A DNA stretch of 64,000 bases, taken from the NCBI RefSeq assembly GCF_000427465.1, contig NZ_KE386497.1, positions 631,014 to 695,013 of the forward strand. The letters are read 5' to 3'. This document shows, piece by piece, positions 1-64,000 of this stretch. The notes under the pieces are model-generated. The model was not told where the DNA came from. It did no database searches and saw only the letters and a list, made by a program, of their open reading frames with translations. The position numbers and the translations under genes are program-made. This DNA is from Sinorhizobium arboris LMG 14919. Its GTDB lineage: Bacteria > Pseudomonadota > Alphaproteobacteria > Rhizobiales > Rhizobiaceae. Each line of letters starts with the position of its first letter. Within the stretch, counting starts at the first letter, position 1.

Positions 1-256
1 GCTTGCCGCTGCCGTCATGTCGAAGGACGATGCGCGCACCGAACGCGTTGCCGCGGCCTTCCGCGCCGGCATCGTCTGGATCAACTGCTCGCAGCCGACC
101 TTCACCGAAGCGCCGTGGGGCGGTTACAAGCAGTCCGGCATCGGCCGCGAACTTGGCCGCTGGGGTTTTGAAAACTATCTCGAAACCAAGCAGATCACCC
201 GATTTGCCACCGATGACCCCTGGGGTTGGTATATCAAGCCGGGGGCAGGTCAATGA
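1..256 (+). CDS. Aldehyde dehydrogenase, C-terminal end (gene starts before the window)
   Basis: The frame is open from base 2 to the stop at 254-256 and gives about 84 residues. They match the C-terminal end of the NAD(P)-dependent aldehyde dehydrogenase superfamily: a [16 protein letters not shown] segment followed by [11 protein letters not shown], the usual end-of-catalytic-domain signature, and a tail ending in a lysine/tryptophan-rich stretch. The catalytic Cys and Glu lie outside the window, so the substrate cannot be judged; the [15 protein letters not shown] pattern is common in betaine/amino-aldehyde dehydrogenases. Its stop overlaps the ATG of the next SDR gene (ATGA), so both are probably cotranscribed in a catabolic operon. 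Confidence 0.85.
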
Positions 257-1011
257 ACAAGCCTCTTTCCGGCCAGACAATCCTGGTGACCGGCGCATCG
301 GGCGAGATTGGCCGCGCCATCATCAAGGCTTTGGCAGAGGACGGGGCCCGACCAATTATCCATTATGGCCGCAACCGAGCCGGCGCGGAAAGCCTGAATG
401 CCGAGATCGACGGGAAAGGCATCATCGTGTCAGCCGATTTGTCGGCACCGGATGGCGCTTTCGCGCTCTGGCAGCGCTCGCTCGACGCGGCGGGTCGCAT
501 CCATGGGCTGGTCAACAATGCCGGAATCCTGAGCCGCATTGCGATCGCCGCCGAACCCGATCAATGGCGCTCAGTTTGGCAAAAGGATTTCCAGGTCAAT
601 TTCTTTGCCGCCGCCGATCTCGCGAAAGAAGCAATCCGGCATTTCAAGGCAAACGGTGGCGGACGTATCATCAACATGGCGAGCCGGGCCGGCCAGCGGG
701 GCTATGCGGCGGACGCGATGCCCTATGGCGCGACAAAGGCGGCGCTTGTCAATTTGACCAAATCGATCGCCCGCAGCTTCGGCGCCGATGGTGTGACCGC
801 GATTGCGATCGCACCCGGATGGGTGCGTACTCGCATGGCTGAGGAATTCGTTGCCAAGAACGGCAAGCAGGCGGCTGTCGGAGAAATTCCAATTGGCGAA
901 ATGGCGGAACCGGAAGCGGTTGCTGAATTGGTTGCCTTCTCCCTTCGCGCCTCCCAGGCATCGCTGAACGGCGCGACACTCGACGTCAATGGCGGCAGCT
1001 ACATCCGTTAG
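253..1011 (+). CDS. SDR-family oxidoreductase
   Basis: A 252-residue classical short-chain dehydrogenase/reductase. It has the dinucleotide-binding motif TGASGEIG near residue 15, the NNAG structural motif near residue 88, a catalytic Ser in NMASRAG and the YGATK (YxxxK) catalytic pair. Length and a C-terminal NGGSYI segment fit the family. I chose the ATG at 253 because it overlaps the upstream stop; an in-frame start at 226 would lie inside the aldehyde dehydrogenase. The likely role is NAD(P)-dependent oxidation or reduction of a hydroxyl/keto intermediate in the operon's pathway. The substrate is unknown. Confidence 0.85.
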
Positions 1012-1022
1012 GGAGAGATCGA

Positions 1023-1778
1023 ATGCAACGCTTCGAAGGCAAAGTCGCGGTGGTCACCGGCGCTGGCGGCGGAATAGGCTCGGCGATTGCCAAGCGCCTC
1101 GCCTCTGAAGGCGCGTTGGTCGTTGTAACTGACGCCAATGCAGAGGCTGCCAAGACGGTGACGGCAGATATCCGCACCGCTGGCTGGCAGGCCGAAATGA
1201 TTACGGCAAACATCGCGGAGAAAGGCGAATGCGCTTCGCTGATTTCCGACAGCTTTGCACTGCGTGGCCGCCTCGACGTGCTGGTCAACAATGCCGGCAT
1301 CAACCGGCGCGGCAACCTGCTGTCGCTCTCCGACGAGGACTGGTCGATCAGCTTTGCCGTCAACCTTGATGCGATGTTTCACCTTTGCCGCGCGGCGCTG
1401 CCACTGATGATCAAGGCCGGCGGCGGCGCAATCGTCAACACCGCGTCGCAATGGGGTCTTTATCCCGCACCAAACCACATCGCCTACAACACGACCAAGG
1501 CCGCCGTTGCCGCTTTTACCCAGAATCTCGCGCGCGACTATGCGCCGGACAAGATCCGCGTGAATGCCGTATGTCCCGGCGAGATCCACACGCCGATGCT
1601 GGAAGCGGGGGTCAAGCGCTCCGGCCGCACCATTGCCGACCTCGACAAGCTGGTCCCTTTCGGTCGTATCGGCAAGCCCGAGGAAGTCGCCGCTCTCGTC
1701 GCCTTCCTCGCCTCGGACGAAGCGCGATTCATCTGCGGCTCGCTGGTGGAAATCACCGGCGCGCAAGCGGTGGCGTAA
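1023..1778 (+). CDS. SDR-family oxidoreductase
   Basis: A second classical SDR (251 residues), 11 bases after the first. Visible motifs are TGAGGGIG (cofactor loop), NNAG near residue 89, the Ser of NTASQWG and the YNTTK catalytic pair, with a typical C-terminal ICGSLVEITGAQ end. The two SDRs are not close duplicates, so they probably act on different intermediates. A GGGAGA ribosome-binding site precedes the ATG. Soluble and cytoplasmic; substrate not predictable from sequence. Confidence 0.85.
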   Translation: MQRFEGKVAVVTGAGGGIGSAIAKRLASEGALVVVTDANAEAAKTVTADIRTAGWQAEMITANIAEKGECASLISDSFALRGRLDVLVNNAGINRRGNLLSLSDEDWSISFAVNLDAMFHLCRAALPLMIKAGGGAIVNTASQWGLYPAPNHIAYNTTKAAVAAFTQNLARDYAPDKIRVNAVCPGEIHTPMLEAGVKRSGRTIADLDKLVPFGRIGKPEEVAALVAFLASDEARFICGSLVEITGAQAVA

Positions 1779-1789
1779 GGAAGTAGCGC

Positions 1790-2833
1790 ATGGCGCACGG
1801 CAGCAGCGGCGACAGCATCAAGATTTCCTTTGAGGATCTTCGTGCCCTGTTGAAGCGGATATTCCTGAAGGCGGGTGCGGCGCAAACGGTCGCAGATATT
1901 CTGGCCGACAATTGCGCGGCCTGCGAACGGGATGGGTGCCACAGCCATGGCATTTTCCGCATGCCCGGCTATGTGACAAACCTGGAAACCGGATGGGTGG
2001 ATGGCAGGGCCGTGCCGACTGCCCAGGAGGTTGGCCCATCCTTCCTGCGCATCGATGCCCGGAACGGCTTCGCACAGCCATCCTTTGAGGCATTCCGGCC
2101 GCAGATCGGCCAGATAATCGAGGCGACCGGCGTTGCGGTGGTCGCGATCAACAACTCGCATCACTTCAGCGCACTCTGGCCGGAACTTGAGCCCTTCGCC
2201 CAGGTGGGCTTTGTTGGTATTAGCGTTGTTACGGGTGGGTGCGTGGTCGTTCCCCCAGGCGGGCGCAAGCGTGTCCTTGGAACTAATCCCATCGCTTTCG
2301 CGACACCGGTCGGCGGTTCCGATCCTCTGATTTTCGACTTTGCCACAAGCAACATGTCCCATGGCGATCTCACCATTGCTGCCGGCGCGGGCCGAAAGGT
2401 GCCATATGGAACGGGTGTGGATCGCCACGGGCGGCTAAGCGACGATCCCGTTGTGATCAATGACGGTGGCGGCATCCTGCCTTTTGGCGGCCACAAGGGT
2501 GCGGCGCTCTCGCTGATGGTCGAGGTTCTGGCCTCGGCGCTGACCGGCGGAAAGTTCGCGGCGGAAGTGGATTTCACAGGCTACCCTGAGGCCAACGCAC
2601 CGAAGACTGGCCAACTTTTGATTTTCATTGATCCCAGGAGAGGCGGCAATGTTGGATTCAGCAATCGCGTTCGGGATTTGCTGGAAATGCTGCGCCATGC
2701 CGGACAGGAGCGGTTTCCATCGCAGCAGCGATACCAGCGTCGTGCCGCGGCAATGAAGGATGGCATCCCCATCCGCGCCGCCGATTTCGAGAATCTGGAA
2801 GCTCTTGCAATTGGAGGGAGCCCGGCCCGATAG
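1790..2833 (+). CDS. Malate/L-lactate dehydrogenase-family cyclic-imine reductase (DpkA-like)
   Basis: A 347-residue member of the Ldh_2 family of NAD(P)H-dependent dehydrogenases. Family marks are CHSHGIFRMPGYV near residue 50, NSHHFSALWPE near residue 122, GTNPIAFATP near residue 165 and LPFGGHKGAALSLMVE near residue 228. The NNSHHFSALWPE segment is characteristic of the delta1-piperideine-2-carboxylate / delta1-pyrroline-2-carboxylate reductases, which reduce cyclic imines from D-lysine, D-proline or trans-3-hydroxyproline breakdown to L-pipecolate or L-proline. Ureidoglycolate or malate dehydrogenases are the alternatives. It follows the second SDR by 11 bases, in the same operon as the downstream aminotransferase, which fits a diamine or amino-acid degradation route (inference). 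Confidence 0.75.
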   Translation: MAHGSSGDSIKISFEDLRALLKRIFLKAGAAQTVADILADNCAACERDGCHSHGIFRMPGYVTNLETGWVDGRAVPTAQEVGPSFLRIDARNGFAQPSFEAFRPQIGQIIEATGVAVVAINNSHHFSALWPELEPFAQVGFVGISVVTGGCVVVPPGGRKRVLGTNPIAFATPVGGSDPLIFDFATSNMSHGDLTIAAGAGRKVPYGTGVDRHGRLSDDPVVINDGGGILPFGGHKGAALSLMVEVLASALTGGKFAAEVDFTGYPEANAPKTGQLLIFIDPRRGGNVGFSNRVRDLLEMLRHAGQERFPSQQRYQRRAAAMKDGIPIRAADFENLEALAIGGSPAR

Positions 2834-2982
2834 GATCGCCGTTGGGGAACTGGGCTCCTCGCATGGCAAGAGCCTTTGTCTAATCCATGTCGGCGAGGGG
2901 CCGACAGCCGTTTGACGAACCGCCGGTTCAATCCGTACTCGTCCGAATGCCGCTCGTAAGCTCGGCAAGAAGAGACATTGTC

Positions 2983-4362
2983 ATGAGCCTCTCCAACTCT
3001 CTCGTCCAGCAGGACCTGTCATCACATATCCATCCCTTCACCAATCTCGCGCGGCACAAGGAAGTCGGGCCGACGGTCATCGAAAAAGGTGACGGCGTCT
3101 ACGTCATCGACAACAACGGCCGGTCGTATATCGAAGCGATGTCGGGTCTGTGGAGTGTAGCCTTGGGTTTTAGCGAGGATCGCCTCGTCAAAGCCGCGAC
3201 CCAGCAGATGGAAACGCTGCCCTACTATCACAGCTTTACCCACAAGACGCATGCACCTGCGATCAAGCTGGCTGCAAAGCTCGCCGAGCTGGCTCCCGGC
3301 GACCTCAATCATGTTCATTTCACCAATTCCGGCTCGGAGGCCAACGACACCGTCATCAAGTTGGTCTGGTACATGAACAATGCCCTGGGGCGACCGCAGA
3401 AGAAGAAATTCCTCGCCAGGCAGCAGGGCTATCATGGCTCGACCATCGCTTCGGCGAGCCTGACTGGCCTTCCCCGTAGCCATAGGGATTTCGACCTACC
3501 GGCCATTCCGGTCCGGCACCTCACCGCTCCCTATTTCTACCGCTTCGGGCTTTCAGGCGAGACGGAAGCCGAGTTCGTCGAGCGTCTTGCCCAGGAACTC
3601 GAGACCGTCATTGACGAGGAAGGGCCGGAGACGATTGCGGCTTTCATCGGAGAGCCGGTGATTGCCGCGGGTGGCGTGATCCCTGCGCCGGAAGGTTATT
3701 GGCAACGGGTCGAAGCGATTTGCCGGCAACATGACATTGTCCTGATCGCCGATGAGATCATTACCGCCTTCGGCCGGTTGGGCACAATGTTCGGCTGCCA
3801 ATATTACGGCTTCCAACCGGATATCATGGTGCTGTCGAAGCAACTCACTTCGTCCTATCAGCCGCTCGCGGCGATCGTGATCTCCGACGCAATCAGCGAG
3901 GTTCTCACCGAAAACAGCGGTAGGATCGGCAGTTTCGCCCATGGCTTTACCACGACCGGCCACCCCGTCGCGACCGCCGTTGCGCTCGAAAATCTCAACA
4001 TCATCGAGGAGCGGCAATTGGTCGACCACGCGAAAGTCGTCGGCGCGCGCCTGCAGGCGGGCTTGAACGGTCTGGCTTCGCATCCGCTTGTCGGCGACGT
4101 CCGTACGGTCGGACTCATGGGCGGTGTGGAACTGGTTGCCGACAAGGAGACCAGGCGCATGTTCGATCCGCGTGGTGCGCTGGGCGGCTACATCTTCCGG
4201 CAGGCGCATGAGCATGGTCTAATTGTCCGCAATATCTACGACACGATTGCCTTCTGCCCGCCGCTGATCATCTCCGAAAAGCACGTGTCTACGGTAATTG
4301 ACGCATTTGCCGGCACCCTGGACGACGCAGCAAAGTGGGTTCGAGCCGAAGACTTGAAGTAA
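2983..4362 (+). CDS. Class III PLP-dependent aminotransferase
   Basis: 459 residues, typical of omega-amino acid:pyruvate/beta-alanine aminotransferases. The sequence shows GLWSVALGFSE (substrate loop), TNSGSEANDTVIKL (PLP phosphate binding), the YHGST PLP-stacking motif, the LIADEIITAFGRLG motif with the Asp that contacts the PLP ring nitrogen, and the Schiff-base Lys in LSKQLTSSYQPL. The start at 2983 was preferred to an in-frame ATG at 2887 because homology begins there. About 150 bases separate it from the imine reductase, so it may have its own promoter. It likely moves an omega-amine to pyruvate, giving an aldehyde for the upstream dehydrogenase (inference). Confidence 0.85.
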   Translation: MSLSNSLVQQDLSSHIHPFTNLARHKEVGPTVIEKGDGVYVIDNNGRSYIEAMSGLWSVALGFSEDRLVKAATQQMETLPYYHSFTHKTHAPAIKLAAKLAELAPGDLNHVHFTNSGSEANDTVIKLVWYMNNALGRPQKKKFLARQQGYHGSTIASASLTGLPRSHRDFDLPAIPVRHLTAPYFYRFGLSGETEAEFVERLAQELETVIDEEGPETIAAFIGEPVIAAGGVIPAPEGYWQRVEAICRQHDIVLIADEIITAFGRLGTMFGCQYYGFQPDIMVLSKQLTSSYQPLAAIVISDAISEVLTENSGRIGSFAHGFTTTGHPVATAVALENLNIIEERQLVDHAKVVGARLQAGLNGLASHPLVGDVRTVGLMGGVELVADKETRRMFDPRGALGGYIFRQAHEHGLIVRNIYDTIAFCPPLIISEKHVSTVIDAFAGTLDDAAKWVRAEDLK

Positions 4363-4711
4363 CGCGTTGATATTGGGGTCAGACAAAGATCCGGCCTCGA
4401 TCCGATTCTCCACGGCAATCTCAGCCGATAAAGCTGACGCGGTCCTTCGACGTTCTTGGCCACGTGTCGTACCGTTGTCCACATTGCCGCGACGGATCTC
4501 TCGAGTGCGGGCATGTTCTGCTATTGATCGGCCGGCGTTTGATCAGGGAGAAGGCTTGGAATCCCTGTCGGCGAGGCGTTTGGTGGCTGCGCCCCGCCAA
4601 ACCCTCGGTGGGGCCGCGCTCGACAGATTTGCCGAATGAGGGTTAGCGGCGTGCCATGTAACGATGTTCGGGGGATACCTGATCGGCGCTCATTGTCCAA
4701 GAGGTCAGTGA
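4363..4711. other. Intergenic region between convergent genes
   Basis: 349 bases between the aminotransferase (plus) and the chemoreceptor (minus), whose 3' ends face each other. I see short open frames on both strands but none with a credible start, family match or codon pattern. The only structure I find is an imperfect hairpin at 4572-4607 (listed separately). Confidence 0.5.
4572..4607. terminator. Imperfect hairpin, possible terminator between convergent genes
   Basis: GTTTGGTGG (4578-4586) pairs with CCGCCAAAC (4594-4602) with one G-T wobble around a 7-base loop. An outer CGAGG/CCTCG stem follows after a one-base bulge. It lies between two converging genes, but there is no T run on either side, so any terminator role is weakly supported. 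Confidence 0.25.
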
Positions 4712-6955
4712 TCAGGCGACGTCTTTAAATGCCGCTGTTGCGTGCCCCACATCATCAAGTTGAAACTGGCTAATGAGGTGCAGGAGGTGGGTGGCTTCGC
4801 CGGCCAGAGACTTGCAGGCGGCGGTCGATTCTTCTGCAAGCGCCGCCGTCTGCTGAGTGGACAGGTCGATTTCCCTAATCGTCGAGCTGAACTCTCCGAG
4901 ATGTGCCGCCTGATTGGAGGCGGTTGAGGCGATGTTGGACACAACAGATCGGATGAGATCGATTTGGTTGGCAATCTTCTTCAACAGTTCGCTGGTGGAA
5001 CTGACAAGCTGTGTCCCCCGCTCGACACGCCGCGATGAGGTGTTGATCAATTCTTTGATTTCCTTAGCAGCGTCTGCCGATCGCTGCGCCAGGGCACGAA
5101 CTTCGGAGGCCACGACGGCAAAGCCCTTTCCGGCATCGCCGGCTCTTGATGCCTCGACACCCGCGTTCAAGGCGAGAAGATTGGTCTGAAAGGCGATTTC
5201 GTCGATGACACCGACGATATTGGCAATTTGCAACGAAGATTCCTCAATCTCGCCCATGCCGGAAATCGCCTGAGACACGATCTCGTCTGAGGACGCAGCC
5301 GTTGCGTGCACTTCGGCTACGATAGTATTGGCCTTGCTTGCCGCCTCGGCAGTGCGATTGACATCCGTTGAGACGGCGCCCAGCGTATTGACAGCACCTT
5401 CCAAGACGATGGCCTGGTGCTCCGTGCGCGTGGCGAGTGAATCCATTGCGCTGCTCATTTCGCTGGCAATGGAAGAAATCGAGTTTGCCTGGGTGGCAAA
5501 TGTGATGACCGTGTCCTTCAGTTGAGCGACAGCGTCATTGAAGTCGTCTTTCAGCTGTTGGTAATCAGCTGGAAAGTCCTTGACGATCTTGTGAGACAGA
5601 ATGCCGTTGGCAAGCGCAGAGAGACTATTGCCAATTTCGGTGACGACCCCAGCCTGGACGCGCAGCCGCTCAAGCCGATCGCTTTCCATAAGCCTGCGCT
5701 CGTTGTCAGCTGCCGCCTCGGTTCTTCGAGCGTCTTCTTCTGCCAGCCTTTTGGCGATGGCATTGTCTCTGAAAACGACTACTGCACGTGACATATCTCC
5801 GACTTCGTCGGCGCGGGTGGTTCCGAACACCTCACCGTTAGTGTCTCCGGACGCCAACCTTTTCATTTCGGACACCAGCCGCACGATCGGCCGGGAAATG
5901 GAACGGGACGCGACGACTGACAAAAGAAGCGCGGCCAGAGCGGTTAGGACCGATATTGTGAGGATTTTCCAAAGCATGTCGACAGCCGGGGCGAAAATCG
6001 ACGCGGTCGGTTCGACGGCAATGATGGACCAGTTCTGTCCACCCCACGACAGGGGCTCGGAAGCCGCCATTACGTCCCGGTTGCCATACGAGTTGAAAGA
6101 GATTCCCGGCTTTAGCAAACTCTTGTCGACCGACAAGGACGCGACCCTGCTTTCGGAGAAACGCGATGTCGAGCGCGCCAAGCCATCCGTGCCGCCAACA
6201 ATGGCTTCGCCCTCGGCACTAAAGCCGGAGCTGTCATGCATGATCGCGTCTATGGCAGAAGAAGTCATGGCGACGAGCAGCGTACCGCCCCGCTCATCGG
6301 GGATTAGTGCATTGGCGACGGCAACCGCGAAATAGGCAATCCCGGGCCCTGAGCTGGACGGTGGGCTGAAATCGGTCATCACAGCGACCGCTTGGTTCTC
6401 GGATAGTTTAATTGCCTTGGTAAGAGGACCGTCTGGCTGAAGCGCACCGAGACGATCCTGCCCGGTACTGTAGATAAGCTCACCTTCGGCGTTGACGAAA
6501 ATAATGTTTGCATAGCCGTGTTCATTGGCAAGAGCTTTCAGCCAAGGGTCAACGGTTTTGTAAGCCCCGAGATAAAACTGCGCCTTTGCAGTGTTTCCGG
6601 CCTCTAGATCCTTGCTTGTGGCCTTCAGTCCCGACAACGCCGTCATCTGATCGGTCGGCAGTATCTTGTAGCCCGTGACCATATTGTCGAACGCTTTTAC
6701 GAGCGCTGGGTTGGCGGCCAAGGCCTCGACGTCGAGCTTTGTTGTATTCAGCTTCGTAGCCAATATGTCTCGTTTTGTGCTCGCAATATATTCGAGATGA
6801 GTTCCAATCAGATATTTGGTCGTCGAAAACGAGGTGAAGCTCGCATAACCGGCGACGGTACCGCAGGCAAGGATCGTCACACCAAGCACCAAAGCAGGGA
6901 CTTTCCGGCTTATCCTCCAGTTCAACTTGGCAGCCAGATTGGTGCGCAGCTTCAT
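4712..6955 (-). CDS. Methyl-accepting chemotaxis protein
   Basis: 747-residue transmembrane chemoreceptor. Order: cytoplasmic N-terminus, TM1 (ALVLGVTILACGTVAGYA region), a roughly 280-residue periplasmic Cache-type sensor, TM2 (ILTISVLTALAALLLSVV), a HAMP domain (SRPIVRLVSEMKRLASGD) and a long coiled-coil signalling domain with the hairpin-tip signature AFQTNLLALNAGVEASRAG and a VVASEVRALAQRS segment. I chose the ATG at 6955 over one 36 bases upstream because GGAG sits 8 bases before it. It would pass a periplasmic ligand signal to CheA/CheW. The ligand is unknown; its place beside nutrient operons suggests an amino acid or organic acid (inference). Confidence 0.93.
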   Translation of the reverse strand: MKLRTNLAAKLNWRISRKVPALVLGVTILACGTVAGYASFTSFSTTKYLIGTHLEYIASTKRDILATKLNTTKLDVEALAANPALVKAFDNMVTGYKILPTDQMTALSGLKATSKDLEAGNTAKAQFYLGAYKTVDPWLKALANEHGYANIIFVNAEGELIYSTGQDRLGALQPDGPLTKAIKLSENQAVAVMTDFSPPSSSGPGIAYFAVAVANALIPDERGGTLLVAMTSSAIDAIMHDSSGFSAEGEAIVGGTDGLARSTSRFSESRVASLSVDKSLLKPGISFNSYGNRDVMAASEPLSWGGQNWSIIAVEPTASIFAPAVDMLWKILTISVLTALAALLLSVVASRSISRPIVRLVSEMKRLASGDTNGEVFGTTRADEVGDMSRAVVVFRDNAIAKRLAEEDARRTEAAADNERRLMESDRLERLRVQAGVVTEIGNSLSALANGILSHKIVKDFPADYQQLKDDFNDAVAQLKDTVITFATQANSISSIASEMSSAMDSLATRTEHQAIVLEGAVNTLGAVSTDVNRTAEAASKANTIVAEVHATAASSDEIVSQAISGMGEIEESSLQIANIVGVIDEIAFQTNLLALNAGVEASRAGDAGKGFAVVASEVRALAQRSADAAKEIKELINTSSRRVERGTQLVSSTSELLKKIANQIDLIRSVVSNIASTASNQAAHLGEFSSTIREIDLSTQQTAALAEESTAACKSLAGEATHLLHLISQFQLDDVGHATAAFKDVA

Positions 6956-7305
6956 CGTCGCTTCTCCGTCAATCGAAGCCAAATATCGCACAACTCAGTT
7001 AAACATCGGTTAGTGTCGACATTCGGTCGTCAGATTCGGTAGATCGCTGTGCTAAGATGCGACCACTGACTTGGAAGAGCCGCGGGTTGTGATCTCGCTG
7101 CCTCACGGTCGATAAGACATGACGCGGCGCCCAGGGATCGACGAGCGCTAAAACGGATTCGATCCCTTCCGCTACCTCGCTATTCTGCAGTCATCGACTA
7201 TGCAGGCAGACGCGATCGGCTCGACGATTCGCGCAGGTCGCTCGAGGTGATGCCATCTGAACCTGCCGGACGAATTGCGCCCGGCAGGTGATCCCACTTT
7301 GCCGG
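6956..7305. other. Intergenic region upstream of the chemoreceptor
   Basis: 350 bases between the chemoreceptor start and the stop of the cyclodeaminase-like gene, both on the minus strand. It should hold the chemoreceptor promoter, but I could not pick convincing -35/-10 boxes. A 9-bp hairpin lies at 7261-7289. No credible coding sequence is seen. Confidence 0.5.
7261..7289 (-). terminator. Hairpin after the glycerate kinase operon
   Basis: ACCTGCCGG (7261-7269) and CCGGCAGGT (7281-7289) form a perfect 9-bp stem with an 11-base loop, starting 17 bases downstream of the minus-strand stop at 7306. No T tract follows, so it may be a Rho-dependent end or an mRNA-protecting hairpin rather than an intrinsic terminator. 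Confidence 0.35.
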
Positions 7306-8427
7306 TTACGCCTGACTCGGCTTTTCCCAAAGGTTCAGCGACTGACCGATGCCGTTCTTGAGCGCAGTCTGGTAGCACTCATAGCCCCAGCTGATGTCGA
7401 AGACGGCCATGCCGCATGCGATGAAGATCACGCGATCCTTGGGCGTTTCGCGCCCGGGCTTCTTGCCGTTGACCACGTCGCCCAGGCCAGTCGAGTCATG
7501 TAGTGCCGGCAGCTTTCCGGCATCGATCAGCCGGAAGAAGGGACCGCCGATGACGCCGCTGTAATAGGCGTCCTTGTTGCCCGAGGCGACGGCGTCCTCA
7601 ACATAGGCTTCCTGCAGCGCGGTGTGGTCGTAGACGATCTTGGCGGTGGTGAGGAAGCTTTCCTCGGTGTTGAACGGGCCGGAGACAAGGATGGTGGCGC
7701 CTTCCTTGATCCATTCATCGTTGAAGAAAAGCGGCTTCAGACGTGAGGCGGCGACGGTAACGACGTCCGCGCCGCGGAAGCCAGCCTCGGCATCATCCAC
7801 ACCCATGGCTTCGACATTATAGGTCTCCTTGACCCAGGCCGCGAACTCGTTGGCCTTGTCGAGGAAGATATCGAAGCAGACGACCTTCTCGACCGCCTTG
7901 AGCTGGGTCATAATCGCAGAGAAGCAGGCCTTGTTGATCGGTCCACAGCCGATCACGGAGACGACCTTCGAGTCAGCATTGGCGAGATGCTTGGCGGCGA
8001 CGCCCGGCACTCCTCCGGTGCGCGCCGCGCTCAGTAGATTGGCCGACATCAGGGCGAGCGGCGCGCCGGTATCCTTGTCATTCAGCATCATCGTCAGCAC
8101 AGAACGCGGCAGGCCCTTCGATGCATTGGCATGATTGGAACCGTACCATTTGTTGCCGCAGACGTCGAAGCGACCGCCGAGATAACCCGGCATGGCAGCG
8201 AAGCGCCGATCCGGTCCGGCGACCGGCATGTTGGGGAACTTCGTTTCCTTAGGGAACACGATGTTCAGGCCGTGACTGTTGTGATTTGCGCCGCCCATCA
8301 GGTAGTCGCCTTCGCCCAGCAGACTGAAGGTTTCCTCGCAGACAGTGACGCAGCGCTCGGCGTCCAACACGCCGGCTGCGATCATGTCGGGTTCGGAGAG
8401 GTAGAGAAAATCGATCCGCGGGTACAT
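7306..8427 (-). CDS. Ornithine cyclodeaminase / mu-crystallin family protein (tyramine oxidase subunit B-like)
   Basis: 373 residues of the ornithine cyclodeaminase/mu-crystallin superfamily, which use NAD(P) to deaminate or reduce amino acids and imines. Visible: GPDRRFAAMPGYLGGRF, the KWYGSNHAN stretch, SANLLSAARTGGVPGVAAKHLA and a Rossmann nucleotide motif VVSVIGCGPINKACFSA. The N-terminus (YPRIDFLYLSEPDMI) and overall pattern most resemble the subgroup annotated as tyramine oxidase subunit B; no amine oxidase partner is nearby. The ATG at 8427 fits homology; upstream in-frame starts would overlap the enolase-like gene. Last gene of the minus-strand operon, 52 bases after the enolase homologue. 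Function unproven. Confidence 0.75.
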   Translation of the reverse strand: MYPRIDFLYLSEPDMIAAGVLDAERCVTVCEETFSLLGEGDYLMGGANHNSHGLNIVFPKETKFPNMPVAGPDRRFAAMPGYLGGRFDVCGNKWYGSNHANASKGLPRSVLTMMLNDKDTGAPLALMSANLLSAARTGGVPGVAAKHLANADSKVVSVIGCGPINKACFSAIMTQLKAVEKVVCFDIFLDKANEFAAWVKETYNVEAMGVDDAEAGFRGADVVTVAASRLKPLFFNDEWIKEGATILVSGPFNTEESFLTTAKIVYDHTALQEAYVEDAVASGNKDAYYSGVIGGPFFRLIDAGKLPALHDSTGLGDVVNGKKPGRETPKDRVIFIACGMAVFDISWGYECYQTALKNGIGQSLNLWEKPSQA

Positions 8428-8479
8428 GGCGTTGCCTTTCAAGAGGTATGGAGGGAGATCAGCAGGGGTGGTATTTGGT

Positions 8480-9754
8480 TCAGAAGCGCAGAAGCGGTTT
8501 GATGTCATACAGCCGGCAGCCTGGGCTGCGGGCATTGGCGCGCATCAGAAAGTTCAATTTCTCAATGCGCTCGCCGGAGCGCGGGGCGCCGTTCTTTTGA
8601 AACGGCACCTGCAGGCCCACCGAAAAATCCATGACGACATCGTCGACAACGCCGCCGGAACGGCCCGACGGTACGGCGATCATTCCGTGCTCTGCAGCGA
8701 ACCGATAGGCGTCCATCGCTTCTGTGATGGTGCCAACCTGATTTGGTTTTAGGACGAAGCCGTCGACGGCATGTTCATCGAGGGCGCGGCGCAACAGCGG
8801 AAGACTGGTGACTGTGAGATCGTCGCCGAGGATGATCGTCCGGGGCAGCTCCTGCACGGCCTTGCGATAGCCATCCCAGTCGTTCTCGTCGAGAAGGTCC
8901 TCGATAAAGACGAAGTCAAAGGTCTCAGTGAGCTTGCGAACGTAAGCGATCAATGCGCTGGAGGTGACGCGCTCGCCTTTGAGAAGATAGGTCTTGGTCG
9001 TCGCGTCATACATCTCGCTCGAAGCACAATCGAGCGCGAATGAAATCCTGCCGCGGTAGCCGCATTCGTCGATCGCCCGACGCATCATCGAGAGAACGAC
9101 CATCGGATCGTCGGAGGGTGCGGCATAGCCGTAAGAGCTGGCGACCTGCGGCTTGTGGCCGAGATAGGCGGTCAGGACGGAGCCGAGGTGATTGAATACC
9201 GCAACGGCCATTTCAACGGCTTCGTCGATACTGTCCGTCCCGTGCGGGACAATCAGGAATTCGTTGAAGGATTGCGTAAAATTGTCGTAGCGGCCGCCGT
9301 TGATCACATTGAAGCAGGGCACCGGCACGGTCTTGATGTCGCCGCCCGCAATGTGATTGTAAAGCGGAATGCGCCGTGAAGCGGCGGCAGCGCGAAAGGC
9401 CGCTATCGACGCCGAATAGATGGTGTTGCCGCCGAGATTGCGTTTGTCCGGTGTGCCGTCGAGCCCGATCATCTTTTCGTCTATTGCCCTTTGATCGAAC
9501 ACATTCATGCCGATCAGGGCGGGGCCGATGATGTTGACGGCCTTGTTCACCGCCTTGTGAACACTCAAGCCCTTGTAACTCGAAGGGTCGCCGTCGCGCA
9601 GCACGAATGCCTCGTACATGCCGACGGAGGTGCCGGTCGGCGCAGCACCGAGGCCGATAGCGCCGCTTTCAGTGCGGATCTCCACCTCAACGGCGGGGCG
9701 GCACTTGCAGTCGATGATCTGCTGGGCGCGAAGGGAAACGATCTTGTCCTGCAT
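8480..9754 (-). CDS. Enolase-superfamily protein with altered active site
   Basis: 424 residues, the full length of an enolase. It keeps the enolase frame and metal ligands: ALDCASSEMYD (Asp242), FIEDLLDENDW (Glu285), LGDDLTVTS (Asp311), plus Lys336 in VLKPNQVGT, Lys387 and the Glu of NEFLI (165). Three catalytic regions differ from true enolases: NGGEHADN is NGGRYDNF, the GDEGGYAPN motif with the proton-donor Glu is SSYGYAAPS, and SHRSGETED is SGRSGGVVD, so the active-site His is Gly364. The ATG at 9754 is two bases before the glycerate kinase stop. Glycerate kinase makes 2-phosphoglycerate, the enolase substrate, so context argues for an enolase-like step while the residues argue against standard chemistry. 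Confidence 0.85.
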   Translation of the reverse strand: MQDKIVSLRAQQIIDCKCRPAVEVEIRTESGAIGLGAAPTGTSVGMYEAFVLRDGDPSSYKGLSVHKAVNKAVNIIGPALIGMNVFDQRAIDEKMIGLDGTPDKRNLGGNTIYSASIAAFRAAAASRRIPLYNHIAGGDIKTVPVPCFNVINGGRYDNFTQSFNEFLIVPHGTDSIDEAVEMAVAVFNHLGSVLTAYLGHKPQVASSYGYAAPSDDPMVVLSMMRRAIDECGYRGRISFALDCASSEMYDATTKTYLLKGERVTSSALIAYVRKLTETFDFVFIEDLLDENDWDGYRKAVQELPRTIILGDDLTVTSLPLLRRALDEHAVDGFVLKPNQVGTITEAMDAYRFAAEHGMIAVPSGRSGGVVDDVVMDFSVGLQVPFQKNGAPRSGERIEKLNFLMRANARSPGCRLYDIKPLLRF

Positions 9755-9755
9755 C

Positions 9756-11165
9756 TCACGCGCCTCGCTGAAGTTCAGGGACGTACATAATTGTGAGGTC
9801 GCAGAGATTGGTGCCGGTGTTGCCGGTGAAGATGGCCGATGACACGGCCTCCAGTGCCTCGTAGCAACTGTGGTCGCGTAGCGCCTGGTAGAGATTGATC
9901 CCCTTGTCGGCCGCAGCCCTTGCGGTGGAGGAATCGGTGATGCCGCCGGCCACCCGCGTCGTCCCGTCAGTTCCCTCGGTGTCGACCGAAAGCAGGCAGG
10001 CGCCCGACGTCTTGGCTGCCGTGATGGCAAAGCTGACGGCCATTTCCTGGCCCGGCCCGCCATGACCGCGGATGACGCTGTTGTCCTCAATGAGTGTCGT
10101 CACCTCACCGGAGCTCAACAGTACGCAAGGTGCCTTGACGGGATTGCCATAGGTCTGGATTTCGCGTGCCATCGAGGCGAAGAAGGTGCCGGCGTCCCGT
10201 GCTTCGCCCTCGAGGAAAGAGGACACGATCATGGCCGGAATCCCCATCTCCTCGCAGATTTCCTTGGCATAGATGCAGGAGTCCGGCAGGGTGTTCAGCA
10301 GGAAATAAGTGTTATCCGGAAATGCCTTCGGCGTTTCGCCCTCAGGGCCGGCATTCATCAGGTAGTCGACCACCGTTTTCGGCAGGCGGTCGGCGACATT
10401 GCGGTTGATAATGGTCGCCCGCGCATCGTCCAGCGTCGTCGCGTCAGGGCCGATCGGCGTACTCTTGTAAGCAGCGTAGGGCACGGAAATATCACCGGTC
10501 GCGGGATTGCCGACGGCGTCGCTGATGCCGAAGCCGATGAGTTCGGCACCGATATCCTGAATACGTTTGGCCAGCATGCCACCGTTGAGCGCGGAAATGT
10601 GTCGCCGGACGGCGTTGATCTCATAGATGCCTGCGCCGGATTTCAAGAGGACGTCGGTCGTGTCGATCTCGTCCTGGAGGCTGATCCCGTCGATCGGGCA
10701 TGACATCAGCGCCGAGCTTCCGCCGCTGATAACGCAGATGAAGAGGTCGTCCGGACCCGACTGATCCACGATCTCGATGATCTTCTTTGAGGCCCGGTGA
10801 CCTTCCTCATTGGGAAGAGGGTGGCCGCCGATGAAGACCTCGGTCCTGTTGAACCTATCTGTCTCCTCAAGCACCTTGACGATGGCGATCCCCTTGGTGA
10901 GGCGTTCGCCGAGCACGTGATCCACGGCCATGGCCATGTGATTGCACGCTTTTCCAGCCCCGAAGAGATAGACGTTGCGCTTGTTCGACAGATCCCAGGA
11001 GCGGGTGCCGATATGGAGGACACTGCCTTCCATGCGCATGATGCCGCGCATGCGTCGGTAGCTATCCAATCGGTCGAGCGTCCTATCTGCGATCTCGAGC
11101 ACGATCTGCCGGGAAGATCGATCGCCTGCGGACAGGATTTCATCTCCGTTACGTATCTTTTTCAT
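9756..11165 (-). CDS. Glycerate 2-kinase (GckA/MOFRL family)
   Basis: 469 residues with the two domains of bacterial glycerate 2-kinases: an N-terminal DUF4147 domain (YLFGAGKACNHMAMAVD, FICVISGGSSALMSCP) and a C-terminal MOFRL domain (LLSSGEVTTLIED, GHGGPGQEMAVSFAI, DTEGTDGTTRVAGG). The family phosphorylates D-glycerate to 2-phosphoglycerate with ATP in the cytoplasm. First gene of a minus-strand operon with the enolase homologue and the cyclodeaminase-like protein. It is divergent from a GntR regulator, and a 28-bp palindrome lies between them. A closely related kinase with another hydroxy-acid substrate is possible given the odd partner enzyme. Confidence 0.85.
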   Translation of the reverse strand: MKKIRNGDEILSAGDRSSRQIVLEIADRTLDRLDSYRRMRGIMRMEGSVLHIGTRSWDLSNKRNVYLFGAGKACNHMAMAVDHVLGERLTKGIAIVKVLEETDRFNRTEVFIGGHPLPNEEGHRASKKIIEIVDQSGPDDLFICVISGGSSALMSCPIDGISLQDEIDTTDVLLKSGAGIYEINAVRRHISALNGGMLAKRIQDIGAELIGFGISDAVGNPATGDISVPYAAYKSTPIGPDATTLDDARATIINRNVADRLPKTVVDYLMNAGPEGETPKAFPDNTYFLLNTLPDSCIYAKEICEEMGIPAMIVSSFLEGEARDAGTFFASMAREIQTYGNPVKAPCVLLSSGEVTTLIEDNSVIRGHGGPGQEMAVSFAITAAKTSGACLLSVDTEGTDGTTRVAGGITDSSTARAAADKGINLYQALRDHSCYEALEAVSSAIFTGNTGTNLCDLTIMYVPELQRGA

Positions 11166-11312
11166 CTGGACACTCGATTGCTGCAGGCGCGGTCCGGCAC
11201 GAGCAAGGGCGCAACATGTCGCCCGCCCGGCAGGCAGCCCCGGCGGTTGAAGTCTTGGGTGAATTTCGCTTGCAGCGACGTCTCAGGCCGCGAGCCGAGG
11301 CCACAATACGCA

Positions 11313-11340
11313 AAAGGGCTATTGTCGACAATAGCCCTTT
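11313..11340. promoter_or_regulatory. Perfect 28-bp palindrome, probable GntR operator
   Basis: The 14-base left arm AAAGGGCTATTGTC is matched exactly by GACAATAGCCCTTT, with the core ATTGTCGACAAT at the centre. It lies between the divergent starts of the glycerate kinase (11165) and the GntR regulator (11424), so it is unlikely to be a terminator. Palindromes of this kind are typical binding sites of dimeric FCD-type GntR regulators. A related GTCGACA core recurs in the next promoter region (12251-12376). Confidence 0.7.
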
Positions 11341-11423
11341 GAGATATTTTTTGACGTGCTGTTCTTGTTCTCAATCAGCTCAAGAGGATAAACAGGCAGA
11401 AACGCAGCCGAAGAGGCCCCGTG

Positions 11424-12092
11424 ATGGATCGAGCGAAGCTTCCTAAGATTGAGAAAATGCCGGCGGATGTGCGCGCACTGGGCGTCTTGCGGGGCAGGAT
11501 CATCGATGGTTCGATTCCCGCTGGGTCCCGGCTGACCGAGGTGCAGATTTCAGACGAGATGGGGCTTTCGCGCGCCACCGTGCGCACCGCGCTTCATCAA
11601 CTGGCCCAAGAAGGCCTAGTCAGTCTGGTGCCCTACACGGGGTGGACGGTGGTCAAGCTGTCGCGTCAGGATATCTGGGAGCTCTATACGCTGCGTGGCG
11701 CCGTCGAGCGGCTGGCGGCGAGTTTGACGGCTGCCAGTGCTGAGCCGGCCCAGATGGCTGAGGTCCAGCAAGCCTTCGATGCGCTTGAAATCGCATGCGA
11801 GCGCAAAAATCCCAATGAGATCGCTGAGGCGGATTTCGGATTTCACAAGGCGGTCGTCGACGCCTCCGGTCATTCCCGGCTACGCGCACAATACGGGCTG
11901 ATCGAACACCAGATTAGGGTCTATATCCGCTCGAGCGACGCGCTCATTGCTGATTCCAAGGAAATCCTGGATCAGCACCGGCCTATCCTTGAGGCGATCC
12001 TGTCGCGGAACTCCACCTTGGCCGGCGAACTCTCCGAAGACCATAATCTTCGGGAGGGTCAGAAGCTCACCGTTTCGGTGCCGCTCGCCTAA
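11424..12092 (+). CDS. GntR-family regulator with FCD domain
   Basis: 222 residues: an N-terminal winged helix-turn-helix (SRLTEVQISDEMGLSRATVR, then LAQEGLVSLVPYTGWTVVKL) and a C-terminal all-helical FCD ligand domain from about residue 80. The FCD domain has metal/ligand-type positions in ADFGFHKAVVDASGH and a later His in LDQHRPILEAI. A GTG directly precedes the ATG; the ATG at 11424 has the AAGAGG site 7 bases upstream. It is divergent from the glycerate kinase operon and also sits just upstream of the amino-acid transporter operon, so it could control either or both (inference from position and shared GTCGAC-centred sites). Confidence 0.88.
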   Translation: MDRAKLPKIEKMPADVRALGVLRGRIIDGSIPAGSRLTEVQISDEMGLSRATVRTALHQLAQEGLVSLVPYTGWTVVKLSRQDIWELYTLRGAVERLAASLTAASAEPAQMAEVQQAFDALEIACERKNPNEIAEADFGFHKAVVDASGHSRLRAQYGLIEHQIRVYIRSSDALIADSKEILDQHRPILEAILSRNSTLAGELSEDHNLREGQKLTVSVPLA

Positions 12093-12186
12093 ATCGCCCC
12101 TATCGGTCTGTTATCAGCTGGCGACCTTCTGCGGCGCGAAGGACCTTTGTCGTTACGCCCGTGCCATAGCGATTCTTCTGTCCATG

Positions 12187-12214
12187 TTGACACATATATG
12201 ACAAGTGATATAAT
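12187..12214 (+). promoter_or_regulatory. Consensus sigma70-type promoter
   Basis: TTGACA (12187-12192), a 16-base spacer and TATAAT (12209-12214) match both boxes exactly, which is uncommon in a GC-rich alphaproteobacterium. The spacer and -10 box contain AAGTGATA, an 8-mer also found in the promoter region at 32873-32880. It points toward the transporter operon at 12656. Confidence 0.6.
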
Positions 12215-12250
12215 ATGAATGCTACGGCACTGAGAGCAAATGGATTTTTG

Positions 12251-12376
12251 CGCTTGACGGTGTCGACACTAAGACGACATTATAGCTGTCGATACGGCGT
12301 CGACATGAAGGCAAAAATTACCGCTTGACATTGTCGACATTAGAACGACTAATAATAAAGTCGACATTAGAACGAC
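12251..12376 (+). repeat. Three direct repeats with GTCGACA core (operator/promoter array)
   Basis: A 28-base unit occurs at 12251-12278 and 12322-12349 with 23 of 28 bases identical (both begin CGCTTGAC and end with a CGAC box). A third, 5'-shortened copy at 12360-12376 repeats GTCGACATTAGAACGAC exactly. Another GTCGACAT is at 12299-12306. The first two units each contain a -35-like TTGACR, so promoter and operator may have been duplicated together. The core resembles the centre of the palindrome at 11313-11340. Confidence 0.6.
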
Positions 12377-12655
12377 AAGAATAGATTGGCTCAGCCAACA
12401 TCGGGAACCGCGCCGCAGGGCGCCAATGGTGGGAATCAGAAGCAGCCCTTTTTGAAACGAGCTTGCAGCCGTGCTTATGGCCCGCGTGGCTCGCATTGGA
12501 AGGCGGCTATTCGGATGCGCTGGCACCGGGTCGAGGGTTCGCGTTTTGGTGGCGCCAGACTGTAGGCCGGGCGGGAGGAGAGGGGCTCGAAGAGTTCGGA
12601 ACGGTGCTCCCCGGAAAAGACGAAGTGACTCAAAACCAACAGAGGATGGAATGCC

Positions 12656-13690
12656 ATGAGAAATGCCTTGAAGCTTGCATTAGCGCTTCTTTCACTTTCG
12701 GCGGCAGTGCCGCCCGCTGCGATGGCCGCCCCGGGCGATACGCTCAAGGCAGTCCAGGCACGCGGTGCACTCAACTGCACGTCCAGCGATGGCAACTTCG
12801 AAGGTTTTGCCGAAGTTGACGCACAGGGCAACTGGCACGGCCTCGACATCGACTATTGCCGCGCCGTCGCAACGGCCATTTTCGGTAGCGACGACAAGCT
12901 CAAGTTGATCCCGATCAGCTGGGCACAGCGCTTCCCTTCGCTGCAGTCGGGCGAAATCGACCTGGTCATCAAGGCTTCGGGTTGGCTGTTCAGCCGTGAT
13001 ACCGAACTCGGCCTGCAGTTCTCTATGCCCTACTTCATTGGCGTCACGACCTTCATGGCGCATAAAGACCTTGCCGCCAAATCCTTGGCTGATCTTGCTG
13101 GCGGGACCGTTTGCGTCGCCGGTGGCACGTCGACCGAGAAGCTCGTCAGCGACTACATCAAGGAAAAGAAATACGAGGTCAAGGTCGTGACCTTCGAGAA
13201 GAACACCGAAGCCACCGCCGCGTATTTCGCCAACCGATGCGATGCATATGCCGAATGGGGGCCCATCGTTGCTGCGACCCGCGCCACCTCGGGCGATCCG
13301 GAAAGCCATGACATTCTGTCCGACGCGCTGGCCCTGGAAGGGGAAGCCATTGTCATGCGCCAGGGCGACGACAACTGGGTCGATATCGCGAACTGGGTCA
13401 TCGCCGCGCAGCGCATCGCCGAAGAAAATGGCGTGACCTCGAAGAACATCGATGAGATGAAGGCCAACCCGCCGAACACTGTTGTCGGCAAGCTGCTCGG
13501 TGTCACGCCGGGCATCGGCACTCGTCTCGGCCTCAAGGACGACTGGGCCTACAACGTGATCAAGAAGGTCGGCAATTCCGAGGAAATGTACAACCGCAAC
13601 TTCGGAACCGAGTCGCGCTATAAGCTGCCACGGGCCCTGAATTCGCTCTGGAACAAGGGTGGCGTCTTCTACGCCCCGGTCCTCGACTAA
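12656..13690 (+). CDS. Amino-acid ABC transporter substrate-binding protein (AapJ-like)
   Basis: 344 residues, family 3 periplasmic binding protein. It begins with a Sec signal peptide (LALALLSLSAAVPPAAMA, cleavage about residue 24), then the family pattern RGALNCTSSDGNFEGF, GLDIDYCRAVATAIFG, and a QRFPSLQSGEIDLVIK segment. Length and the C-terminal TESRYKLPRALNSLW region match the general L-amino acid binding protein AapJ/BztA. It is first in a J-Q-M-P ordered operon and is separated from the permease by a strong hairpin, which would favour excess binding protein. Ligand unknown; downstream enzymes suggest an imino-acid-like or sulfated substrate (inference). Confidence 0.88.
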   Translation: MRNALKLALALLSLSAAVPPAAMAAPGDTLKAVQARGALNCTSSDGNFEGFAEVDAQGNWHGLDIDYCRAVATAIFGSDDKLKLIPISWAQRFPSLQSGEIDLVIKASGWLFSRDTELGLQFSMPYFIGVTTFMAHKDLAAKSLADLAGGTVCVAGGTSTEKLVSDYIKEKKYEVKVVTFEKNTEATAAYFANRCDAYAEWGPIVAATRATSGDPESHDILSDALALEGEAIVMRQGDDNWVDIANWVIAAQRIAEENGVTSKNIDEMKANPPNTVVGKLLGVTPGIGTRLGLKDDWAYNVIKKVGNSEEMYNRNFGTESRYKLPRALNSLWNKGGVFYAPVLD

Positions 13691-13701
13691 AAAAATGCCA
13701 T

Positions 13702-13729
13702 CCTCCGCCGGGCCGGGTCCCGGCGGAGG
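13702..13729 (+). promoter_or_regulatory. Intercistronic hairpin after the binding-protein gene
   Basis: CCTCCGCCGGG (13702-13712) pairs perfectly with CCCGGCGGAGG (13719-13729) around a 6-base loop. The T-rich stretch that follows is interrupted. Such hairpins between a binding-protein gene and its permeases usually protect the upstream mRNA or partly terminate transcription, raising the amount of binding protein. Confidence 0.6.
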
Positions 13730-13776
13730 TTCATTTCATTTTAGGCCTCCTTCTGAGGCAAGGTGGACATGGGCCC

Positions 13777-14913
13777 ATGACCTTTTCGTTCGGAAACCGA
13801 AAGCAGCGCGATATCCTGTTGCAGGCTGTATTCCTCGCCGTCATCCTGACCATGCTGCTCATCGCCGTGATGACGACGCGACGAAACCTCGAAATCCAGG
13901 GCTTGAGTGTCGGATGGAGTTTTCTGAACTATGCGACAGGCTCTTCGATCGTCTTCTCCTTGATCGATTACGATCTTGATTCAAGCTTTGCCCGAGCGCT
14001 GCTGGTCGGCTTCATCAACACGCTGTTTCTTGGGACGATCTCGGTCTCGCTGGCGGTCCTCCTCGGCACGGTCATCGGCACGGCGCGGCTCTCCAGTCAC
14101 AAGCTGGTCAAGTCCATCGCCGGCGTCTATGTGCAAATCTTCCGCAACATTCCGCTGATCCTCCAGGCCTTCTTCTGGTATGCGATCTTCGTGAATTTCC
14201 CCTCGCCACGCCAAGCGATCGCTGTGCAGGGCGGTTTCTTCATTTCCAACCGCGGTATCTTCTTTCCGATGTTCAACATCGAGGCTTGGTATCTGCTGGC
14301 CGCGATCGCACTCTTTATCATCGGCTCTGTCATTTCCGTCACCGTTGCGCGCCGCACGGGCCGCGGCTCGTCGCTGGTCGGGATTTTGATCTCGCTGGCC
14401 CTCGCCTGCATCATCGGCTATGCCGGACGCCTTGCCGACACGCCGTTGTTCGATATGCCCCAGCCCAAGGGCCTGCGCTTTCTCGGCGGCGGCACGATGA
14501 CGCCGGAGCTTGGATCCGCCATCGTTGCGATCGCGCTGTTTGGTGCATCCTATGTCGCCGAAATCGTCCGCGCCGGCTTTCTTTCCATCCCAGCCGGATT
14601 GATCGAAGCCGCGCATGCGCTCGGCCTCGGCAATTGGCACATCTTCTGGCGCATCCGCTTGCCACTGATGATACGGCGCATCCTGCCGACGATGACCAAC
14701 CAGATCATCTGGCTAATGAAAGCCACCACGATCGGCATTGCCATCGGGTTTCCGGATTATTTCGGCGTGGTCGCCAATTCAATCAACCATTCCGGGCAGA
14801 CGATCTCGCTGATTTTCCTGCTGATCATCGGCTTCTGGGCAATCAACATGACCATCTCCTTCACCATGAACGCGATCAATCGGGCGCTTGCCCTGCCGGG
14901 ACATAAGAAATGA
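13777..14913 (+). CDS. Amino-acid ABC transporter permease (AapQ-like)
   Basis: 378-residue inner-membrane permease of the polar amino acid family. Hydrophobic segments begin with AVFLAVILTMLLIAVMTT, and a transport core runs from about residue 80 (SISVLAVLLGTVIGTARLS-like region). The cytoplasmic EAA loop is seen as EAAHALGLGNWHIFWRIRLP near residue 272. The long N-terminal extension with an extra loop is typical of AapQ/BztB. It pairs with the next permease; the EAA loop contacts the AapP-like ATPase. Confidence 0.88.
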   Translation: MTFSFGNRKQRDILLQAVFLAVILTMLLIAVMTTRRNLEIQGLSVGWSFLNYATGSSIVFSLIDYDLDSSFARALLVGFINTLFLGTISVSLAVLLGTVIGTARLSSHKLVKSIAGVYVQIFRNIPLILQAFFWYAIFVNFPSPRQAIAVQGGFFISNRGIFFPMFNIEAWYLLAAIALFIIGSVISVTVARRTGRGSSLVGILISLALACIIGYAGRLADTPLFDMPQPKGLRFLGGGTMTPELGSAIVAIALFGASYVAEIVRAGFLSIPAGLIEAAHALGLGNWHIFWRIRLPLMIRRILPTMTNQIIWLMKATTIGIAIGFPDYFGVVANSINHSGQTISLIFLLIIGFWAINMTISFTMNAINRALALPGHKK

Positions 14914-16007
14914 GAGCGGAAACGATGACGGCCACCACCGAGATCCAGGCGCCGGCGTTGAACGACAGCCTCCTCGACAGCGTAAGGCGCGACTACTTCT
15001 CCTCGGTCGGACGCACGATCCTCACCTTGGTCTGCCTGGCGTTGATCCTCTCAGCGCTGTGGTTTCTCGTAAACTGGGGACTGGTCAATGCCGTCTGGTT
15101 CGGCACGCCCGAGGACTGCCACAAGGCTGCCGGCGCCTGCTGGGCCGTCATCACCGACCGCTATCGCCTGATCTTCTTCGGCCTTTATCCCTATGAGGAG
15201 CAGTGGCGTTCGGCGCTTGCGTGCCTCGCCATTCTTGCGACCGTCATTCTGTCGTGCGTTCCATTCTTCTGGTCCGCGAAACGGCTGCCGGTGCTATGGG
15301 CCTTGGGCTACGGCCTCTTCTATTTTCTCATGAAAGGCGGCGTATTTGGCATGCCCGTCGTGCTCGAAACCCAGTGGGGCGGGCTTGCGCTGACAGTCTT
15401 CGTCTTCTCGTCCACCGTTGTCATCGGCATGCCGCTTGCCATTGTTCTTGCGCTCTTGCGACGCTCCAGGCTGCCGGTGGTCTCGACCGTCACGGCACTT
15501 TTCATCGATGGCATTCGTTCGCTGCCGCTTCTCTCGATTCTGTTCACCGCCGCTATCATCCTGCCTTTGACGCTGCCGGGTTTCCTGGTTGGCGACAAGC
15601 TGTACCGCGTCATTATCGGCGCCGCCGTCTTCTTTGCGGTCTATCAGGCGGAAATCATTCGCAGCGGTATCCAGTCCTTGCCCGCCGGGCAAGAGGAAGC
15701 GGCAACCGCACTTGGCCTTAATTACTGGCAGACGATCTCGCGCATCGTCCTGCCGCAGGCTTTCCGCTTTGCGCTCCCGCCGACGATCAATCAGGTGGTG
15801 ATCGCCTTCATGGAAACGGCGCTGATCGTCATTCTGGGCTTCTTCGAGATCACGGCGTCCGGCAATGCGGCATTTTCGACAGGCGGATGGAAGCCCTTCC
15901 ATACCGAGGTCTATAGCTTTGTCGCTCTGATCTATTTCGTCTTCACTTACTCGCTGTCGATGTATGGCAGCTATCTCGAACGGTCCATGAAATTGGGCTT
16001 GCGGTAG
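14910..16007 (+). CDS. Amino-acid ABC transporter permease (AapM-like)
   Basis: 365-residue second permease, overlapping the first gene by ATGA. It has several membrane segments, a large N-terminal periplasmic loop containing paired cysteines ([12 protein letters not shown]), and the EAA loop [19 protein letters not shown] near residue 265. AapM/BztC homologues share the length and the extracytoplasmic Cys pair. An alternative start at 14925 has a slightly better ribosome-binding site; I kept the overlapping ATG as the usual coupled start. Confidence 0.86.
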
Positions 16008-16102
16008 CACGAGAGCGGCAAGCATGTGTCGGGCCTCGGATCCGACATGACGGGCATTCCCGCGCTCTTCGGCGCGACGGCAGGATTTTGGGAGTAATGC
16101 AA

Positions 16103-16849
16103 ATGACCACAAGCGCTCTGGCGATCGAAGTCGACGGTCTGTGCAAATATTACGGCGCCCATCAAGTTCTTCACGGAGTGAACTTGACGGTGAAACCGGG
16201 TGAAAAGATCGTCGTCTGCGGTCCATCTGGTTCGGGCAAGTCGACCCTGATCCGCTGCCTCAACAAGCTCGAGGAACACCAACAGGGCAGGATCCGCGTG
16301 CTTGGCACCGAACTCAACGACGAGATCGACAATATCAACGAGATCCGTCGCGAAGTCGGCATGGTGTTCCAGCATTTCAATCTCTTCCCGCATCTGACGG
16401 TGCTGGAAAATTGCGTGCTGGCACCGATGCTGGTCCGTAAGATTGATCGCAAGACCGCCGAGGAACAGGCTATGACCTATCTCGAGCGCGTCAAGATCCC
16501 GCAGAAAGCAAAGAACTATCCCGGGGAACTGTCCGGCGGCCAGCAGCAGCGGGTGGCGATTGCCCGGGCCCTGTGCATGAAGCCGGAAATCATGCTGTTC
16601 GATGAGCCGACCTCGGCGCTCGATCCGGAAATGATTTCGGAAGTACTCGACGTAATGATCCAACTTGCCCAGGGCGGCATGACCATGGTGTGCGTAACGC
16701 ACGAAATGGGCTTTGCCCGCAAGGTCGCCGACCGTGTGATCTTCATGGATCAGGGAAAGATCGTCGAGGATGCGCCGCCGGCAGACTTCTTCGACAACCC
16801 GCAGCATGAGCGGTCGAAACTCTTCCTCAGCCAGATTCTCGGACACTGA
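16103..16849 (+). CDS. Amino-acid ABC transporter ATP-binding protein (AapP-like)
   Basis: 248-residue ABC ATPase with Walker A (GPSGSGKST), Q-loop ([13 protein letters not shown]), signature [15 protein letters not shown], Walker B ([14 protein letters not shown]) and H-loop (CVTHEM). Length and [13 protein letters not shown] are typical of polar amino acid importers. I chose the ATG at 16103 because GGGAG lies 8 bases upstream; ATG at 16097 is too close to that site. It completes the J-Q-M-P transporter and is followed after 12 bases by the sulfatase. Confidence 0.9.
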
Positions 16850-16861
16850 GAGGGCGTGGGC

Positions 16862-18421
16862 GTGCAATCGGTTTCCGAAAAGCCGAATATTCTGCTCGTC
16901 ATGGCCGATCAGATGACCGCGATTGCCCTGTCCATCTATGGCAATCGGGTATGCAAGACGCCCAATATCGACCGGCTTGCCGGACAGGGTTCGGTGTTTG
17001 ACAATGCCTATTGCAATTATCCGCTGTGCGCGCCGTCCCGATTTGCCTTGATGACCGGCCGGTTGCCGTCGCGAATCGGCGCGTTCGACAACGCCTCGGA
17101 ATTCCCTGCGGCCGTGCCGACGCTTGCGCATTACCTGCGCGATGCCGGTTATTACACCTGCATATCGGGAAAGATGCACTTCGTCGGACCCGACCAGCAT
17201 CACGGCTACGAGGACCGTCTGACGACAGAAATTTATCCGGCCGATTTCAGCTGGGTTCCGCCGAAGACCTATGATGAGCTGGAGGCGGAAGAACTCAAGA
17301 CCAAGGGCGAGGTCCCCTTCGGCGTCTCCAGTGTCGAGACGATCGCCGATGCCGGGCCGCTCGCGCGGTCGCAGCAGATTGACTACGATGACGAGGTCGC
17401 CCGCCGCGCGACCCAGCATATCTATGACTGGCGACGCTATGGCGATGGGCGCCCGCTGTTCATGACCGTGTCCTTCACCCAGCCGCACGATCCCTATGTA
17501 ACCACGCGCGACTACTGGGATCTCTACACGGACGAAGCGATCGATCCACCACGGACACCAGCGATCCCGCTGGAGGAAATGGATCCGCACAGCCGTTCGC
17601 TCTATCTCCACTACAGTCTCGACAAGTTCGAGGTGACTGATGCCATCTACCGCCGGGCTCGCCGCGGCTATTATGGCATGATCAGCTATGTGGATCGCAA
17701 GCTCGGCGAACTCAGGCAAACGCTGGAAGATGCCGGCATTGCCGACAATACGGTGATCATCTTCACCTCCGACCACGGCGACATGATCGGTGAGCGCGGC
17801 CTGTGGTTCAAAAAGAACCTCTTCGATCCGGCGATCCGCGTACCACTGGTGCTCTATGATCCGCGGCGGCAGGGCCTGAAGCGCGTCGCCGCGCCGGTTT
17901 CGCTGGTCGATATCATGCCGACATTGGTGGAGCTCGCCACCGGTTCGCTTGATGTGATTATCACCGACCACGAGGGCGACAGCCTTTTGCCCCTGATGAG
18001 CGAGGACAGGTCGGACCGGACGGTCTACGCCGAGCATCTTGACGGAGGCACCAATGCGCCACGCGTGATGCTGCGGCGCGGCCCACATAAACTCGTCGTC
18101 TCCGAAGCCTATCCGATGCAGCTTTACGACCTCGCGAGCGATCCGGGTGAGATGCGCAATCTGGCGGACGAGACTGAATGGAGCGAAACGGTCGAGGCGC
18201 TAATGGCCGGGGTGCGAGAAATCTGGGACCTGGCGGGTCTGAAGCTGGATGTCATGCGCAGCCAGCGCGTCCGCCAATTCGTCAATCGCGCCATGCAGAA
18301 AGGCAAGCTGCGCGACTGGGAGCACTATCCCGATCCGATCCGCGAGCACACCAAATTTGTCCGCACAGGCGAACGCTTCCCCGAGGTGGAGAGACGATCC
18401 TATCTGCCTTACGGTGATTGA
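16862..18421 (+). CDS. Choline-sulfatase-like sulfatase (type I, cytoplasmic)
   Basis: 519 residues, alkaline-phosphatase-fold sulfatase. The formylglycine motif is Cys56-Ala-Pro-Ser-Arg60, followed by MTGRLPSRIGAFDNA. Other marks are SGKMHFVGPDQHHGYEDRLTTEIYPADF, here cited in part as SGKMHFVGPDQHHGYED, and FTSDHGDMIGERGLWFKKN, all close to bacterial choline-sulfatases. No signal peptide is seen, so it acts in the cytoplasm on an imported sulfate ester. The GTG at 16862 has GAGAGGG 7 bases upstream; the GTG at 16856 is too close. It needs formylglycine conversion, and no maturase is encoded nearby. Being joined to an amino-acid importer and a racemase, rather than betABI, is unusual. Confidence 0.85.
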   Translation: MQSVSEKPNILLVMADQMTAIALSIYGNRVCKTPNIDRLAGQGSVFDNAYCNYPLCAPSRFALMTGRLPSRIGAFDNASEFPAAVPTLAHYLRDAGYYTCISGKMHFVGPDQHHGYEDRLTTEIYPADFSWVPPKTYDELEAEELKTKGEVPFGVSSVETIADAGPLARSQQIDYDDEVARRATQHIYDWRRYGDGRPLFMTVSFTQPHDPYVTTRDYWDLYTDEAIDPPRTPAIPLEEMDPHSRSLYLHYSLDKFEVTDAIYRRARRGYYGMISYVDRKLGELRQTLEDAGIADNTVIIFTSDHGDMIGERGLWFKKNLFDPAIRVPLVLYDPRRQGLKRVAAPVSLVDIMPTLVELATGSLDVIITDHEGDSLLPLMSEDRSDRTVYAEHLDGGTNAPRVMLRRGPHKLVVSEAYPMQLYDLASDPGEMRNLADETEWSETVEALMAGVREIWDLAGLKLDVMRSQRVRQFVNRAMQKGKLRDWEHYPDPIREHTKFVRTGERFPEVERRSYLPYGD

Positions 18422-18487
18422 GGACGGACCTCCTGAAGGACAGTAGAATAGTACAGTCGGGCCGCGTGCCCGCAATGAGAGGCCTCC

Positions 18488-19522
18488 ATGATATCCGACC
18501 AAAAGCTTGAGATTCTCCAGGTTCATTGCGAGGGAGAAATCGGCAATGTTCTCGTCGCCGGCGCACCGGAAATTCCCGGTGCAACCGCGTTGGACAAGAT
18601 GAACTACATCAACAATGTCGACGACAGCCTCCGCCGTTTCGTGACGTTCGAGCCGCGCGCGAATGTCGCCATGACCGTCAATTTGCTGCTGGAACCCACC
18701 CGTCCCGACGCGGATGCCGGCTTCATCGTGCTCCAGGCCGACCGTGCGCATGCAATGTCGGGCTCGAACTGCATCTGCGTCGTAACCGCGCTTCTCGAGA
18801 GCGGCCGGGTGGCCATGGTTGAGCCCGAAACGATTGTGCGTCTCGATATGCCGGCAGGTCTGGTCACAGCGCGGGCGCGCTGCGAAAATGGCCGTTGCCT
18901 TTCCGTCAGCGTCGACAATGTCCCGGCCTTTGCGGAAGCTCTCGACCAGGAGGTCGAGACGCCGCGCTGGGGTCGCATAAAGGCCGATATCTGCTTCGGC
19001 GGTGTCTATTACGGTCTGGTTGATGTCGAGCAGGTCGGGCTTACCATTGAACCGAAGAATGCGCGTGCACTGGCGGAGGCCGGTATCGAACTCAAGGCGC
19101 TTCTGGCAGAGCAGGTCAAAGTCCGACATCCGACATTGCCGGGTGTGGATGAGATCGCCTATGTGATGTTCCGTTCTCAGGAGCCGGATGGCGCGGTGCG
19201 CACCTGCACGACGCTGAAACCCGGCCGCGTCGACCGCTCTCCTTGCGGTACCGGCAGCTCGGCCAATCTTGCAAGCCTTCATGCACGTGGTCTGATCGCG
19301 GTCGGAGACACGAAGGTCTCTCGCTCGATCATCGGCGGGGAATTTCATGTCCAGGCGCTGGAGGAAACCGAAGTGGGCGGACGCAAGGCGGTCATCCCAC
19401 GGATCACCGGCCAGGGTTTCGTCTATGGCAAGCAGGAATTACGCCTCGTCGCCGATGATCCCTTCGTCAAGGGCTTTGCCCTTTCCGACACCTGGGGTCC
19501 GCAGGTGCATCTTCTGGATTGA
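18488..19522 (+). CDS. Proline racemase / hydroxyproline epimerase family protein (Ser/Cys type)
   Basis: 344 residues of the proline racemase superfamily. The C-terminal catalytic motif VDRSPCGTGSSA carries Cys253, but the first catalytic site, usually MCGH, is MSGSN with Ser91. The family is known to include Cys/Cys (racemase/4-hydroxyproline epimerase), Cys/Thr (trans-3-hydroxyproline dehydratase) and Ser/Cys members, the last with epimerase and/or dehydratase activity. The ATG at 18488 follows GAGAGGCC. Gene order (Aap-like importer, sulfatase, this enzyme) and the strong terminator behind it make it the last step of one operon. Cytoplasmic. Confidence 0.85.
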   Translation: MISDQKLEILQVHCEGEIGNVLVAGAPEIPGATALDKMNYINNVDDSLRRFVTFEPRANVAMTVNLLLEPTRPDADAGFIVLQADRAHAMSGSNCICVVTALLESGRVAMVEPETIVRLDMPAGLVTARARCENGRCLSVSVDNVPAFAEALDQEVETPRWGRIKADICFGGVYYGLVDVEQVGLTIEPKNARALAEAGIELKALLAEQVKVRHPTLPGVDEIAYVMFRSQEPDGAVRTCTTLKPGRVDRSPCGTGSSANLASLHARGLIAVGDTKVSRSIIGGEFHVQALEETEVGGRKAVIPRITGQGFVYGKQELRLVADDPFVKGFALSDTWGPQVHLLD

Positions 19523-19539
19523 TTGGCTCCCAAGGCCTA

Positions 19540-19573
19540 GGCTCCATGCCTCCGGGCATGGAGCCATTTTTTT
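19540..19573 (+). terminator. Rho-independent terminator of the transporter/sulfatase operon
   Basis: GGCTCCATGCC (19540-19550) pairs perfectly with GGCATGGAGCC (19555-19565) around a 4-base loop and is followed by seven T (19567-19573). It sits 18 bases after the racemase-family stop, between convergent genes. Confidence 0.92.
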
Positions 19574-19657
19574 GGCCGGCGCTAGCCGGAGGTCTGCGGT
19601 TTACGGAGATAAACGATCGTCATTTTCGACGGTTCGCCCCAGCAAGGAGGCGGAAAT

Positions 19658-20320
19658 CTACCTTTTCAGATATGCCAATATGATGCTGACTGTCTGGTCA
19701 CGCTGTTTGGCGACTTCAACGCTACTCTCCAGTTTTTCATCCAGCACGATCGATAGCGTGTGGATGTTGGAGAAGTAGAAGTAGCCCAGAGCCGATATGG
19801 ACACGTACAGGTGTTTCAAGTCGACATCTGCTCTGAAGATGCCCTTGTCCTGGCCACTGCGGATCACCCGCGACAGTTTGGCGAGAAGGGGGGTGTAGAG
19901 GTTCTTGATGCCGAGCGCCTGTTTCAGAAAACGGGCATTCTGAACATTTTCATGGGTCAGCATTCGAACAATGCGGGGATTGTTGGCGAACGTGTCGAAG
20001 GTTGACTGAACGAGCGTCCTGACTGCGCCCACCGGGTCATTTTCATCGAGGTCAATCTCATGCTGGGAAGCGCGCAGCTTCTCATAGGTGTTCGAAAGGC
20101 TGGCTATATACAGCTCTTCCTTGCTGTTGAAGTATTTGTAGATCAGGCTTTTGTTTGTCTGGGATTGCTCGGCGATCGCATCTATCCGCGCGCCATCAAA
20201 CCCGCGTTCCGTGAACTCGTCAATCGACGTGTCGATGATCCTCTGCTTCGTCCGTTCAGGGTCGCGGATCCGCTTCTTTTTGTCCGGGCCGCTTTTTTCA
20301 AGTTCCATTCTCTGGTCCAT
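19658..20320 (-). CDS. TetR/AcrR-family regulator
   Basis: 220 residues. The N-terminal TetR helix-turn-helix reads TKQRIIDTSIDEFTERGFDG, then IDAIAEQSQTNKSLIYKYF with the usual YKYFNSKEELY end; the C-terminal half is an all-helical ligand domain. The ATG at 20320 is preferred; an in-frame start 57 bases further up lacks homology. It is divergent from the taurine/nitrate-type ABC importer and hydantoinase operon and likely represses it until a small-molecule inducer binds (inference). The basic N-terminus (KKKRIRDPER) is typical of RutR-like pyrimidine and amide regulators, but I cannot assign a ligand. Confidence 0.87.
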   Translation of the reverse strand: MDQRMELEKSGPDKKKRIRDPERTKQRIIDTSIDEFTERGFDGARIDAIAEQSQTNKSLIYKYFNSKEELYIASLSNTYEKLRASQHEIDLDENDPVGAVRTLVQSTFDTFANNPRIVRMLTHENVQNARFLKQALGIKNLYTPLLAKLSRVIRSGQDKGIFRADVDLKHLYVSISALGYFYFSNIHTLSIVLDEKLESSVEVAKQRDQTVSIILAYLKR

Positions 20321-20509
20321 CAACACGCCCTTGGGCCTTAAACATTGAAGTTTATCGTAGCAGCCTCTGCTTAGCATTTTCCATGCTCACGGCAAACTCT
20401 AGCGCCGCGGAAACAGACCGTTTTCGCGTTCGAAAAGATGTTGCCGTGTCGCGCTAACTCATTGAATTGTCGGCATAATAAAATACTCCGGCTTTTGGTT
20501 TTTGCGCGA

Positions 20510-20561
20510 TTGACAGACAGTCGGAAACAGGTTAGCTCTGTCCTTAATAAACTAAATAGTT
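20510..20561 (+). promoter_or_regulatory. Possible promoter and inverted repeat before the SsuA-like gene
   Basis: TTGACA (20510-20515) is followed after 16 bases by a weak -10 TTAGCT (20532-20537). Downstream, AACTAAATAGTT (20550-20561) has 5-base inverted arms and ends 26 bases before the ATG. It lies in the divergent TetR/importer region, the expected place for a TetR operator. Confidence 0.35.
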
Positions 20562-20587
20562 CTATAAGAGCAAGAGGGGTTCTGAAA

Positions 20588-21595
20588 ATGAGCAACCGGA
20601 TGTCCAAGTTCCAAACGACTCGACGCGCGTTTCTTGCTGGCGGTATTGCCGCCCTGGCTATGCCGTCCTTGGTACGTGCTCAAGGCCTTCAGGCGCTGTC
20701 GGCCCGCATGGATTTTGCGCCTTGGGGTGTTCAAGCGGCCATGCATCTCGCCCAGGTGAAAGGGTGGTTTAAAGATGTCGGCCTGGACATTGATGTGCAG
20801 GATGGCCGTGGCTCTGCGAACACCCTGCAGCTTGTGAATGCGGGCCAGGTTGATGTTGGCCAGGTGCAGCTCGGTCTCGTCCCCCAGGCGCGTATGAAGA
20901 GTGCGACCGTGCGCTCCTTCGCTGGTTTCGCTCGCGCTACGGATCTCGCGGCAGTCGTCGACCGCGACTCGGACTACAAGACGGTTGCCGATCTGAAGGG
21001 CAAGAGCATCGTCTGTTTCGCGGCGAGCCCATGGGCGCCCTTCATCGACTATTGGCTCGCGCAGGGCGGGCTTGACCGCTCTACTGTGGAGCTGCTCCTG
21101 GTCGACCCGGCAGCCCTCTGGAGCACCTATACCACGCGCCGGGCGGATGCGATCCTGTCCACCGGCCCCTCGATCATCCCGCCTGCCGAAGCCGTTCGTC
21201 CTTCGCGCGGCATCCTCGCCAGCGACGCTGGCGTCAATTTCCCGAGCTACGGCCTCATCGCCAGTGACGAGACCATCGAAAAACGTGGTGATGCCCTGAA
21301 GGCCCTCGTGGCCTCTCAGCAGAAAGCGTGGGCCTATCTGCGTGACGGCAATGCGGGCGAGGGCGCTGAGGCCATGATCCAGCAACGGCCAACTATAAAG
21401 CTGACGAAGGAAGTTCTGACCAGGCAGATCGAATTGACGATCGAAACCTTCGAGACCCCGGCGACGGCGGGAAAACCGATCGGCTGGCAGGCTGACGCGG
21501 ATTGGAACGCCGCGCTGGCGTCGATGGAAAAAGCCAATGCAATTCCGTCCGGATTGACGCTTTCCGATATTTTCACCAACGACTTCATTGGGTGA
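20588..21595 (+). CDS. ABC transporter substrate-binding protein, NMT1/SsuA type, Tat-exported
   Basis: 335 residues. The N-terminus has a twin-arginine signal (TTRRAFLAGGIAALAMP, then VRAQG cleavage region). The mature part is an NMT1/THI5-like binding protein of the nitrate/sulfonate/taurine family: WGVQAAMHLAQVKGWFKDVGLD, given in part as AAMHLAQVKGWFKDVGLD, and a VADLKGKSIVCFAASPWAP hinge region. It delivers a ligand to the following ATPase and permease. Genes downstream (hydantoinase A/B, epimerase) suggest a cyclic amide, pyrimidine-like or amino-acid derivative as ligand (inference). Confidence 0.87.
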   Translation: MSNRMSKFQTTRRAFLAGGIAALAMPSLVRAQGLQALSARMDFAPWGVQAAMHLAQVKGWFKDVGLDIDVQDGRGSANTLQLVNAGQVDVGQVQLGLVPQARMKSATVRSFAGFARATDLAAVVDRDSDYKTVADLKGKSIVCFAASPWAPFIDYWLAQGGLDRSTVELLLVDPAALWSTYTTRRADAILSTGPSIIPPAEAVRPSRGILASDAGVNFPSYGLIASDETIEKRGDALKALVASQQKAWAYLRDGNAGEGAEAMIQQRPTIKLTKEVLTRQIELTIETFETPATAGKPIGWQADADWNAALASMEKANAIPSGLTLSDIFTNDFIG

Positions 21596-21602
21596 GGTCG
21601 AG

Positions 21603-22391
21603 ATGTTGGACCAGGTCAAGGACAGCTATATCAGGGTCTCCGGCGTCGATAAGCGCTACGGCGGCAGTGATGCGTCGCTTGTTCTTCAAGACATCAATCT
21701 GGACATCAGGAAGGGCGAGTTCGTCAGCATTCTCGGTCCGAGCGGCTGCGGCAAGAGCACGCTTTTGAAATGCATCGCCGGGCTTGAGGATGTTTCCAAC
21801 GGGAGCGTCACGACCCGCGGGCTTATGGTCGACGGTCCACCGGAGGGCCTCGGCATGGTCTTCCAGCGTGACATGCTGCTCGACTGGCGGACGATCCTTG
21901 AAAACGTCCTGTTTACCGTCGAGCTCCAAGGCAAGGTCAGTGCGGAGATGCGGGCAAGGGCGAGCGCGCAGCTCGCGCGTTTCGGCCTCGGCGGCTATGA
22001 GAACCGGCGCCCGTGGGAGCTGTCGGGCGGGATGCGGCAGAGGGCGTCGATCTGCCGGGCGCTTTTGACCGATCCCGACATCCTGCTTATGGATGAGCCG
22101 TTCGGGGCGCTCGACGCCATGACGCGCGATGACCTCAATGTCGAGGTCGCGCGCATCTCCCACGAGGCGCACAAGACGATCATTTTCATCACCCACAGCA
22201 TCAGCGAAGCGGTCTTCCTTTCGGATCGTGTCGTGATCCTCGACCGCCATCCCGGAAGGATCGTCGAAATCCTTGATATCGACCTTCCCCGTCCGCGGCA
22301 GCTCTCCGTCCGCGAGACACCGAAATTCGGACATTACAGCAGCCATATCCGCCAGGTGTTCACGAAACTCGGGATATTCAAGAATGCGTAA
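21603..22391 (+). CDS. ABC transporter ATP-binding protein (SsuB/TauB type)
   Basis: 262 residues with Walker A (GPSGCGKST), Q-loop (MVFQRDMLLDWRT), signature LSGGMRQRASICRAL, Walker B (ILLMDEPFGALDAMTR) and H-loop (FITHSISEAVFLSDRV), all typical of nitrate/sulfonate/taurine importers. The ATG at 21603 follows GAGG; a TTG at 21588 overlaps the upstream gene. It overlaps the permease start by ATGCGTAA. Confidence 0.92.
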   Translation: MLDQVKDSYIRVSGVDKRYGGSDASLVLQDINLDIRKGEFVSILGPSGCGKSTLLKCIAGLEDVSNGSVTTRGLMVDGPPEGLGMVFQRDMLLDWRTILENVLFTVELQGKVSAEMRARASAQLARFGLGGYENRRPWELSGGMRQRASICRALLTDPDILLMDEPFGALDAMTRDDLNVEVARISHEAHKTIIFITHSISEAVFLSDRVVILDRHPGRIVEILDIDLPRPRQLSVRETPKFGHYSSHIRQVFTKLGIFKNA

Positions 22392-23157
22392 CATGCCGTC
22401 CATGACCACACGCTTTCTGCCCGGCCTGATAACGCTGGTTTCGGCGGTGGCGCTTTGGGAAATCGGCGTCAGGCTTTTCCAGATTTCCCCGATCCTCCTC
22501 CCGTCGCCGTCGGCGGTCTGGGTCGAGTTCTGGAAAATGCCGGCCTTCTTCCTCTACAACGCCGGGGTCACTCTGGTTGTGACGCTTGCCGGATTTTTTC
22601 TGGCCGCGGTCTTCGGCATCCTGCTGGCAGTCGTCATCGTGTCGTCGAAGACGCTCGAGCGCCCTGTATTCTCGGCGCTGGTCGCCCTGAACTCGGTCCC
22701 CAAGGTCGCTCTGGCGCCGCTCTTCGTGGTCTGGATGGGCATTGGGCCGGAACCCAAGATCGCCATTGCGGTCATGCTCGCCATTTTCGCCATCGTCATC
22801 GATACGGTCCTAGGGCTACGGTCCGTCGATCCGGACATGATCAATCTGGCGCGTGTCGGGCGGGCAAGCGCTTGGCAGATTCTCACGAAGGTCCGGCTCC
22901 CCTGCGCCCTTCCGAGCATCTTCGCCGGCTTGAAGGTTGCCATCTCGCTGGCCCTGATCGGTGCGATTATCGGCGAATTCGTCGGCAGCTCCTCGGGCCT
23001 CGGATTTGCGATTTTGACTGCGCAGGGACAGTTCGACACCCCCGGTCTCTTTGTCAGTTTGGTCCTTCTGATCGCGATGGGATCGCTCCTCTTCAACCTC
23101 ATGGAAGGCATAGAGCGGCTGTCGATCCCCTGGCACACGTCGGTCCGCTCTCACTAA
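22384..23157 (+). CDS. ABC transporter permease (SsuC/TauC type)
   Basis: 257-residue inner-membrane permease. N-terminal membrane segment (LITLVSAVALWEIGVRLF), an ILLPSPSAVWVEFW stretch typical of the family, and an EAA-like loop ARVGRASAWQILTKVRLPCA near residue 158. Together with the Tat-exported binding protein and ATPase it forms a three-part importer. It starts inside the end of the ATPase gene (8-base overlap); ATG at 22393 is an alternative. Confidence 0.88.
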   Translation: MRNMPSMTTRFLPGLITLVSAVALWEIGVRLFQISPILLPSPSAVWVEFWKMPAFFLYNAGVTLVVTLAGFFLAAVFGILLAVVIVSSKTLERPVFSALVALNSVPKVALAPLFVVWMGIGPEPKIAIAVMLAIFAIVIDTVLGLRSVDPDMINLARVGRASAWQILTKVRLPCALPSIFAGLKVAISLALIGAIIGEFVGSSSGLGFAILTAQGQFDTPGLFVSLVLLIAMGSLLFNLMEGIERLSIPWHTSVRSH

Positions 23158-23257
23158 CCACGAAACACGCAACGCATGAATGACCCCCGCGGGCGAGATC
23201 AACTCGGCCGACGGGAGAACTCGACCCAAAAAAGCGCTGATGCGCAGGAGGCATACG

Positions 23258-25330
23258 ATGAACAACGCACGCATTGGCGTTGATATTGGCGGAACGTTCA
23301 CCGACCTGGTTCTCTTCGGCGACGGCGGCGAGACCTTCTTCACAAAGGTGCCATCCACGCCCGCCAGGCCCGAGGAAGCGGTGCTGACCGGCATTCGCCA
23401 GATCACCGAGACGGCACGCATTTCCGTGTCCAGGGTGGCCGAAGTGGTCCATGGCACGACCGTGGGTTCGAACACGCTGCTACAGAAGGTCGGCGCCAAG
23501 ACCGGCCTGATCACCACCAAGGGCTTTCGCGACGTGCTGGAGATCGGGCGCGTCCGCACCCCGACCATGTTCGACCTTAGCTGGGAAAAGGCCGTACCGC
23601 TGATCGCCCGCCGTTACCGCATGGAAGTGGACGAGCGGTCGACAGCCGACGGGCGCATCCTCAAGGGGGTGAACGAGCAGGAAGTGATCGATATTGGGCG
23701 CTTCTTCGAAGCAGAAGGCGTTGAATCCGTCGCGGTGTGCTTCATCAATTCCTACCGCAATCCGGAGAACGAGACCCGGGTGCTGGAAATCATGCGCGAG
23801 CATTTTCCCGACATGTGGGTGACCGCCTCGGTCTCGGTGCTGCCCGAGATCCGCGAATATGAGCGGACTTCGACCACCGCCGTGAACGCCTATGTGCTGC
23901 CGTCGCTGCGCGCTTACTTCGAGCGCCTCGAAAACGGCCTGCGCGAAATCGGCGTCTCCGCACCGCTCCTGATCAGCAATTCCAACGGCGGCCTCTCCAG
24001 CGCCCGCATGGCACAGGAGAAGCCCGTCTTCTTCATCTCCTCCGGCCGTTCGGCCGGCGTAGTCGGTGCGGGCAGACTGGGTGAAGCTGCAGGCGAGAAG
24101 GATCTGGTCGTATTCGACATGGGCGGCACGACGGCTTCCGCCTCGCTCATCCACAAGGGCGAGCTGTCGCGCGCCAACGAATATGAATTCCGCGCCGGCA
24201 TTTCCACGCCGAGCCGCTTCATCAAGGCGGGCGGCTACCTGATGCGGGTCCCTACGGTAGACGTGGCGGAGGTTGGCAGCGGCGCCGGCTCCATCGCCCG
24301 CATCGATGAGGGCGGCCTATTACATGTTGGGCCGCTGTCGGCCGGCGCTGATCCAGGACCGGTCTGCTACGGCATCGGCGGCAATTCGCCGACCGTCACA
24401 GACGCCAATGTGGTGCTCGGCTTTCTGCCGGCAGCGCTGGCTGGCGGCAGTATGAAGCTCGACGTCGAGGGCGCCCGCGCCGCGATAAAGCGCGATCTTG
24501 CCGATCCGCTGAAGCTTTCGATCGAAGACGCCGCCTTCGGCATTCGCGAAGTAGTGAACATCAACATGGCCCGCACCATCAAGGCTGTCACGGTGGAGCG
24601 TGGCGTCGACCCGCGCGACTTCGCCATCCTCGCCTTCGGCGGCTCAGGCCCGGTGCACGCCTGCGATCTCGCACGCACGCTCGGCATTTCCCGCGTCATC
24701 TTCCCGCGCTCGCCCGGCGTCTTCACCGCGACCGGCATGCTTGCTGCCAAGGTCGAGCGCTATCTCCTGCGCAGCCTCCACGGCAGGCTCGACCAGTTGC
24801 CGGTCGCCGAGGTCAATGCGCTGCTCAAGGACATGCGCGCTGACGCCCATGCTTCGCTCGCCGAGGAAGGCTATAGCGATGACCAGATCGAATGCACCTT
24901 CGAAGCCGACCTGCGCTTCAAGGGCCAGGATTTCGAGATTCCGGTTGCACTTCCTGAAACAGTGACGGAGGCCGACCGCGAAAACTTGCGCGCATCGTTC
25001 CGCGAAGCCTACAAGGCGATCTACGGCTATGCCTCCGACGACAGCGTCGAGATTGTCAACATCAGGCTCAATGCCGGCGGCAATAGCGGCAACCGCCTCG
25101 CCTTCACCGCCCACAAGCCTGAGGACGGTCCGGCTGATGTCACCACGCGAAAAGTCTATTTCTCGCGCAAGGACGGTTGGATCGACACGCCGATCCACCA
25201 GCGCGCCACCTTCCGCGGCGGCGCCGTCGGGCCGCTGATCATCCAGAGCCCCGATACAACCATCGTCGTTCCACCCGGCGCCAAGGCAGATCTCGATGCC
25301 TTCGGCAACGTCGTCGCCACGCTTGCCTGA
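23258..25330 (+). CDS. Hydantoinase/oxoprolinase family protein, subunit A
   Basis: 690 residues. It has the actin-like ATP-binding signature VDIGGTFTDLV at the N-terminus, VVHGTTVGSNTLL near residue 67, FDMGGTTASASLI near residue 288 and AFGGSGPVHACDLA near residue 466, all typical of HyuA. AGGAGG directly before the ATG at 23258 sets the start. HyuA/HyuB pairs hydrolyse cyclic amides (hydantoins, 5-oxoproline) with ATP, or carboxylate ketones in acetone carboxylases. The gamma subunit of acetone carboxylase is absent, favouring a ring-opening amidase. The importer just upstream probably supplies the substrate. Confidence 0.88.
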   Translation: MNNARIGVDIGGTFTDLVLFGDGGETFFTKVPSTPARPEEAVLTGIRQITETARISVSRVAEVVHGTTVGSNTLLQKVGAKTGLITTKGFRDVLEIGRVRTPTMFDLSWEKAVPLIARRYRMEVDERSTADGRILKGVNEQEVIDIGRFFEAEGVESVAVCFINSYRNPENETRVLEIMREHFPDMWVTASVSVLPEIREYERTSTTAVNAYVLPSLRAYFERLENGLREIGVSAPLLISNSNGGLSSARMAQEKPVFFISSGRSAGVVGAGRLGEAAGEKDLVVFDMGGTTASASLIHKGELSRANEYEFRAGISTPSRFIKAGGYLMRVPTVDVAEVGSGAGSIARIDEGGLLHVGPLSAGADPGPVCYGIGGNSPTVTDANVVLGFLPAALAGGSMKLDVEGARAAIKRDLADPLKLSIEDAAFGIREVVNINMARTIKAVTVERGVDPRDFAILAFGGSGPVHACDLARTLGISRVIFPRSPGVFTATGMLAAKVERYLLRSLHGRLDQLPVAEVNALLKDMRADAHASLAEEGYSDDQIECTFEADLRFKGQDFEIPVALPETVTEADRENLRASFREAYKAIYGYASDDSVEIVNIRLNAGGNSGNRLAFTAHKPEDGPADVTTRKVYFSRKDGWIDTPIHQRATFRGGAVGPLIIQSPDTTIVVPPGAKADLDAFGNVVATLA

Positions 25331-25367
25331 GACTCGTTGGCCTGACCCCATTCAAGGAGCTGTTCCC

Positions 25368-27098
25368 ATGGCCCAGAAAACAAATGACCCCATTACATTC
25401 GCCGTCATCAAGAACGCGCTGGACACAATCGTCGATGACATGGCCTTTGCCGTCATGCGCACTGCGCGCTCGCCGATCGTGCGTGACGTGCTCGATTACT
25501 CGGTGACGCTCTGCGACAAGCACGGCCGCATCCTGTCGCAGGCGAAAACCGTCGCGCTGCATCTTGGCGCCGTGCCGGATGCCATGGCTGTGATCATGGA
25601 AGAGTATGCGGACGATCTCGCCGAAGGCGACGTCATCATCTTCAACGATCCCTATGAAGGCGGCATGCATCTGCCGGACATCTTCATGATCCGGCCGATC
25701 TTCCACAGCGATAACAGCCTGCGCGGTTTCTCCGTGGTCATCGCCCACCATTGCGATGTCGGCGGACGCGTGCCCGGTTCCAATGCGGCCGATTCCACCG
25801 AAATCTACCAGGAAGGCCTGCGGATCGCGCCCATGAAGCTCTACAGCAAGGGCGTGCGCAACGACACGCTGATGCGCATCATCGAAAAGAACGTCCGACT
25901 GCCGGAACTGGTCTTCGGCGATCTCGAAGCCCAGTTCGCCACCTGCAATCTCGGCGAACGCGAGCTCCTGCGCCTGATCGAGCGCTATGGCGCTGATGAA
26001 CTCGACAGCTATTTCGACGACCTGATCGACTATGGCGAACAGCTCACACGTGCGGCGATCCGCTCCTGGCCGGATGGCGAATACAGCTTCGAGGATTTCA
26101 TCGACGGTGACGGCTTCTCAACGGACGCGATTCCGATCCGCGTCAAACTGACGGTTGAGGGCGATCATCTCAACGTGGACTTCGCGGGCTCGTCGCCGCA
26201 GGTCAAGGGCGCGATCAATTCAACGCTCTCGTTCGTAAAGTCGGCGACTTATCTCTCGGTACGCTGCGCGCTCGATGCCGAAGTGCCGAACAATGCTGGC
26301 GTCTACCGTTGCATCACCATCACCGCGCCCGAAGGTTCGATTCTCAACCCGCAGATGCCTGCAGCGGTCGCAGCGAGAGCGCTCACTGGCTATCGCGTTG
26401 TCGATACCGTGCTCGGCGCATTGTCGCAGATAGCTCCGAAGAAGGTGATGGCGGCGGGCGAGGGCGGCAACACGGTTCTTGCCTTCGGCGGCTGGGACAA
26501 GGAAACCCGCGAGCCGTTCGTTCTCGTCGATATGATCAACGGCGCCTGGGGCGGCCGCTGGAACAAGGATGGGGTTGAGGGTGTCACCAATCCCTCGCAG
26601 AACATGTCCAACCTGCCGGTCGAGACGCTGGAAGTTCGCTATCCGATGATGATGGACGAATATAGCCTGCGGCCCGATTCCTGCGGCGCCGGCGAATTCC
26701 GGGGTGGCCTCGGTCTCATCCGCCAATATCGCCTGCTGGCCGAGGAAGCCGTGCTGCAGATCCGCGCCGATCGGCACGATCATGCGCCCTATGGCCTCTT
26801 CGGCGGCAAGCCGGCTGCAAAATGCGTCAATATTCTTGATCCCGATGGCCAGAACATCGTTCTGCCAGCCAAGATCACCCGCACGATCGGCAAGAATGTC
26901 GTTGTCCGTCACGAACAGGCTGGCGGCGGCGGTTATGGCGATCCGCTGAAGCGTCCCCTCGATCTCATCCGTGACGACCTCACCAATGGCAAGATCAGCG
27001 CTGCCTATGCCGAGGCCAACCACGGAGTGGTTTTCACCGCGGATGGAACGTCCATTGACGAAGCAAAAACGGCGGCTCGCCGCCAGGAGGTCGCATAA
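25368..27098 (+). CDS. Hydantoinase/oxoprolinase family protein, subunit B
   Basis: 576 residues of the HyuB family, partner of the preceding subunit A. Typical segments: ITFAVIKNALDTIVDDM, SQAKTVALHLGAVPDAM, FNDPYEGGMHLPDIFMI, VIAHHCDVGGRVPGSNA and the C-terminal GGGGYGDPLKRP. AAGGAGC lies 8-14 bases before the ATG. The two subunits are 37 bases apart and would form an ATP-dependent amidohydrolase complex in the cytoplasm. Its stop overlaps the ATG of the next gene by one base. Confidence 0.88.
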   Translation: MAQKTNDPITFAVIKNALDTIVDDMAFAVMRTARSPIVRDVLDYSVTLCDKHGRILSQAKTVALHLGAVPDAMAVIMEEYADDLAEGDVIIFNDPYEGGMHLPDIFMIRPIFHSDNSLRGFSVVIAHHCDVGGRVPGSNAADSTEIYQEGLRIAPMKLYSKGVRNDTLMRIIEKNVRLPELVFGDLEAQFATCNLGERELLRLIERYGADELDSYFDDLIDYGEQLTRAAIRSWPDGEYSFEDFIDGDGFSTDAIPIRVKLTVEGDHLNVDFAGSSPQVKGAINSTLSFVKSATYLSVRCALDAEVPNNAGVYRCITITAPEGSILNPQMPAAVAARALTGYRVVDTVLGALSQIAPKKVMAAGEGGNTVLAFGGWDKETREPFVLVDMINGAWGGRWNKDGVEGVTNPSQNMSNLPVETLEVRYPMMMDEYSLRPDSCGAGEFRGGLGLIRQYRLLAEEAVLQIRADRHDHAPYGLFGGKPAAKCVNILDPDGQNIVLPAKITRTIGKNVVVRHEQAGGGGYGDPLKRPLDLIRDDLTNGKISAAYAEANHGVVFTADGTSIDEAKTAARRQEVA

Positions 27099-27937
27099 TG
27101 TCCGCTTACGATCTGTCACGTTTTGCCATCAACCAGATTACCACGCCGAAATGGTCGATGCCGCAAGCCATTGAAGGCTATGTCTCGCAAGGCATTCCCG
27201 GCATTGCGGTCTGGCGCCATTTCCTCGACGATTACGGCGTCGAGGCGACTGCCAAACATCTGCGCGATGCCGGGATGTGGGTCGCCTCCCTGTGCACCAG
27301 TGCCTGGGTGAATGAAACCGATCCAGTGCGGCTGCGAGCGGCGATCGACACCAACAAGCGGATTCTCGACCAGGCCGCAGCAATCGGTGCTCCCTGCGTG
27401 GTCATGGTAGTCGGCGGCCTGCCTGTGGGCGACAAGGACCTCGGCGCCCAGAGGCAGCGAATTCGCGATGCGCTCGTCGAACTCGCACCCTATGCGCGCT
27501 CGGTTGGGGTCAAGCTCGGGCTCGAGCCGCTGCACCCGATGTATTGCGGCGACCGCAGCGCGATGAACCTGATCACCGATTGCAACGACATGATCGATGA
27601 ACTGGGCGATGAGGCGACCAGCCTCGTCGCTGACGTCTATCATTGCTGGTGGGATCCGGCATTCGAGCGGGAATTGCGCCGGGCAGGGCCGAAGCGCATC
27701 CAAACCTTCCACTATTGCGACTGGCTTGTTCCGACCCGGAACCTGCGTGACCGCGGCATGGTGGGCGATGGTGTCATAGACCTGCCTCGCATTCGCGGCT
27801 GGCTGGACGATATCGGCTATGAGGGCCCGTTCGAACTGGAATTGTTCTCCGAACTCGATTGGTGGGAACGCGATCCGGCCGAAACAGTGCGTATCGCAAT
27901 CGAGCGTTGCGGTCCTCTGATCGCGCCGCGCAAATAG
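27098..27937 (+). CDS. Sugar phosphate isomerase/epimerase-family TIM-barrel protein
   Basis: 279 residues of the xylose-isomerase-like (AP endonuclease 2) barrel family. Candidate metal ligands are the Glu in LGLEPLHPMY, Asp and His in LVADVYHCWWD, the His in FHYCDW and the Glu in FELELFSE. Members isomerise or epimerise keto-sugars and hydroxy acids, or act on inosose and hydroxypyruvate; the substrate cannot be told here. TAATG coupling to subunit B indicates it acts on the same pathway. Confidence 0.78.
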   Translation: MSAYDLSRFAINQITTPKWSMPQAIEGYVSQGIPGIAVWRHFLDDYGVEATAKHLRDAGMWVASLCTSAWVNETDPVRLRAAIDTNKRILDQAAAIGAPCVVMVVGGLPVGDKDLGAQRQRIRDALVELAPYARSVGVKLGLEPLHPMYCGDRSAMNLITDCNDMIDELGDEATSLVADVYHCWWDPAFERELRRAGPKRIQTFHYCDWLVPTRNLRDRGMVGDGVIDLPRIRGWLDDIGYEGPFELELFSELDWWERDPAETVRIAIERCGPLIAPRK

Positions 27938-27971
27938 CGGCTACTTGCCTTCGACGACGGCGGCAGCCCGA

Positions 27972-29273
27972 TCAGTAGGGAGGGTATCGAATAGGATCGT
28001 TGCCCTCTTCCGACTTGGCAACATTCGACTTCCACCAGAACCGTGTTGCCCGGTATGGAGCGAGGTCCAAAGTCGGCCTGCGATCTGCGACGAGATCGGC
28101 AACCAATCTTCCGGTCGTCGCTCCGAGCGTCATACCGACTTGGCCATGCCCGAATGCCATGACGACATTATCGTGATGAGGCGCCTTATCGATGACCGGC
28201 ATGGTATCAGGCATAAAGGGGCGGGGTCCCATCCACTGCTTGCCGCCGGAAGTGTCCAATCCAGGAAGAACGGATTTCGCCTTCTCGGCAATGATATTGG
28301 CGCGTTCGAAATTAGGCTTTGGATTAAGCCCGGCGACCTCGATCGTGCCGCCGATTCGCAATCCGGTTTCCATGGGTGTCAGCACGAAGCCGCCATTGGC
28401 ATAGAGCACAGCGTGATTGACGGTCACATTCGGATTGGGCAGCTGATGATGGTAGCCTTGCAAGGCCGCCAGGGGCACCCGTACGCCGATGTCGCGCGCA
28501 AGCTTGCCGCTCCAGGCGCCGGCTGCCAGAACGACCCGTTTCACACTGACCTGATCGCCGCTCGAAAGGCGAATTGCGATCACCTTGCCGGCCTTGGCGA
28601 CGAGACCGGACACAGAGGCGGTTCTCAGCGTGCCGCCGCGCGAAAGGAAGAATTCCGCCAGCTTGTTACGCACGATGCCGGGATCGGAGAATTGCAGCCA
28701 CTGCTCGAGAAGCAGACCGCAGGTGATCGGTCCCGAAAGCGCTGGCTCAATTGCCTGAAGGTCCTTCTTATCGAGGAAGCGGTGGCGGAAACCCTTCTGA
28801 GTCCTGAGATTCCAAGTGAAGCTGTCGCCCTCGATATCGGCCTTCGAATTGAAGGCCATGATATTCGGCTTGTTTACAAGCTTGTCGGAAAGACCGGCAG
28901 CGTCGAGCAGGGCACGATAGTCCTGTTCGGCCCGCGACAGGAGCGGGGTCATGCCTGCGACGATGTCCAGCACCTTGGCTCGCCTGCCAGACCAGAGAAA
29001 GCGCAGGAGCCAGGGCATCTGGGTGATCATGTCCTTGGGCCGCACGAACAGCGGGCTTTTCGGATCCGACAGCCACTTGGGGACCTTCGGCAGGATGCCA
29101 GGCTTAGAAATCGGCACGATTTCGCCCACTGCCAGCAGGCCGCAATTGCCGTAGCTTGCCGCCTCGGTTTCAAGGCCTCGATCCACCAACTCGACGCTGT
29201 AGCCTTCATCCTGCAGCGCAATGGCCGAACATACGCCGACGATGCCGCCGCCGACTATCGTTATGTCACTCAC
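27972..29273 (-). CDS. D-amino-acid dehydrogenase-like FAD oxidoreductase (DadA family)
   Basis: 433 residues. FAD-binding Rossmann motif at the start (ITIVGGGIVGVCSAIAL) with a downstream Glu/Asp (VELVDRG), the segment NCGLLAVGEIVPISKPG typical of DadA, and a C-terminal FAD motif (MAFGHGQVGMTLGATTGRLV). DadA proteins oxidise D-amino acids to 2-oxo acids and pass electrons to the respiratory chain. It converges with the plus-strand operon and is followed (upstream on the minus strand) by a tautomerase gene 21 bases away. A product of hydantoin opening followed by deacylation would be a D-amino acid, so a link is plausible (inference). Confidence 0.85.
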   Translation of the reverse strand: MSDITIVGGGIVGVCSAIALQDEGYSVELVDRGLETEAASYGNCGLLAVGEIVPISKPGILPKVPKWLSDPKSPLFVRPKDMITQMPWLLRFLWSGRRAKVLDIVAGMTPLLSRAEQDYRALLDAAGLSDKLVNKPNIMAFNSKADIEGDSFTWNLRTQKGFRHRFLDKKDLQAIEPALSGPITCGLLLEQWLQFSDPGIVRNKLAEFFLSRGGTLRTASVSGLVAKAGKVIAIRLSSGDQVSVKRVVLAAGAWSGKLARDIGVRVPLAALQGYHHQLPNPNVTVNHAVLYANGGFVLTPMETGLRIGGTIEVAGLNPKPNFERANIIAEKAKSVLPGLDTSGGKQWMGPRPFMPDTMPVIDKAPHHDNVVMAFGHGQVGMTLGATTGRLVADLVADRRPTLDLAPYRATRFWWKSNVAKSEEGNDPIRYPPY

Positions 29274-29294
29274 CGATAAGCCTTCCCAATCTGG

Positions 29295-29492
29295 TCACTT
29301 CGCTCGGGTTTTCGCGTCGATCATGACGCCGTTCTTCGCCCAACTGCTGCGTTCGTATTCGTTAAAGACGATCTGCACGTCGTCCTCCGCGCATTTGGCG
29401 ATCCGCGCGAGCTCTCGCGTGAAGACGTCCGCGATTTCGGCCTTCTGCTCATATGTGCGGCCCGCAAGCATGTCGACGTGTACAACAGGCAT
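29295..29492 (-). CDS. 4-oxalocrotonate tautomerase-family protein
   Basis: 65 residues, the usual size of 4-OT monomers. Pro2 follows the initiator Met and would be the N-terminal catalytic base after Met removal; the VDMLAGRTYEQKAEI segment has the family Arg. The second half (VQIVFNEYERSSWAKNG) follows the beta-hairpin of the fold. Family members interconvert enol and keto acids. It lies 21 bases upstream of the D-amino-acid dehydrogenase in one minus-strand operon and could handle imine/enamine or enol products of that oxidation (inference). Small and easily missed. Confidence 0.82.
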   Translation of the reverse strand: MPVVHVDMLAGRTYEQKAEIADVFTRELARIAKCAEDDVQIVFNEYERSSWAKNGVMIDAKTRAK

Positions 29493-29548
29493 GAAAAACT
29501 CCCTGGTCGGATATGTTCTTGAGATGTCGCAGCAAATATTGCATATCT

Positions 29549-29560
29549 AATGTCGACATT
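29549..29560. promoter_or_regulatory. AATGTCGACATT palindrome, possible operator
   Basis: A perfect 12-bp palindrome between the divergent tautomerase (start 29492) and shikimate-dehydrogenase-like (start 29633) genes. It shares the TGTCGACA core with sites at 11313-11340 and 12251-12376, so a GntR-family regulator such as the one at 30428-31174 is a fair guess. Confidence 0.45.
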
Positions 29561-29632
29561 CCATAGACAGTATGCAAAAAAGTTGGCTGGGGAAACGTCC
29601 ACGCGTTCGCGGCAGATTTGAGAGGCACATCG

Positions 29633-30424
29633 ATGATGATTTCCGGTACCACGAAGATCTTTTACATGCTGGCGCACCCGATCGGCCATGTCCGCACGCC
29701 GGAGGTCATCAATCCACTTTTTGCCGAGCGCGGCATCGACGCCGTCATGGTGCCTGTGCACTTCATGCCCGAAGACTTCGCGACCGGCTGGGAGGCTATC
29801 AAAAGAACGCGCAATCTTGGCGGTCTCGTCGTCAGCGTCCCGCACAAGGAGCAGGCGTATGCGCTTTCAGAGGAGGTCGAGGCCGCGGCCGAGGAACTGG
29901 GCGCTGCGAATGTCATCCGGCGTGACCCGGATGGCCGGATGATTGCCACCAATATGGACGGCCTCGGATTTCTGCGTGGAGTGCTGAACAACGGGCAGGA
30001 CGCCAGGGACCGCGACGTGCTGCTCGTCGGGGCCGGCGGCGCCGGCAAGGCGATCGCCTTCGCCCTCGCGCGAAGCGGCTGCAAGTCCATCCGGATCAGC
30101 GATGTCGATCTCGGTCGAGCCGAGCTGCTGGCTGAGGATGTGGCAGCCCGCTACCGCGGCCTGTCGGTCACTGCTTCCGATGCTGATCTTGACGGTGCCG
30201 ACATGCTCGTCAACGCCACGCCGTGCGGCTTGCATCCCGAGACCGATCCGCTGCCGGTCGACATTTCCCAATTGCGGCCGGACATTCTCGTCGCCGACAT
30301 TATCATGAAGCCCCGCGAGACACCGTTGTTGAAGGCGGCAATCGCTCGTGGCTGCCAGGTCCGGTATGGCGCAGGCATGCTTGATTCGCAGATCGCGTTG
30401 ATGGTGTCCTACTTCGGCTACTAG
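29633..30424 (+). CDS. Shikimate/quinate dehydrogenase-family protein
   Basis: 263 residues with the two AroE domains. N-terminal substrate domain: AHPIGHVRTPEVIN near residue 12, SVPHKE (catalytic Lys), TNMDGLGF (catalytic Asp). C-terminal NADP domain: VLLVGAGGAGKAIAFAL. The usual substrate-binding SxS of NPxxHSxSP is VxT here, so shikimate may not be the substrate. GAGAGG lies 8 bases before the ATG at 29633. It is divergent from the tautomerase/D-amino-acid dehydrogenase pair across a palindrome and converges on a GntR gene 3 bases away. Biosynthetic aroE is normally elsewhere, so this is probably a catabolic paralogue. Confidence 0.82.
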   Translation: MMISGTTKIFYMLAHPIGHVRTPEVINPLFAERGIDAVMVPVHFMPEDFATGWEAIKRTRNLGGLVVSVPHKEQAYALSEEVEAAAEELGAANVIRRDPDGRMIATNMDGLGFLRGVLNNGQDARDRDVLLVGAGGAGKAIAFALARSGCKSIRISDVDLGRAELLAEDVAARYRGLSVTASDADLDGADMLVNATPCGLHPETDPLPVDISQLRPDILVADIIMKPRETPLLKAAIARGCQVRYGAGMLDSQIALMVSYFGY

Positions 30425-30427
30425 CGA

Positions 30428-31174
30428 TTAGCCTGCTTGTGCCGCGTAGTTGAGCGTAAGCTTGGCTGTGAGATTCCTGTTCAAGAAATCCATGAAGCGG
30501 CCCCTAAACTGGACTGCATGCAGATGGGCCTCATGTTCGGCCCGGTCGGCGTCGCGCTTCTCAATCGCATCGATCATTGCGCGATGCGCCGCGGCCATGT
30601 CGTCCAGTGTCAGGTTGGGGTCCAGAGATTGATACTGGAAATGGAAGAACAGCAACCGTCTGCCTTCCTGCAGCAGTCGACGGTAGGAATCCGCGAAATA
30701 GGAGTTCCGGCAGGCTGCAGCAATCGCCATATGAAACTCGAAGTTCTTTTCGATCATGCCGATGGAATCGCCTGTGCGTATGGCATTGCTCGCTTCCTGC
30801 TCGTATCCTTTTTGGGCGTTCTGAATCTTAATGAGATCGGCAGGCGTGCGGTGAAGCGCGGCAAACCGCGTCACCACCCGCTGCATCAAGTCCAGCGCGT
30901 CGAGGAACTCCGGCATCTTATCGAACTCCATAGGTGTCACGATGATGCTGCGGTTTGGTAGGATTTGCACCAGCCCCTCGGTGGAGAGCCGCACGAGCGC
31001 CTCTCGAATAGGTGAGCGGGAAAGCTTGAATCGCTGGCTAAGGCTGACTTCATCGAGCGAAGTTCCTGGGGCGATGAGGACGCGAAGAATGTCGTCTCGA
31101 AGCTTCTTATAAACGCGTGCACTGCCGGTTTCCTTCACACCGCTCACATTTTCAACTTTCTGCGCTTTTTCCAA
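30428..31174 (-). CDS. GntR-family regulator with FCD domain
   Basis: 248 residues: winged helix (RVYKKLRDDILRV, SLSQRFKLSRSPIREALVRL, STEGLVQILPNRSIIV) and an FCD domain with FEFHMAIAAACRNSYF and AAAHRAMIDAIEKRD. Only a TTG at 31174 gives a start before the DNA-binding domain; a GGGA box is about 9 bases upstream, and the nearby ATG is out of frame. It converges on the shikimate-dehydrogenase-like gene with a 3-base gap and probably regulates the surrounding genes. Confidence 0.85.
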   Translation of the reverse strand: MEKAQKVENVSGVKETGSARVYKKLRDDILRVLIAPGTSLDEVSLSQRFKLSRSPIREALVRLSTEGLVQILPNRSIIVTPMEFDKMPEFLDALDLMQRVVTRFAALHRTPADLIKIQNAQKGYEQEASNAIRTGDSIGMIEKNFEFHMAIAAACRNSYFADSYRRLLQEGRRLLFFHFQYQSLDPNLTLDDMAAAHRAMIDAIEKRDADRAEHEAHLHAVQFRGRFMDFLNRNLTAKLTLNYAAQAG

Positions 31175-31703
31175 TTCATTTTCCCAGGATTATATAGAAG
31201 TGGGGGTCAGGACGCCTTGTTCTCTGACGTTGACGAATGGCCGTACCGTCTCAAAAGACGCCGCTGACAATATTGCCTGTTGTATGAACAATTGTCGACA
31301 GGGAATTACGCGCCCGTCCAAACGTTTAGGACGATAGCTCGAACGTCAAAGGCCGCGCACCGCTAGGCCGATTTGCCGCGAGGCTCAAGCCCCCGCGGCA
31401 ATCGTGCGCATCCGCAATTCAGAAGATGTTTCAGCGGTGCAAAGCAGCTAATTCGGTCGCGACAACAACATCATTATCAATCCCGCCGAACCTGGAAAAA
31501 CAGGGGGTAATGCCGATGCGATGCAGGTTCGATTGTTGCCGCCGAGCTGATTGAACTCGATCCAAAGTGCATCGAGGACAGCGCGGATAGATGCAGGCCT
31601 GGATTCGACTCGTGGAGCATCGACATCCGACAATGATTCTGCCGCCATTTGAACGCTCCTATCCGTCCAAGCTAAAGCTGGCTATTTGTCTTGTCCATGG
31701 ATG
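31175..31703. other. Intergenic region between two GntR genes
   Basis: 529 bases upstream of the GntR gene at 30428-31174 and downstream of the one at 31704-32456, both minus strand. It contains interleaved inverted arms around 31265-31302 (listed). A 66-codon minus-strand frame at 31448-31648 has no family resemblance I recognise and is not called. The rest shows nothing notable. Confidence 0.5.
31265..31302. promoter_or_regulatory. Possible operator with ATTGTCGACA half-site
   Basis: TGACAAT (31265-31271) faces ATTGTC (31291-31296) as inverted arms, and CCTGT (31276-31280) faces ACAGG (31298-31302). The ATTGTCGACA string equals the core of the 28-bp palindrome at 11313-11340. It lies about 90-125 bases upstream of the GntR gene ending at 30428, consistent with autoregulation. 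Confidence 0.35.
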
Positions 31704-32456
31704 CTAGTCGGCGCTTTCCACGATTTGCGGCTCGTCCAGCATCGCCCGATACCTGTTGAGGCTCTCTTCAAGATGGGCCGCCAAAGCATTCTTCGCGGCC
31801 TTGGGGTCGCCCTGGGTGATGGCTGCGAAAATCGCGGCATGCTCCTTATTAATCTTTTTTAGATAGGTCTGGTAAGTCCGCGCCGATTGGCGATGCTTCA
31901 TCACGAGATCGAAGCTGATTTCACTGAACACCGCCTGGAGAAATTGCGGGAAGTGCGGATTGCGCGTTGCCCGGGCGATGGCCAGGTGAAATTCGAAATC
32001 GGCCCGCGCCTCCAACTCGACGTCATCGCTCTCCAGATTATCGAGATAGTCGAACGCCCGAGCGATATCGGCGAGCGCCTCCGGGGTGCGCCGCGCGGCG
32101 GCGAGCGCCACGGATTGCATCTCCACACCGAGGCGCAGTTCCAAAATCTCCATTGCCGAACGGATATCCTCGATCCGGCTGATCTCGAAATTGAGCGCCT
32201 TGGAATCGCGCTCCGTAACGTAGACGCCGTCACCCTGGCGAGACGTGACCCTGCCAGCGACCCTGAGTGAGGTGAGAGCTTCCCGGATCACAGTCCGGCT
32301 TACGCCAAACTCTTCGCATAGCTGCGCGCTCGAAGGTATCTTCTCACCGGGTGGGTAAATCCCGGAATCTATGCGGCTCGTGAGCTGGGCTACGACAATT
32401 TCGGCGAGGTTGCCGCGTTGAGTTATGACCGACACGAATTCTCCTATGACACCCAT
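31704..32456 (-). CDS. GntR-family regulator with FCD domain (FadR type)
   Basis: 250 residues. Winged helix: VVAQLTSRIDSGIYPPGEKI, QLCEEFGVSRTVIREALTSL, GRVTSRQGDGVYVTE. FCD domain: MEILELRLGVEMQSVALAAA and ADFEFHLAIARATRNPHF, with the Asp/His positions that often bind metal and carboxylate ligands. ATG at 32456. It is divergent from the eight-gene operon beginning at 32927 and is the obvious regulator of it. AT-rich TATCA-type sites lie in the shared intergenic region. Confidence 0.88.
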   Translation of the reverse strand: MGVIGEFVSVITQRGNLAEIVVAQLTSRIDSGIYPPGEKIPSSAQLCEEFGVSRTVIREALTSLRVAGRVTSRQGDGVYVTERDSKALNFEISRIEDIRSAMEILELRLGVEMQSVALAAARRTPEALADIARAFDYLDNLESDDVELEARADFEFHLAIARATRNPHFPQFLQAVFSEISFDLVMKHRQSARTYQTYLKKINKEHAAIFAAITQGDPKAAKNALAAHLEESLNRYRAMLDEPQIVESAD

Positions 32457-32926
32457 ACGAATTCAACACATATCACATATCATTCCACACGGCCACGGTC
32501 GTTGCAGATGCGAGATCGTTCAGGAGCCACCGAATGACGAAGGCGCCGACCGGCAAACTTCTGGGTTTGAGACCGGCACGTAATGTCGCGAGCGGTTAGG
32601 CGTCGTCGTCGCGGCTCATTTCGTCTGGCAACTCATCGTGTGGACCCGTCTGCACAGCTCAAGGCACACAAAGGCTGGGGCCACGCGGAGGCCCTGAAAA
32701 GGCCTGCCACCGGTCCCTCGCCGAGGCGACGGTTGTCCGCGCCGTGCAATGAAGGAAGAAGCCGCGCTCGTGTGTTGGGCCTGTTGGATGGCCAATCCAT
32801 GTCTAGGACGAGCGGCGTTAGCCATTCTTGCGGACGAAAAAACGCTTGTTTCGCTGAAAGAATTTATCATATAAGTGATAACATACCAATTTAAATCACA
32901 TGCAATCCGGTAGCGCGAGGTCAGAC
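32457..32926. other. Divergent promoter region of the second hydantoinase operon
   Basis: 470 bases between the GntR gene (minus) and the SDR gene (plus). AT-rich, TATCA-bearing stretches lie close to each gene (32466-32484 and 32861-32892), with a GC-rich middle. A 103-codon plus-strand and an 84-codon minus-strand frame overlap one another in the middle; neither looks like a real protein. Confidence 0.5.
32864..32881. promoter_or_regulatory. AT-rich inverted repeat, probable operator
   Basis: TTATCA (32864-32869) and TGATAA (32876-32881) are inverted arms around a 6-base centre, 46 bases upstream of the SDR ATG. Related strings (ATATCACATATCATT) occur near 32470-32484 close to the GntR start. 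The AAGTGATA within it also occurs in the promoter at 12203-12210. Confidence 0.5.
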
Positions 32927-33676
32927 ATGCAGCAACAGACCGTTATTATTGTCGGTGGAGCTTCGGGGCTGGGGATGACGACAGCCAAACTGATGGCGCA
33001 GCGCGGTGCGGCCAAGATCGGCCTGATCGACCGCAACGAGGCGCTTCTGGCAAATTCATCCGCCACTATCAGGGAGCTCGGCGTCGAGGTGGCGACAGCC
33101 GTTGCGGATATCTCCCGAGCCGAGACCGCGCATCGCGGCTTCGACGACATTGTGAGCAAGCTCGGCCGGATTCATGCGCTCGTGAACAGTGCGGCCATCT
33201 ATCCGCGCAGGCCGATCCTCGAAATCACCGACGAAGAGTGGGACCTCGAGAACGCCATCAACGTGAAGGGGACCTATCACATGATGGTAGCGGCGGTTCG
33301 GCACATGCGCGGTTTCGTGAACCCGCCCGAAATCGCCGGCCGCATCGTCAATGTCACCTCCGTGGATGCGTTCAAGGCGCATCCGCAGAACGCCCACTAC
33401 GCAGCCACCAAGGCCGCGGTCGTGAGCCTGACCAAGTCCTTCGCGCAGGAATGCGCTGCCGACGGCATTCTGGTGAACTCCGTGGCGCCGGCCGGCTTTG
33501 CCACCGACCGCGCCAAAGAGCTCGGCTTCCTTCCCGAGCTTGCCAAGGCAAGCGCCCTGGGCCGCGCGGCCGAACCGGTCGAGATGGCCGAGTGGATCGT
33601 CATGATGGCGAGCAGCCGCAATACCTACGCCACCGGCGAGAACGTGGTGATCAGCGGAGGCTACATCTATGTCTGA
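32927..33676 (+). CDS. SDR-family oxidoreductase
   Basis: 249-residue classical [17 protein letters not shown] cofactor loop, a [11 protein letters not shown] segment in place of NNAG, catalytic Ser in VTSVDAF and the YAATK pair, with a VISGGYIYV end. I chose the ATG at 32927 because GCGAGG lies 6 bases upstream; an in-frame ATG at 32900 has no such site. First gene of the operon; its end overlaps the next SDR by 8 bases. Confidence 0.85.
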
Positions 33677-34415
33677 CGGCATGGCTTACAGAACGGCCGT
33701 CGTCACCGGGGCGACGAGCGGAATAGGCCGCGCGACCGTGCTCAAGCTCCGGCAGATGGGGCTTGATGTCTACGCGATCGGCCGCGATGTCGCCGCGCTC
33801 CAGGAGCTGGCTTCATCATCCGGCGCGAAAGCCGTCCAGGCGGATGTGCGCGACAAGGCTGCGCTGGCTGCCAGGTTTGCGGATATCGAGGTAGACATAC
33901 TCATAAACAATGCCGGCATCCTGTCGACCCGCGCCCTGTTCCACGAGATCGATCCCGCCGAAATCGATGCGATGATCGATGTCAATCTCAAGGCTCCTAT
34001 GCATCTCACCCGCGCCGTCCTTCCCGGGATGGTCGCTCGCAAAAAGGGACACTTGATCTTCATCGGTTCGACCGGCGGCCAGGCGCCTTATCCTTCCATG
34101 AGCGCCTATGGGGCGTCCAAGGCCGGGCTCAGCCTGTTTTGCGACGATCTACGCTGCGATCTCCTCGGCACGTCGATACGGGTGACGGAGATCGTGCCCG
34201 GTCGCGTGCAGACGGATCTCTACCGCACGGCCATTGCCGATAATCAGGCGCAGGCCGTTCTCTATGACGGTTACAGGCCTATCCAGCCGGAGCACATCGC
34301 GACCGTCATCGCTAACGCCATAGAGCTGCCGGTTTTTGTCGACGTCGCTCGGGTCGAGGTCTTGCCGACCGACCAGGCCGCGGGTGGCGGTCAGATGGTC
34401 AAGTTCGAACAATAG
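33669..34415 (+). CDS. SDR-family oxidoreductase
   Basis: 248-residue SDR with [26 protein letters not shown], the catalytic Ser in FIGSTGGQ and YGASK. It starts inside the end of the previous SDR gene. The C-terminal half ([22 protein letters not shown]) is typical of NADP-preferring dehydrogenases of small hydroxy acids. 85 bases separate it from the ThDP enzyme gene. Confidence 0.85.
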
Positions 34416-34500
34416 TCGCTGACGCCGTCGGCCCCCGGGCCTACTTGGGACATATTTGTCTTCCGGTGCCGACGCGTCTAGAGAGACCAAGGAAACCAGT

Positions 34501-36177
34501 ATGAAACGGAATGGAGGAACGCTCCTCGTCGATAGCTTGATCGGGCTCGGTGCGACGAAGAGTTTCGGTGTGCCAGGCGAAAGCTATCTCGCGGTCCTAG
34601 ATGCACTGCACGACACACGCGGGCGCCTCGACTATGTTCTGTGCCGCAACGAAGGCGGGGCGGCGTTCATGGCGGCGGCCTATGGCAAGTTGACGGGGCA
34701 GCCCGGTATCTGCTTCGTCACGCGCGGGCCGGGCGCCACCAATGCCTCGATAGGTGTGCACACCGCCATGCAGGACTCAGTTCCGATGCTGCTGTTCGTA
34801 GGCCAGGTCGGACGCGACATGCGGGGCCGTGAAGCCTTCCAGGAGGTCGACTACCGGGCGGCTTTCGGCACGGTTGCGAAATGGGCCGTCGAGATCGATA
34901 ATGCCGACCGGATTCCCGAGATCCTGTCCCGTGCCTGGACCATGGCCGTCACCGGACGTCCCGGACCTGTCGTCATTGCCCTGCCGGAAGACATGCTCAC
35001 TTCAGTGACCGATGCCGAGCCTCTCTCGGGTCCGCTCGACATATCGGAGCCGGCGCCATCGGCCGTCGCGATGGCGCGGCTTCGCGAAATGCTCGGCAGT
35101 GCCGAGCGCCCCGTAATCCTCTACGGTGGCTGCAACTGGAAACCGGGTGCGATGGCGCTCGTGCAGCAATTCGCCGAGGCCTCCGATATTCCCGTGGTCG
35201 CGGTGTTCCGCTACCAGGACCAATATGACAACAATTCACCGACCTTTTGCGGCGAAGCCGGTGTCGGCATGGTCGAGTCCGTCAAGAGGATTCTCAAAGA
35301 TGCCGATGTCATTCTCGCGATCAACAATCGGTTCGGCGAAAATTCCACGGACGGCTACACTCTCTTCGACGTGCCAAGCCCGAAGCAGGCCATCATCCAT
35401 GTCCACGGTTCTGACCTCGAGATCGGCAAGGTCTATCGTCCTTCACTCGGCATCCAGGCCGGGCCGAACGCCTTTGCCGAGGCATTGGGCGATCTGGCGC
35501 CAGTCACGGGGGCGTGGTCGGAATGGCGCAAGCGTGGCCGCGATGCTTATGTGAACGGTTTCGAACTCGGCGATCTGCCGTCACCCGTCGACATGGGCAA
35601 GGTCACCGTGCTGCTCAACGACGTCCTGCCGGACGACGTGGTTCTCACCAACGGCGCGGGCAATTTCACCGTCTGGCCGAACAAGTTCTTCAAGTTCGGC
35701 CGGAACGCGCGCCTGCTGGCGCCGCAGTCCGGCGCCATGGGCTATGGTGTTCCTGCGGCGATTGCCGCCAAGGTGGCGCATCCCGACCGCACGGTCGTCT
35801 GCTTCGCCGGCGACGGTGACTTTCAGATGAACTGCCAGGAGCTCGCGACCGCGCTGCAGGCCAATGCGCAGCCGATCATCCTGCTCCTTAACAACGGCAT
35901 CTATGGCACCATCCGTGCGCACCAGGAGCGGCACTACCCGGCGCGTGTCTCCGGCACGACCATGGTCAATCCCGATTTCGTGGCGCTCGCGAAAGCCTAT
36001 GGCTTCCATGCCGAGCGTGTCGAAAGCACCGCGGATTTCGCCGCGGCATTCGAGCGTGCCCGTGTCTCTAGGACCGGAGCCCTGCTCGACCTCGCCATCT
36101 CTCCGGAGGCACTGACGCCACGCCGGACGCTCAGCCAGATGCGTCAGGCCGCTCTCGCTGCAAAGGAACCCGCATGA
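34501..36177 (+). CDS. Thiamine-diphosphate-dependent enzyme (acetolactate synthase-like)
   Basis: 558 residues with the three domains of the acetohydroxyacid synthase/benzoylformate decarboxylase family. The ThDP-activating Glu51 is in CRNEGGAAFMAAAYGK, and the ThDP/Mg motif is GDGDFQMNCQE followed after the usual spacing by LLNNGIYG. AAGGA precedes the ATG at 34501. Such enzymes decarboxylate 2-oxo acids or transfer the resulting unit. The closest described types are acetolactate synthase-like proteins, glyoxylate carboligase, sulfoacetaldehyde acetyltransferase and benzoylformate decarboxylase; I cannot choose between them. No small regulatory subunit follows, which argues against branched-chain biosynthesis. 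ATGA-coupled to the hydantoinase A gene. Confidence 0.83.
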   Translation: MKRNGGTLLVDSLIGLGATKSFGVPGESYLAVLDALHDTRGRLDYVLCRNEGGAAFMAAAYGKLTGQPGICFVTRGPGATNASIGVHTAMQDSVPMLLFVGQVGRDMRGREAFQEVDYRAAFGTVAKWAVEIDNADRIPEILSRAWTMAVTGRPGPVVIALPEDMLTSVTDAEPLSGPLDISEPAPSAVAMARLREMLGSAERPVILYGGCNWKPGAMALVQQFAEASDIPVVAVFRYQDQYDNNSPTFCGEAGVGMVESVKRILKDADVILAINNRFGENSTDGYTLFDVPSPKQAIIHVHGSDLEIGKVYRPSLGIQAGPNAFAEALGDLAPVTGAWSEWRKRGRDAYVNGFELGDLPSPVDMGKVTVLLNDVLPDDVVLTNGAGNFTVWPNKFFKFGRNARLLAPQSGAMGYGVPAAIAAKVAHPDRTVVCFAGDGDFQMNCQELATALQANAQPIILLLNNGIYGTIRAHQERHYPARVSGTTMVNPDFVALAKAYGFHAERVESTADFAAAFERARVSRTGALLDLAISPEALTPRRTLSQMRQAALAAKEPA

Positions 36178-38252
36178 CATCGCGTCACCAAATCCGTCTG
36201 GGCGCCGATATCGGTGGCACCTTTACCGACATCGCACTCGACGTCAGAGGTAAGCTCTATTCAACAAAAGTGCTGACCAATTATGCCGCGCCGGAGCAGG
36301 CCATCCTCGACGGCATCGAGATTGTTGTCGGGGATGCCGGCATTGCACCGGGTGACATCGACATCGTCATCCATGGCACCACGCTTGCGACCAATGCGCT
36401 GATCGAGCGTCGTGGCGCCCGGACGGCGCTGGTCACCACAGAGGGCTTCCGGGACGTGCTCGAAATGCGGACAGAGAACCGCTTCGAGCAATACGACCTC
36501 GGCCTCGTGCTGCCCCGGCCCCTCATCCCGCGAGAGGACCGTTTCGTCGTCAAGGGTCGCATCGACGCGCAGGGGCGAGAACTCCAGCCGCTCGATGAGG
36601 CTGCGCTCGAAGCGATCGCCGACACTATTTCCGGAGGCAGTTTCGGCGCCATCGCCATCGGCTTCATTCACTCCTACATGAACCCGGCACATGAGCAGCG
36701 GGCGCGGGAAATCCTGTCGCGCAAACTCTCCATGCCGATTTCGATCTCGTCGGAAGTGTCGCCGCAGATGCGGGAGTTCGAGCGGTTCAATACGGTTTGC
36801 GCCAACGCCTATGTGCGGCCGCAGATGGCCGACTATCTTTCACGCCTGCAAGTGCGGCTCAAGGAGATGGGCGCGCAATGCCCAGTCTTCATGATTCATT
36901 CCGGTGGCGGCCTCATTTCGGTCGAGACCGCGGCCGAGTTCCCGGTGCGGCTTGTCGAATCTGGCCCCGCTGGTGGCGCGATCTTCGCCGCCGACATCGC
37001 CCGCCGCTTTGACCTGAACCGCGTCGTGTCCTACGACATGGGTGGCACAACGGCGAAAGTCTGCCTCATCGAGGATTTCGAGCCGCAGACCGCGCGAACC
37101 TTCGAGGTTGCCCGCACATATCGCTTCTGCAAGGGGTCGGGGATGCCGATATCGATTCCCGTCATCGAGATGATCGAGATCGGCGCCGGCGGCGGTTCGA
37201 TCGCCTGGGTGGATGCCATGGGACGCATTCAAGCGGGGCCGGAATCGGCCGCTTCCGAGCCGGGTCCGGCCTGCTACCAGCGTGGCGGCGAACATCCGGC
37301 CATTACCGATGCCGACCTGGTGCTCGGCAAGCTCGATCCGGACAATTTCGCCGGCGGCAAGATCAAGCTCTCGGTCGACAATGCCAAGGCTGCGATCTCG
37401 CGCGACGTCGGCGACAAGCTCAAGCTCGCACCACAGGCGGCGGCCTTCGGTATCGTCGAGGTCGTCGACGAGAACATGGCCAATGCCGCACGCGTACATG
37501 CGGTCGAGCATGGCAAGAACATTTCTGACAATACGATGATCGCCTTCGGCGGCGCAGCTCCGCTGCATGCTGCGCGCCTGTGCGAAAAGCTCGGCGTCGA
37601 TCGCTGCCTTATCCCGCAGGGCGCCGGCGTCGGCTCGGCGATCGGCTTTCTCAAAGCGCCGTTCGGCTACGAAGCGCTTGCCTCCAAGATTGTCAGCTTG
37701 TCGAAATTCGACGCGGCGTCGATCAACACGATGCTCGACCAGCTGAAGGCAACCGCCGAAGGCTTCGTGCAGGCGGGCACCGAGGGTGTGTTCACCCGCG
37801 AAGTGACGGCCTTCATGCGCTATGCCGGTCAGGGCTGGGAAATCCCGGTTCCGATGCCCGATGGCGCTTTCGTCGACGCCGATAAGGCCGCGATCAAGAA
37901 GGCATTCAAAGAGCGCTACGCACTGTTCTTCGGCCGCGCGGTGGAGGGTCCGGAAGTGGAATTCGTGACTTGGTCGGTCAAGGCGCAGGATATTCGTCCC
38001 GAAGGCGAGAAGTTCGCTCTCGAGGCCAGCGGCCGGCCCGCATCCGGTCACGCCACGCGCAGCGTCTTTGATCCGGCCTCCGGCAAGGAGCTGGAAACTG
38101 CGATCGTACCGCGCGACACGCTCGCAGCCGGCGACCGGATCTCCGGTCCCGCCGTCATCGTCGAGAGCGAAACCTCAACCGTCGTCACTTCGCCATTCGA
38201 TGCAGTGATCCAGGCGGACGGCACCATCCTGCTCGTGCGGAAAGGGCTCTGA
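36174..38252 (+). CDS. Hydantoinase/oxoprolinase family protein, subunit A (second copy)
   Basis: 692 residues of HyuA: GADIGGTFTDIALD at the N-terminus, IVIHGTTLATNALIERRGA, YDMGGTTAKVCLI and AFGGAAPLHAARLCEKLG. It differs clearly from the copy at 23258, so the pairs are not recent duplicates. The EFERFNTVCANAYVRPQM segment and MPISIPVIEMIEIGAGGGSI are of the acetophenone carboxylase/N-methylhydantoinase/caprolactamase-like branch in general form. ATGA overlap with the ThDP gene. Confidence 0.86.
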   Translation: MTSRHQIRLGADIGGTFTDIALDVRGKLYSTKVLTNYAAPEQAILDGIEIVVGDAGIAPGDIDIVIHGTTLATNALIERRGARTALVTTEGFRDVLEMRTENRFEQYDLGLVLPRPLIPREDRFVVKGRIDAQGRELQPLDEAALEAIADTISGGSFGAIAIGFIHSYMNPAHEQRAREILSRKLSMPISISSEVSPQMREFERFNTVCANAYVRPQMADYLSRLQVRLKEMGAQCPVFMIHSGGGLISVETAAEFPVRLVESGPAGGAIFAADIARRFDLNRVVSYDMGGTTAKVCLIEDFEPQTARTFEVARTYRFCKGSGMPISIPVIEMIEIGAGGGSIAWVDAMGRIQAGPESAASEPGPACYQRGGEHPAITDADLVLGKLDPDNFAGGKIKLSVDNAKAAISRDVGDKLKLAPQAAAFGIVEVVDENMANAARVHAVEHGKNISDNTMIAFGGAAPLHAARLCEKLGVDRCLIPQGAGVGSAIGFLKAPFGYEALASKIVSLSKFDAASINTMLDQLKATAEGFVQAGTEGVFTREVTAFMRYAGQGWEIPVPMPDGAFVDADKAAIKKAFKERYALFFGRAVEGPEVEFVTWSVKAQDIRPEGEKFALEASGRPASGHATRSVFDPASGKELETAIVPRDTLAAGDRISGPAVIVESETSTVVTSPFDAVIQADGTILLVRKGL

Positions 38253-38255
38253 TCC

Positions 38256-39875
38256 ATGGGCGACATCAATGAAATCCGCATGCAGGTCATGTGGAACCGC
38301 CTGATCTCGGTGGTCGAGGAACAGGCCTTGACCCTGCTCAGGACCGCCTTCTCCACCTCGGTGCGTGAGGCGGGCGATCTGTCAGCCGGCGTCTACAACG
38401 CCAAGGGCGAAATGCTGGCCCAGGCTGTGACTGGCACACCGGGCCACGTCAACACCATGGCAGAGGCCGTGCTGCATTTCATCGCCGAGATTCCACGCGA
38501 AGAAATGTACCCGGGCGATACCTATGTGACCAACGACCCTTGGAAAGGCACCGGTCATCTCCATGACATCACCATGGTCTCGCCGTCCTTCAAGGGCGAC
38601 GAGCTGATCGGCTTCTTTGCCTGCACCGCCCATGTCGTAGATGTCGGCGGGCGCGGCTTCGGCGCCGACGGCAAGTCGGTTTATGAGGAAGGCATCCAGA
38701 TCCCGATCATGAAATTCGCCGAACGCGGCGTGGTGAACAAGGATCTGTTGAAGATCCTCCGTCTCAACGTGCGCGAACCCGACCAGGTCATCGGCGACTT
38801 CTTCTCGCTTGCCGCCTGCAACGACGTCGGCCATCGCCGCCTGATCGAGATGCTGAACGAAGTCGGCTATGACAATCTCGACACGCTGGGCGATTTCATT
38901 CTGTCGCGCACCCATGCCGCGACCATGGAGCGCATCGCAGGATTGCCGAAGGGGTCGTGGTCGAACGAGATGCTGACCGATGGTTATGACGAGCCGGTCA
39001 AGCTCGCTGCAAAGGTCACGATCACCAATGACGGCGTCAATGTCGATTTCGCCGGCAGCGCGGCGGTAAGCCGCTGGGGCATAAACGTACCTCTGATCTA
39101 TACCAAGGCCTATGCCTGCTATGCACTGAAATGCGTCGTCGCGCCTGACATCCCAAACAATGCGGCTTCGCTCGCTGTATTCAATGTGTCCTCGCCCAGC
39201 AATATCCTCAATGCCGGGCGTCCGGCGCCGGTCTCCGTGCGCCATGTCATCGGCCACATGGTTCCGGACGTTGTCCTCGGCGCCCTGGCCAAGGCGCTTC
39301 CCGGTCAGATCCTTGCGGAAGGCGCGGCCGCGCTCTGGAACGTGCATATTTCCGTGCGTCCGGTCACCGGTGAACCCGGCGGCCGAGCCGAGGTGCTGAT
39401 GTTCAATTCGGGCGGCATGGGCGCGCGACCCGATCTCGACGGCCTGTCATCGACCGCGTTCCCCTCGGGCGTCCACACGATGCCGATCGAGGCAACGGAA
39501 CATACCGGCCCGATCGTTATCTGGCGCAAGGAGCTTCGCCCGGATTCCGGCGGTGACGGCAAGTATCGCGGTGGCCTCGGCCAGGTGATCGAAATCGCCC
39601 CCGCCGAGGGCCACGAATTCGATTTCTCGGCCATGTTCGACCGCATCTCCACGCCGGCACGAGGTCGTGCCGGCGGTAGGGATGGCGCACCGGGCTCGGC
39701 CACGCTCGACGACGGCACCAAGCTGCGTCCCAAGGGGTGGCAGCACGTGCCCGCAGGCCGCAGGGTGAAGCTCGAACTGCCGGGCGGTGGCGGCTTCGGC
39801 GATCCGGCCGAACGCGCGCCCGAAGCCCGGGCCGAAGATCTGTCCAAGGGATATGTTACGGAGAAGAAGTCGTGA
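38256..39875 (+). CDS. Hydantoinase/oxoprolinase family protein, subunit B (second copy)
   Basis: 539 residues, partner of the preceding subunit. Typical HyuB segments: RMQVMWNRLISVVEEQALTL, FSTSVREAGDLSAGVYN, TNDPWKGTGHLHDITMV, ACTAHVVDVGGRGFGADG and C-terminal LPGGGGFGDPAERAP. Three bases separate it from subunit A. The pair likely performs ATP-dependent cleavage of a cyclic amide or a carboxylation. Its stop overlaps the GTG start of the aminotransferase (GTGA). Confidence 0.86.
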   Translation: MGDINEIRMQVMWNRLISVVEEQALTLLRTAFSTSVREAGDLSAGVYNAKGEMLAQAVTGTPGHVNTMAEAVLHFIAEIPREEMYPGDTYVTNDPWKGTGHLHDITMVSPSFKGDELIGFFACTAHVVDVGGRGFGADGKSVYEEGIQIPIMKFAERGVVNKDLLKILRLNVREPDQVIGDFFSLAACNDVGHRRLIEMLNEVGYDNLDTLGDFILSRTHAATMERIAGLPKGSWSNEMLTDGYDEPVKLAAKVTITNDGVNVDFAGSAAVSRWGINVPLIYTKAYACYALKCVVAPDIPNNAASLAVFNVSSPSNILNAGRPAPVSVRHVIGHMVPDVVLGALAKALPGQILAEGAAALWNVHISVRPVTGEPGGRAEVLMFNSGGMGARPDLDGLSSTAFPSGVHTMPIEATEHTGPIVIWRKELRPDSGGDGKYRGGLGQVIEIAPAEGHEFDFSAMFDRISTPARGRAGGRDGAPGSATLDDGTKLRPKGWQHVPAGRRVKLELPGGGGFGDPAERAPEARAEDLSKGYVTEKKS

Positions 39876-41077
39876 CCTATATTGCTAGCCGACTGTCGGC
39901 GGTGAAGCCGTCGGCCTCCATGGCCGTTTCCCAGGCAGCGAAGGAGCTTGCCGCGACCGGTATCGATGTCATCGATCTCGGGCTTGGCGAGCCGGATTTT
40001 GCCGCACCCGCCCATATCACCAAGGCTGCGTTCGAGGCCGCCAGCCGGGAGCGTATGCTCTACACGGCGTCGCTGGGAACGCCGGATCTGCGCAAGGCGA
40101 TTGCGGCCAAGTTCAAGCGCGAAAACGGCCTCGATTATGCGCTCGACCAGATCGCCGTGGCCAATGGCGCCAAGCAGATCATCTTCAATGCGCTGATGGC
40201 GACAGTGGAGGAGGGCGACGAGATCCTGCTTCCCGCGCCCTATTTCGTGTCCTATCCCGAAATGGCGAAGTTGTTCGGGGGCGTCCCGGTGACGCCGGAA
40301 TGCCTGGCTGAGGCGGGCTTCCGGCTGACGCCAGAGGTCCTCGAAGCAGCGATCACCGGCAAAACGCGCTGGCTTTTCCTCAACATGCCTGGCAATCCCT
40401 CGGGTGCGGTCTATTCCAAGGAACAGCTCCAAGCGCTCGGCGCGGTGCTGGCGAAACACCCGCAGGTCCTGATCCTGTCCGACGAGATCTACGAGCACAT
40501 CATCTTCGACGGCCGGACATTCGTCTCCTTCGGCGCGGCCTGCCCGGAACTGCTCGAACGCACACTGGTGGTCAACGGCGTTTCAAAAGCTTATGCCATG
40601 ACCGGATGGCGCGTCGGCTATGCCGCCGGCCCGAAGGACCTCATCAAGGCGATGGCGACTATCCAGAGCCAGTCCTGCACATCCGTAAGCGCGCCCGCCC
40701 AAATCGCTGCCAAAGCTGCGCTCGAAGGGCCGCAGGACGAGGTATCGACGTTCTGCGCCGCCTTCGAACGCCGCCGAAATCTTGTCGTCGAGGGCATATC
40801 GAGGATCGATGCGCTCACACTCGATCCCCCGGAAGGTGCGTTCTACGCGTATATAGGTTGTGCTGCGCTGATCGGTGCCGTCACCTCCTCCGGCCAAACA
40901 CTTGCCGACGACGTCGCGGTGGCCAAGTATCTTCTCGATGAAGGTCATGTGGCGGCGGTGCCGGGCACAGCCTATGGCCTCTCGCCGTTCTTCCGCATTT
41001 CCACGGCAACATCGGAAGAGGTTTTGATCGAGGCAGTGACGCGCATCGGCCGCGCCGTTGCCAAGCTCAAGAAGTGA
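39872..41077 (+). CDS. Class I aminotransferase (aspartate aminotransferase-like)
   Basis: 401 residues, fold type I PLP enzyme. It shows VIDLGLGEPDFAAPAHI, NGAKQIIFNALMA, MPGNPSGAVYS, ILSDEIYEHIIFDG (Asp contacting PLP) and the Schiff-base Lys in NGVSKAYAMTGWRVGY, followed by the substrate-carboxylate Arg near FFRISTATS. The start is a GTG at 39872 with GGAG upstream, overlapping the previous stop; longer in-frame ATG starts lie inside the subunit B gene. It resembles rhizobial AatA-type transaminases and probably removes the amino group of the pathway intermediate. Confidence 0.87.
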   Translation: MTYIASRLSAVKPSASMAVSQAAKELAATGIDVIDLGLGEPDFAAPAHITKAAFEAASRERMLYTASLGTPDLRKAIAAKFKRENGLDYALDQIAVANGAKQIIFNALMATVEEGDEILLPAPYFVSYPEMAKLFGGVPVTPECLAEAGFRLTPEVLEAAITGKTRWLFLNMPGNPSGAVYSKEQLQALGAVLAKHPQVLILSDEIYEHIIFDGRTFVSFGAACPELLERTLVVNGVSKAYAMTGWRVGYAAGPKDLIKAMATIQSQSCTSVSAPAQIAAKAALEGPQDEVSTFCAAFERRRNLVVEGISRIDALTLDPPEGAFYAYIGCAALIGAVTSSGQTLADDVAVAKYLLDEGHVAAVPGTAYGLSPFFRISTATSEEVLIEAVTRIGRAVAKLKK

Positions 41078-41907
41078 TGGACACGACAATGGCCAAGGAT
41101 TTCAACAGCATTCTAATCACGGGCGCCGCCGGCCGCCTGGGAACCCAGCTCCGCAACGGGTTGGCGCATCTTGCCAGCGAGGTCCGCGTCGCCGACCGGG
41201 TCGAGATCTCCGATTTGGCGCCGCATGAACAAGATTTCGTCTTCGATCTCGCGGATGCCAAAGCGGTCGAATATGCAGTAAAAGGCGTCGACGCCATCGT
41301 CCATTTCGGTGGGGCGCCGCTCGAAACGGCGTGGAAGACGATCCTCGCGTCCAATATCGAGGGCAGCTACAATATCTACGAGGCGGCGCGTCGCCACGGC
41401 GTCAAGCGAGTCGTTTACGCCTCCTCCGTCCATGCCATCGGCTACCACAAGCTGACGGACAATATCGACGAGGCTGCCCCGGTGCGCCCGGACAGCCTTT
41501 ACGGCGTCTCGAAATGTTTTGTCGAAGCGCTGGCGCAGTTCTATTGGGACAAGTTCGGTCTGGAAAGCGCCTGTCTGCGCATCTTCTCATCCTTCCCCGA
41601 ACCGCCGGAGCGTCGCATGCTGTGGTCCTGGCTGTCGTTCGACGATTGCGTTCGGCTGGTGGAGGCGGCGCTGACTGCGCCGCATATCGGCTGCACCATC
41701 GCCTTCGGCCTGTCCGACAACAAGGTCTGCCCGGTCGACAATACCAATTGGGGCAGGCTGGGCTATCATCCCAGGGACAATACCGAATTCGCGCGCCAGA
41801 AAGTCGAGGCCGCCGTGCCGCGCCTCGACCCGCACGCGCCCGCAAGCCAGCATCTAGGCGGCTGGTTCGTCGACCTGCCGCACCCCGACGACGAGGCATC
41901 CAAATGA
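41077..41907 (+). CDS. NAD-dependent epimerase/dehydratase, uronate dehydrogenase-like
   Basis: 276-residue extended SDR. NAD motif TGAAGRLGTQL, D-VFDLADAKAV, HFGGAPLETAWKTIL, catalytic Ser in YASSVHAIGY and the YGVSK pair. The FPEPPERRMLWSWLSFDDCVRL region closely follows uronate dehydrogenase (Udh), which oxidises uronic acids to aldaric lactones. Here it sits among amino-acid and amide enzymes, so the substrate may be a related cyclic hemiacetal or hydroxy acid. The TGATG overlap fixes the start at 41077; 41089 is an alternative. Confidence 0.82.
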   Translation: MDTTMAKDFNSILITGAAGRLGTQLRNGLAHLASEVRVADRVEISDLAPHEQDFVFDLADAKAVEYAVKGVDAIVHFGGAPLETAWKTILASNIEGSYNIYEAARRHGVKRVVYASSVHAIGYHKLTDNIDEAAPVRPDSLYGVSKCFVEALAQFYWDKFGLESACLRIFSSFPEPPERRMLWSWLSFDDCVRLVEAALTAPHIGCTIAFGLSDNKVCPVDNTNWGRLGYHPRDNTEFARQKVEAAVPRLDPHAPASQHLGGWFVDLPHPDDEASK

Positions 41908-43109
41908 AGAATTCCTACGATGTCGTAGTCGTCGGCGGCGCTGTCATCGGCTCGGCCGTCGCCTATTATCTCTCCGCCAATCCGGATTTCGACGGCTCGA
42001 TTCTCGTGGTCGAGAAGGACCCGACCTATGCGAAGGCGTCGACTTCCCTGTCGTCGTCTTCAATCCGGACGCAATTCTCCAATCCGATCAATGTCAGGAT
42101 CAGCCAGTATGGTTCCGAGGTCATTCGCAACTTCGCCGACATGATGCAGGTGGGCGACGATCGCCCGGATCTCGGTTTTCAACCTGGCGGCTATCTCTTT
42201 CTTGCCAACAGGCCGCAGCAAGTGCAGACGCTCCGCGAAAACCATGCGGCGCAGATATCCTGTGGCGCCGACGTTTTGCTTCTCAACCGGGATGAACTCG
42301 CCAACGCGTTTCCGCATCTCAATGTCGCCGATATCGAGCTCGCATCCTACGGCCGGTCCGGCGAGGGCTGGTTCAACAATACCGGCCTGATGTACGGCTT
42401 CCGCAACAAGGCGCGTTCGCTCGGTGTGGACTATATTACCGATGAGGTCGTAGGCGTGGGGCGCCGAGGAAACCGCGTGACCTCCGTTGCCCTGAAGTCG
42501 GGTACGACCGTCGGTGCCGGCACGATCGTGAACTGCTCAGGTCCGCGCGCGGCATTGACGGCGCGCATGGCGGGCCTCGATATCCCGGTGGAGCCGCGCA
42601 AGCGCACATTGTTTGTCTTCGATTGCGCCGATACACCGGAAGGCACGGCCAACATCAACGATGGCCGACTGCCGCTGATGATCGACCCGAGCGGTGTATT
42701 CTGCCGCCCGGAAGGCCGCTTTTTCCTGACGGGCTGCCCACCCGTCGAGGACCCAACTGCAGACTGGGACGATTTCGAACCGCGCTATGAAGAATTCGAA
42801 GAGATCATCTGGCCGGCACTCGCCGAACGCTCGCCGAAATTCGAGGCGATCAAGGTCGTCAATCAATGGGCAGGTCATTACGATTACAACACTCTTGACC
42901 AAAATCTGGTCGTCGGCCGCCATCCTGACGTGCGCAACTTCGTCTTCGCAAATGGCTTTTCGGGCCACGGTTTGCAGCAGGGACCGGCCACCGGCCGAGG
43001 TGTGTCCGAACTTATCATTTATGACGAGTATCGAACCCTCGATTTGACGGACGTCGGGTACGAGAGAGTCCTCAGCAATCGACCTTTTATCGAAAGGGCC
43101 GTCATATAA
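41904..43109 (+). CDS. FAD-dependent amine oxidoreductase (DAO/sarcosine oxidase type)
   Basis: 401 residues. Starts with the FAD Rossmann motif YDVVVVGGAVIGSAVAYYL and Glu in LVVEKDP, then STSLSSSSIRTQFSNP, a GYLFLANRPQQ strand and the C-terminal FANGFSGHGLQQGPATGRGV motif, which is typical of sarcosine/dimethylglycine dehydrogenase-like (FOXRED1-type) flavoproteins. It overlaps the previous gene by ATGA and is last in the operon. It likely oxidises a secondary amine or D-amino acid generated in the pathway. Confidence 0.85.
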   Translation: MKNSYDVVVVGGAVIGSAVAYYLSANPDFDGSILVVEKDPTYAKASTSLSSSSIRTQFSNPINVRISQYGSEVIRNFADMMQVGDDRPDLGFQPGGYLFLANRPQQVQTLRENHAAQISCGADVLLLNRDELANAFPHLNVADIELASYGRSGEGWFNNTGLMYGFRNKARSLGVDYITDEVVGVGRRGNRVTSVALKSGTTVGAGTIVNCSGPRAALTARMAGLDIPVEPRKRTLFVFDCADTPEGTANINDGRLPLMIDPSGVFCRPEGRFFLTGCPPVEDPTADWDDFEPRYEEFEEIIWPALAERSPKFEAIKVVNQWAGHYDYNTLDQNLVVGRHPDVRNFVFANGFSGHGLQQGPATGRGVSELIIYDEYRTLDLTDVGYERVLSNRPFIERAVI

Positions 43110-43225
43110 TGCCAGCGGCGCCGGATGCGGCCAGCCGAATGTGGGGGTGCGGTAATTCTCTTGATAGTCGGCTACGGTACCCATGGTGATGCGCTCATGA
43201 GCTCATTGCGCGGCCGGTGCCGCGT

Positions 43226-43312
43226 CAGTCGACAGGAGCTACGGCACTAGCTTGATTGTCATATCCGACAGGATTCCTTCTGAGCTGCGTCCTACTCTTC
43301 TACAGTCGACAG
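43226..43312 (+). repeat. Two CAGTCGACAG palindrome-like repeats
   Basis: CAGTCGACAG occurs at 43226-43235 and 43303-43312, 77 bases apart, in the 295-base gap before the GNAT gene. The GTCGAC centre recalls the other intergenic sites, but the flanks differ. The gap holds no credible gene. Confidence 0.25.
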
Positions 43313-43404
43313 CGATTACCGAAGCAGTTGCATTCCCAGTGCCGCAGCTCTTCTTTGGTAGAAAGACGCTACAATGTGATAAACGCAATTCAAAAGACAA
43401 TGAC

Positions 43405-43932
43405 ATGCACATCGACCTGATCGAGGCGTCGGAGGCCGACCTGACGACGCTCCAGAATCTTATGCAGCTGTATACTCATGATTTTTCGGAATTCTGGGCG
43501 GGCACGCAGCGTGGAGAACTTTGTGGCGACGGGCGGTTCCCTGACTATCCGATTCATCGGTATTTCGAACGTGCCGATTGGCGTGCATACCTGTTCAAGA
43601 CGGCCGACGTCCTCGTCGGCTTCGCACTTGTTAACGACGAGACCCATTCAACTTTGCATGCCGATCATTCAATCGCAGAGTTCTTCGTAGTGCGAAAGCA
43701 TCGGGGGCATGGCCTGGGTCGATTGGCGGCGCAACGATTGTTTGAGCAACAGTGCGGATCATGGGAAGTGGCTGTTGCTCGCAAGAATACGCTTGCATTA
43801 AGATTTTGGCGGGCAGCGATTTTCGGATGCAAATCTGTATTGAACGTATCCGAACTCGATTCGCGCACGCCCAATTGGGACGGTCCAATCATCCGTTTTG
43901 AGGTACTTGATGCAGCGATAGAATGCCGGTGA
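43405..43932 (+). CDS. GNAT-family N-acetyltransferase
   Basis: 175 residues of the Gcn5-related acetyltransferase fold, with the acetyl-CoA-binding motif A region AEFFVVRKHRGHGLGRLAAQ (R/QxxGxG/A form: RKHRGHGLG) and an N-terminal EASEADLTTLQNLMQLY helix. I chose the ATG at 43405, where homology begins. Acetylates an unknown amine or protein. It stands alone between two catabolic islands and is lower in GC than its neighbours, with AT-rich flanks, so it may have arrived separately. Confidence 0.78.
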   Translation: MHIDLIEASEADLTTLQNLMQLYTHDFSEFWAGTQRGELCGDGRFPDYPIHRYFERADWRAYLFKTADVLVGFALVNDETHSTLHADHSIAEFFVVRKHRGHGLGRLAAQRLFEQQCGSWEVAVARKNTLALRFWRAAIFGCKSVLNVSELDSRTPNWDGPIIRFEVLDAAIECR

Positions 43933-44013
43933 GCCGTCTTGCTTTCGGAAAAAAGGTCCTCGGCCGACGACCAATGAGCTCTTGTCCGACACCGTGTAGT
44001 TTTTGGACTTGGC

Positions 44014-46590
44014 CTACGCTGCCAAGTTACGATCGAGAATAAGCGGAATCATCCCTCCCCTTAGAAGCGTTTCCGCTTCCTGCTCCGTTTCCACTGCTGC
44101 ACGCCCGGTCAGTTCCGCGGTTGCGGCAGCGACATAGCGTAGCAAAATCCTGACGTCGCAGCGCGGACGGATGCGCGTGGCCTCAATTTCGATGAGATCC
44201 AGTGCCGAGAGCGAGGGCATCGAGTTTTCGATCACGATCGGTAAAATGCCCATGCCGATCAGATTGGTGCGATGGATGCGCTCGAAGCTTCTCGCAATGA
44301 CGGCGCGCACGCCCAGCAATGCGACGCCTTTGGCTGCCCAATCGCGTGATGAACCGGCTCCATATCGCTCTCCGGCCACGATGACGACGGACCGGCCTTC
44401 CTGCCGGTAGCGTTGGGCGACCTCCCATAGCGGACCTTCCTCCATTGAAGGCGCATGCACGGTCCTTGAGGCTGGTTCCCCGCCAAGCAGGAGGTTGGCG
44501 GCAGTCCGATTGTCGAAGAGACCGCGAACCATGGCCTGCCAATTCCCTCGCCGGGCCGCGTAGACATTGAGATCGTTTGGCCGGTCGCCGGCAGCAACAA
44601 GATGACGCCCGGCATAGCTTTCGGCACTGATCTGGCCGGCGGGAGAGATGTGATCGGTAGTCATGTCGTCGCCAAGCACGAGCAGCGGATGGGCCGCATA
44701 GGTTCCGAGTCGATTGGCTGAGCTCACGGCAGCGAAAGGCGGGCGCCGGATATAGGTCGAGTTTTCATCCCACGGGAAGGTTGGAGATGAGGACGCATCG
44801 AGGGCCAGCCATGCCTCGTTCTTCGCCGCATCGTCAAAGGCTTGGCCAAAATCTTCGCGCTTTGAGAAGTCTCGCAAACTAGCATCGATCTCCTCATCGG
44901 ACGGGAGGAGATCGCGAAGGCGGACGGCAGATCCGTCCGCGGTGTCCGCGACTTTCAAACTTAGCGGATCTCGACAGAATTTTCCGATCATCGAGAGGGC
45001 GACGACGTGCGGCGGCGAGGCGAGAAAGCCGAACTGCAAGCTCGGATGCACCCGCCCTGGAAAGTTGCGATTGCCCGAGAGGAGGGCGGCGGCAACCGTG
45101 CCGTTGGCGATTGCCTCGGCCATGTCCGGCTGGAGTGGCCCCGAGTTGCCGATGCAGGTGGTGCAGCCGTGACCCACGATGCCGAAGCCGATGGCCTCCA
45201 GGTCCACCAGCAGACCGCTCCGTTTCAGGAAGAGTTCGGCGGATGGCGAGCCCGGCGCCAATGATGTCTTGACCCATGAAGGCGGGCGAAGACCGAGCCC
45301 GTTTGCCTTACGGGCGACAAGACCGGCGGCGGCCAGGAGACGCTGGTCGGAGGTGTTGGTGCAGCTTGTAATGGCCGCAATCGCAATCGCGCCGTCCGGA
45401 ATGCCTTTGAAACCTTCGCCAAGCGGCCTGCCAACTGCCGCCTCCAAGGCAGATACAGCTTCAGTCAGCCCCAGCTTGTCTTGCGGGCGCTGCGGCCCGG
45501 CTAAAAGGGCACGCACATTGCCGAGATCGAGTTCGATGACCCCGGTGTAGCGAGGCTCGGCTTCCGGATCGAACCAGAGGCCCATCACACGCGCGGCACG
45601 TTCGACCAGCGAGCAATGTTCAGCCGCTCGACCTGTTTGCCGCAGATATTCGATCGTCCGACCGTCGATTGGAAAATAACCGGTTGATGCGCCATATTCG
45701 GGCGCCATGTTGGCTACGACGGCGCGGTCTCCGCCTGAGAGCGTTGCGACACCCGGCCCGAAGAATTCGACGAACTCTCCTGAGACGTTGTGACGCCGCA
45801 GGAGGTGCGTAACTTCCAGCGCCAAGTCCGTTGACAGCACGCCGGGAGGAAGCCGTCCGGTCAGGCGCACACCGACGACATCCGGAAGCCGTATCGTGAC
45901 GGGGAAACCAAAGAAGACGCTTTCCGCCTCCAGACCGCCCACACCCCAGCCAAGAACGCCGATACCGTTTATCATTGGCGTGTGGCTGTCGGTTCCGATA
46001 AGTGTGTCCGGCGTGGCCCAGGTCTCGCCGTTCCGGTCTTCGAGGCGGATGACGGTCGCCAATTGCTCGAGATTGAGCGTGTGCATGATCCCGGTGCCCG
46101 GTGGATGCACGGTCACACCCGGAAGAGCGGTCGTCGCCCATTTCATCAGGCGATAGCGCTCGCTGTTGCGCTCCATCTCGCGCTGCATGTTGAAGGCACG
46201 AGAGCGGGGCTGTCCATGCATGTCGACGCCGATACTGTGATCGACGGATACGTCAACCGGCAGAACCGGCGTGAGGCTCTTGGGATCGCCGCCGGCTTCG
46301 GCGATGGCGTCGCGCATGGCAGCAATGTCGACCAATGCGGGCACGCAGGTCGTGTCATGCATGAGGACACGCGAGGGATGGAAGGCGATCTCGGTCTCGC
46401 TCGTGCCGCTGACAAGCCAGCCCCGCAAGGCAGTAATCATGGACGGCAGGCGATCGGCGTCTCTTCTGGCGACGTTTTCCAGCAGGATTCGATGGATGTA
46501 GGGGAGGCTCGCGAAATCGCCGCCGAAGATACCGGAGAGATCGAGCGCTTTGACGATTCCGTATGGGGTCGCTAGCTGAAGAAAGCTCAT
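44014..46590 (-). CDS. Aconitase-family hydratase (AcnA-like, divergent)
   Basis: 858 residues with the four aconitase domains. Cluster Cys ligands are in TSCTNTSDQ and GHGCTTCIGNSGP; the swivel domain has RYGAGSSRDWAAKG and RTNLIGMGILPIV. It keeps DHSIGVD and PDTLIGTDSH, but several usually fixed AcnA segments differ: TDSHTTM is TDSHTPM, the GQP before the MxxP loop is GFP, and ATCGFF is ASTGYF. It is shorter than AcnA (about 890). Divergent from the two-winged-helix GntR gene, with shared AAAAGCCAAAAA boxes. It probably isomerises or hydrates a citrate-like pathway compound rather than serving the TCA cycle, though a spare aconitase cannot be excluded. Confidence 0.85.
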   Translation of the reverse strand: MSFLQLATPYGIVKALDLSGIFGGDFASLPYIHRILLENVARRDADRLPSMITALRGWLVSGTSETEIAFHPSRVLMHDTTCVPALVDIAAMRDAIAEAGGDPKSLTPVLPVDVSVDHSIGVDMHGQPRSRAFNMQREMERNSERYRLMKWATTALPGVTVHPPGTGIMHTLNLEQLATVIRLEDRNGETWATPDTLIGTDSHTPMINGIGVLGWGVGGLEAESVFFGFPVTIRLPDVVGVRLTGRLPPGVLSTDLALEVTHLLRRHNVSGEFVEFFGPGVATLSGGDRAVVANMAPEYGASTGYFPIDGRTIEYLRQTGRAAEHCSLVERAARVMGLWFDPEAEPRYTGVIELDLGNVRALLAGPQRPQDKLGLTEAVSALEAAVGRPLGEGFKGIPDGAIAIAAITSCTNTSDQRLLAAAGLVARKANGLGLRPPSWVKTSLAPGSPSAELFLKRSGLLVDLEAIGFGIVGHGCTTCIGNSGPLQPDMAEAIANGTVAAALLSGNRNFPGRVHPSLQFGFLASPPHVVALSMIGKFCRDPLSLKVADTADGSAVRLRDLLPSDEEIDASLRDFSKREDFGQAFDDAAKNEAWLALDASSSPTFPWDENSTYIRRPPFAAVSSANRLGTYAAHPLLVLGDDMTTDHISPAGQISAESYAGRHLVAAGDRPNDLNVYAARRGNWQAMVRGLFDNRTAANLLLGGEPASRTVHAPSMEEGPLWEVAQRYRQEGRSVVIVAGERYGAGSSRDWAAKGVALLGVRAVIARSFERIHRTNLIGMGILPIVIENSMPSLSALDLIEIEATRIRPRCDVRILLRYVAAATAELTGRAAVETEQEAETLLRGGMIPLILDRNLAA

Positions 46591-46621
46591 GTGTTCTCCA
46601 TAGAATGAATTTTAATATTCA

Positions 46622-46674
46622 AAAAGCCAAAAATGGCGCGGTGTCAATGGAGGTTATGCCGCTTTTTGGCTTTT
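46622..46674. promoter_or_regulatory. Inverted AAAAGCCAAAAA boxes (probable operator)
   Basis: AAAAGCCAAAAA (46622-46633) and its exact inverse TTTTTGGCTTTT (46663-46674) lie 29 bases apart in the divergent aconitase/GntR promoter region. A third copy, AAAAGCCAATAA, lies at 47724-47735 before the dehydrogenase gene. The three-copy pattern around the regulator gene marks them as its likely binding sites. Confidence 0.65.
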
Positions 46675-46776
46675 CTAGCAGTCAGATATGCAAATTGTTT
46701 CGCTCGAATTGTTCCCTTTGTCGCCGTCATGGATTAACCTGCGGCGACATCGTTGTTTCATACGGGGTTGATCGAG

Positions 46777-47703
46777 ATGCGCTCCAGCCAACTGGCACAA
46801 ACCATTGCCAATGAAATCACCCTGCTCGTCACTTCGGGAGAGTTGTCGGTCGGCGACCACCTGAAGACGCAACAGCTTGCAGACCGCTTTGGCGTCTCCC
46901 GCTCGCCAGTGCGGGAAGCGATGGACATGCTGGCTGCGCAAGGTCTTCTCGAGCAGAAGGAAAACAGGGGCTTCTTTGTCAAGGAGGTCACCGACAGCAT
47001 CGCCGAACGCGTTCGCGAGGATGCGGAGCCATTCGAGGTGGCCAATGACTACCAGCGTCTTGCAGAAGACTGGCTCACCGACCGGATACCGGCCGAAGTT
47101 ACCGAGCAGATGCTGAGAGAGCGCTACGATCTGACGAAATCGCAGGTCAATGATGTCCTGATGCGTGCGTCTCGTGAGGGATGGGCCGAGCGCAAGCAGG
47201 GTTACGGCTGGCGCTTCCTGCCGGTCGCCAAGACGCCCGAGGCTTTCGAGCAGATCTACCGCTTCCGTATGCTGATCGAGCCGGCCGCGATGCTGGAACC
47301 CGAGTTCCGGCTGGATCGGAAGATCATCGAGGAGCAACGCCGCATTCAGTTGCGCATGCTGGAGACCGATATTGAACGGCTGCCGGCGGAACGGCTTCTC
47401 CACAACGGCGCGCTCTTCCATGAAGAGCTGATCAAGATGTCGAACAATCCGTTTTTCCACCTCTCGCTCGTGCGCGTGAACCGGATGCGGCGTCTGCTCG
47501 AATATCGCTCCCGTGTCGACCGCAGCCGCACTGTGCGGCAGTGCCAGGAACATCTCGAAATTCTTGATCTTCTCGAGCGCGGCGAGGTCGTCGAGGCTTC
47601 TTACGCCATGCGCCGGCACCTCGGCGGTGCCCTCTCCAAGAAATCGCCGGTGACCTGGTCCTGGTCGCACCAGGCGCATGAAAAAGAGCTGCTCGGAAAA
47701 TAG
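46777..47703 (+). CDS. GntR-family regulator with two winged-helix domains and FCD
   Basis: 308 residues, longer than normal FCD regulators (about 220-250). The first winged helix (residues 1-70) is canonical: QQLADRFGVSRSPVREAMDML and a GLLEQKENRGFFVKEV wing. A second, weaker winged-helix-like unit follows at about 90-147 (DRIPAEVTEQMLRERYDLTK, QVNDVLMRASREGWAE, KQGYGWRFLP). The FCD domain then begins near FEQIYRFRMLIEPAAML and holds HEELIKMSNNPFFHL and CQEHLEILDLL. The ATG at 46777 fits homology; a TTG at 46753 is in frame. Positioned between the aconitase and dehydrogenase genes and flanked by AAAAGCCAAWAA boxes, it probably controls the whole island. Confidence 0.85.
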   Translation: MRSSQLAQTIANEITLLVTSGELSVGDHLKTQQLADRFGVSRSPVREAMDMLAAQGLLEQKENRGFFVKEVTDSIAERVREDAEPFEVANDYQRLAEDWLTDRIPAEVTEQMLRERYDLTKSQVNDVLMRASREGWAERKQGYGWRFLPVAKTPEAFEQIYRFRMLIEPAAMLEPEFRLDRKIIEEQRRIQLRMLETDIERLPAERLLHNGALFHEELIKMSNNPFFHLSLVRVNRMRRLLEYRSRVDRSRTVRQCQEHLEILDLLERGEVVEASYAMRRHLGGALSKKSPVTWSWSHQAHEKELLGK

Positions 47704-47715
47704 CCATTGCATTTT

Positions 47716-47739
47716 CAGATTTAAAAAGCCAATAATCTG
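47716..47739. promoter_or_regulatory. AAAAAGCCAATAA box within CAGATT/AATCTG arms
   Basis: AAAAAGCCAATAA (47723-47735) repeats the 46622-46633 box with one change. It sits inside inverted arms CAGATT (47716-47721) and AATCTG (47734-47739), 50-75 bases before the dehydrogenase ATG. Likely operator of the island regulator. Confidence 0.55.
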
Positions 47740-47790
47740 CCCGTGACGTTGCGCGGCCTGTCGGTCGTTGCCTCATGGGAGATTTGTCAG

Positions 47791-48885
47791 ATGAAAATAT
47801 TCGTGACGCCGTGTGATGGGATCGGTCCCGAAATCACCGCGGCAACAATGGAGGTCATGAAGGCCACGGACGCGGCTTTCGATCTGGGCCTCGAATACCA
47901 TTTCGAGGACACGGGCTTCACGAGCCTGGAAAAACATGGTTCGACTCTCCGGGACGAGACGATCGAGCTTGCCCGCACCTTCGACGGCATCATTCTCGGT
48001 CCCCAGTCGCACATGGACTATCCGCCCCGTGACAAGGGCGGCGTGAACGTCTCGGCCGGCTTCCGTGTCAAGCTCGATCTCTACGCCAATGTCCGCCCGG
48101 CACGCTCCCGTCCGTTCCTGAACGACGCCAAGAAGATGGACCTCGTCATCATGCGCGAGGCGACCGAGGGCTTTTACCCCGACCGCAACATGTATGCCGG
48201 CACGGGTGAATTCATGCCGACGCCGGACGTCGCGCTGTCTGTCCGGAAGATCACGGCTTCGGCTTGTGAGCGTATCGCCCGCCAGGCCTTTCTCCTTGCC
48301 ATGAAGCGCAACAAGAAGGTGACCGCGGTCCACAAGGCGAACAATTTCATCCTGACGGACGGCCTGTTCCTCAAGCAGGTGCGCAAGGTCGCAGCCGAAT
48401 TCCCCGAGGTCACACTCAACGAGTTCATCATCGACGCCATGGCGGCGCATCTGGTGCGCGACCCCTCGCGCTTCGACGTGATCGTCGCCACCAATTTCTA
48501 TTCCGACATCCTTTCCGACCTCGCCAGCGAGCTCTCGGGAAGCTTGGGTCTTGCCGGCTCGATCAATGCCAATGCCGAAACCGGCCTTGTCTGCGCCCAA
48601 GCCCAGCACGGCTCGGCGCCGGACATCCAGAATAAAAATATCGCCAACCCGACATCGCTCATCCTCTCGGCGGCGATGATGCTGAGCTGGCTCGGCGAGC
48701 AGCGCGGCTTGCCACAATTCGAGGCAGCCGGCGCGGAAATCGAGCGCGCGGTCGACGAGGTGCTGGCGAATCCGGCGACGCGCACGCGCGATCTCGGTGG
48801 CACCACCAATACCGATGCCTTCGGCGCGGCTGTCGCCAAGGCAGTTCGAAACCGCGGCGGCGACCGGAAGGCGGCCAACGCCTAA
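47791..48885 (+). CDS. Isocitrate/isopropylmalate dehydrogenase-family protein
   Basis: 364 residues of the beta-decarboxylating dehydrogenase family. Visible: GDGIGPEI-type start (CDGIGPEITAATMEV), substrate Arg region LDLYANVRPARSRP, MREATEGFYPDRNMY with the catalytic Tyr, Lys in TAVHKANNFILTDGLF, the metal Asp motif ATNFYSDILSDLASELSGSLG and an NAD-binding GGTTNTDAFGAAVA end. Relatives oxidise and decarboxylate isocitrate, 3-isopropylmalate, homoisocitrate, tartrate or D-malate. The REATEG motif is not exactly that of any of these. GGGAG lies 9 bases before the ATG at 47791. It is paired across the regulator with an aconitase paralogue, as isomerase/dehydrogenase couples are in leucine and lysine pathways. 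Confidence 0.85.
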   Translation: MKIFVTPCDGIGPEITAATMEVMKATDAAFDLGLEYHFEDTGFTSLEKHGSTLRDETIELARTFDGIILGPQSHMDYPPRDKGGVNVSAGFRVKLDLYANVRPARSRPFLNDAKKMDLVIMREATEGFYPDRNMYAGTGEFMPTPDVALSVRKITASACERIARQAFLLAMKRNKKVTAVHKANNFILTDGLFLKQVRKVAAEFPEVTLNEFIIDAMAAHLVRDPSRFDVIVATNFYSDILSDLASELSGSLGLAGSINANAETGLVCAQAQHGSAPDIQNKNIANPTSLILSAAMMLSWLGEQRGLPQFEAAGAEIERAVDEVLANPATRTRDLGGTTNTDAFGAAVAKAVRNRGGDRKAANA

Positions 48886-48888
48886 GCC

Positions 48889-48923
48889 TTTGCACTTTGG
48901 GTATTATAAATCCAAAGTGCAAA
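48889..48923. promoter_or_regulatory. 12-bp stem hairpin / operator before the ABC importer
   Basis: TTTGCACTTTGG (48889-48900) pairs perfectly with CCAAAGTGCAAA (48912-48923) around GTATTATAAAT. It begins 3 bases after the dehydrogenase stop and lies 80 bases before the binding-protein ATG. No T run follows. It could be an mRNA-protecting hairpin or an operator with a TATTATA centre. Confidence 0.5.
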
Positions 48924-49003
48924 ATTGCAGGATGTGAGGGCGCGAGCCCTCGCGCACATGCCCGGAGGAGCAATGGAGCCGGGCGCATTTTGGGAGATCA
49001 GAA

Positions 49004-50110
49004 ATGAACAGGCACATTACCGTCCGGTCGACAGCCTTCGCAGTCACCACGGCCATCATCACAGCATTTGCAGTCCCTGCACTGGCGCAGGACGTCCCTG
49101 CCGGCTACCCGGCCGATTATGCCGACTTGATCGCCAAGGCGAAGGAAGAGGGCACCGTCTCAGTCTACACGTCGACGGATGCAGCGCAGTCGCAAAAACT
49201 GCAGGACGGCTTCACCAAGAAATACGGGATCAAGATCGCCTATAACGATCTTGGGACCAACGGCACATATAATCAGGTGATTTCCGAAGCGGCGGCCGGG
49301 CAAACCACGGCCGACGTCGTCTGGAGCTCGGCGATGGATCTGCAGATGACTCTGGTCCAGGACGGTTATGGGGTCGAATATGCTTCGCCTGAAGCAGCGA
49401 AGTTGCCCGCCTGGGCGAACTACAAGAACACGCTTTATGCCACGACCGTAGAGCCGATCGGCGTGATCTACAACACCAAGGCGCTGTCGGAGGACAAGCT
49501 GCCGAAGACCTATGCTGAGATGATCACCTTCCTGAGGGACAACAAGGCGATGCTGCAGGGCAAGGTGGCGACTTTCGATCCTGAAAAGAGCGGCTCCGGC
49601 TTCCTTCATCACTCCAATGACGCGCGCAACCGCAAGGACTTTTGGGACCTCGCCAAGGCCATGGGCGAGGACGGTGCCAAGATCTATTCGAGTTCAGGCG
49701 GCATGAAGGAAACGGTCGTGTCCGGCGAGAACGTCATCGCGATCAACATCATCGGTTCCTACGCGCTCGATTGGGTAAAGGAGAGCCCGAACCTCGGTGT
49801 CCATTTCGCTAAGGATTATACGCCGGCTTTCTCGCGTCTGGCCTTGATCACCAAGGATGCTCCGCATTCGAACGCCGCAAAGCTCTTTGTCGACTACATG
49901 CTGTCGGCCGAGGGACAGGCGCTCCTGGCGGAAGGTGGCCTGCCGTCCGTCCGCGAAGACGTGACCGCCGGTCTCAACATCAAGACGCTCAATGAGCGTG
50001 TCGGTGGGGGCCTGAAGCCGATCGCCGTCGATGAAGGCGTGCTCGAATACATGGATCAGATGAAGCGCGTCCAGTTCCTCAACGACTGGAAGGCAGCGCT
50101 CGGCCGCTGA
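49004..50110 (+). CDS. ABC transporter substrate-binding protein, ferric/AfuA type
   Basis: 368 residues. Sec signal peptide (STAFAVTTAIITAFAVPALA, cleavage near residue 29 before QDVPAG), then a family 1/6-type binding fold: YADLIAKAKEEGTVSVYTS, QKLQDGFTKKYGIKIAYND, GQTTADVVWSSAMDLQM and a C-terminal LFVDYMLSAEGQALLAEGG. Homologues bind Fe(III), 2-aminoethylphosphonate, spermidine or organic ligands. GGGAGATC precedes the ATG. A strong palindrome separates it from the permease gene. In this island the ligand may be a chelating polycarboxylate or hydroxy acid (inference). Confidence 0.87.
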   Translation: MNRHITVRSTAFAVTTAIITAFAVPALAQDVPAGYPADYADLIAKAKEEGTVSVYTSTDAAQSQKLQDGFTKKYGIKIAYNDLGTNGTYNQVISEAAAGQTTADVVWSSAMDLQMTLVQDGYGVEYASPEAAKLPAWANYKNTLYATTVEPIGVIYNTKALSEDKLPKTYAEMITFLRDNKAMLQGKVATFDPEKSGSGFLHHSNDARNRKDFWDLAKAMGEDGAKIYSSSGGMKETVVSGENVIAINIIGSYALDWVKESPNLGVHFAKDYTPAFSRLALITKDAPHSNAAKLFVDYMLSAEGQALLAEGGLPSVREDVTAGLNIKTLNERVGGGLKPIAVDEGVLEYMDQMKRVQFLNDWKAALGR

Positions 50111-50121
50111 TGCATCGCCGT

Positions 50122-50145
50122 CCGCGGCGCGATATCGCGCCGCGG
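50122..50145 (+). promoter_or_regulatory. Perfect 24-bp GC palindrome between binding protein and permease
   Basis: CCGCGGCGCGAT followed directly by its exact inverse ATCGCGCCGCGG, 11 bases after the binding-protein stop. In RNA it would fold as a hairpin of up to about 10 bp. It has the same position as the hairpin after the Aap-like binding protein and would likewise protect or partly terminate the upstream message. Confidence 0.55.
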
Positions 50146-50173
50146 CTCTGCTCCTTCATGCGAGAGGCAAGGA

Positions 50174-51934
50174 ATGTCTACCCACGCTCAAGCACCGGCC
50201 GCAGTCGAGCTTTCAAAAGCCGCAGCCGAAAAGAAATATCCGGCGAGAATGCCCCGCCATGGCAATGCAAGCCTCTATAGGCGCATCGTTATCGGTCTGC
50301 TTGCAATCGCCGTTCTGGCGCCCGTCTGCCTGATCATATACCAGAGTTTCCTGACCGCCGCCTTTTTCAGCCCGCGTGCCAGGTTTGGTCTCGACGCCTA
50401 TCGCTATGTCTTCTTCGACAAGAATTTTTATAAGGCGCTCGGCACGACGGCGATCTTCTCCTTCGGTATGGTCGCGATCGCCGTGCCGCTCGGTGGCCTG
50501 CTTGCCTTCCTGATCACCCGCACTGACATCAAGGCCAAGCGCCTGCTCGAAATCCTCGTGCTGGTGCCGATGTTCATTTCTTCCATCGTGCTCGCCTTCG
50601 GCTACACCGTTTCGGTCGGCCCGACGGGTTTCGTTTCACTTTTCATCCGTGATATCATCGGCGTCGTTCCCTGGAACATCTACAGCCTGCCCGGCATGAT
50701 CCTGATCGCCGGCCTGAGCCATGTGCCGCATGTCTATCTCTATGTCTCCGCGGCGATGCGCAATCTTCCCTCCGATCTCGAGGAGGCCGCGCGCACGACC
50801 GGTGCCTCCGTCTGGCAGGTTTCGCGCGACGTGACCCTTCCCATGGTGCTGCCGGCTCTGATCTTCGCGGCGGCACTCAACGTCCTGCTCGGCTTCGAGA
50901 CCTTCGGCATTCCGCTGGTGCTCGGCGACCCGAACGGCATCATGGTTCTCACCACCTATATCTATAAGCTCACCACCTTGTTCGGCACGCCGACCTATCA
51001 GCTGATGGCCGTAGTCGCCGTGGTGTTGGTGCTGATCACGCTTCCGCTCGTCTGGATGCAGCGCAAGCTGCTGCGCAATGCCCGCAAATATGCGGCGATG
51101 GGCGGAAAGGGTGCGCGCGTCTCCACTCTCAAGCTCGGCAAGAGCGGCCAGATCATCGCCCTTTCGATTATCGGGCTTTGGCTCTTCGTCTCCGTCGCCC
51201 TGCCGATCGGCGGCATCACGGTGCGTGCCTTCGTCGATGCCTGGGGTGAGGGCGTGAGCCTTTTCGACCAGCTGACGCTCGCAAATTTCAGCCGTATGCT
51301 GGAAGTCCCGAGCCTCTACAACGGCATCGTCAACACGATCCTTTTGTCGGTTGTCGGCGGCGCGGTCGCGGTTGCGATCTATCTGGCAGTCGGCCTTGCC
51401 GGCCATCGCAATTGGGGCATGTCGAACACGATCCTCGATTACATCGTGCTCTTGCCACGCGCTCTACCGGGCCTGGTCGTCGGTCTTGCCTTCTTCTGGG
51501 TCTTCTTGTTCGTGCCGTTCCTCACGCCGCTGCGGCCGACCCTGGTCAGCCTCTTCGTGGCCTACTTGGTCGTCGGCCTCTCCTATGGCCTCAGGTTGCT
51601 GCAAGGCACGCTCATACAGGTCGCGCCGGAACTTGAAGAGTCGGCGCGGACGACCGGGGCCACGATCGGCCGCACCTGGAAGGACGTGGTGATCCCGATC
51701 GTCCGTCCCGGCCTCGCCGGCGCCTGGGCGCTCATCATGATCATCTTCCTTCGCGAATATGCGACGGGTGTCTACCTCATGGGCGCCGGCACCGAGGTGA
51801 TCGGCTCGCTGATGGTCTCGCTCCTGCAGACCGGCGCGATGAACACCATCGCCGCGCTCGCCCTCATCAGCATCGTATTGACGGGCGCAGGCCTCGCACT
51901 CGCCCTCCGTTTGGGAGCAAAAATCCATGACTGA
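50174..51934 (+). CDS. ABC transporter permease, ferric type, two fused permease domains
   Basis: 586-residue FbpB-like permease with two homologous halves. Each half carries an EAA loop: DLEEAARTTGASVWQVSRDV near residue 200 and ELEESARTTGATIGRTWKDV near residue 487. About twelve membrane segments are visible, the first being IVIGLLAIAVLAPVCLIIYQ. A single protein therefore forms the membrane channel. The gene ends inside the start of the ATPase gene (8-base overlap). Confidence 0.9.
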   Translation: MSTHAQAPAAVELSKAAAEKKYPARMPRHGNASLYRRIVIGLLAIAVLAPVCLIIYQSFLTAAFFSPRARFGLDAYRYVFFDKNFYKALGTTAIFSFGMVAIAVPLGGLLAFLITRTDIKAKRLLEILVLVPMFISSIVLAFGYTVSVGPTGFVSLFIRDIIGVVPWNIYSLPGMILIAGLSHVPHVYLYVSAAMRNLPSDLEEAARTTGASVWQVSRDVTLPMVLPALIFAAALNVLLGFETFGIPLVLGDPNGIMVLTTYIYKLTTLFGTPTYQLMAVVAVVLVLITLPLVWMQRKLLRNARKYAAMGGKGARVSTLKLGKSGQIIALSIIGLWLFVSVALPIGGITVRAFVDAWGEGVSLFDQLTLANFSRMLEVPSLYNGIVNTILLSVVGGAVAVAIYLAVGLAGHRNWGMSNTILDYIVLLPRALPGLVVGLAFFWVFLFVPFLTPLRPTLVSLFVAYLVVGLSYGLRLLQGTLIQVAPELEESARTTGATIGRTWKDVVIPIVRPGLAGAWALIMIIFLREYATGVYLMGAGTEVIGSLMVSLLQTGAMNTIAALALISIVLTGAGLALALRLGAKIHD

Positions 51935-53003
51935 ACTCGTTGTCAGCAATGTCCAGAAATGGCTCGGCGGCCTGCAGATCCTCAAAGGCGCCTCGTTTAC
52001 CGCCCAGCGCGGCTCGATCGTGGCGCTGCTCGGGGCGTCGGGCAGCGGCAAGACCACGCTTCTGCGCTGTGTCGCCGGGCTTGAACAGCCGGAAGTCGGT
52101 CAGATCGTCATCGGCGGCAAGACCGTTCTCGACGGCGAGAAGAAACTGGCGCTTCCGCCGGAGCAGCGCAATATCGGCCTCGTCTTCCAGTCCTATGCAC
52201 TCTGGCCGCATCGGACCGTCAAGGAGAATGTCGGCTACGGGCTGAAACTGCGAAGCGTCGCGCCGGCCGACATCGAAAAGCGGGTGCAGGCGATCCTCGA
52301 TCGCATGGGCCTCGGTCATCTGGCCGACCGTTTCCCGTCGCAGCTCTCCGGCGGGCAACAGCAGCGCGTCGCGATCTGCCGCGCGCTCGTCTATGAGCCG
52401 CGCGTACTGCTGCTCGACGAGCCGCTTTCCAACCTCGATGCCAAGCTGCGCGAGGAGGCACGCTACTGGATCCGCAAGCTCATTCTGGATCTTGAAATCT
52501 GTGCGATCCTCGTTACCCACGACCAAAGTGAGGCGCTGGCCGCCGCTGACAATATTCTCCTGCTGCAGGACGGTCGCATCGTCCAGCAAGGCGGACCGCA
52601 GGAGATCTATTCCAACCCGAACAGCTTTTATTCGGCCGACTTCCTCGGGGCCAACAATATCGTCAAGGCGAAGGTGAAGACGATCGATGGCAAGTGCGCC
52701 GTTATCGGCGGCGACAATTGGAGCCTCGATGGCACCATACGCGAGGCGTCCGGCTTGGCCGCCTCGCAGGATGCGCGGGCGGTCATCCGCGTGGAGCAGA
52801 TCAGCGTCAGCGACCAGCCGCAATCAGGCGGGCTCGAGATGAATCTCGACGACAGCATCTATCTCGGGGACAGGTGGGAATATCGTCTGCGCCGTGGAGA
52901 TTTTGTCGCCAAGGCGCACGGGGCCAAGCAACTGCAATCGGGAACCGTCTGGGCGCGCATTCCACCTGAAAGCGTCTGGGTGTTTTCGGCGGGCCAGCAG
53001 TAG
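51927..53003 (+). CDS. ABC transporter ATP-binding protein (FbpC/PotA type)
   Basis: 358 residues. Walker A (GASGSGKTT), Q-loop (LVFQSYALWPHRTV), signature [15 protein letters not shown], Walker B (VLLLDEPLSNLDAKL), H-loop (LVTHDQSEALA) and a C-terminal TOBE regulatory domain from about residue 270. It energises the fused permease. A GC-rich hairpin follows the gene. Confidence 0.92.
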   Translation: MTELVVSNVQKWLGGLQILKGASFTAQRGSIVALLGASGSGKTTLLRCVAGLEQPEVGQIVIGGKTVLDGEKKLALPPEQRNIGLVFQSYALWPHRTVKENVGYGLKLRSVAPADIEKRVQAILDRMGLGHLADRFPSQLSGGQQQRVAICRALVYEPRVLLLDEPLSNLDAKLREEARYWIRKLILDLEICAILVTHDQSEALAAADNILLLQDGRIVQQGGPQEIYSNPNSFYSADFLGANNIVKAKVKTIDGKCAVIGGDNWSLDGTIREASGLAASQDARAVIRVEQISVSDQPQSGGLEMNLDDSIYLGDRWEYRLRRGDFVAKAHGAKQLQSGTVWARIPPESVWVFSAGQQ

Positions 53004-53016
53004 CAAGGTCTCAAGC

Positions 53017-53046
53017 GGCGGCCGCCCTTCCTCCCGGGCGGCCGCC
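53017..53046 (+). promoter_or_regulatory. GC-rich hairpin after the ATPase gene
   Basis: GGCGGCCGCCC (53017-53027) pairs perfectly with GGGCGGCCGCC (53036-53046) around an 8-base loop, with no T tract. It sits between the importer genes and the enzyme genes and could reduce read-through or protect the importer mRNA. Confidence 0.5.
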
Positions 53047-53069
53047 ACCTCCTAACCAGGATAGTCAAG

Positions 53070-53729
53070 ATGACGTCACGAAAAAGGATCGCGCTTGTTC
53101 ACGCGACGCCGATCGCAATCGATCCGATCGGGATCGCCTTCGAGGCCGGCTGGCCTGAGGCCGAGCGGGTGAACATCCTCGAAGATAGCCTTTCTCCAGA
53201 CAGAGCGAGAGACGGCGCTATCACTGACCAAATGTCCGATCGTATCGTGGCGCTGGCCAGGTACGCCCGCATGATCGGCTCCGACGCGGTCCTCTTCACC
53301 TGTTCGTCCTTCGGCACCGCTATCCAGCGGGCGGCGAGCACACTGGATATTCCCGTTCTCAAGCCCAACGAAGCAATGTTCGAAGCCGCGATCCGCAAGG
53401 GTGGCCGTACGGCCATGCTCTACACCTTCCCGCCGGCGCGGGAGGGGATGGAAGCCGAGTTCCGTGAAGAGGCTTCGCGAGTGAGCCCTTCAGCCGAAAT
53501 CGAAAGCTTTCTCGTCGACGGAGCCATTGACGCGGTCCGCGCTGGCGACGAGGCGACCCACAACCGTTTGGTAGCCGAGACCGCAGCCACGATCGAGGGC
53601 TTCGACGCGATCACGCTGGCGCATTTCTCGACAGCGCGGGCGCTTGAGGCCGTGCAGGCGGCCACGCCTATCCCGGTTCTGACCAGCCCGGATGCGGCGG
53701 TTGCCAAGCTTCGCCGCCTGCTGACCTAG
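53070..53729 (+). CDS. Asp/Glu racemase-superfamily protein
   Basis: 219 residues with the aspartate/glutamate racemase fold (also used by maleate isomerase, hydantoin racemase and arylmalonate decarboxylase). It starts with RIALVHATPIAIDPI, and the first catalytic Cys is Cys78 in LFTCSSFG. The usual second Cys region (GCT/GCA) is AHFSTARA at 184-191, with no Cys, so a two-Cys racemisation is unlikely. Single-Cys members do decarboxylations or isomerisations instead. First enzyme after the importer; cytoplasmic. Confidence 0.78.
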   Translation: MTSRKRIALVHATPIAIDPIGIAFEAGWPEAERVNILEDSLSPDRARDGAITDQMSDRIVALARYARMIGSDAVLFTCSSFGTAIQRAASTLDIPVLKPNEAMFEAAIRKGGRTAMLYTFPPAREGMEAEFREEASRVSPSAEIESFLVDGAIDAVRAGDEATHNRLVAETAATIEGFDAITLAHFSTARALEAVQAATPIPVLTSPDAAVAKLRRLLT

Positions 53730-53779
53730 GCGGAAAGCGGGCATCTTCAGACGAGCAGTTCAAACTGGAGGAGACTTGA

Positions 53780-54721
53780 ATGAGCAGTGCAGATCTGACA
53801 CGCAGGCAAATGTTGCAAGGGATGGCGGTGGCGGCTGCTGCGGTCCTTTCACCGGCCAATGCTTTTGCGCAGGAAGTTCCCTTCTCGGCGGGGAGTGCCC
53901 ATCCGAAGTTCAAGGCGCCACCGAAGACCTGCGACGCGCATTTCCACATCTACAACAGCAAGTTTCCCGCGGCCGCCAATGCGAGCCTCGTTCCTCAGGA
54001 TGCGAGCGTAAGCGATTATCACCGTCTCAAGGAGCGGCTTGGCTTCGAACGCAGCGTCATCGTTCAGCCCTCCACCTATGGAACGGATAATTCCTGCCTG
54101 CTCGAAGCCTTGGCCGAGCTCGGGGATGCGGCGCGAGGAATAGCCGTGGTCGACACGTCCGTAACCGACGGTGAACTCAAGCGGCTCGACGCCGCCGGCG
54201 TTCGTGGCATTCGCTTCAATCTCGCGAGAGCCGGCGCCACGACCGTGGACATGATCGAGCCGCTTGCGAAACGCGTTGCGGATCTCGGCTGGCATATCCA
54301 AGTTCATATCAAGGGCGACAGCATCGCAGAACATGCCGGGCTGTTCCAGAACCTTCCGGTCATCACGGTCTTCGACCATCTCGGCCGAATCCCGCAACCA
54401 GCCGGCAAAGAGCATCCGGCCTTCAAGGTCGTGGCCGACCTGCTCGAAAAGGGCAAGGCCTACACCAAGCTCTCCAGCATCTATCAGGACACGCTGGTCG
54501 GGCCGCCGACCTACGCGGACATGGGTGGTTTGGCGAAGGCCTATCTGGCGTTAGCACCTGACCGCGTGCTCTGGGCCACCGATTGGCCCCATCCTTCACC
54601 CGGCAAGTCCGGCAAGCCGGATGATGCGCTGCTGATGGACCTTTGCGCCGAGTGGGCGGGAGATGATCCGACCCGAAGCAAGATCTTTGTCGAGAATGCC
54701 GCCGGCCTTTACGGCTTTTGA
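53780..54721 (+). CDS. Amidohydrolase-2 family protein, probably Tat-exported (LigI-like lactonase candidate)
   Basis: 313 residues. The N-terminus has a twin-arginine-type signal (LTRRQMLQGMAVAAAAVLSP, cleavage near AFA-QE at residue 30). The barrel has metal ligands H54-F-H56 in CDAHFHIYNS, His in WHIQVHIKGDS, FDHLGRIPQP and the Asp in ATDWPHPSPG. The family includes 2-pyrone-4,6-dicarboxylate lactonase and other lactone or amide hydrolases, and decarboxylases. An exported form suggests that a lactone is opened outside the cytoplasm before import. GGAGG precedes the ATG. Confidence 0.8.
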   Translation: MSSADLTRRQMLQGMAVAAAAVLSPANAFAQEVPFSAGSAHPKFKAPPKTCDAHFHIYNSKFPAAANASLVPQDASVSDYHRLKERLGFERSVIVQPSTYGTDNSCLLEALAELGDAARGIAVVDTSVTDGELKRLDAAGVRGIRFNLARAGATTVDMIEPLAKRVADLGWHIQVHIKGDSIAEHAGLFQNLPVITVFDHLGRIPQPAGKEHPAFKVVADLLEKGKAYTKLSSIYQDTLVGPPTYADMGGLAKAYLALAPDRVLWATDWPHPSPGKSGKPDDALLMDLCAEWAGDDPTRSKIFVENAAGLYGF

Positions 54722-54753
54722 GCGTGGGCCGACGAACGGAAAGAGAAACAAGA

Positions 54754-56025
54754 ATGCTACTCGGGGTCATTGCCGACGATTTTACCGGCGCGAGCGATAT
54801 CGCCAATACGATTGTCAAGGGGCTGCCTGGGCAGGGTGGTCTTCGCACGGTGCAATATCTCGGTGTCCCGAGTGCAGCTTCCGACCCGGAGGTCGAGGCC
54901 GGCGTGGTCGCGCTGAAAAGCCGCTCGATCGATGCTGGACTGGCCGTCAGGCAATCGATCGATGCGCTGCAATGGCTGCTCGAACAGGGTTGCCAGCAGA
55001 TCGTCTTCAAATATTGCTCGACCTTCGATTCGACGCCGGCAGGCAATATCGGTCCGGTCGCCGAGGCGCTTGCCGAAGCGCTCGGCGTCAAGGGTGTCGT
55101 CGCCTGCCCGGCATTCCCAGGGGCGGGACGCACGGTCTATCAGGGGCATCTCTTCGTGAAGGACCGGCTCTTGAACGAGTCCGGTCTTCAGAACCACCCG
55201 CTCAATCCGATGACCGATGCCGATATCCGGCGCTGGTTGCGGCTGCAGACGGTCTCGGATGTCGGCCATGTCGACATCTCGGCCGTTCAGGCTGGCCCCA
55301 CGGCGATCGAGGCGGCCTTGCGCAGACATGGTGAGGAAAACCATGTCCTCGTCATCGTCGACGCGGTCACCGATGACGACCTCGTCGCGATCGGCAAGGC
55401 GGTCGCGGATCACCGGCTTGTTACGGGGGGATCGGGGATAGCCATTGGCCTGTCGGCAAACTTCATTGCCCGGGGGCTGGCCAAGGGCGAGGGTTCCGCG
55501 ACAGTCGGCATCGACGGACCGGAGGCGATCCTCGCCGGCAGTTGCTCCGGCGCCACGCGGCAACAGGTCGAAATCCATAAGAAGGATCATCCGACCCTAG
55601 CCATCGATGTGGCAGGCGTGATGAGCGGAAAGGTCGCAACCTCGGACCTGACCTCGTTCCTGCTCGCCAACCTGGGGAGAGCGCCGCTCGTCTATTCCTC
55701 CGGCACCCCCGACGAGGTTCAGGCGATCCAGGCGCGCTTTGGCCGTGAGAAGGTTGCCCATACCCTCGACACTCTCTTTGCCGACACTGCCCGGCAATTG
55801 ATCGATGCCGGAATCCGCCGGCTCGTTGTCGCCGGAGGCGAGACATCGGGTGCAGTGGTTTCGGCGCTCGATATCGGGGCGCTGGCGATCGGGCCCGAGA
55901 TCGATCCCGGCGTTCCGGTTCTTTTCTCGAACGGAGATGAACCCGTAGCGCTAGCGCTCAAGTCCGGCAATTTCGGAGCGCCGGATTTCTTCGCCAAGGC
56001 GCTGGAAAGGCTTGCAGGACGATGA
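54754..56025 (+). CDS. otnK: Four-carbon acid sugar kinase, 3-oxotetronate 4-kinase type
   Basis: 423 residues of the DUF1537 kinase family. N-terminal domain: GVIADDFTGASDIANT and VFKYCSTFDSTPAGNIG; middle: YQGHLFVKDRLLNESGLQNH then PLNPMTDADI, a near match to OtnK; C-terminal nucleotide domain: VAGGETSGAVVSAL and IDPGVPVLFSNG. OtnK is known to phosphorylate 3-oxotetronate (from erythronate or threonate) at O4. The ATG at 54754 is preceded by GGAAAGAG. ATGA-coupled to OtnC, its partner in the described pathway; the usual dehydrogenase LtnD and isomerase OtnI are missing from this island. Confidence 0.87.
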   Translation: MLLGVIADDFTGASDIANTIVKGLPGQGGLRTVQYLGVPSAASDPEVEAGVVALKSRSIDAGLAVRQSIDALQWLLEQGCQQIVFKYCSTFDSTPAGNIGPVAEALAEALGVKGVVACPAFPGAGRTVYQGHLFVKDRLLNESGLQNHPLNPMTDADIRRWLRLQTVSDVGHVDISAVQAGPTAIEAALRRHGEENHVLVIVDAVTDDDLVAIGKAVADHRLVTGGSGIAIGLSANFIARGLAKGEGSATVGIDGPEAILAGSCSGATRQQVEIHKKDHPTLAIDVAGVMSGKVATSDLTSFLLANLGRAPLVYSSGTPDEVQAIQARFGREKVAHTLDTLFADTARQLIDAGIRRLVVAGGETSGAVVSALDIGALAIGPEIDPGVPVLFSNGDEPVALALKSGNFGAPDFFAKALERLAGR

Positions 56026-56660
56026 CCGCTGAAGGCAAATTGCGCGAGGACATCGTTCGCCTGTCGAAGTCGCTGTTCGACCGCGGATTTTCGGTGGGGT
56101 CGGCCGGCAATATCAGTGCCGCAGTCGACGACGGCATTCTCATGACGCCGACGAACTCCTGCCTTGGATTTCTGGATCCGGCACGGCTTTCGAAACTTGA
56201 CCGTAATGGCAATCACATCTCAGGCGACAAGCCTTCGAAGGAAGTGTTCCTCCATCGGGCTTTCTACGAGACCCGACCGCAAACCGGAGCAGTCGTCCAT
56301 CTCCATTCGACTTTTGCGACGGCACTGTCGTGCCTGACCGGCATCGATCCCAGTGACTGCATTCCGCCATTGACGCCCTACGTCGTCATGCGGGTCGGCG
56401 CGGTGAAGCTGCTGTCTTACGTCAAGCCGGGCGATGAGAAGATGGGCGACATGATCCGCGAGCTCGCCGGCCGCTACGCCGCCGTGCTGCTTGCCAATCA
56501 CGGCCCGGTCGTCACCGGCAGGGACATAGCCACGGCGGTCTACGCTGCCGAGGAGCTCGAAGAGACGGCGAAGCTCCTCATCCTGCTGAAGGAAGCGCCG
56601 AAGCGAATGCTATCGGACGAAAACGTTCACGAACTCAAAGCCGTGTTCGGCGCATATTGA
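56022..56660 (+). CDS. otnC: Class II aldolase family, 3-oxotetronate 4-phosphate decarboxylase
   Basis: 212 residues. Zn site His pair in AVVHLHSTFATALSCL and later His in LLANHGPVVTGRD; also SAGNISAAVDDGILMTPTNS, GDKPSKEVFLHRAFYETRP and PPLTPYVVMRVG, all closely matching OtnC. The known reaction decarboxylates 3-oxotetronate 4-phosphate to dihydroxyacetone phosphate. Overlaps otnK by ATGA, so the two steps are coupled. Confidence 0.87.
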   Translation: MTAEGKLREDIVRLSKSLFDRGFSVGSAGNISAAVDDGILMTPTNSCLGFLDPARLSKLDRNGNHISGDKPSKEVFLHRAFYETRPQTGAVVHLHSTFATALSCLTGIDPSDCIPPLTPYVVMRVGAVKLLSYVKPGDEKMGDMIRELAGRYAAVLLANHGPVVTGRDIATAVYAAEELEETAKLLILLKEAPKRMLSDENVHELKAVFGAY

Positions 56661-56673
56661 AGGAGACATTTGG

Positions 56674-57147
56674 ATGAAGACCGCGGATCTGGTCGATGCC
56701 CATGGCGACGATGTTCAATTCTGCAATCTTCCTTTTCTGAAGCTCGGGAAGAGGAAATCCTTTTCCGGCCCGATCGTGACGGTGAAATGCTTCGAGGATA
56801 ACGCGCTCCTGAAATCCGAGCTGCAAAAGCCGGGCGAGGGAAGGGTGATGGTCGTCGATGGCGGCGCGTCGAGCCGCGTTGCGCTCCTCGGCGACCAGAT
56901 CGCGATGATCCTCCGCGACAACGGCTGGGCCGGCATCATCATCAACGGTTCCATCCGAGACAGTGCCGAGATCGACGACATGGACGTTGGCGTCTTCTGC
57001 CTTTCCATGACCCCAAAGAAGTCCGTGAAGGACGGAGCCGGCAAGGCTGGCGTCCCTGTCCAGTTCGGCGGGGTGACCTTTGCCCCTGGCGCCTACGCCT
57101 ATGTCGATGCCGATGGCGTGCTGACGAGCAGCCGCGACCTGCGTTGA
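56674..57147 (+). CDS. RraA-family protein, possible 4-hydroxy-4-carboxy-2-oxo acid aldolase
   Basis: 157 residues with the RraA fold: MVVDGGASSRVALLGDQIA (allosteric/active-site loop region), GWAGIIINGSIRDSAEI carrying the conserved Arg-Asp, and PVQFGGVTFAPGAYAYVDAD. The fold is shared by RNase E inhibitor RraA (about 161 residues) and by aldolases that split 4-hydroxy-4-methyl- or 4-carboxy-4-hydroxy-2-oxoadipate to pyruvate/oxaloacetate. The catabolic context favours an aldolase or oxaloacetate decarboxylase, but the short length and N-terminus (DVQFCNLPFLKLG) look most like RraA. AAGGAGA before the ATG. Confidence 0.75.
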   Translation: MKTADLVDAHGDDVQFCNLPFLKLGKRKSFSGPIVTVKCFEDNALLKSELQKPGEGRVMVVDGGASSRVALLGDQIAMILRDNGWAGIIINGSIRDSAEIDDMDVGVFCLSMTPKKSVKDGAGKAGVPVQFGGVTFAPGAYAYVDADGVLTSSRDLR

Positions 57148-57210
57148 CGCCGCGAAATGGCCGCGCGCTGCGAGGCCTCACTCAAGCAAAACGAATGTAG
57201 GAGAATGGCG

Positions 57211-58611
57211 ATGATCGTCACCACCAACCCGGCCACCGGCGAGGAACTCGCCCGATACGAACTCCACGACGACGCTTATGTCGATGCAGCGCTTTCGGCC
57301 GCTGCCAAGGCGCAAAAGGCGTGGCGCAAGAAGCCCGTCGAAGAGCGGGTTCGACTGCTTGCCGCGATGGCCAGGGTGCTGCGTGCCGGCAAGTCGCGCT
57401 ATGCCGAGATGATCACCCGCGAGATGGGCAAGCCGATCGTCGAGTCCGAGGCGGAAATCGAAAAATGCGCCTATAACTGCGACTTCTATGCCGAGCACGC
57501 GGCGCAACACCTCGCCGACGAGGCAATCGCCTCGAACGCGACCGAGTGCGCCGTCGTCTTCGACCCGCTTGGTGTCGTGCTCGCCATCATGCCCTGGAAC
57601 TATCCGTTCTGGCAATTTTTCCGTTTCGCCGCGCCGGCCTTTGCCGCCGGGAACGGCGCCGTGCTGAAGCACGCGAACAACGTGCCGGAATGTGCGCTCG
57701 CCATCGAGGAGATCATGCGCCAGGCAGGCTGCCCCGAGGGCCTTTTTGCCACCCTGCTGATCGAGCCGGCCAAGGTTGCCGGCATCATTGCCGACGATAG
57801 GATTGCAGCCGTCACGTTGACGGGGTCCACGGAAGTGGGCGCCATCGTCGCGTCGCAGGCCGGCAAGGCGCTGAAAAAGCAGGTACTGGAACTCGGCGGC
57901 TCCGATCCCTTCATCGTGCTTGCCGATGCCGATCTCGAAGAGGCGACGAGCGTCGCGGTTAAGGCACGCTACATCAATGTCGGGCAGTCATGCGTCAACG
58001 CCAAGCGCTTCATCGTGGAGGAAAGCATCGCCGACCGTTTCGTCGCGCTGTTCTGCGAGAAGGTTGCAAACCTGAAGGTGGGGAACCCCACAGAGGGAGA
58101 TACAAATATCGGTCCGATGGCGCGGGAAAACCTGATGACAGGCCTGCATGCACAGGTCGAAAAGACGATTGCCGCGGGTGCTGAACTCAAGCTCGGCGGC
58201 GCGCCGCTGGACCGGCCGGGCTATTTCTATCCTCCGACCGTGCTCGACCATGTACGTCCGGAGATGGCCGCGTTCTGTGAGGAGACCTTCGGTCCCGTCG
58301 CCGCCGTCATCCGCGTCAAGGATGCCGACGAAGCGGTTCGGCTGGCCAACCAGACCGAATACGGTCTCGGCTCGGCGATCTGGACCGGGGACGTGGAGCG
58401 CGCCCGCCGGCTTGCGCACGACATCGACGCGGGCGCCGTCTTCATCAACGGCATGGTCGCCTCCGACCCCAGATACCCCTTCGGCGGGATCAAGCGTTCA
58501 GGCTATGGCCGCGAGCTCGGTGTCTACGGCATCCGCGAGTTCGTCAACATCAAGACGGTCTGGATCGGCCCGGCCAAAGCAGCCCAGCCTGTCGCCAAAG
58601 CGCCCGAGTGA
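57211..58611 (+). CDS. Aldehyde dehydrogenase (succinate-semialdehyde dehydrogenase-like)
   Basis: 466 residues, NAD(P) aldehyde dehydrogenase. Cofactor-binding MPWNYPFWQFFR and the LTGSTEVG turn; catalytic Glu in LELGGSDP and Cys in NVGQSCVNAKR; oligomer/substrate motif EETFGPVAAVIR; C-terminal PFGGIKRSGYGRELG. It is in the YneI/Sad and GabD-like succinate-semialdehyde group. I chose the ATG at 57211 because GTAGGAG is 7 bases upstream; ATG at 57205 is too close. It would oxidise an aldehyde from the pathway (for example tartronate, malonate or succinate semialdehyde; inference). Confidence 0.88.
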   Translation: MIVTTNPATGEELARYELHDDAYVDAALSAAAKAQKAWRKKPVEERVRLLAAMARVLRAGKSRYAEMITREMGKPIVESEAEIEKCAYNCDFYAEHAAQHLADEAIASNATECAVVFDPLGVVLAIMPWNYPFWQFFRFAAPAFAAGNGAVLKHANNVPECALAIEEIMRQAGCPEGLFATLLIEPAKVAGIIADDRIAAVTLTGSTEVGAIVASQAGKALKKQVLELGGSDPFIVLADADLEEATSVAVKARYINVGQSCVNAKRFIVEESIADRFVALFCEKVANLKVGNPTEGDTNIGPMARENLMTGLHAQVEKTIAAGAELKLGGAPLDRPGYFYPPTVLDHVRPEMAAFCEETFGPVAAVIRVKDADEAVRLANQTEYGLGSAIWTGDVERARRLAHDIDAGAVFINGMVASDPRYPFGGIKRSGYGRELGVYGIREFVNIKTVWIGPAKAAQPVAKAPE

Positions 58612-58621
58612 GGAGCACCGC

Positions 58622-59038
58622 ATGACCCAGCCAGCAATCCTCCGCCCTAAGGAGCTCAAGAGCAACGATCGTGGCAACGGCGCCCGCACGACGCCGCTCG
58701 TGACGCGCAGATGCGGCTCGACGAGCATGATCAACGGGATTACCGCCTTTGACCCGGGGGCTTCGATCGGCCTCCACAAGCACAATTGCGAAGAGAGCGT
58801 GATGATCCTCGACGGTCAGGCGATCGCCGAGATCGACGGCGTCCGCTACCCGCTCGGACCCAACGACACGACCTGGATCCCGGCAAACGTGCCCCATCGG
58901 TTCATCAATGCGTCCCAGACCGAGCCGATGCGCATCTTCTGGATCTATGCCTCGATCGATGCGACGCGGACGATGATGGCGACCGGGGAGGAGCGCCCCA
59001 TCGACGCGGAACATCACCAGCAGGGAACACAATCATGA
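58622..59038 (+). CDS. Cupin-domain protein
   Basis: 138 residues forming one cupin barrel. Motif 1: PGASIGLHKHNCEESVMILDG (here HKH and Glu are the metal ligands); motif 2: GPNDTTWIPANVPHRFIN with the fourth ligand His. Such small cupins act as isomerases, dioxygenases or sugar-acid binding proteins. It starts 10 bases after the aldehyde dehydrogenase with GAGGAG upstream and overlaps the next gene by ATGA. Function unassigned. Confidence 0.8.
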   Translation: MTQPAILRPKELKSNDRGNGARTTPLVTRRCGSTSMINGITAFDPGASIGLHKHNCEESVMILDGQAIAEIDGVRYPLGPNDTTWIPANVPHRFINASQTEPMRIFWIYASIDATRTMMATGEERPIDAEHHQQGTQS

Positions 59039-59340
59039 TTGTTGAAGCCGCGGAAATTACGGTCAAGCCCGGCAGCGAGGCGCATTTCGAAGCGGGCGTG
59101 TCCCAGGCCGCGCCCCTGTTCTTGAGAGCGAAAGGCTGCCACGGCGTGGCTCTGCATCGGGTGGTGGAGACACCGCGCGTTTATCGTCTGCTGGTGAAAT
59201 GGGAGACGGTCGACGACCACATGGTCGGCTTCCGCAACTCCGAGGATTTCCAGGCGTGGCGGCGCCTCGTCAGCTCCTGTTTCGATGGCGCCCCAAAGGT
59301 GACCCATTCCGAAGCCGTGGCTTTGTCAAACAACGATTAA
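59035..59340 (+). CDS. Antibiotic biosynthesis monooxygenase (ABM)-fold protein
   Basis: 101 residues, ferredoxin-like ABM/DUF fold: IVEAAEITVKPGSEAHFEAG, GCHGVALHRVVETPRVYRLL and VDDHMVGFRNSEDFQAWRRL. Homologues are small cofactor-free oxygenases, heme-degrading enzymes, or accessory proteins in catabolic operons. Coupled to the cupin by ATGA and apparently the last intact gene of the island. Role unknown. Confidence 0.78.
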   Translation: MIVEAAEITVKPGSEAHFEAGVSQAAPLFLRAKGCHGVALHRVVETPRVYRLLVKWETVDDHMVGFRNSEDFQAWRRLVSSCFDGAPKVTHSEAVALSNND

Positions 59341-59352
59341 GGAGAGATGAGT

Positions 59353-59367
59353 ATGAAAGGCCGTTAA
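59353..59367 (+). other. Five-codon mini-ORF with good ribosome-binding site (gene remnant?)
   Basis: GGAGAG (59341-59346) lies 6 bases before ATG AAA GGC CGT TAA, directly after the ABM gene. The spacing is what a real operon gene would have, but the frame ends after four residues. It may be the stump of a lost gene at the island edge, where the nickel genes begin on the other strand. Confidence 0.3.
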
Positions 59368-59429
59368 CTGCTGTCGTGTTGCTCTCGGATTGCAAGCAGC
59401 ATGATGTCGGACGGTGTCGGCTGTCTCAC

Positions 59430-60476
59430 CTATGAGGGGCTCAGCACAATTCGGTCATATCCCTTCGCTCGATAGATCACCGTCGAGATGATCCAACTCG
59501 CAATGAATATGCATACGACCGCGAAGCCGAGATTTCCGAGACTATCGTTGAAAGTGGCGATGGCCTGCCACGCCTTGCCCTGAAGATTCAGCTTCTCCGA
59601 GATCAGCGCGAGGCCTTCGAGGCCGCCTATGAAGAAGGCAACGATCACAGAGGCGGCCGTGATCGTCAGATTGTACCAGAGCTTGCGAACCGGATTGATC
59701 AGGGCCCAGCCATAGGCGCCGCTCATCAACGTACTGTCCGCGGTATCCATTAGCGACATTCCCGCAGTGAACAATGCAGGGAAGATCAGGATCGTCCAGA
59801 AAGCCGCTCCCTGGGATGCCTGTGCCGCCGAAATGCCGAGCAGGCCGATCTCGGTTGCGGTGTCGAAGCCGAGGCCGAAGAGGAAGCCAACCGGATACAT
59901 GTGCCAGGAGCGCGAAACGATCCTGAAGGTGCGGCGAAAGAAGCGCGCCAACAGGCCTCGCCCTGTAAGCAGGGCATCGAGGTCCTCATCGACAATCCGT
60001 TCCCCGCGTCGTGCGCGAGAGAATGCCGCCCAGATGTTCTTCAGGATGATCAGATTGACGAGACCGAGCGCCAGCAGGAACAGCGCAGATACGGAAGTTC
60101 CGATGATGCCTCCCACAGTCCCAAATGCATCAAGCTCACCCTGCATGGCAGTGGCCGTGGCAGCGATGGCGAGGGACGCCAGCACGACGACCGAGGAATG
60201 ACCGAGCGAGAAGAAGAGACCCACCGAAAACGGCTGCTTTCCCTCCTGCGTCAGCTTGCGGACGACATTGTCGATTGCGGCGATATGGTCCGCATCGAAA
60301 GCGTGACGAATGCCGAGCATATAGGCTACGAATGCTATGCCGAGCAAGGCAGGCTTGTCGGCGAAAGCCGTCCAGGCCCAAGTCCAGGCCGCGATATTGG
60401 CGACGATCAGGAGACCAAAGACGATCGCGATCTTGGATCCTACGTCATTGGTTCGGTCATCGAAAATGCGACGCAT
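59430..60476 (-). CDS. NiCoT-family nickel/cobalt permease
   Basis: 348-residue membrane protein of the nickel/cobalt transporter family (HoxN/NixA/NicT). The signature HAFDADHIAAIDN is at about residues 58-70, with further family motifs LFFSLGHSSVVVL and LGFDTATEIGLLG; about eight membrane segments. Imports Ni2+ across the inner membrane. It is the last gene downstream of larC-larE-larB on the minus strand, so its job is most likely nickel supply for the nickel-pincer nucleotide cofactor. Confidence 0.92.
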   Translation of the reverse strand: MRRIFDDRTNDVGSKIAIVFGLLIVANIAAWTWAWTAFADKPALLGIAFVAYMLGIRHAFDADHIAAIDNVVRKLTQEGKQPFSVGLFFSLGHSSVVVLASLAIAATATAMQGELDAFGTVGGIIGTSVSALFLLALGLVNLIILKNIWAAFSRARRGERIVDEDLDALLTGRGLLARFFRRTFRIVSRSWHMYPVGFLFGLGFDTATEIGLLGISAAQASQGAAFWTILIFPALFTAGMSLMDTADSTLMSGAYGWALINPVRKLWYNLTITAASVIVAFFIGGLEGLALISEKLNLQGKAWQAIATFNDSLGNLGFAVVCIFIASWIISTVIYRAKGYDRIVLSPS

Positions 60477-60526
60477 TCCGCGATCTCCTGCACAAAACCG
60501 TTTGAATGCACTGGACCCAGCCTTGC

Positions 60527-61207
60527 TCAGTCATGTGCAGTTCGAGCCCTGCGGATCATGTTGAGAGCTCTGAACGCGGCGCAGGCGGCACCGTAGCCGT
60601 TGTCGATATTGACCACCGCGAGGCCCGGCGCGCAGGATGCAAGTGCTGCGTGAAGAGCGGTTTGCCCGCCGTTCGACACGCCATAGCCCGTCGATGTCGG
60701 CAGGCAGATGATGACGCCGGGGACGAGCCCGCCCAGGACGCTCGGAAGCGCGCCGTCCATGCCTGCCACGGTGATGATCACAGGAAAGGTTTTCAACTCC
60801 TCCACGCGCTCGAGCAGTCGCCAGAGACCCGCCACGCCGATATCGATGAACTGCTTTGCCGGCGCGCCGAAATAGGCCAGCGTGCGAATGGCTTCCGCGG
60901 CCTGTGGCATGTCGGAGCTGCCGGCGGACACGACGGCAATTTGCGCAGACTCAGTATCGAGGGGTGGCGTCCAATTCAAGTAGGCAGTCCGTGAAACCGG
61001 ATCATAGTCGAGCTTCTCCAGGTAGTTGGGCGCAATCCGGGCAAAAACGTCCGGCTCGAGTCGTGTCAGCAGGCTTCGTCCGTTGCGTTCGAGGACCCGT
61101 TCCATGATGACGGCGAGCTGGGCATCGGATTTGCGGGCGCAGAGGATGGCTTCATCGAAGCCGATGCGCTCAGGACGCTGGAAATCCAGCTGGATCTCGT
61201 CGCTCAT
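60527..61207 (-). CDS. larB: Nickel-pincer cofactor biosynthesis protein LarB
   Basis: 226 residues. The C-terminal half is PurE-like: VVSAGSSDMPQAAEAIRTL, DIGVAGLWRLL, GMDGALPSVLGGLVPG and PTSTGYGVSNGGQTAL, then VVNIDNGYGAACAA. LarB is known to carboxylate and hydrolyse nicotinic acid adenine dinucleotide to pyridinium-3,5-biscarboxylate mononucleotide, the first step of the cofactor. The ATG at 61207 shares a base with the larE stop. Confidence 0.93.
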   Translation of the reverse strand: MSDEIQLDFQRPERIGFDEAILCARKSDAQLAVIMERVLERNGRSLLTRLEPDVFARIAPNYLEKLDYDPVSRTAYLNWTPPLDTESAQIAVVSAGSSDMPQAAEAIRTLAYFGAPAKQFIDIGVAGLWRLLERVEELKTFPVIITVAGMDGALPSVLGGLVPGVIICLPTSTGYGVSNGGQTALHAALASCAPGLAVVNIDNGYGAACAAFRALNMIRRARTAHD

Positions 61208-62010
61208 TACGTCTGCTCCCGCAGAAAGGCGCTTCCGCGCTTGTAGGTTTCGAAATGGACGGGGCGGTCTTCTCCGAATGCAGACCGGATCTGATCTGTC
61301 AGTTGCACACGCTGGCTGGCGGAAAGACGGGACAAGGCTTCGCCGTCCAGCTCGACCACCACGCCCGCCTGACGGACGCGGCAGCGCACGGTTTCCGGCG
61401 AGAGCTCCGTCCTGAGACGAGTTTCAACCTGATCGATCGCGCGCAGCAGGTGAGATTCAATGCGCAGGGCCGTTTCCATGCGGCTCGAAAGACAGGGCGC
61501 CGAAGGCAGTTCGGCAAGGTCGGCAAGGCCATGGTAGGCTGCCAGCGCGCGGACATCGGCCTTGGCCATTCCCGCCTCGACGAAGGGATGACGGACGCGG
61601 TTGGCCTCAGCCGCCTTCAGGCCCGGCCTCCAGTCGCCGAGATCGTCGGTATTGGTGCCGGAGAAGAGCTGCGCATCGGTCAGCGATGCCAAGGTCCCAT
61701 AGAGATTGGACTTACAGAAGAAGCAGCGGTTCGAGGGATTGGCAAGATAACGTTCATCGGCAAATTCCCCCGCGTCGACGATGCGAAGGCTCCAGCCATG
61801 CCGATCGGCATAGGCCTTCACCCGTTCGGTGGCGTTTAACGGAACTGCAGCCGATGCGGCATGGAACATGGTCACGTCCTGGCCCATCCGCCGATGTGCG
61901 ACATAGGCGAGCGTCATGCTGTCGACGCCGCCGGAGAGGGCCACGGCGGCCGGCCGGGCGCTGTCGAATACGGCATTGAGGCGACCTATGAATGCTTCGC
62001 TCGCGATCAT
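61207..62010 (-). CDS. larE: ATP-dependent sulfur transferase LarE
   Basis: 267 residues with the PP-loop SGGVDS (26-31) and HPFVEAGMAKADVR. Three cysteines stand where LarE cysteines matter: Cys96 and Cys99 in NRCFFCK, and Cys173 in APCLSSR, the position of the sacrificial sulfur donor in the Lactobacillus enzyme. Three conserved Cys are reported for LarE forms that carry a [4Fe-4S] cluster, so this may be that catalytic type (inference). LarE adenylates the biscarboxylate mononucleotide and converts carboxylates to thiocarboxylates. ATGA overlap with larC. Confidence 0.92.
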   Translation of the reverse strand: MIASEAFIGRLNAVFDSARPAAVALSGGVDSMTLAYVAHRRMGQDVTMFHAASAAVPLNATERVKAYADRHGWSLRIVDAGEFADERYLANPSNRCFFCKSNLYGTLASLTDAQLFSGTNTDDLGDWRPGLKAAEANRVRHPFVEAGMAKADVRALAAYHGLADLAELPSAPCLSSRMETALRIESHLLRAIDQVETRLRTELSPETVRCRVRQAGVVVELDGEALSRLSASQRVQLTDQIRSAFGEDRPVHFETYKRGSAFLREQT

Positions 62011-63314
62011 TTCTTCGCCTCCAATGCCTGTTCTTCGGCGTCTCGGCGCAGTTCGGCGCGGGCCTTGTGGCTGTCGTCGAGGGATCGGACGTCATCCATC
62101 TCGGCCTTTGCCGTGGGTCCGCCGGGGCGTTCGGCGATTTTAACCCGCACGCCATTTTCCGTTTTCACCGCCTGCCGGGGCAGGATGACGCGTGTTTCGA
62201 CGCGGCTTCGCAAGCCGAGCGTCGTTGTCTGCCTGAAGCATTGAGCGGTGATGGCATCCATGGCCTCGGGACGGGTCAACACTTGGATAGCGGTCATCAT
62301 CCGACCCTTCTTTCCGAAGGTCGGGGTTTGCGTCACGTCGATAACGCCCTCGGTGGTGCGAATCCGGTCGATTCCGACGGCCAGTTCCTCGCCCGTCTGA
62401 TCATCGATTTCGAACTGGATGATCCCGACCTGATCCTGTTCGGCGGCTTCAGGGGTAAAAGCCAGCACGCGCAGGACATTGCTCATTGCGGGAAACCGGC
62501 GCGTGCCGAACCCGGTCCCGGTGCGATCCAGCACCTGCGGCCTGTGTCCGATGCTGGTCGCCGGTTTCAGAAAGCGCAGGATCGCAGCTCCCGTCGGCGT
62601 GATCCGCTCGCCGTGCCGGCCATCATCGTGGAAGGCAAAGCCACGGAGGAGCAGCGTGGTGGCCGGCGCCGGTACCGGCAGGCGGCCATGGGCGGTTTCG
62701 ACGAAGCCGCGGCCGAGCGGAAGAGAGCCCACCGACCAGCTTTCAGGATGGACCGCGTCGATCATGGTGGCCGCCGCAACGATATCGGCAATCGAGTCCC
62801 AGTTGCCGACCTCATGAAAGGCAACATCCTCGACCTTCTTTCCGTGGACCGCAGCCTCGGCCTCCGCCAGTTCCTGAAAGATGCCGATGGCGGTGCTTTT
62901 CACGTTTTCAGGAATCCCGCTTGCTGCGAGCTTGGCGCGCAGCTCCCGCCAATGGGTGTGGTCGTGACCGTGCCTGTCATGGCGATGGTCATGATCTTGG
63001 CTATGGACGTGATGATGATGGCCATGGTCATGGTGATGGTGATCATGCTCGTGTGCATGATGATCACGACTATGTTCGGAACGACGATCATCGGCGTCGC
63101 CGACAGGTTCAGACGTCGATTTCGTCACATCGAACCGGTGGCCGGTCAACACGCCGTCGTCATGCGGCAGCATCTCGGCCCGGACATCGCTTTCGAGACC
63201 GGCAATGCGCAGATTTTCCTGCACCGTACCTGCGAATTCGGGCCAGGCGTCCAGCATGGCGGCGACGAACATGTCACCGGCAATTCCGCCCACCGCGTCA
63301 AGATGGATATGCAT
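62007..63314 (-). CDS. larC: Nickel insertion protein LarC
   Basis: 435 residues, single open frame. N-terminal LarC1 domain: LDAVGGIAGDMFVAAMLDA and FHEVGNWDSIADIVAAATM; a His/Asp-rich nickel-binding stretch at about residues 85-120 with more than 20 His; C-terminal LarC2 region: FEIDDQTGEELAVGIDRIR and TPTFGKKGRMMTAIQVL. LarC inserts Ni into the dithiocarboxylate mononucleotide using CTP. In Lactobacillus larC is split by a programmed frameshift; here no shift is needed. Fifteen bases after the LarC2-like gene. Confidence 0.92.
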   Translation of the reverse strand: MHIHLDAVGGIAGDMFVAAMLDAWPEFAGTVQENLRIAGLESDVRAEMLPHDDGVLTGHRFDVTKSTSEPVGDADDRRSEHSRDHHAHEHDHHHHDHGHHHHVHSQDHDHRHDRHGHDHTHWRELRAKLAASGIPENVKSTAIGIFQELAEAEAAVHGKKVEDVAFHEVGNWDSIADIVAAATMIDAVHPESWSVGSLPLGRGFVETAHGRLPVPAPATTLLLRGFAFHDDGRHGERITPTGAAILRFLKPATSIGHRPQVLDRTGTGFGTRRFPAMSNVLRVLAFTPEAAEQDQVGIIQFEIDDQTGEELAVGIDRIRTTEGVIDVTQTPTFGKKGRMMTAIQVLTRPEAMDAITAQCFRQTTTLGLRSRVETRVILPRQAVKTENGVRVKIAERPGGPTAKAEMDDVRSLDDSHKARAELRRDAEEQALEAKK

Positions 63315-63329
63315 GGCCGCCTTCCTTCG

Positions 63330-63857
63330 TCATTGCTCTCGAAGCCAGCCGGCAATATCGACGCAAAGCGTTTCGCCCGGTTCTCCTGCTCCGAGGGCAG
63401 TTTCTATCGCAGCCTTCAGCACGGCCACCGAAACTCGAAATTCCGGCTGCATCTCTTCCGAGATCGCAACGAGATCATCATGCTCGGCTTTCGCCCGCAT
63501 GAAGACGCCTTCATTTAGGATTCGTTTCACGCGGAGCGGAAAACGGCGGACGCCTCCCCGCCATTGCAGCTCGAGCGTGGTCCTGTAGCGAAGTATTTCG
63601 AAATGCTTGTGCCGGGACTCCAGGACACGATAGCCCCAGATGCCGAGATCGCCGACCAGGAGGGCGGCCAAATCGGGTTCGTCCTCCGCCTTGATATCGA
63701 CAAGGAGCACATAGGAGGGGCGGCCCTTCTTGCCGAGGCTCGGGAGCAGTTGCACGTTCTTGGCTCCCATCTCGGTCATCTGCTCGATGACATGGCCGAG
63801 CAATTCGCCCGGCGCGTCGTCGATCTGGGCCATGATGAGGATGACGTCGCTAGCCAT
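63330..63857 (-). CDS. Stand-alone LarC2-like (DUF111) protein
   Basis: 175 residues matching only the C-terminal half of LarC: AQIDDAPGELLGHVIEQMTE, GAKNVQLLPSLGKKGRPSYV, a GYRVLESRHKHFEILRY strand and RVKRILNEGVFMRAKAEHDD. The complete larC next door has its own such domain, so this is an additional, separate copy rather than a split gene. Its start overlaps the stop of the upstream gene (ATGA on the minus strand). It may be a partner or assembly factor for LarC, or handle metal insertion for another nucleotide (inference). Confidence 0.8.
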   Translation of the reverse strand: MASDVILIMAQIDDAPGELLGHVIEQMTEMGAKNVQLLPSLGKKGRPSYVLLVDIKAEDEPDLAALLVGDLGIWGYRVLESRHKHFEILRYRTTLELQWRGGVRRFPLRVKRILNEGVFMRAKAEHDDLVAISEEMQPEFRVSVAVLKAAIETALGAGEPGETLCVDIAGWLREQ

Positions 63858-64000
63858 CAGAGTCCCATCGTATCAATGGCGACCCGTGCCGCGGCTTCCG
63901 CCTTGGCTTTCGTGCCGGGGATGCCCGCTGAAATCAGCCCGGCCGCCTGCGCCTCGCTTGCTGCATCGGATGCGCTCATCTTTCCCATGGCCGCCGCAAC
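63857..64000 (-). CDS. C-terminal end of a gene entering from the right (unidentified)
   Basis: Minus-strand frame open from the window edge to a TGA at 63857-63859. The 47 visible residues are Ala-rich, with AMGKMSASDAASEAQAAGLI followed by SAGIPGTKAKAEAAARVAID and a TMGL end. The ATGA overlap with the LarC2-like gene shows it belongs to the same operon. Too little is visible to name it; a LarA-type racemase or a metal/transport protein would be consistent with position only. Confidence 0.65.
   Translation of the reverse strand, partial: VAAAMGKMSASDAASEAQAAGLISAGIPGTKAKAEAAARVAIDTMGL

Follow-up and report, generated by a model that had tools for sequence, protein, structure and literature searches.

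The described systems closest to this locus are the LtnD-OtnI-OtnK-OtnC pathways for L-threonate and D-erythronate, with their DUF1537 kinases; the 2-methylcitrate cycle, with AcnD and PrpF, and the housekeeping aconitase AcnA; the homoisocitrate, isocitrate, isopropylmalate and tartrate dehydrogenases; and, in the available part of PMC11495376, trans-aconitate assimilation by TarA, TarB and TarR in Bacillus velezensis. We analyzed an island at 44014..59340 in a Sinorhizobium genome (coordinates are those of the window, the whole 64-kb stretch of DNA that was analyzed). ORF calls and family scans found every gene that the initial annotation had named in the island, and the ATGA overlap between otnK (54754-56025) and otnC (56022-56660) was confirmed. 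The same scans found no LtnD, PdxA or OtnI among the island genes, as had been claimed. The features are:

44014..46590, minus strand: ACN, AcnA-type aconitase of a third clade, 858 aa (family scans, alignment, tree)
46610..46624, no strand: operator-like palindrome TTTTA-N5-TAAAA with 1 mismatch, between ACN and the regulator (pattern search)
46777..47703, plus strand: GntR/FCD-family regulator (family scan)
47712..47726, no strand: operator-like palindrome with 1 mismatch, between the regulator and DH (pattern search)
47791..48885, plus strand: DH, beta-decarboxylating dehydrogenase of the Iso_dh family (family scans, solved-structure matches)
49004..50110, plus strand: periplasmic binding protein, ferric/aminoethylphosphonate-type (family scans)
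50174..51934, plus strand: ABC permease, two domains fused (family scans)
51927..53003, plus strand: ABC ATPase (family scans)
53070..53729, plus strand: RAC, Asp/Glu-racemase-fold protein with a single invariant cysteine, C78 (PF01177, alignment, fold model)
53780..54721, plus strand: AMH, PF04909 amidohydrolase, probably a lactonase, with a TAT-type N-terminus (family scans)
54754..56025, plus strand: OtnK, 3-oxotetronate kinase family (DUF1537) (family scans)
56022..56660, plus strand: OtnC, 3-oxotetronate 4-phosphate decarboxylase family (family scans)
56674..57147, plus strand: RraA-like aldolase/decarboxylase-fold protein (family scans)
57205..58611, plus strand: aldehyde dehydrogenase, nearest to succinate-semialdehyde dehydrogenases, below the cut-off (family scans)
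58622..59038, plus strand: cupin (family scan)
59035..59340, plus strand: ABM (antibiotic biosynthesis monooxygenase-fold) protein (family scan)

Among solved structures, most of those nearest to the binding protein carry an iron-binding annotation, and a literature search on the ligands of 7F6E and 3C9H found nothing relevant. Export of AMH is predicted from its twin-arginine-type N-terminus, which scores 20.5 bits with the Pfam TAT model (cut-off 22.7). No published description of this gene set was found among the matches listed, in literature mostly outside subscription journals.

Conservation and operator-like sites

The initial annotation's proposal depended on the aconitase and dehydrogenase clades being conserved with otnK/otnC in other genomes, and they are. 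Among the 57 DH loci with full flanks, the neighbors of DH include RAC in 53, OtnK in 52, OtnC in 49 and ACN in 36. At the gene numbers of the Sinorhizobium genome, an AcnA-type gene would be expected by chance in about 0.6% of 21-kb loci and a DUF1537 kinase in 1.2%, as against 36/57 and 52/57 observed; the loci are related, so this comparison is only indicative. OtnC has no match in 8 of the 57 loci at the threshold used, and an amidohydrolase of at least 40% identity is present in only 14. (A cluster of helper ORFs without a Pfam hit, c25, was set aside as probably antisense to otnC.) The set DH-RAC-OtnK-OtnC occurs in Alpha-, Beta- and Gammaproteobacteria. In 15 loci, DH and ACN lie within a single same-strand run; for example, one compact run of overlapping genes reads TctC-TctB-TctA-DH-RAC-OtnK-OtnC-ACN.

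The initial annotation also held that ACN and the DH operon have a regulator in common, and the operator-like sites support this prediction. Allowing up to one mismatch, the palindrome occurs in the 64-kb window only at 46610 and 47712, in the ACN and DH promoters. Across 80 related loci, 58 of 94 such sites fall in the 50 of 1510 kb that lie upstream of ACN, GntR or DH, a density 47-fold that elsewhere. Genome-wide, the Sinorhizobium genome has 21 sites versus 85 for the reversed control pattern, so there is no enrichment at that scale. Separate modules of the form GntR-lactonase-MFS-ACN are found in relatives, and in two Bradyrhizobium genomes the same palindrome stands at the GntR/lactonase promoters of such a module. 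Among ten ACN-module loci, it is absent from seven, and in an eighth (L107) it lies away from ACN. Overall, the picture is of a conserved regulon made up of ACN, DH and otnK/otnC.

A proposed DH-RAC-OtnK-OtnC trunk

OtnK and OtnC pass the equivalog cut-offs of their NCBIfam models (NF043035, 539.9 bits versus 350; NF043034, 323.4 bits versus 250), so their predicted activities are 3-oxotetronate kinase and 3-oxotetronate 4-phosphate decarboxylase. The claim that the pathway exits at DHAP gained support from relatives, since tpiA lies immediately 3' of otnC in one of them and DHAP-to-PEP genes (tpiA, gpmA, eno, NADP-GAPDH, pyk and ppc) are present in a Cupriavidus locus. In A. vitis, fba and fructose-bisphosphatase point the same way.

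The best solved match to DH is homoisocitrate dehydrogenase, and DH passed none of the 17 NCBIfam models that it hit (best score 269.7 bits versus a cut-off of 409.8, for a subfamily model). Its motif is REATEG; both homoisocitrate dehydrogenase and the TcuAB-linked relatives have RENTEG at that place. The N-x-S motif was rejected as a mark of DH specificity because it also occurs in the TcuAB-linked dehydrogenases, and a structure model of DH was left unused (pLDDT 72.8, falling below 50 at residues 89-97 and 124-142).

RAC matches PF01177 (54.1 bits, cut-off 31), and its fold model (pLDDT 93.8) matches glutamate, aspartate, hydantoin and allantoin racemases and, lower down, arylmalonate decarboxylase. 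The racemase branch of the Asp/Glu racemase superfamily has two catalytic cysteines. In RAC, C78 is invariant (61/61) and there is no second cysteine in columns that are more than 90% conserved. What we propose for RAC below is a guess from its fold and the gene order.

These genes could simply be a variant threonate or erythronate pathway, in which DH replaces LtnD and oxidizes without decarboxylation. The scores of OtnK and OtnC fit this explanation. An alpha-hydroxy acid oxidase in the position of DH also fits: it adjoins RAC-OtnK-OtnC in two genomes, A. vitis and Rhizobium Q54, and RAC-OtnK in Erwinia. So do the Ldh_2 and OtnI-like genes that are added in some relatives. (An OtnI/hydroxypyruvate-isomerase-like gene is present in 9 of the 80 loci; the one representative that was scanned fell below both cut-offs.) Against it, the Sinorhizobium genome already encodes LtnD, OtnI and a second OtnK outside the island, all above NCBIfam cut-offs; many relatives have tricarboxylate-type transporters; and ACN, Tam and the lactonases are left without explanation. 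We consider a variant tetronate pathway unlikely.

ACN and its relation to the proposed trunk

By its sequence, ACN belongs to a third aconitase clade, distinct from AcnA and AcnD. It is 45-46% identical to the housekeeping AcnA of the same genome and fails the models for both AcnA (TIGR01341, 904.9 bits versus 945) and AcnD (TIGR02333, 705.9 bits versus 1419.85), with two other members of the clade narrowly above the AcnA cut-off (989.3 and 977.2). In a tree with four outgroup sequences, the clade is monophyletic (support 1.0), and ACN does not branch with the E. coli and housekeeping AcnA proteins. ACN lacks the QDFTG loop: its substrate-loop residues are altered and its catalytic motifs are retained. 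H78 and T80 are present in 48/48 rows of the clade and C82 and W684 in 46/48, where AcnA has Q, F, G and H. We also considered the loss of an R580-type arginine (from an alignment with IRP1), but dropped this idea because the genome's own AcnA lacks arginine there too. Scans of the island genes found no prpC or prpF beside ACN.

We selected 24 genomes for the lack of ACN at their DH locus (24 of 34 such loci) and examined 40 aconitase-type genes from them. HDTTC is found in 7 of these genes and in none of the remaining 33, and 17 of the 24 genomes have no ACN-type gene anywhere among those examined. ACN is therefore not obligatory. Its presence follows the transporter type: ACN is found in 18 of 22 TctABC-1 loci (or 17 of 21, leaving out L030 with its ABC importer next to DH) and in 0 of 9 TctABC-2 loci. 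The Fisher P for this contrast (3.5e-5, or 5.0e-5 without L030) overstates it, because the contrast goes back to about three transporter switches inferred from weakly supported nodes (0.64-0.89). As ACN follows the transporter, it probably serves one entrance to the DH-RAC-OtnK-OtnC trunk.

The initial annotation had instead sent one substrate through ACN, then DH, then OtnK. That single series was not supported, given the genomes without ACN and redox counting: the plain product of ACN followed by DH would be a 2-oxo acid with a CH2 at C3, which needs a further oxidation to give 3-oxotetronate, and the minimal set has no enzyme for it. Other parts of the interpretation (conservation, common regulation as seen in the operator-like site, the DHAP exit and a carboxylate or lactone substrate) were supported. 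We know of no natural compound that fits ACN, DH, RAC, OtnK and OtnC in series. Redox counting argues against the conversion of citrate, aconitate or hydroxycitrate wholly to DHAP by the minimal set: as sole substrates, citrate and trans-aconitate would require three oxidations, and hydroxycitrate two. Itatartarate (a compound that appears in the available part of PMC9875883) would also require two. Dihydroxycitrate and the pentarates fit by formula, with no role left for ACN.

Alternatively, one regulator might serve two substrates, which plants and algae would supply together: ACN, helped in relatives by Tam, PrpF or SBP-fold proteins, would take trans-aconitate or a tricarboxylate like it to the TCA cycle, and DH-RAC-OtnK-OtnC would separately degrade tetronates. 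ACN does occur away from DH, with TctABC and GntR or with an MFS transporter and a lactonase, and RAC-OtnK-OtnC (or RAC-OtnK) stands beside the oxidase with neither DH nor ACN nearby. Also, relatives of DH at about 50% identity adjoin TcuAB and genes named 4-oxalomesaconate tautomerase. Tam is found in 8 of 80 loci, and the one representative scanned (from L019) exceeds its cut-off (NF002463, 362.8 bits versus 297). On the other hand, distant bacteria have ACN and DH-RAC-OtnK packed into a single run, the operator-like site is common to them in many loci, and in L046 DH and ACN remain paired without OtnK. We view two separate substrates as somewhat unlikely. (An assignment of the solo SBP-fold proteins as aconitate isomerase, an enzyme of Pseudomonas, was rejected: the ones next to oxidase genes belong to a different family from, and show no relationship to, those next to tam, PrpF or TcuAB.)

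Another explanation is that ACN is inhibitor-tolerant and keeps the TCA cycle going when the substrate or its intermediates, as citrate look-alikes, block the housekeeping aconitase; Tam would clear the resulting trans-aconitate, and DH may be a spare isocitrate dehydrogenase. The altered substrate loop with intact catalytic motifs, the position of Tam next to the regulator, the further central-metabolism isoenzymes in Cupriavidus, the genomes that do without ACN and the lack of an ACN step in the minimal set by redox counting would all fit. But the separate modules in which ACN comes with a dedicated transporter and lactonase suggest a catabolic substrate, and the absence of ACN from all 9 TctABC-2 loci is not predicted unless the substrate of TctABC-2 is harmless. 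We regard inhibitor tolerance as quite improbable.

Proposed pathway and comparison with described systems

Our preferred reading, to which we give a probability of about one half, is that GntR controls a catabolic regulon in which a shared trunk is fed through entrances that can be exchanged. Genes for trans-aconitate in relatives (Tam in 8 of the 80 loci, PrpF in Cupriavidus) also count in its favor. In the trunk, DH would oxidize a 2-hydroxy acid, and probably beta-decarboxylate it, to a tetrulosonate; through a keto-enol proton shift, RAC would produce the 3-oxotetronate isomer accepted by OtnK; and phosphorylation by OtnK and decarboxylation by OtnC would yield DHAP for triose-phosphate isomerase. 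Assuming the usual malate-type mechanism for DH, an exit at DHAP with one NADH would imply a trunk substrate of C5H8O7 (for example, 2-hydroxymethyltartrate or a pentarate) or C6H8O9; without decarboxylation it would be C4H8O5, which overlaps with the variant tetronate pathway. The relatives' tricarboxylate-type transporters and lactonase-type genes suggest a lactone-forming carboxylate, in line with the initial annotation. For the entrance in this genome, AMH would open a lactone-forming polycarboxylate, the ABC system would import it, and ACN, with its AcnD-like substrate residues, would make the trunk substrate.

More tentatively, and at less than even odds, a third functional class of aconitase-type enzyme, neither AcnA nor AcnD, would open a new route, by which a lactone-forming polyhydroxy-polycarboxylate (with C5H8O7 or C6H8O9 as trunk substrate) is isomerized, oxidatively decarboxylated and tautomerized to 3-oxotetronate and then DHAP, in rhizobia, roseobacters, Granulosicoccaceae, Erwiniaceae and plasmid-bearing Burkholderiaceae. 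If so, plant- and algae-associated bacteria would have a new carbon source and pathway; an aconitase clade with a different substrate loop, at present annotated as plain AcnA, would be defined; and annotations and metabolic models would need correction. Because the operator-like site is shared and ACN changes together with the transporter, the substrate question can be put to a direct test.

Like the L-threonate and D-erythronate pathways, the island has OtnK and OtnC equivalogs and a probable DHAP exit, but it has DH, RAC and ACN instead of LtnD and OtnI, and its transporters differ. ACN is an Fe-S hydro-lyase of the AcnA/AcnD type with conserved cysteine motifs, and it shares residues of the substrate loop (H, M, P and L) with AcnD; it differs in its separate clade, in scoring below both equivalog cut-offs, and in that no PrpC, PrpB or PrpF was found among the window genes scanned. 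DH shares the Iso_dh family with the homoisocitrate, isocitrate, isopropylmalate and tartrate dehydrogenases, but falls below all their models and differs in its REATEG motif. As for the trans-aconitate system, insofar as the available part of PMC11495376 describes it, a PrpF-family gene (in a Cupriavidus relative) and Tam stand beside relatives of the island, while the island itself probably exits at DHAP, and scans of the window genes found neither PrpF nor Tam.

A last comparison is with L-ascorbate degradation in Cupriavidus necator, which reportedly uses a lactonase, an amidohydrolase and a PdxA decarboxylase, exits at 2-oxoglutarate via lyxonate, and has no aconitase, OtnK or OtnC. As in our scheme for the island, a beta-propeller protein and an amidohydrolase acting on a branched carboxylate lactone are said to feed an NAD-dependent decarboxylase.

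Gene content of the island and related loci

Every gene that the initial annotation named in the island (44014..59340 of the window) was recovered by our ORF and family scans. Three of these genes are referred to by short names.

44014..46590, minus strand: aconitase-type gene (ACN)
46777..47703, plus strand: regulator (GntR)
47791..48885, plus strand: beta-decarboxylating dehydrogenase (DH)

The starts we adopted are 46777 for GntR, 47791 for DH, 54754 for otnK, 57205 for the aldehyde dehydrogenase (ALDH), 58622 for the cupin, and 59035 for the ABM protein. The genome (6.85 Mb, 7 contigs) has a housekeeping AcnA at a separate site; ACN is a paralogue of it, at 46% identity. Further DH relatives in this genome are 34–37% identical, and we found none closer. 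The DH of Sinorhizobium kostiense DSM 13372 (L005) is 100% identical. Because a canonical LtnD-OtnI-OtnK locus lies on a different contig of the same genome, the island's OtnK and OtnC (3-oxotetronate kinase and 4-phosphate decarboxylase families) are a second set. In GntR, the N-terminal HTH (5–67) and the FCD domain (158–281) are separated by a long segment, which may be a second winged helix. Beside the island, the minus strand at 59430–63314 carries genes related to nickel. After a NicO transporter come a PF00731 protein and a PF01969 nickel-insertion protein, with a protein between these two that has no Pfam match. We take these last three to resemble LarB, LarE, and LarC of the nickel-pincer cofactor pathway.

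We scanned genome contigs with an alignment of 30 DH sequences, found 326 relatives, and kept the best 80. Gene presence was scored by tblastn, with identity thresholds of 40–60% depending on the gene, in the 57 loci where DH has 9 kb or more of sequence on each side (the other 23 had short flanks). The other genes of the proposed trunk (DH-RAC-OtnK-OtnC) were usually near DH: RAC, the Asp/Glu-racemase-fold protein, in 53/57, OtnK in 52/57, and OtnC in 49/57. OtnK was below threshold in L018, L032, L039, L046, and L083, the last (Erwinia) having a match at 39% identity. GntR was present in 52/57, RraA in 37/57, ACN in 36/57 (39/57 with L020, L021, and L038, where it is on the DH contig but 13–20 kb away), the ABC importer in 25/57, ALDH and the cupin in 18/57 each, the PF04909 amidohydrolase (AMH) in 14/57, and ABM in 5/57. 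In 15 loci, DH and ACN are within a single run (same-strand genes with gaps of at most 350 bp, by our own ORF calls), and gene overlaps are frequent.

Examples of single runs with DH and ACN
L077, L055: TctC-TctB-TctA-DH-RAC-OtnK-OtnC-ACN
L066: TctC-TctB-TctA-DH-RAC-OtnK-ACN (without OtnC)
L019: Tam-GntR-DH-SBP-PERM-ATP-RAC-OtnK-OtnC-ACN
L046: SGL-DctQ-DctM-DctP-DH-ACN (without RAC or OtnK)

Upstream of the island, 38256–43109 (plus strand) encodes hydantoinase B, an aminotransferase, an NAD epimerase/dehydratase family protein, and an FAD oxidase. Two ORF clusters from this region (c31 and c32) recur by the DH-ACN pair of Nioella (L046), adjoining hydantoinase A.

ACN, transporters, and an operator-like palindrome

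By ORF clusters, 24 loci have a tricarboxylate-type transporter (TctABC) of type 1 (TctC/TctB), 12 have type 2, and 30 have an ABC binding protein (SBP); L030 is in two classes. Where the locus extends 6.5 kb or more to the right of DH, ACN was present in 18/22 type 1 loci (17/21 without L030), 0/9 type 2 loci, and 23/29 ABC-importer loci. Parsimony on the DH tree gives 3 transporter changes, with weak support, so this contrast is suggestive: ACN appears to track the entrance (the transporter) and not the trunk.

Of the 34 loci showing no ACN, we searched the genomes of 24. A gene of ACN's clade was elsewhere in 7 of these genomes, and none was found in the other 17, which include L032, whose DH also lacks neighboring RAC and OtnK. 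For 6 of the 7, we examined 19 kb around ACN. The order GntR-PF10282 lactonase-MFS-ACN occurs in L160, L161, L163, and L165, while L162 and L164 have a TctC gene and GntR near the stand-alone ACN. The module is of the lactonase-MFS type in Rhizobium NXC24 and of the TctABC type in A. pusense Bbcg2-2 and Paracoccus AK26. Given the co-variation with transporters and these stand-alone modules, we view ACN as part of an entrance module that also has a carboxylate transporter and, often, a lactonase.

A palindrome, TTTTA-N5-TAAAA (wider consensus approximately TGCATTTTA-N5-TAAAATGCA), counted with at most one mismatch, occurs exactly twice in the window, between ACN and GntR and between GntR and DH. 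By the same count there are 94 sites in 1.51 Mb (80 loci), and 58 of them fall within the 50 kb that precede ACN, GntR, or DH, a 47-fold density relative to elsewhere, as counted on the same loci from which the motif was derived. This excess persists in AT-matched windows. The palindrome is upstream of ACN in 18/46 loci, GntR in 14/69, and DH in 31/80; in relatives it also precedes tam (trans-aconitate 2-methyltransferase), an OtnI-like gene, dctA, TctC, and a PF10282 lactonase. Among 10 ACN-module loci, it is at the GntR and lactonase promoters of two Bradyrhizobium genomes (L163, L165) and is present but distant from ACN in L107; it was not found in the other 7, including NXC24. Across the window's own genome it is not enriched (21 sites vs. 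85 for the reversed pattern).

Solo SBP-fold proteins adjoin tam, PrpF, TcuAB-linked DH, or acnA in L086, L087, L096, L102, and L110. By eye, they have no evident signal peptide, and the one in L102 shows distant similarity to amino-acid binding proteins and cyclohexadienyl dehydratase; they are possibly SBP-derived enzymes. A second such family is close to alpha-hydroxy acid oxidase, RAC, and OtnK in L103, L104, and L105.

Chemistry of the proposed route to DHAP

The proposal that the island's product is DHAP is supported by gene neighbors of otnK and otnC in relatives. In NXC24, tpiA immediately follows otnC. Cupriavidus taiwanensis has tpiA, gpmA, eno, NADP-GAPDH, pyk, and ppc interspersed among DH, AMH, RAC, RraA, OtnK, and OtnC. 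In A. vitis, RAC-OtnK-OtnC (with the otnK match split in two pieces) is followed by fba and fructose-bisphosphatase.

Enzymes of the DH fold would convert HOOC-CH(OH)-C(X)(COOH)-R to HOOC-CO-CHX-R. Tautomerization of this product would have to give 3-oxotetronate, HOOC-CH(OH)-CO-CH2OH, which would require X = OH and R = CH2OH (2-hydroxymethyltartrate, C5H8O7), or else R = CH(OH)COOH and a second decarboxylation (C6H8O9). If the products are one NADH, DHAP, and CO2, we infer that only C4H8O5, C5H8O7, and C6H8O9 acids (or their hydrates or lactones) balance. Hydroxycitrate would need two oxidations in total, and citrate or aconitate three; this redox balance is the strongest objection to the simple series of isomerization, oxidative decarboxylation, and passage through a 3-oxotetronate that was initially proposed. 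ACN may isomerize the entering acid, but it may instead act on another substrate or shield the TCA cycle.

For the tautomerization, our guess is that RAC performs a keto-enol isomerization in OtnI's stead. We favor this role because of RAC's gene order with OtnK-OtnC, which is also found with an alpha-hydroxy acid oxidase replacing DH (in one case with OtnK alone adjacent). The top matches of the RAC model (pLDDT 93.8) are glutamate, aspartate, hydantoin, and allantoin racemases, with arylmalonate decarboxylase slightly lower, all at 9–19% identity; C78 is kept in 61/61 sequences. An OtnI-like gene is additionally present in 9/80 loci. The fold has a different context on a Pseudosulfitobacter plasmid (L106), where a 43% identical relative of RAC adjoins malonyl-CoA decarboxylase and synthase genes.

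A third aconitase clade

H78, T80, C82, and W684 are found in all 41 ACN sequences from operons (those from the window and L005 are identical), while the AcnA from the same genome has Q, F, G, and H. The first three are in what we take to be the loop that holds Gln72 of mitochondrial aconitase. Operon ACNs, Pantoea and Erwinia sequences, and stand-alone copies form a monophyletic group of 48 (support 1.0), relative to an outgroup of just four sequences (E. coli AcnA, two rhizobial AcnAs, and one AcnD). Within this group, H78 and T80 are in 48/48 and C82 and W684 in 46/48. At four positions, ACN has H, M, P, and L in common with the AcnD of the outgroup. Across 24 genomes, 40 aconitase-type genes have the loops HDTTC (7), QDFTG (24), or others (9). 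ACN scores below the equivalog cut-offs for both AcnA and AcnD; two clade members narrowly exceed the AcnA cut-off. On sequence, then, ACN belongs to a third clade.

Other aconitase-type genes were seen in the survey. Roseobacter/Labrenzia-type genomes (L174, L175, L177) have another subfamily with an HDMLG loop and 41–42% identity to ACN. On a Bradyrhizobium plasmid (L099), genes for an aconitase-type large subunit, isocitrate lyase/PEP mutase, type II GAPDH, Prs, and ribulose-phosphate epimerase stand in one run with a DH relative (47.5% identical); the group resembles a biosynthetic cluster.

Our literature search, which did not reach most subscription journals, found no paper on this gene set. 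We see in the island a novel version of tetronate-type catabolism that includes an uncharacterized aconitase clade.
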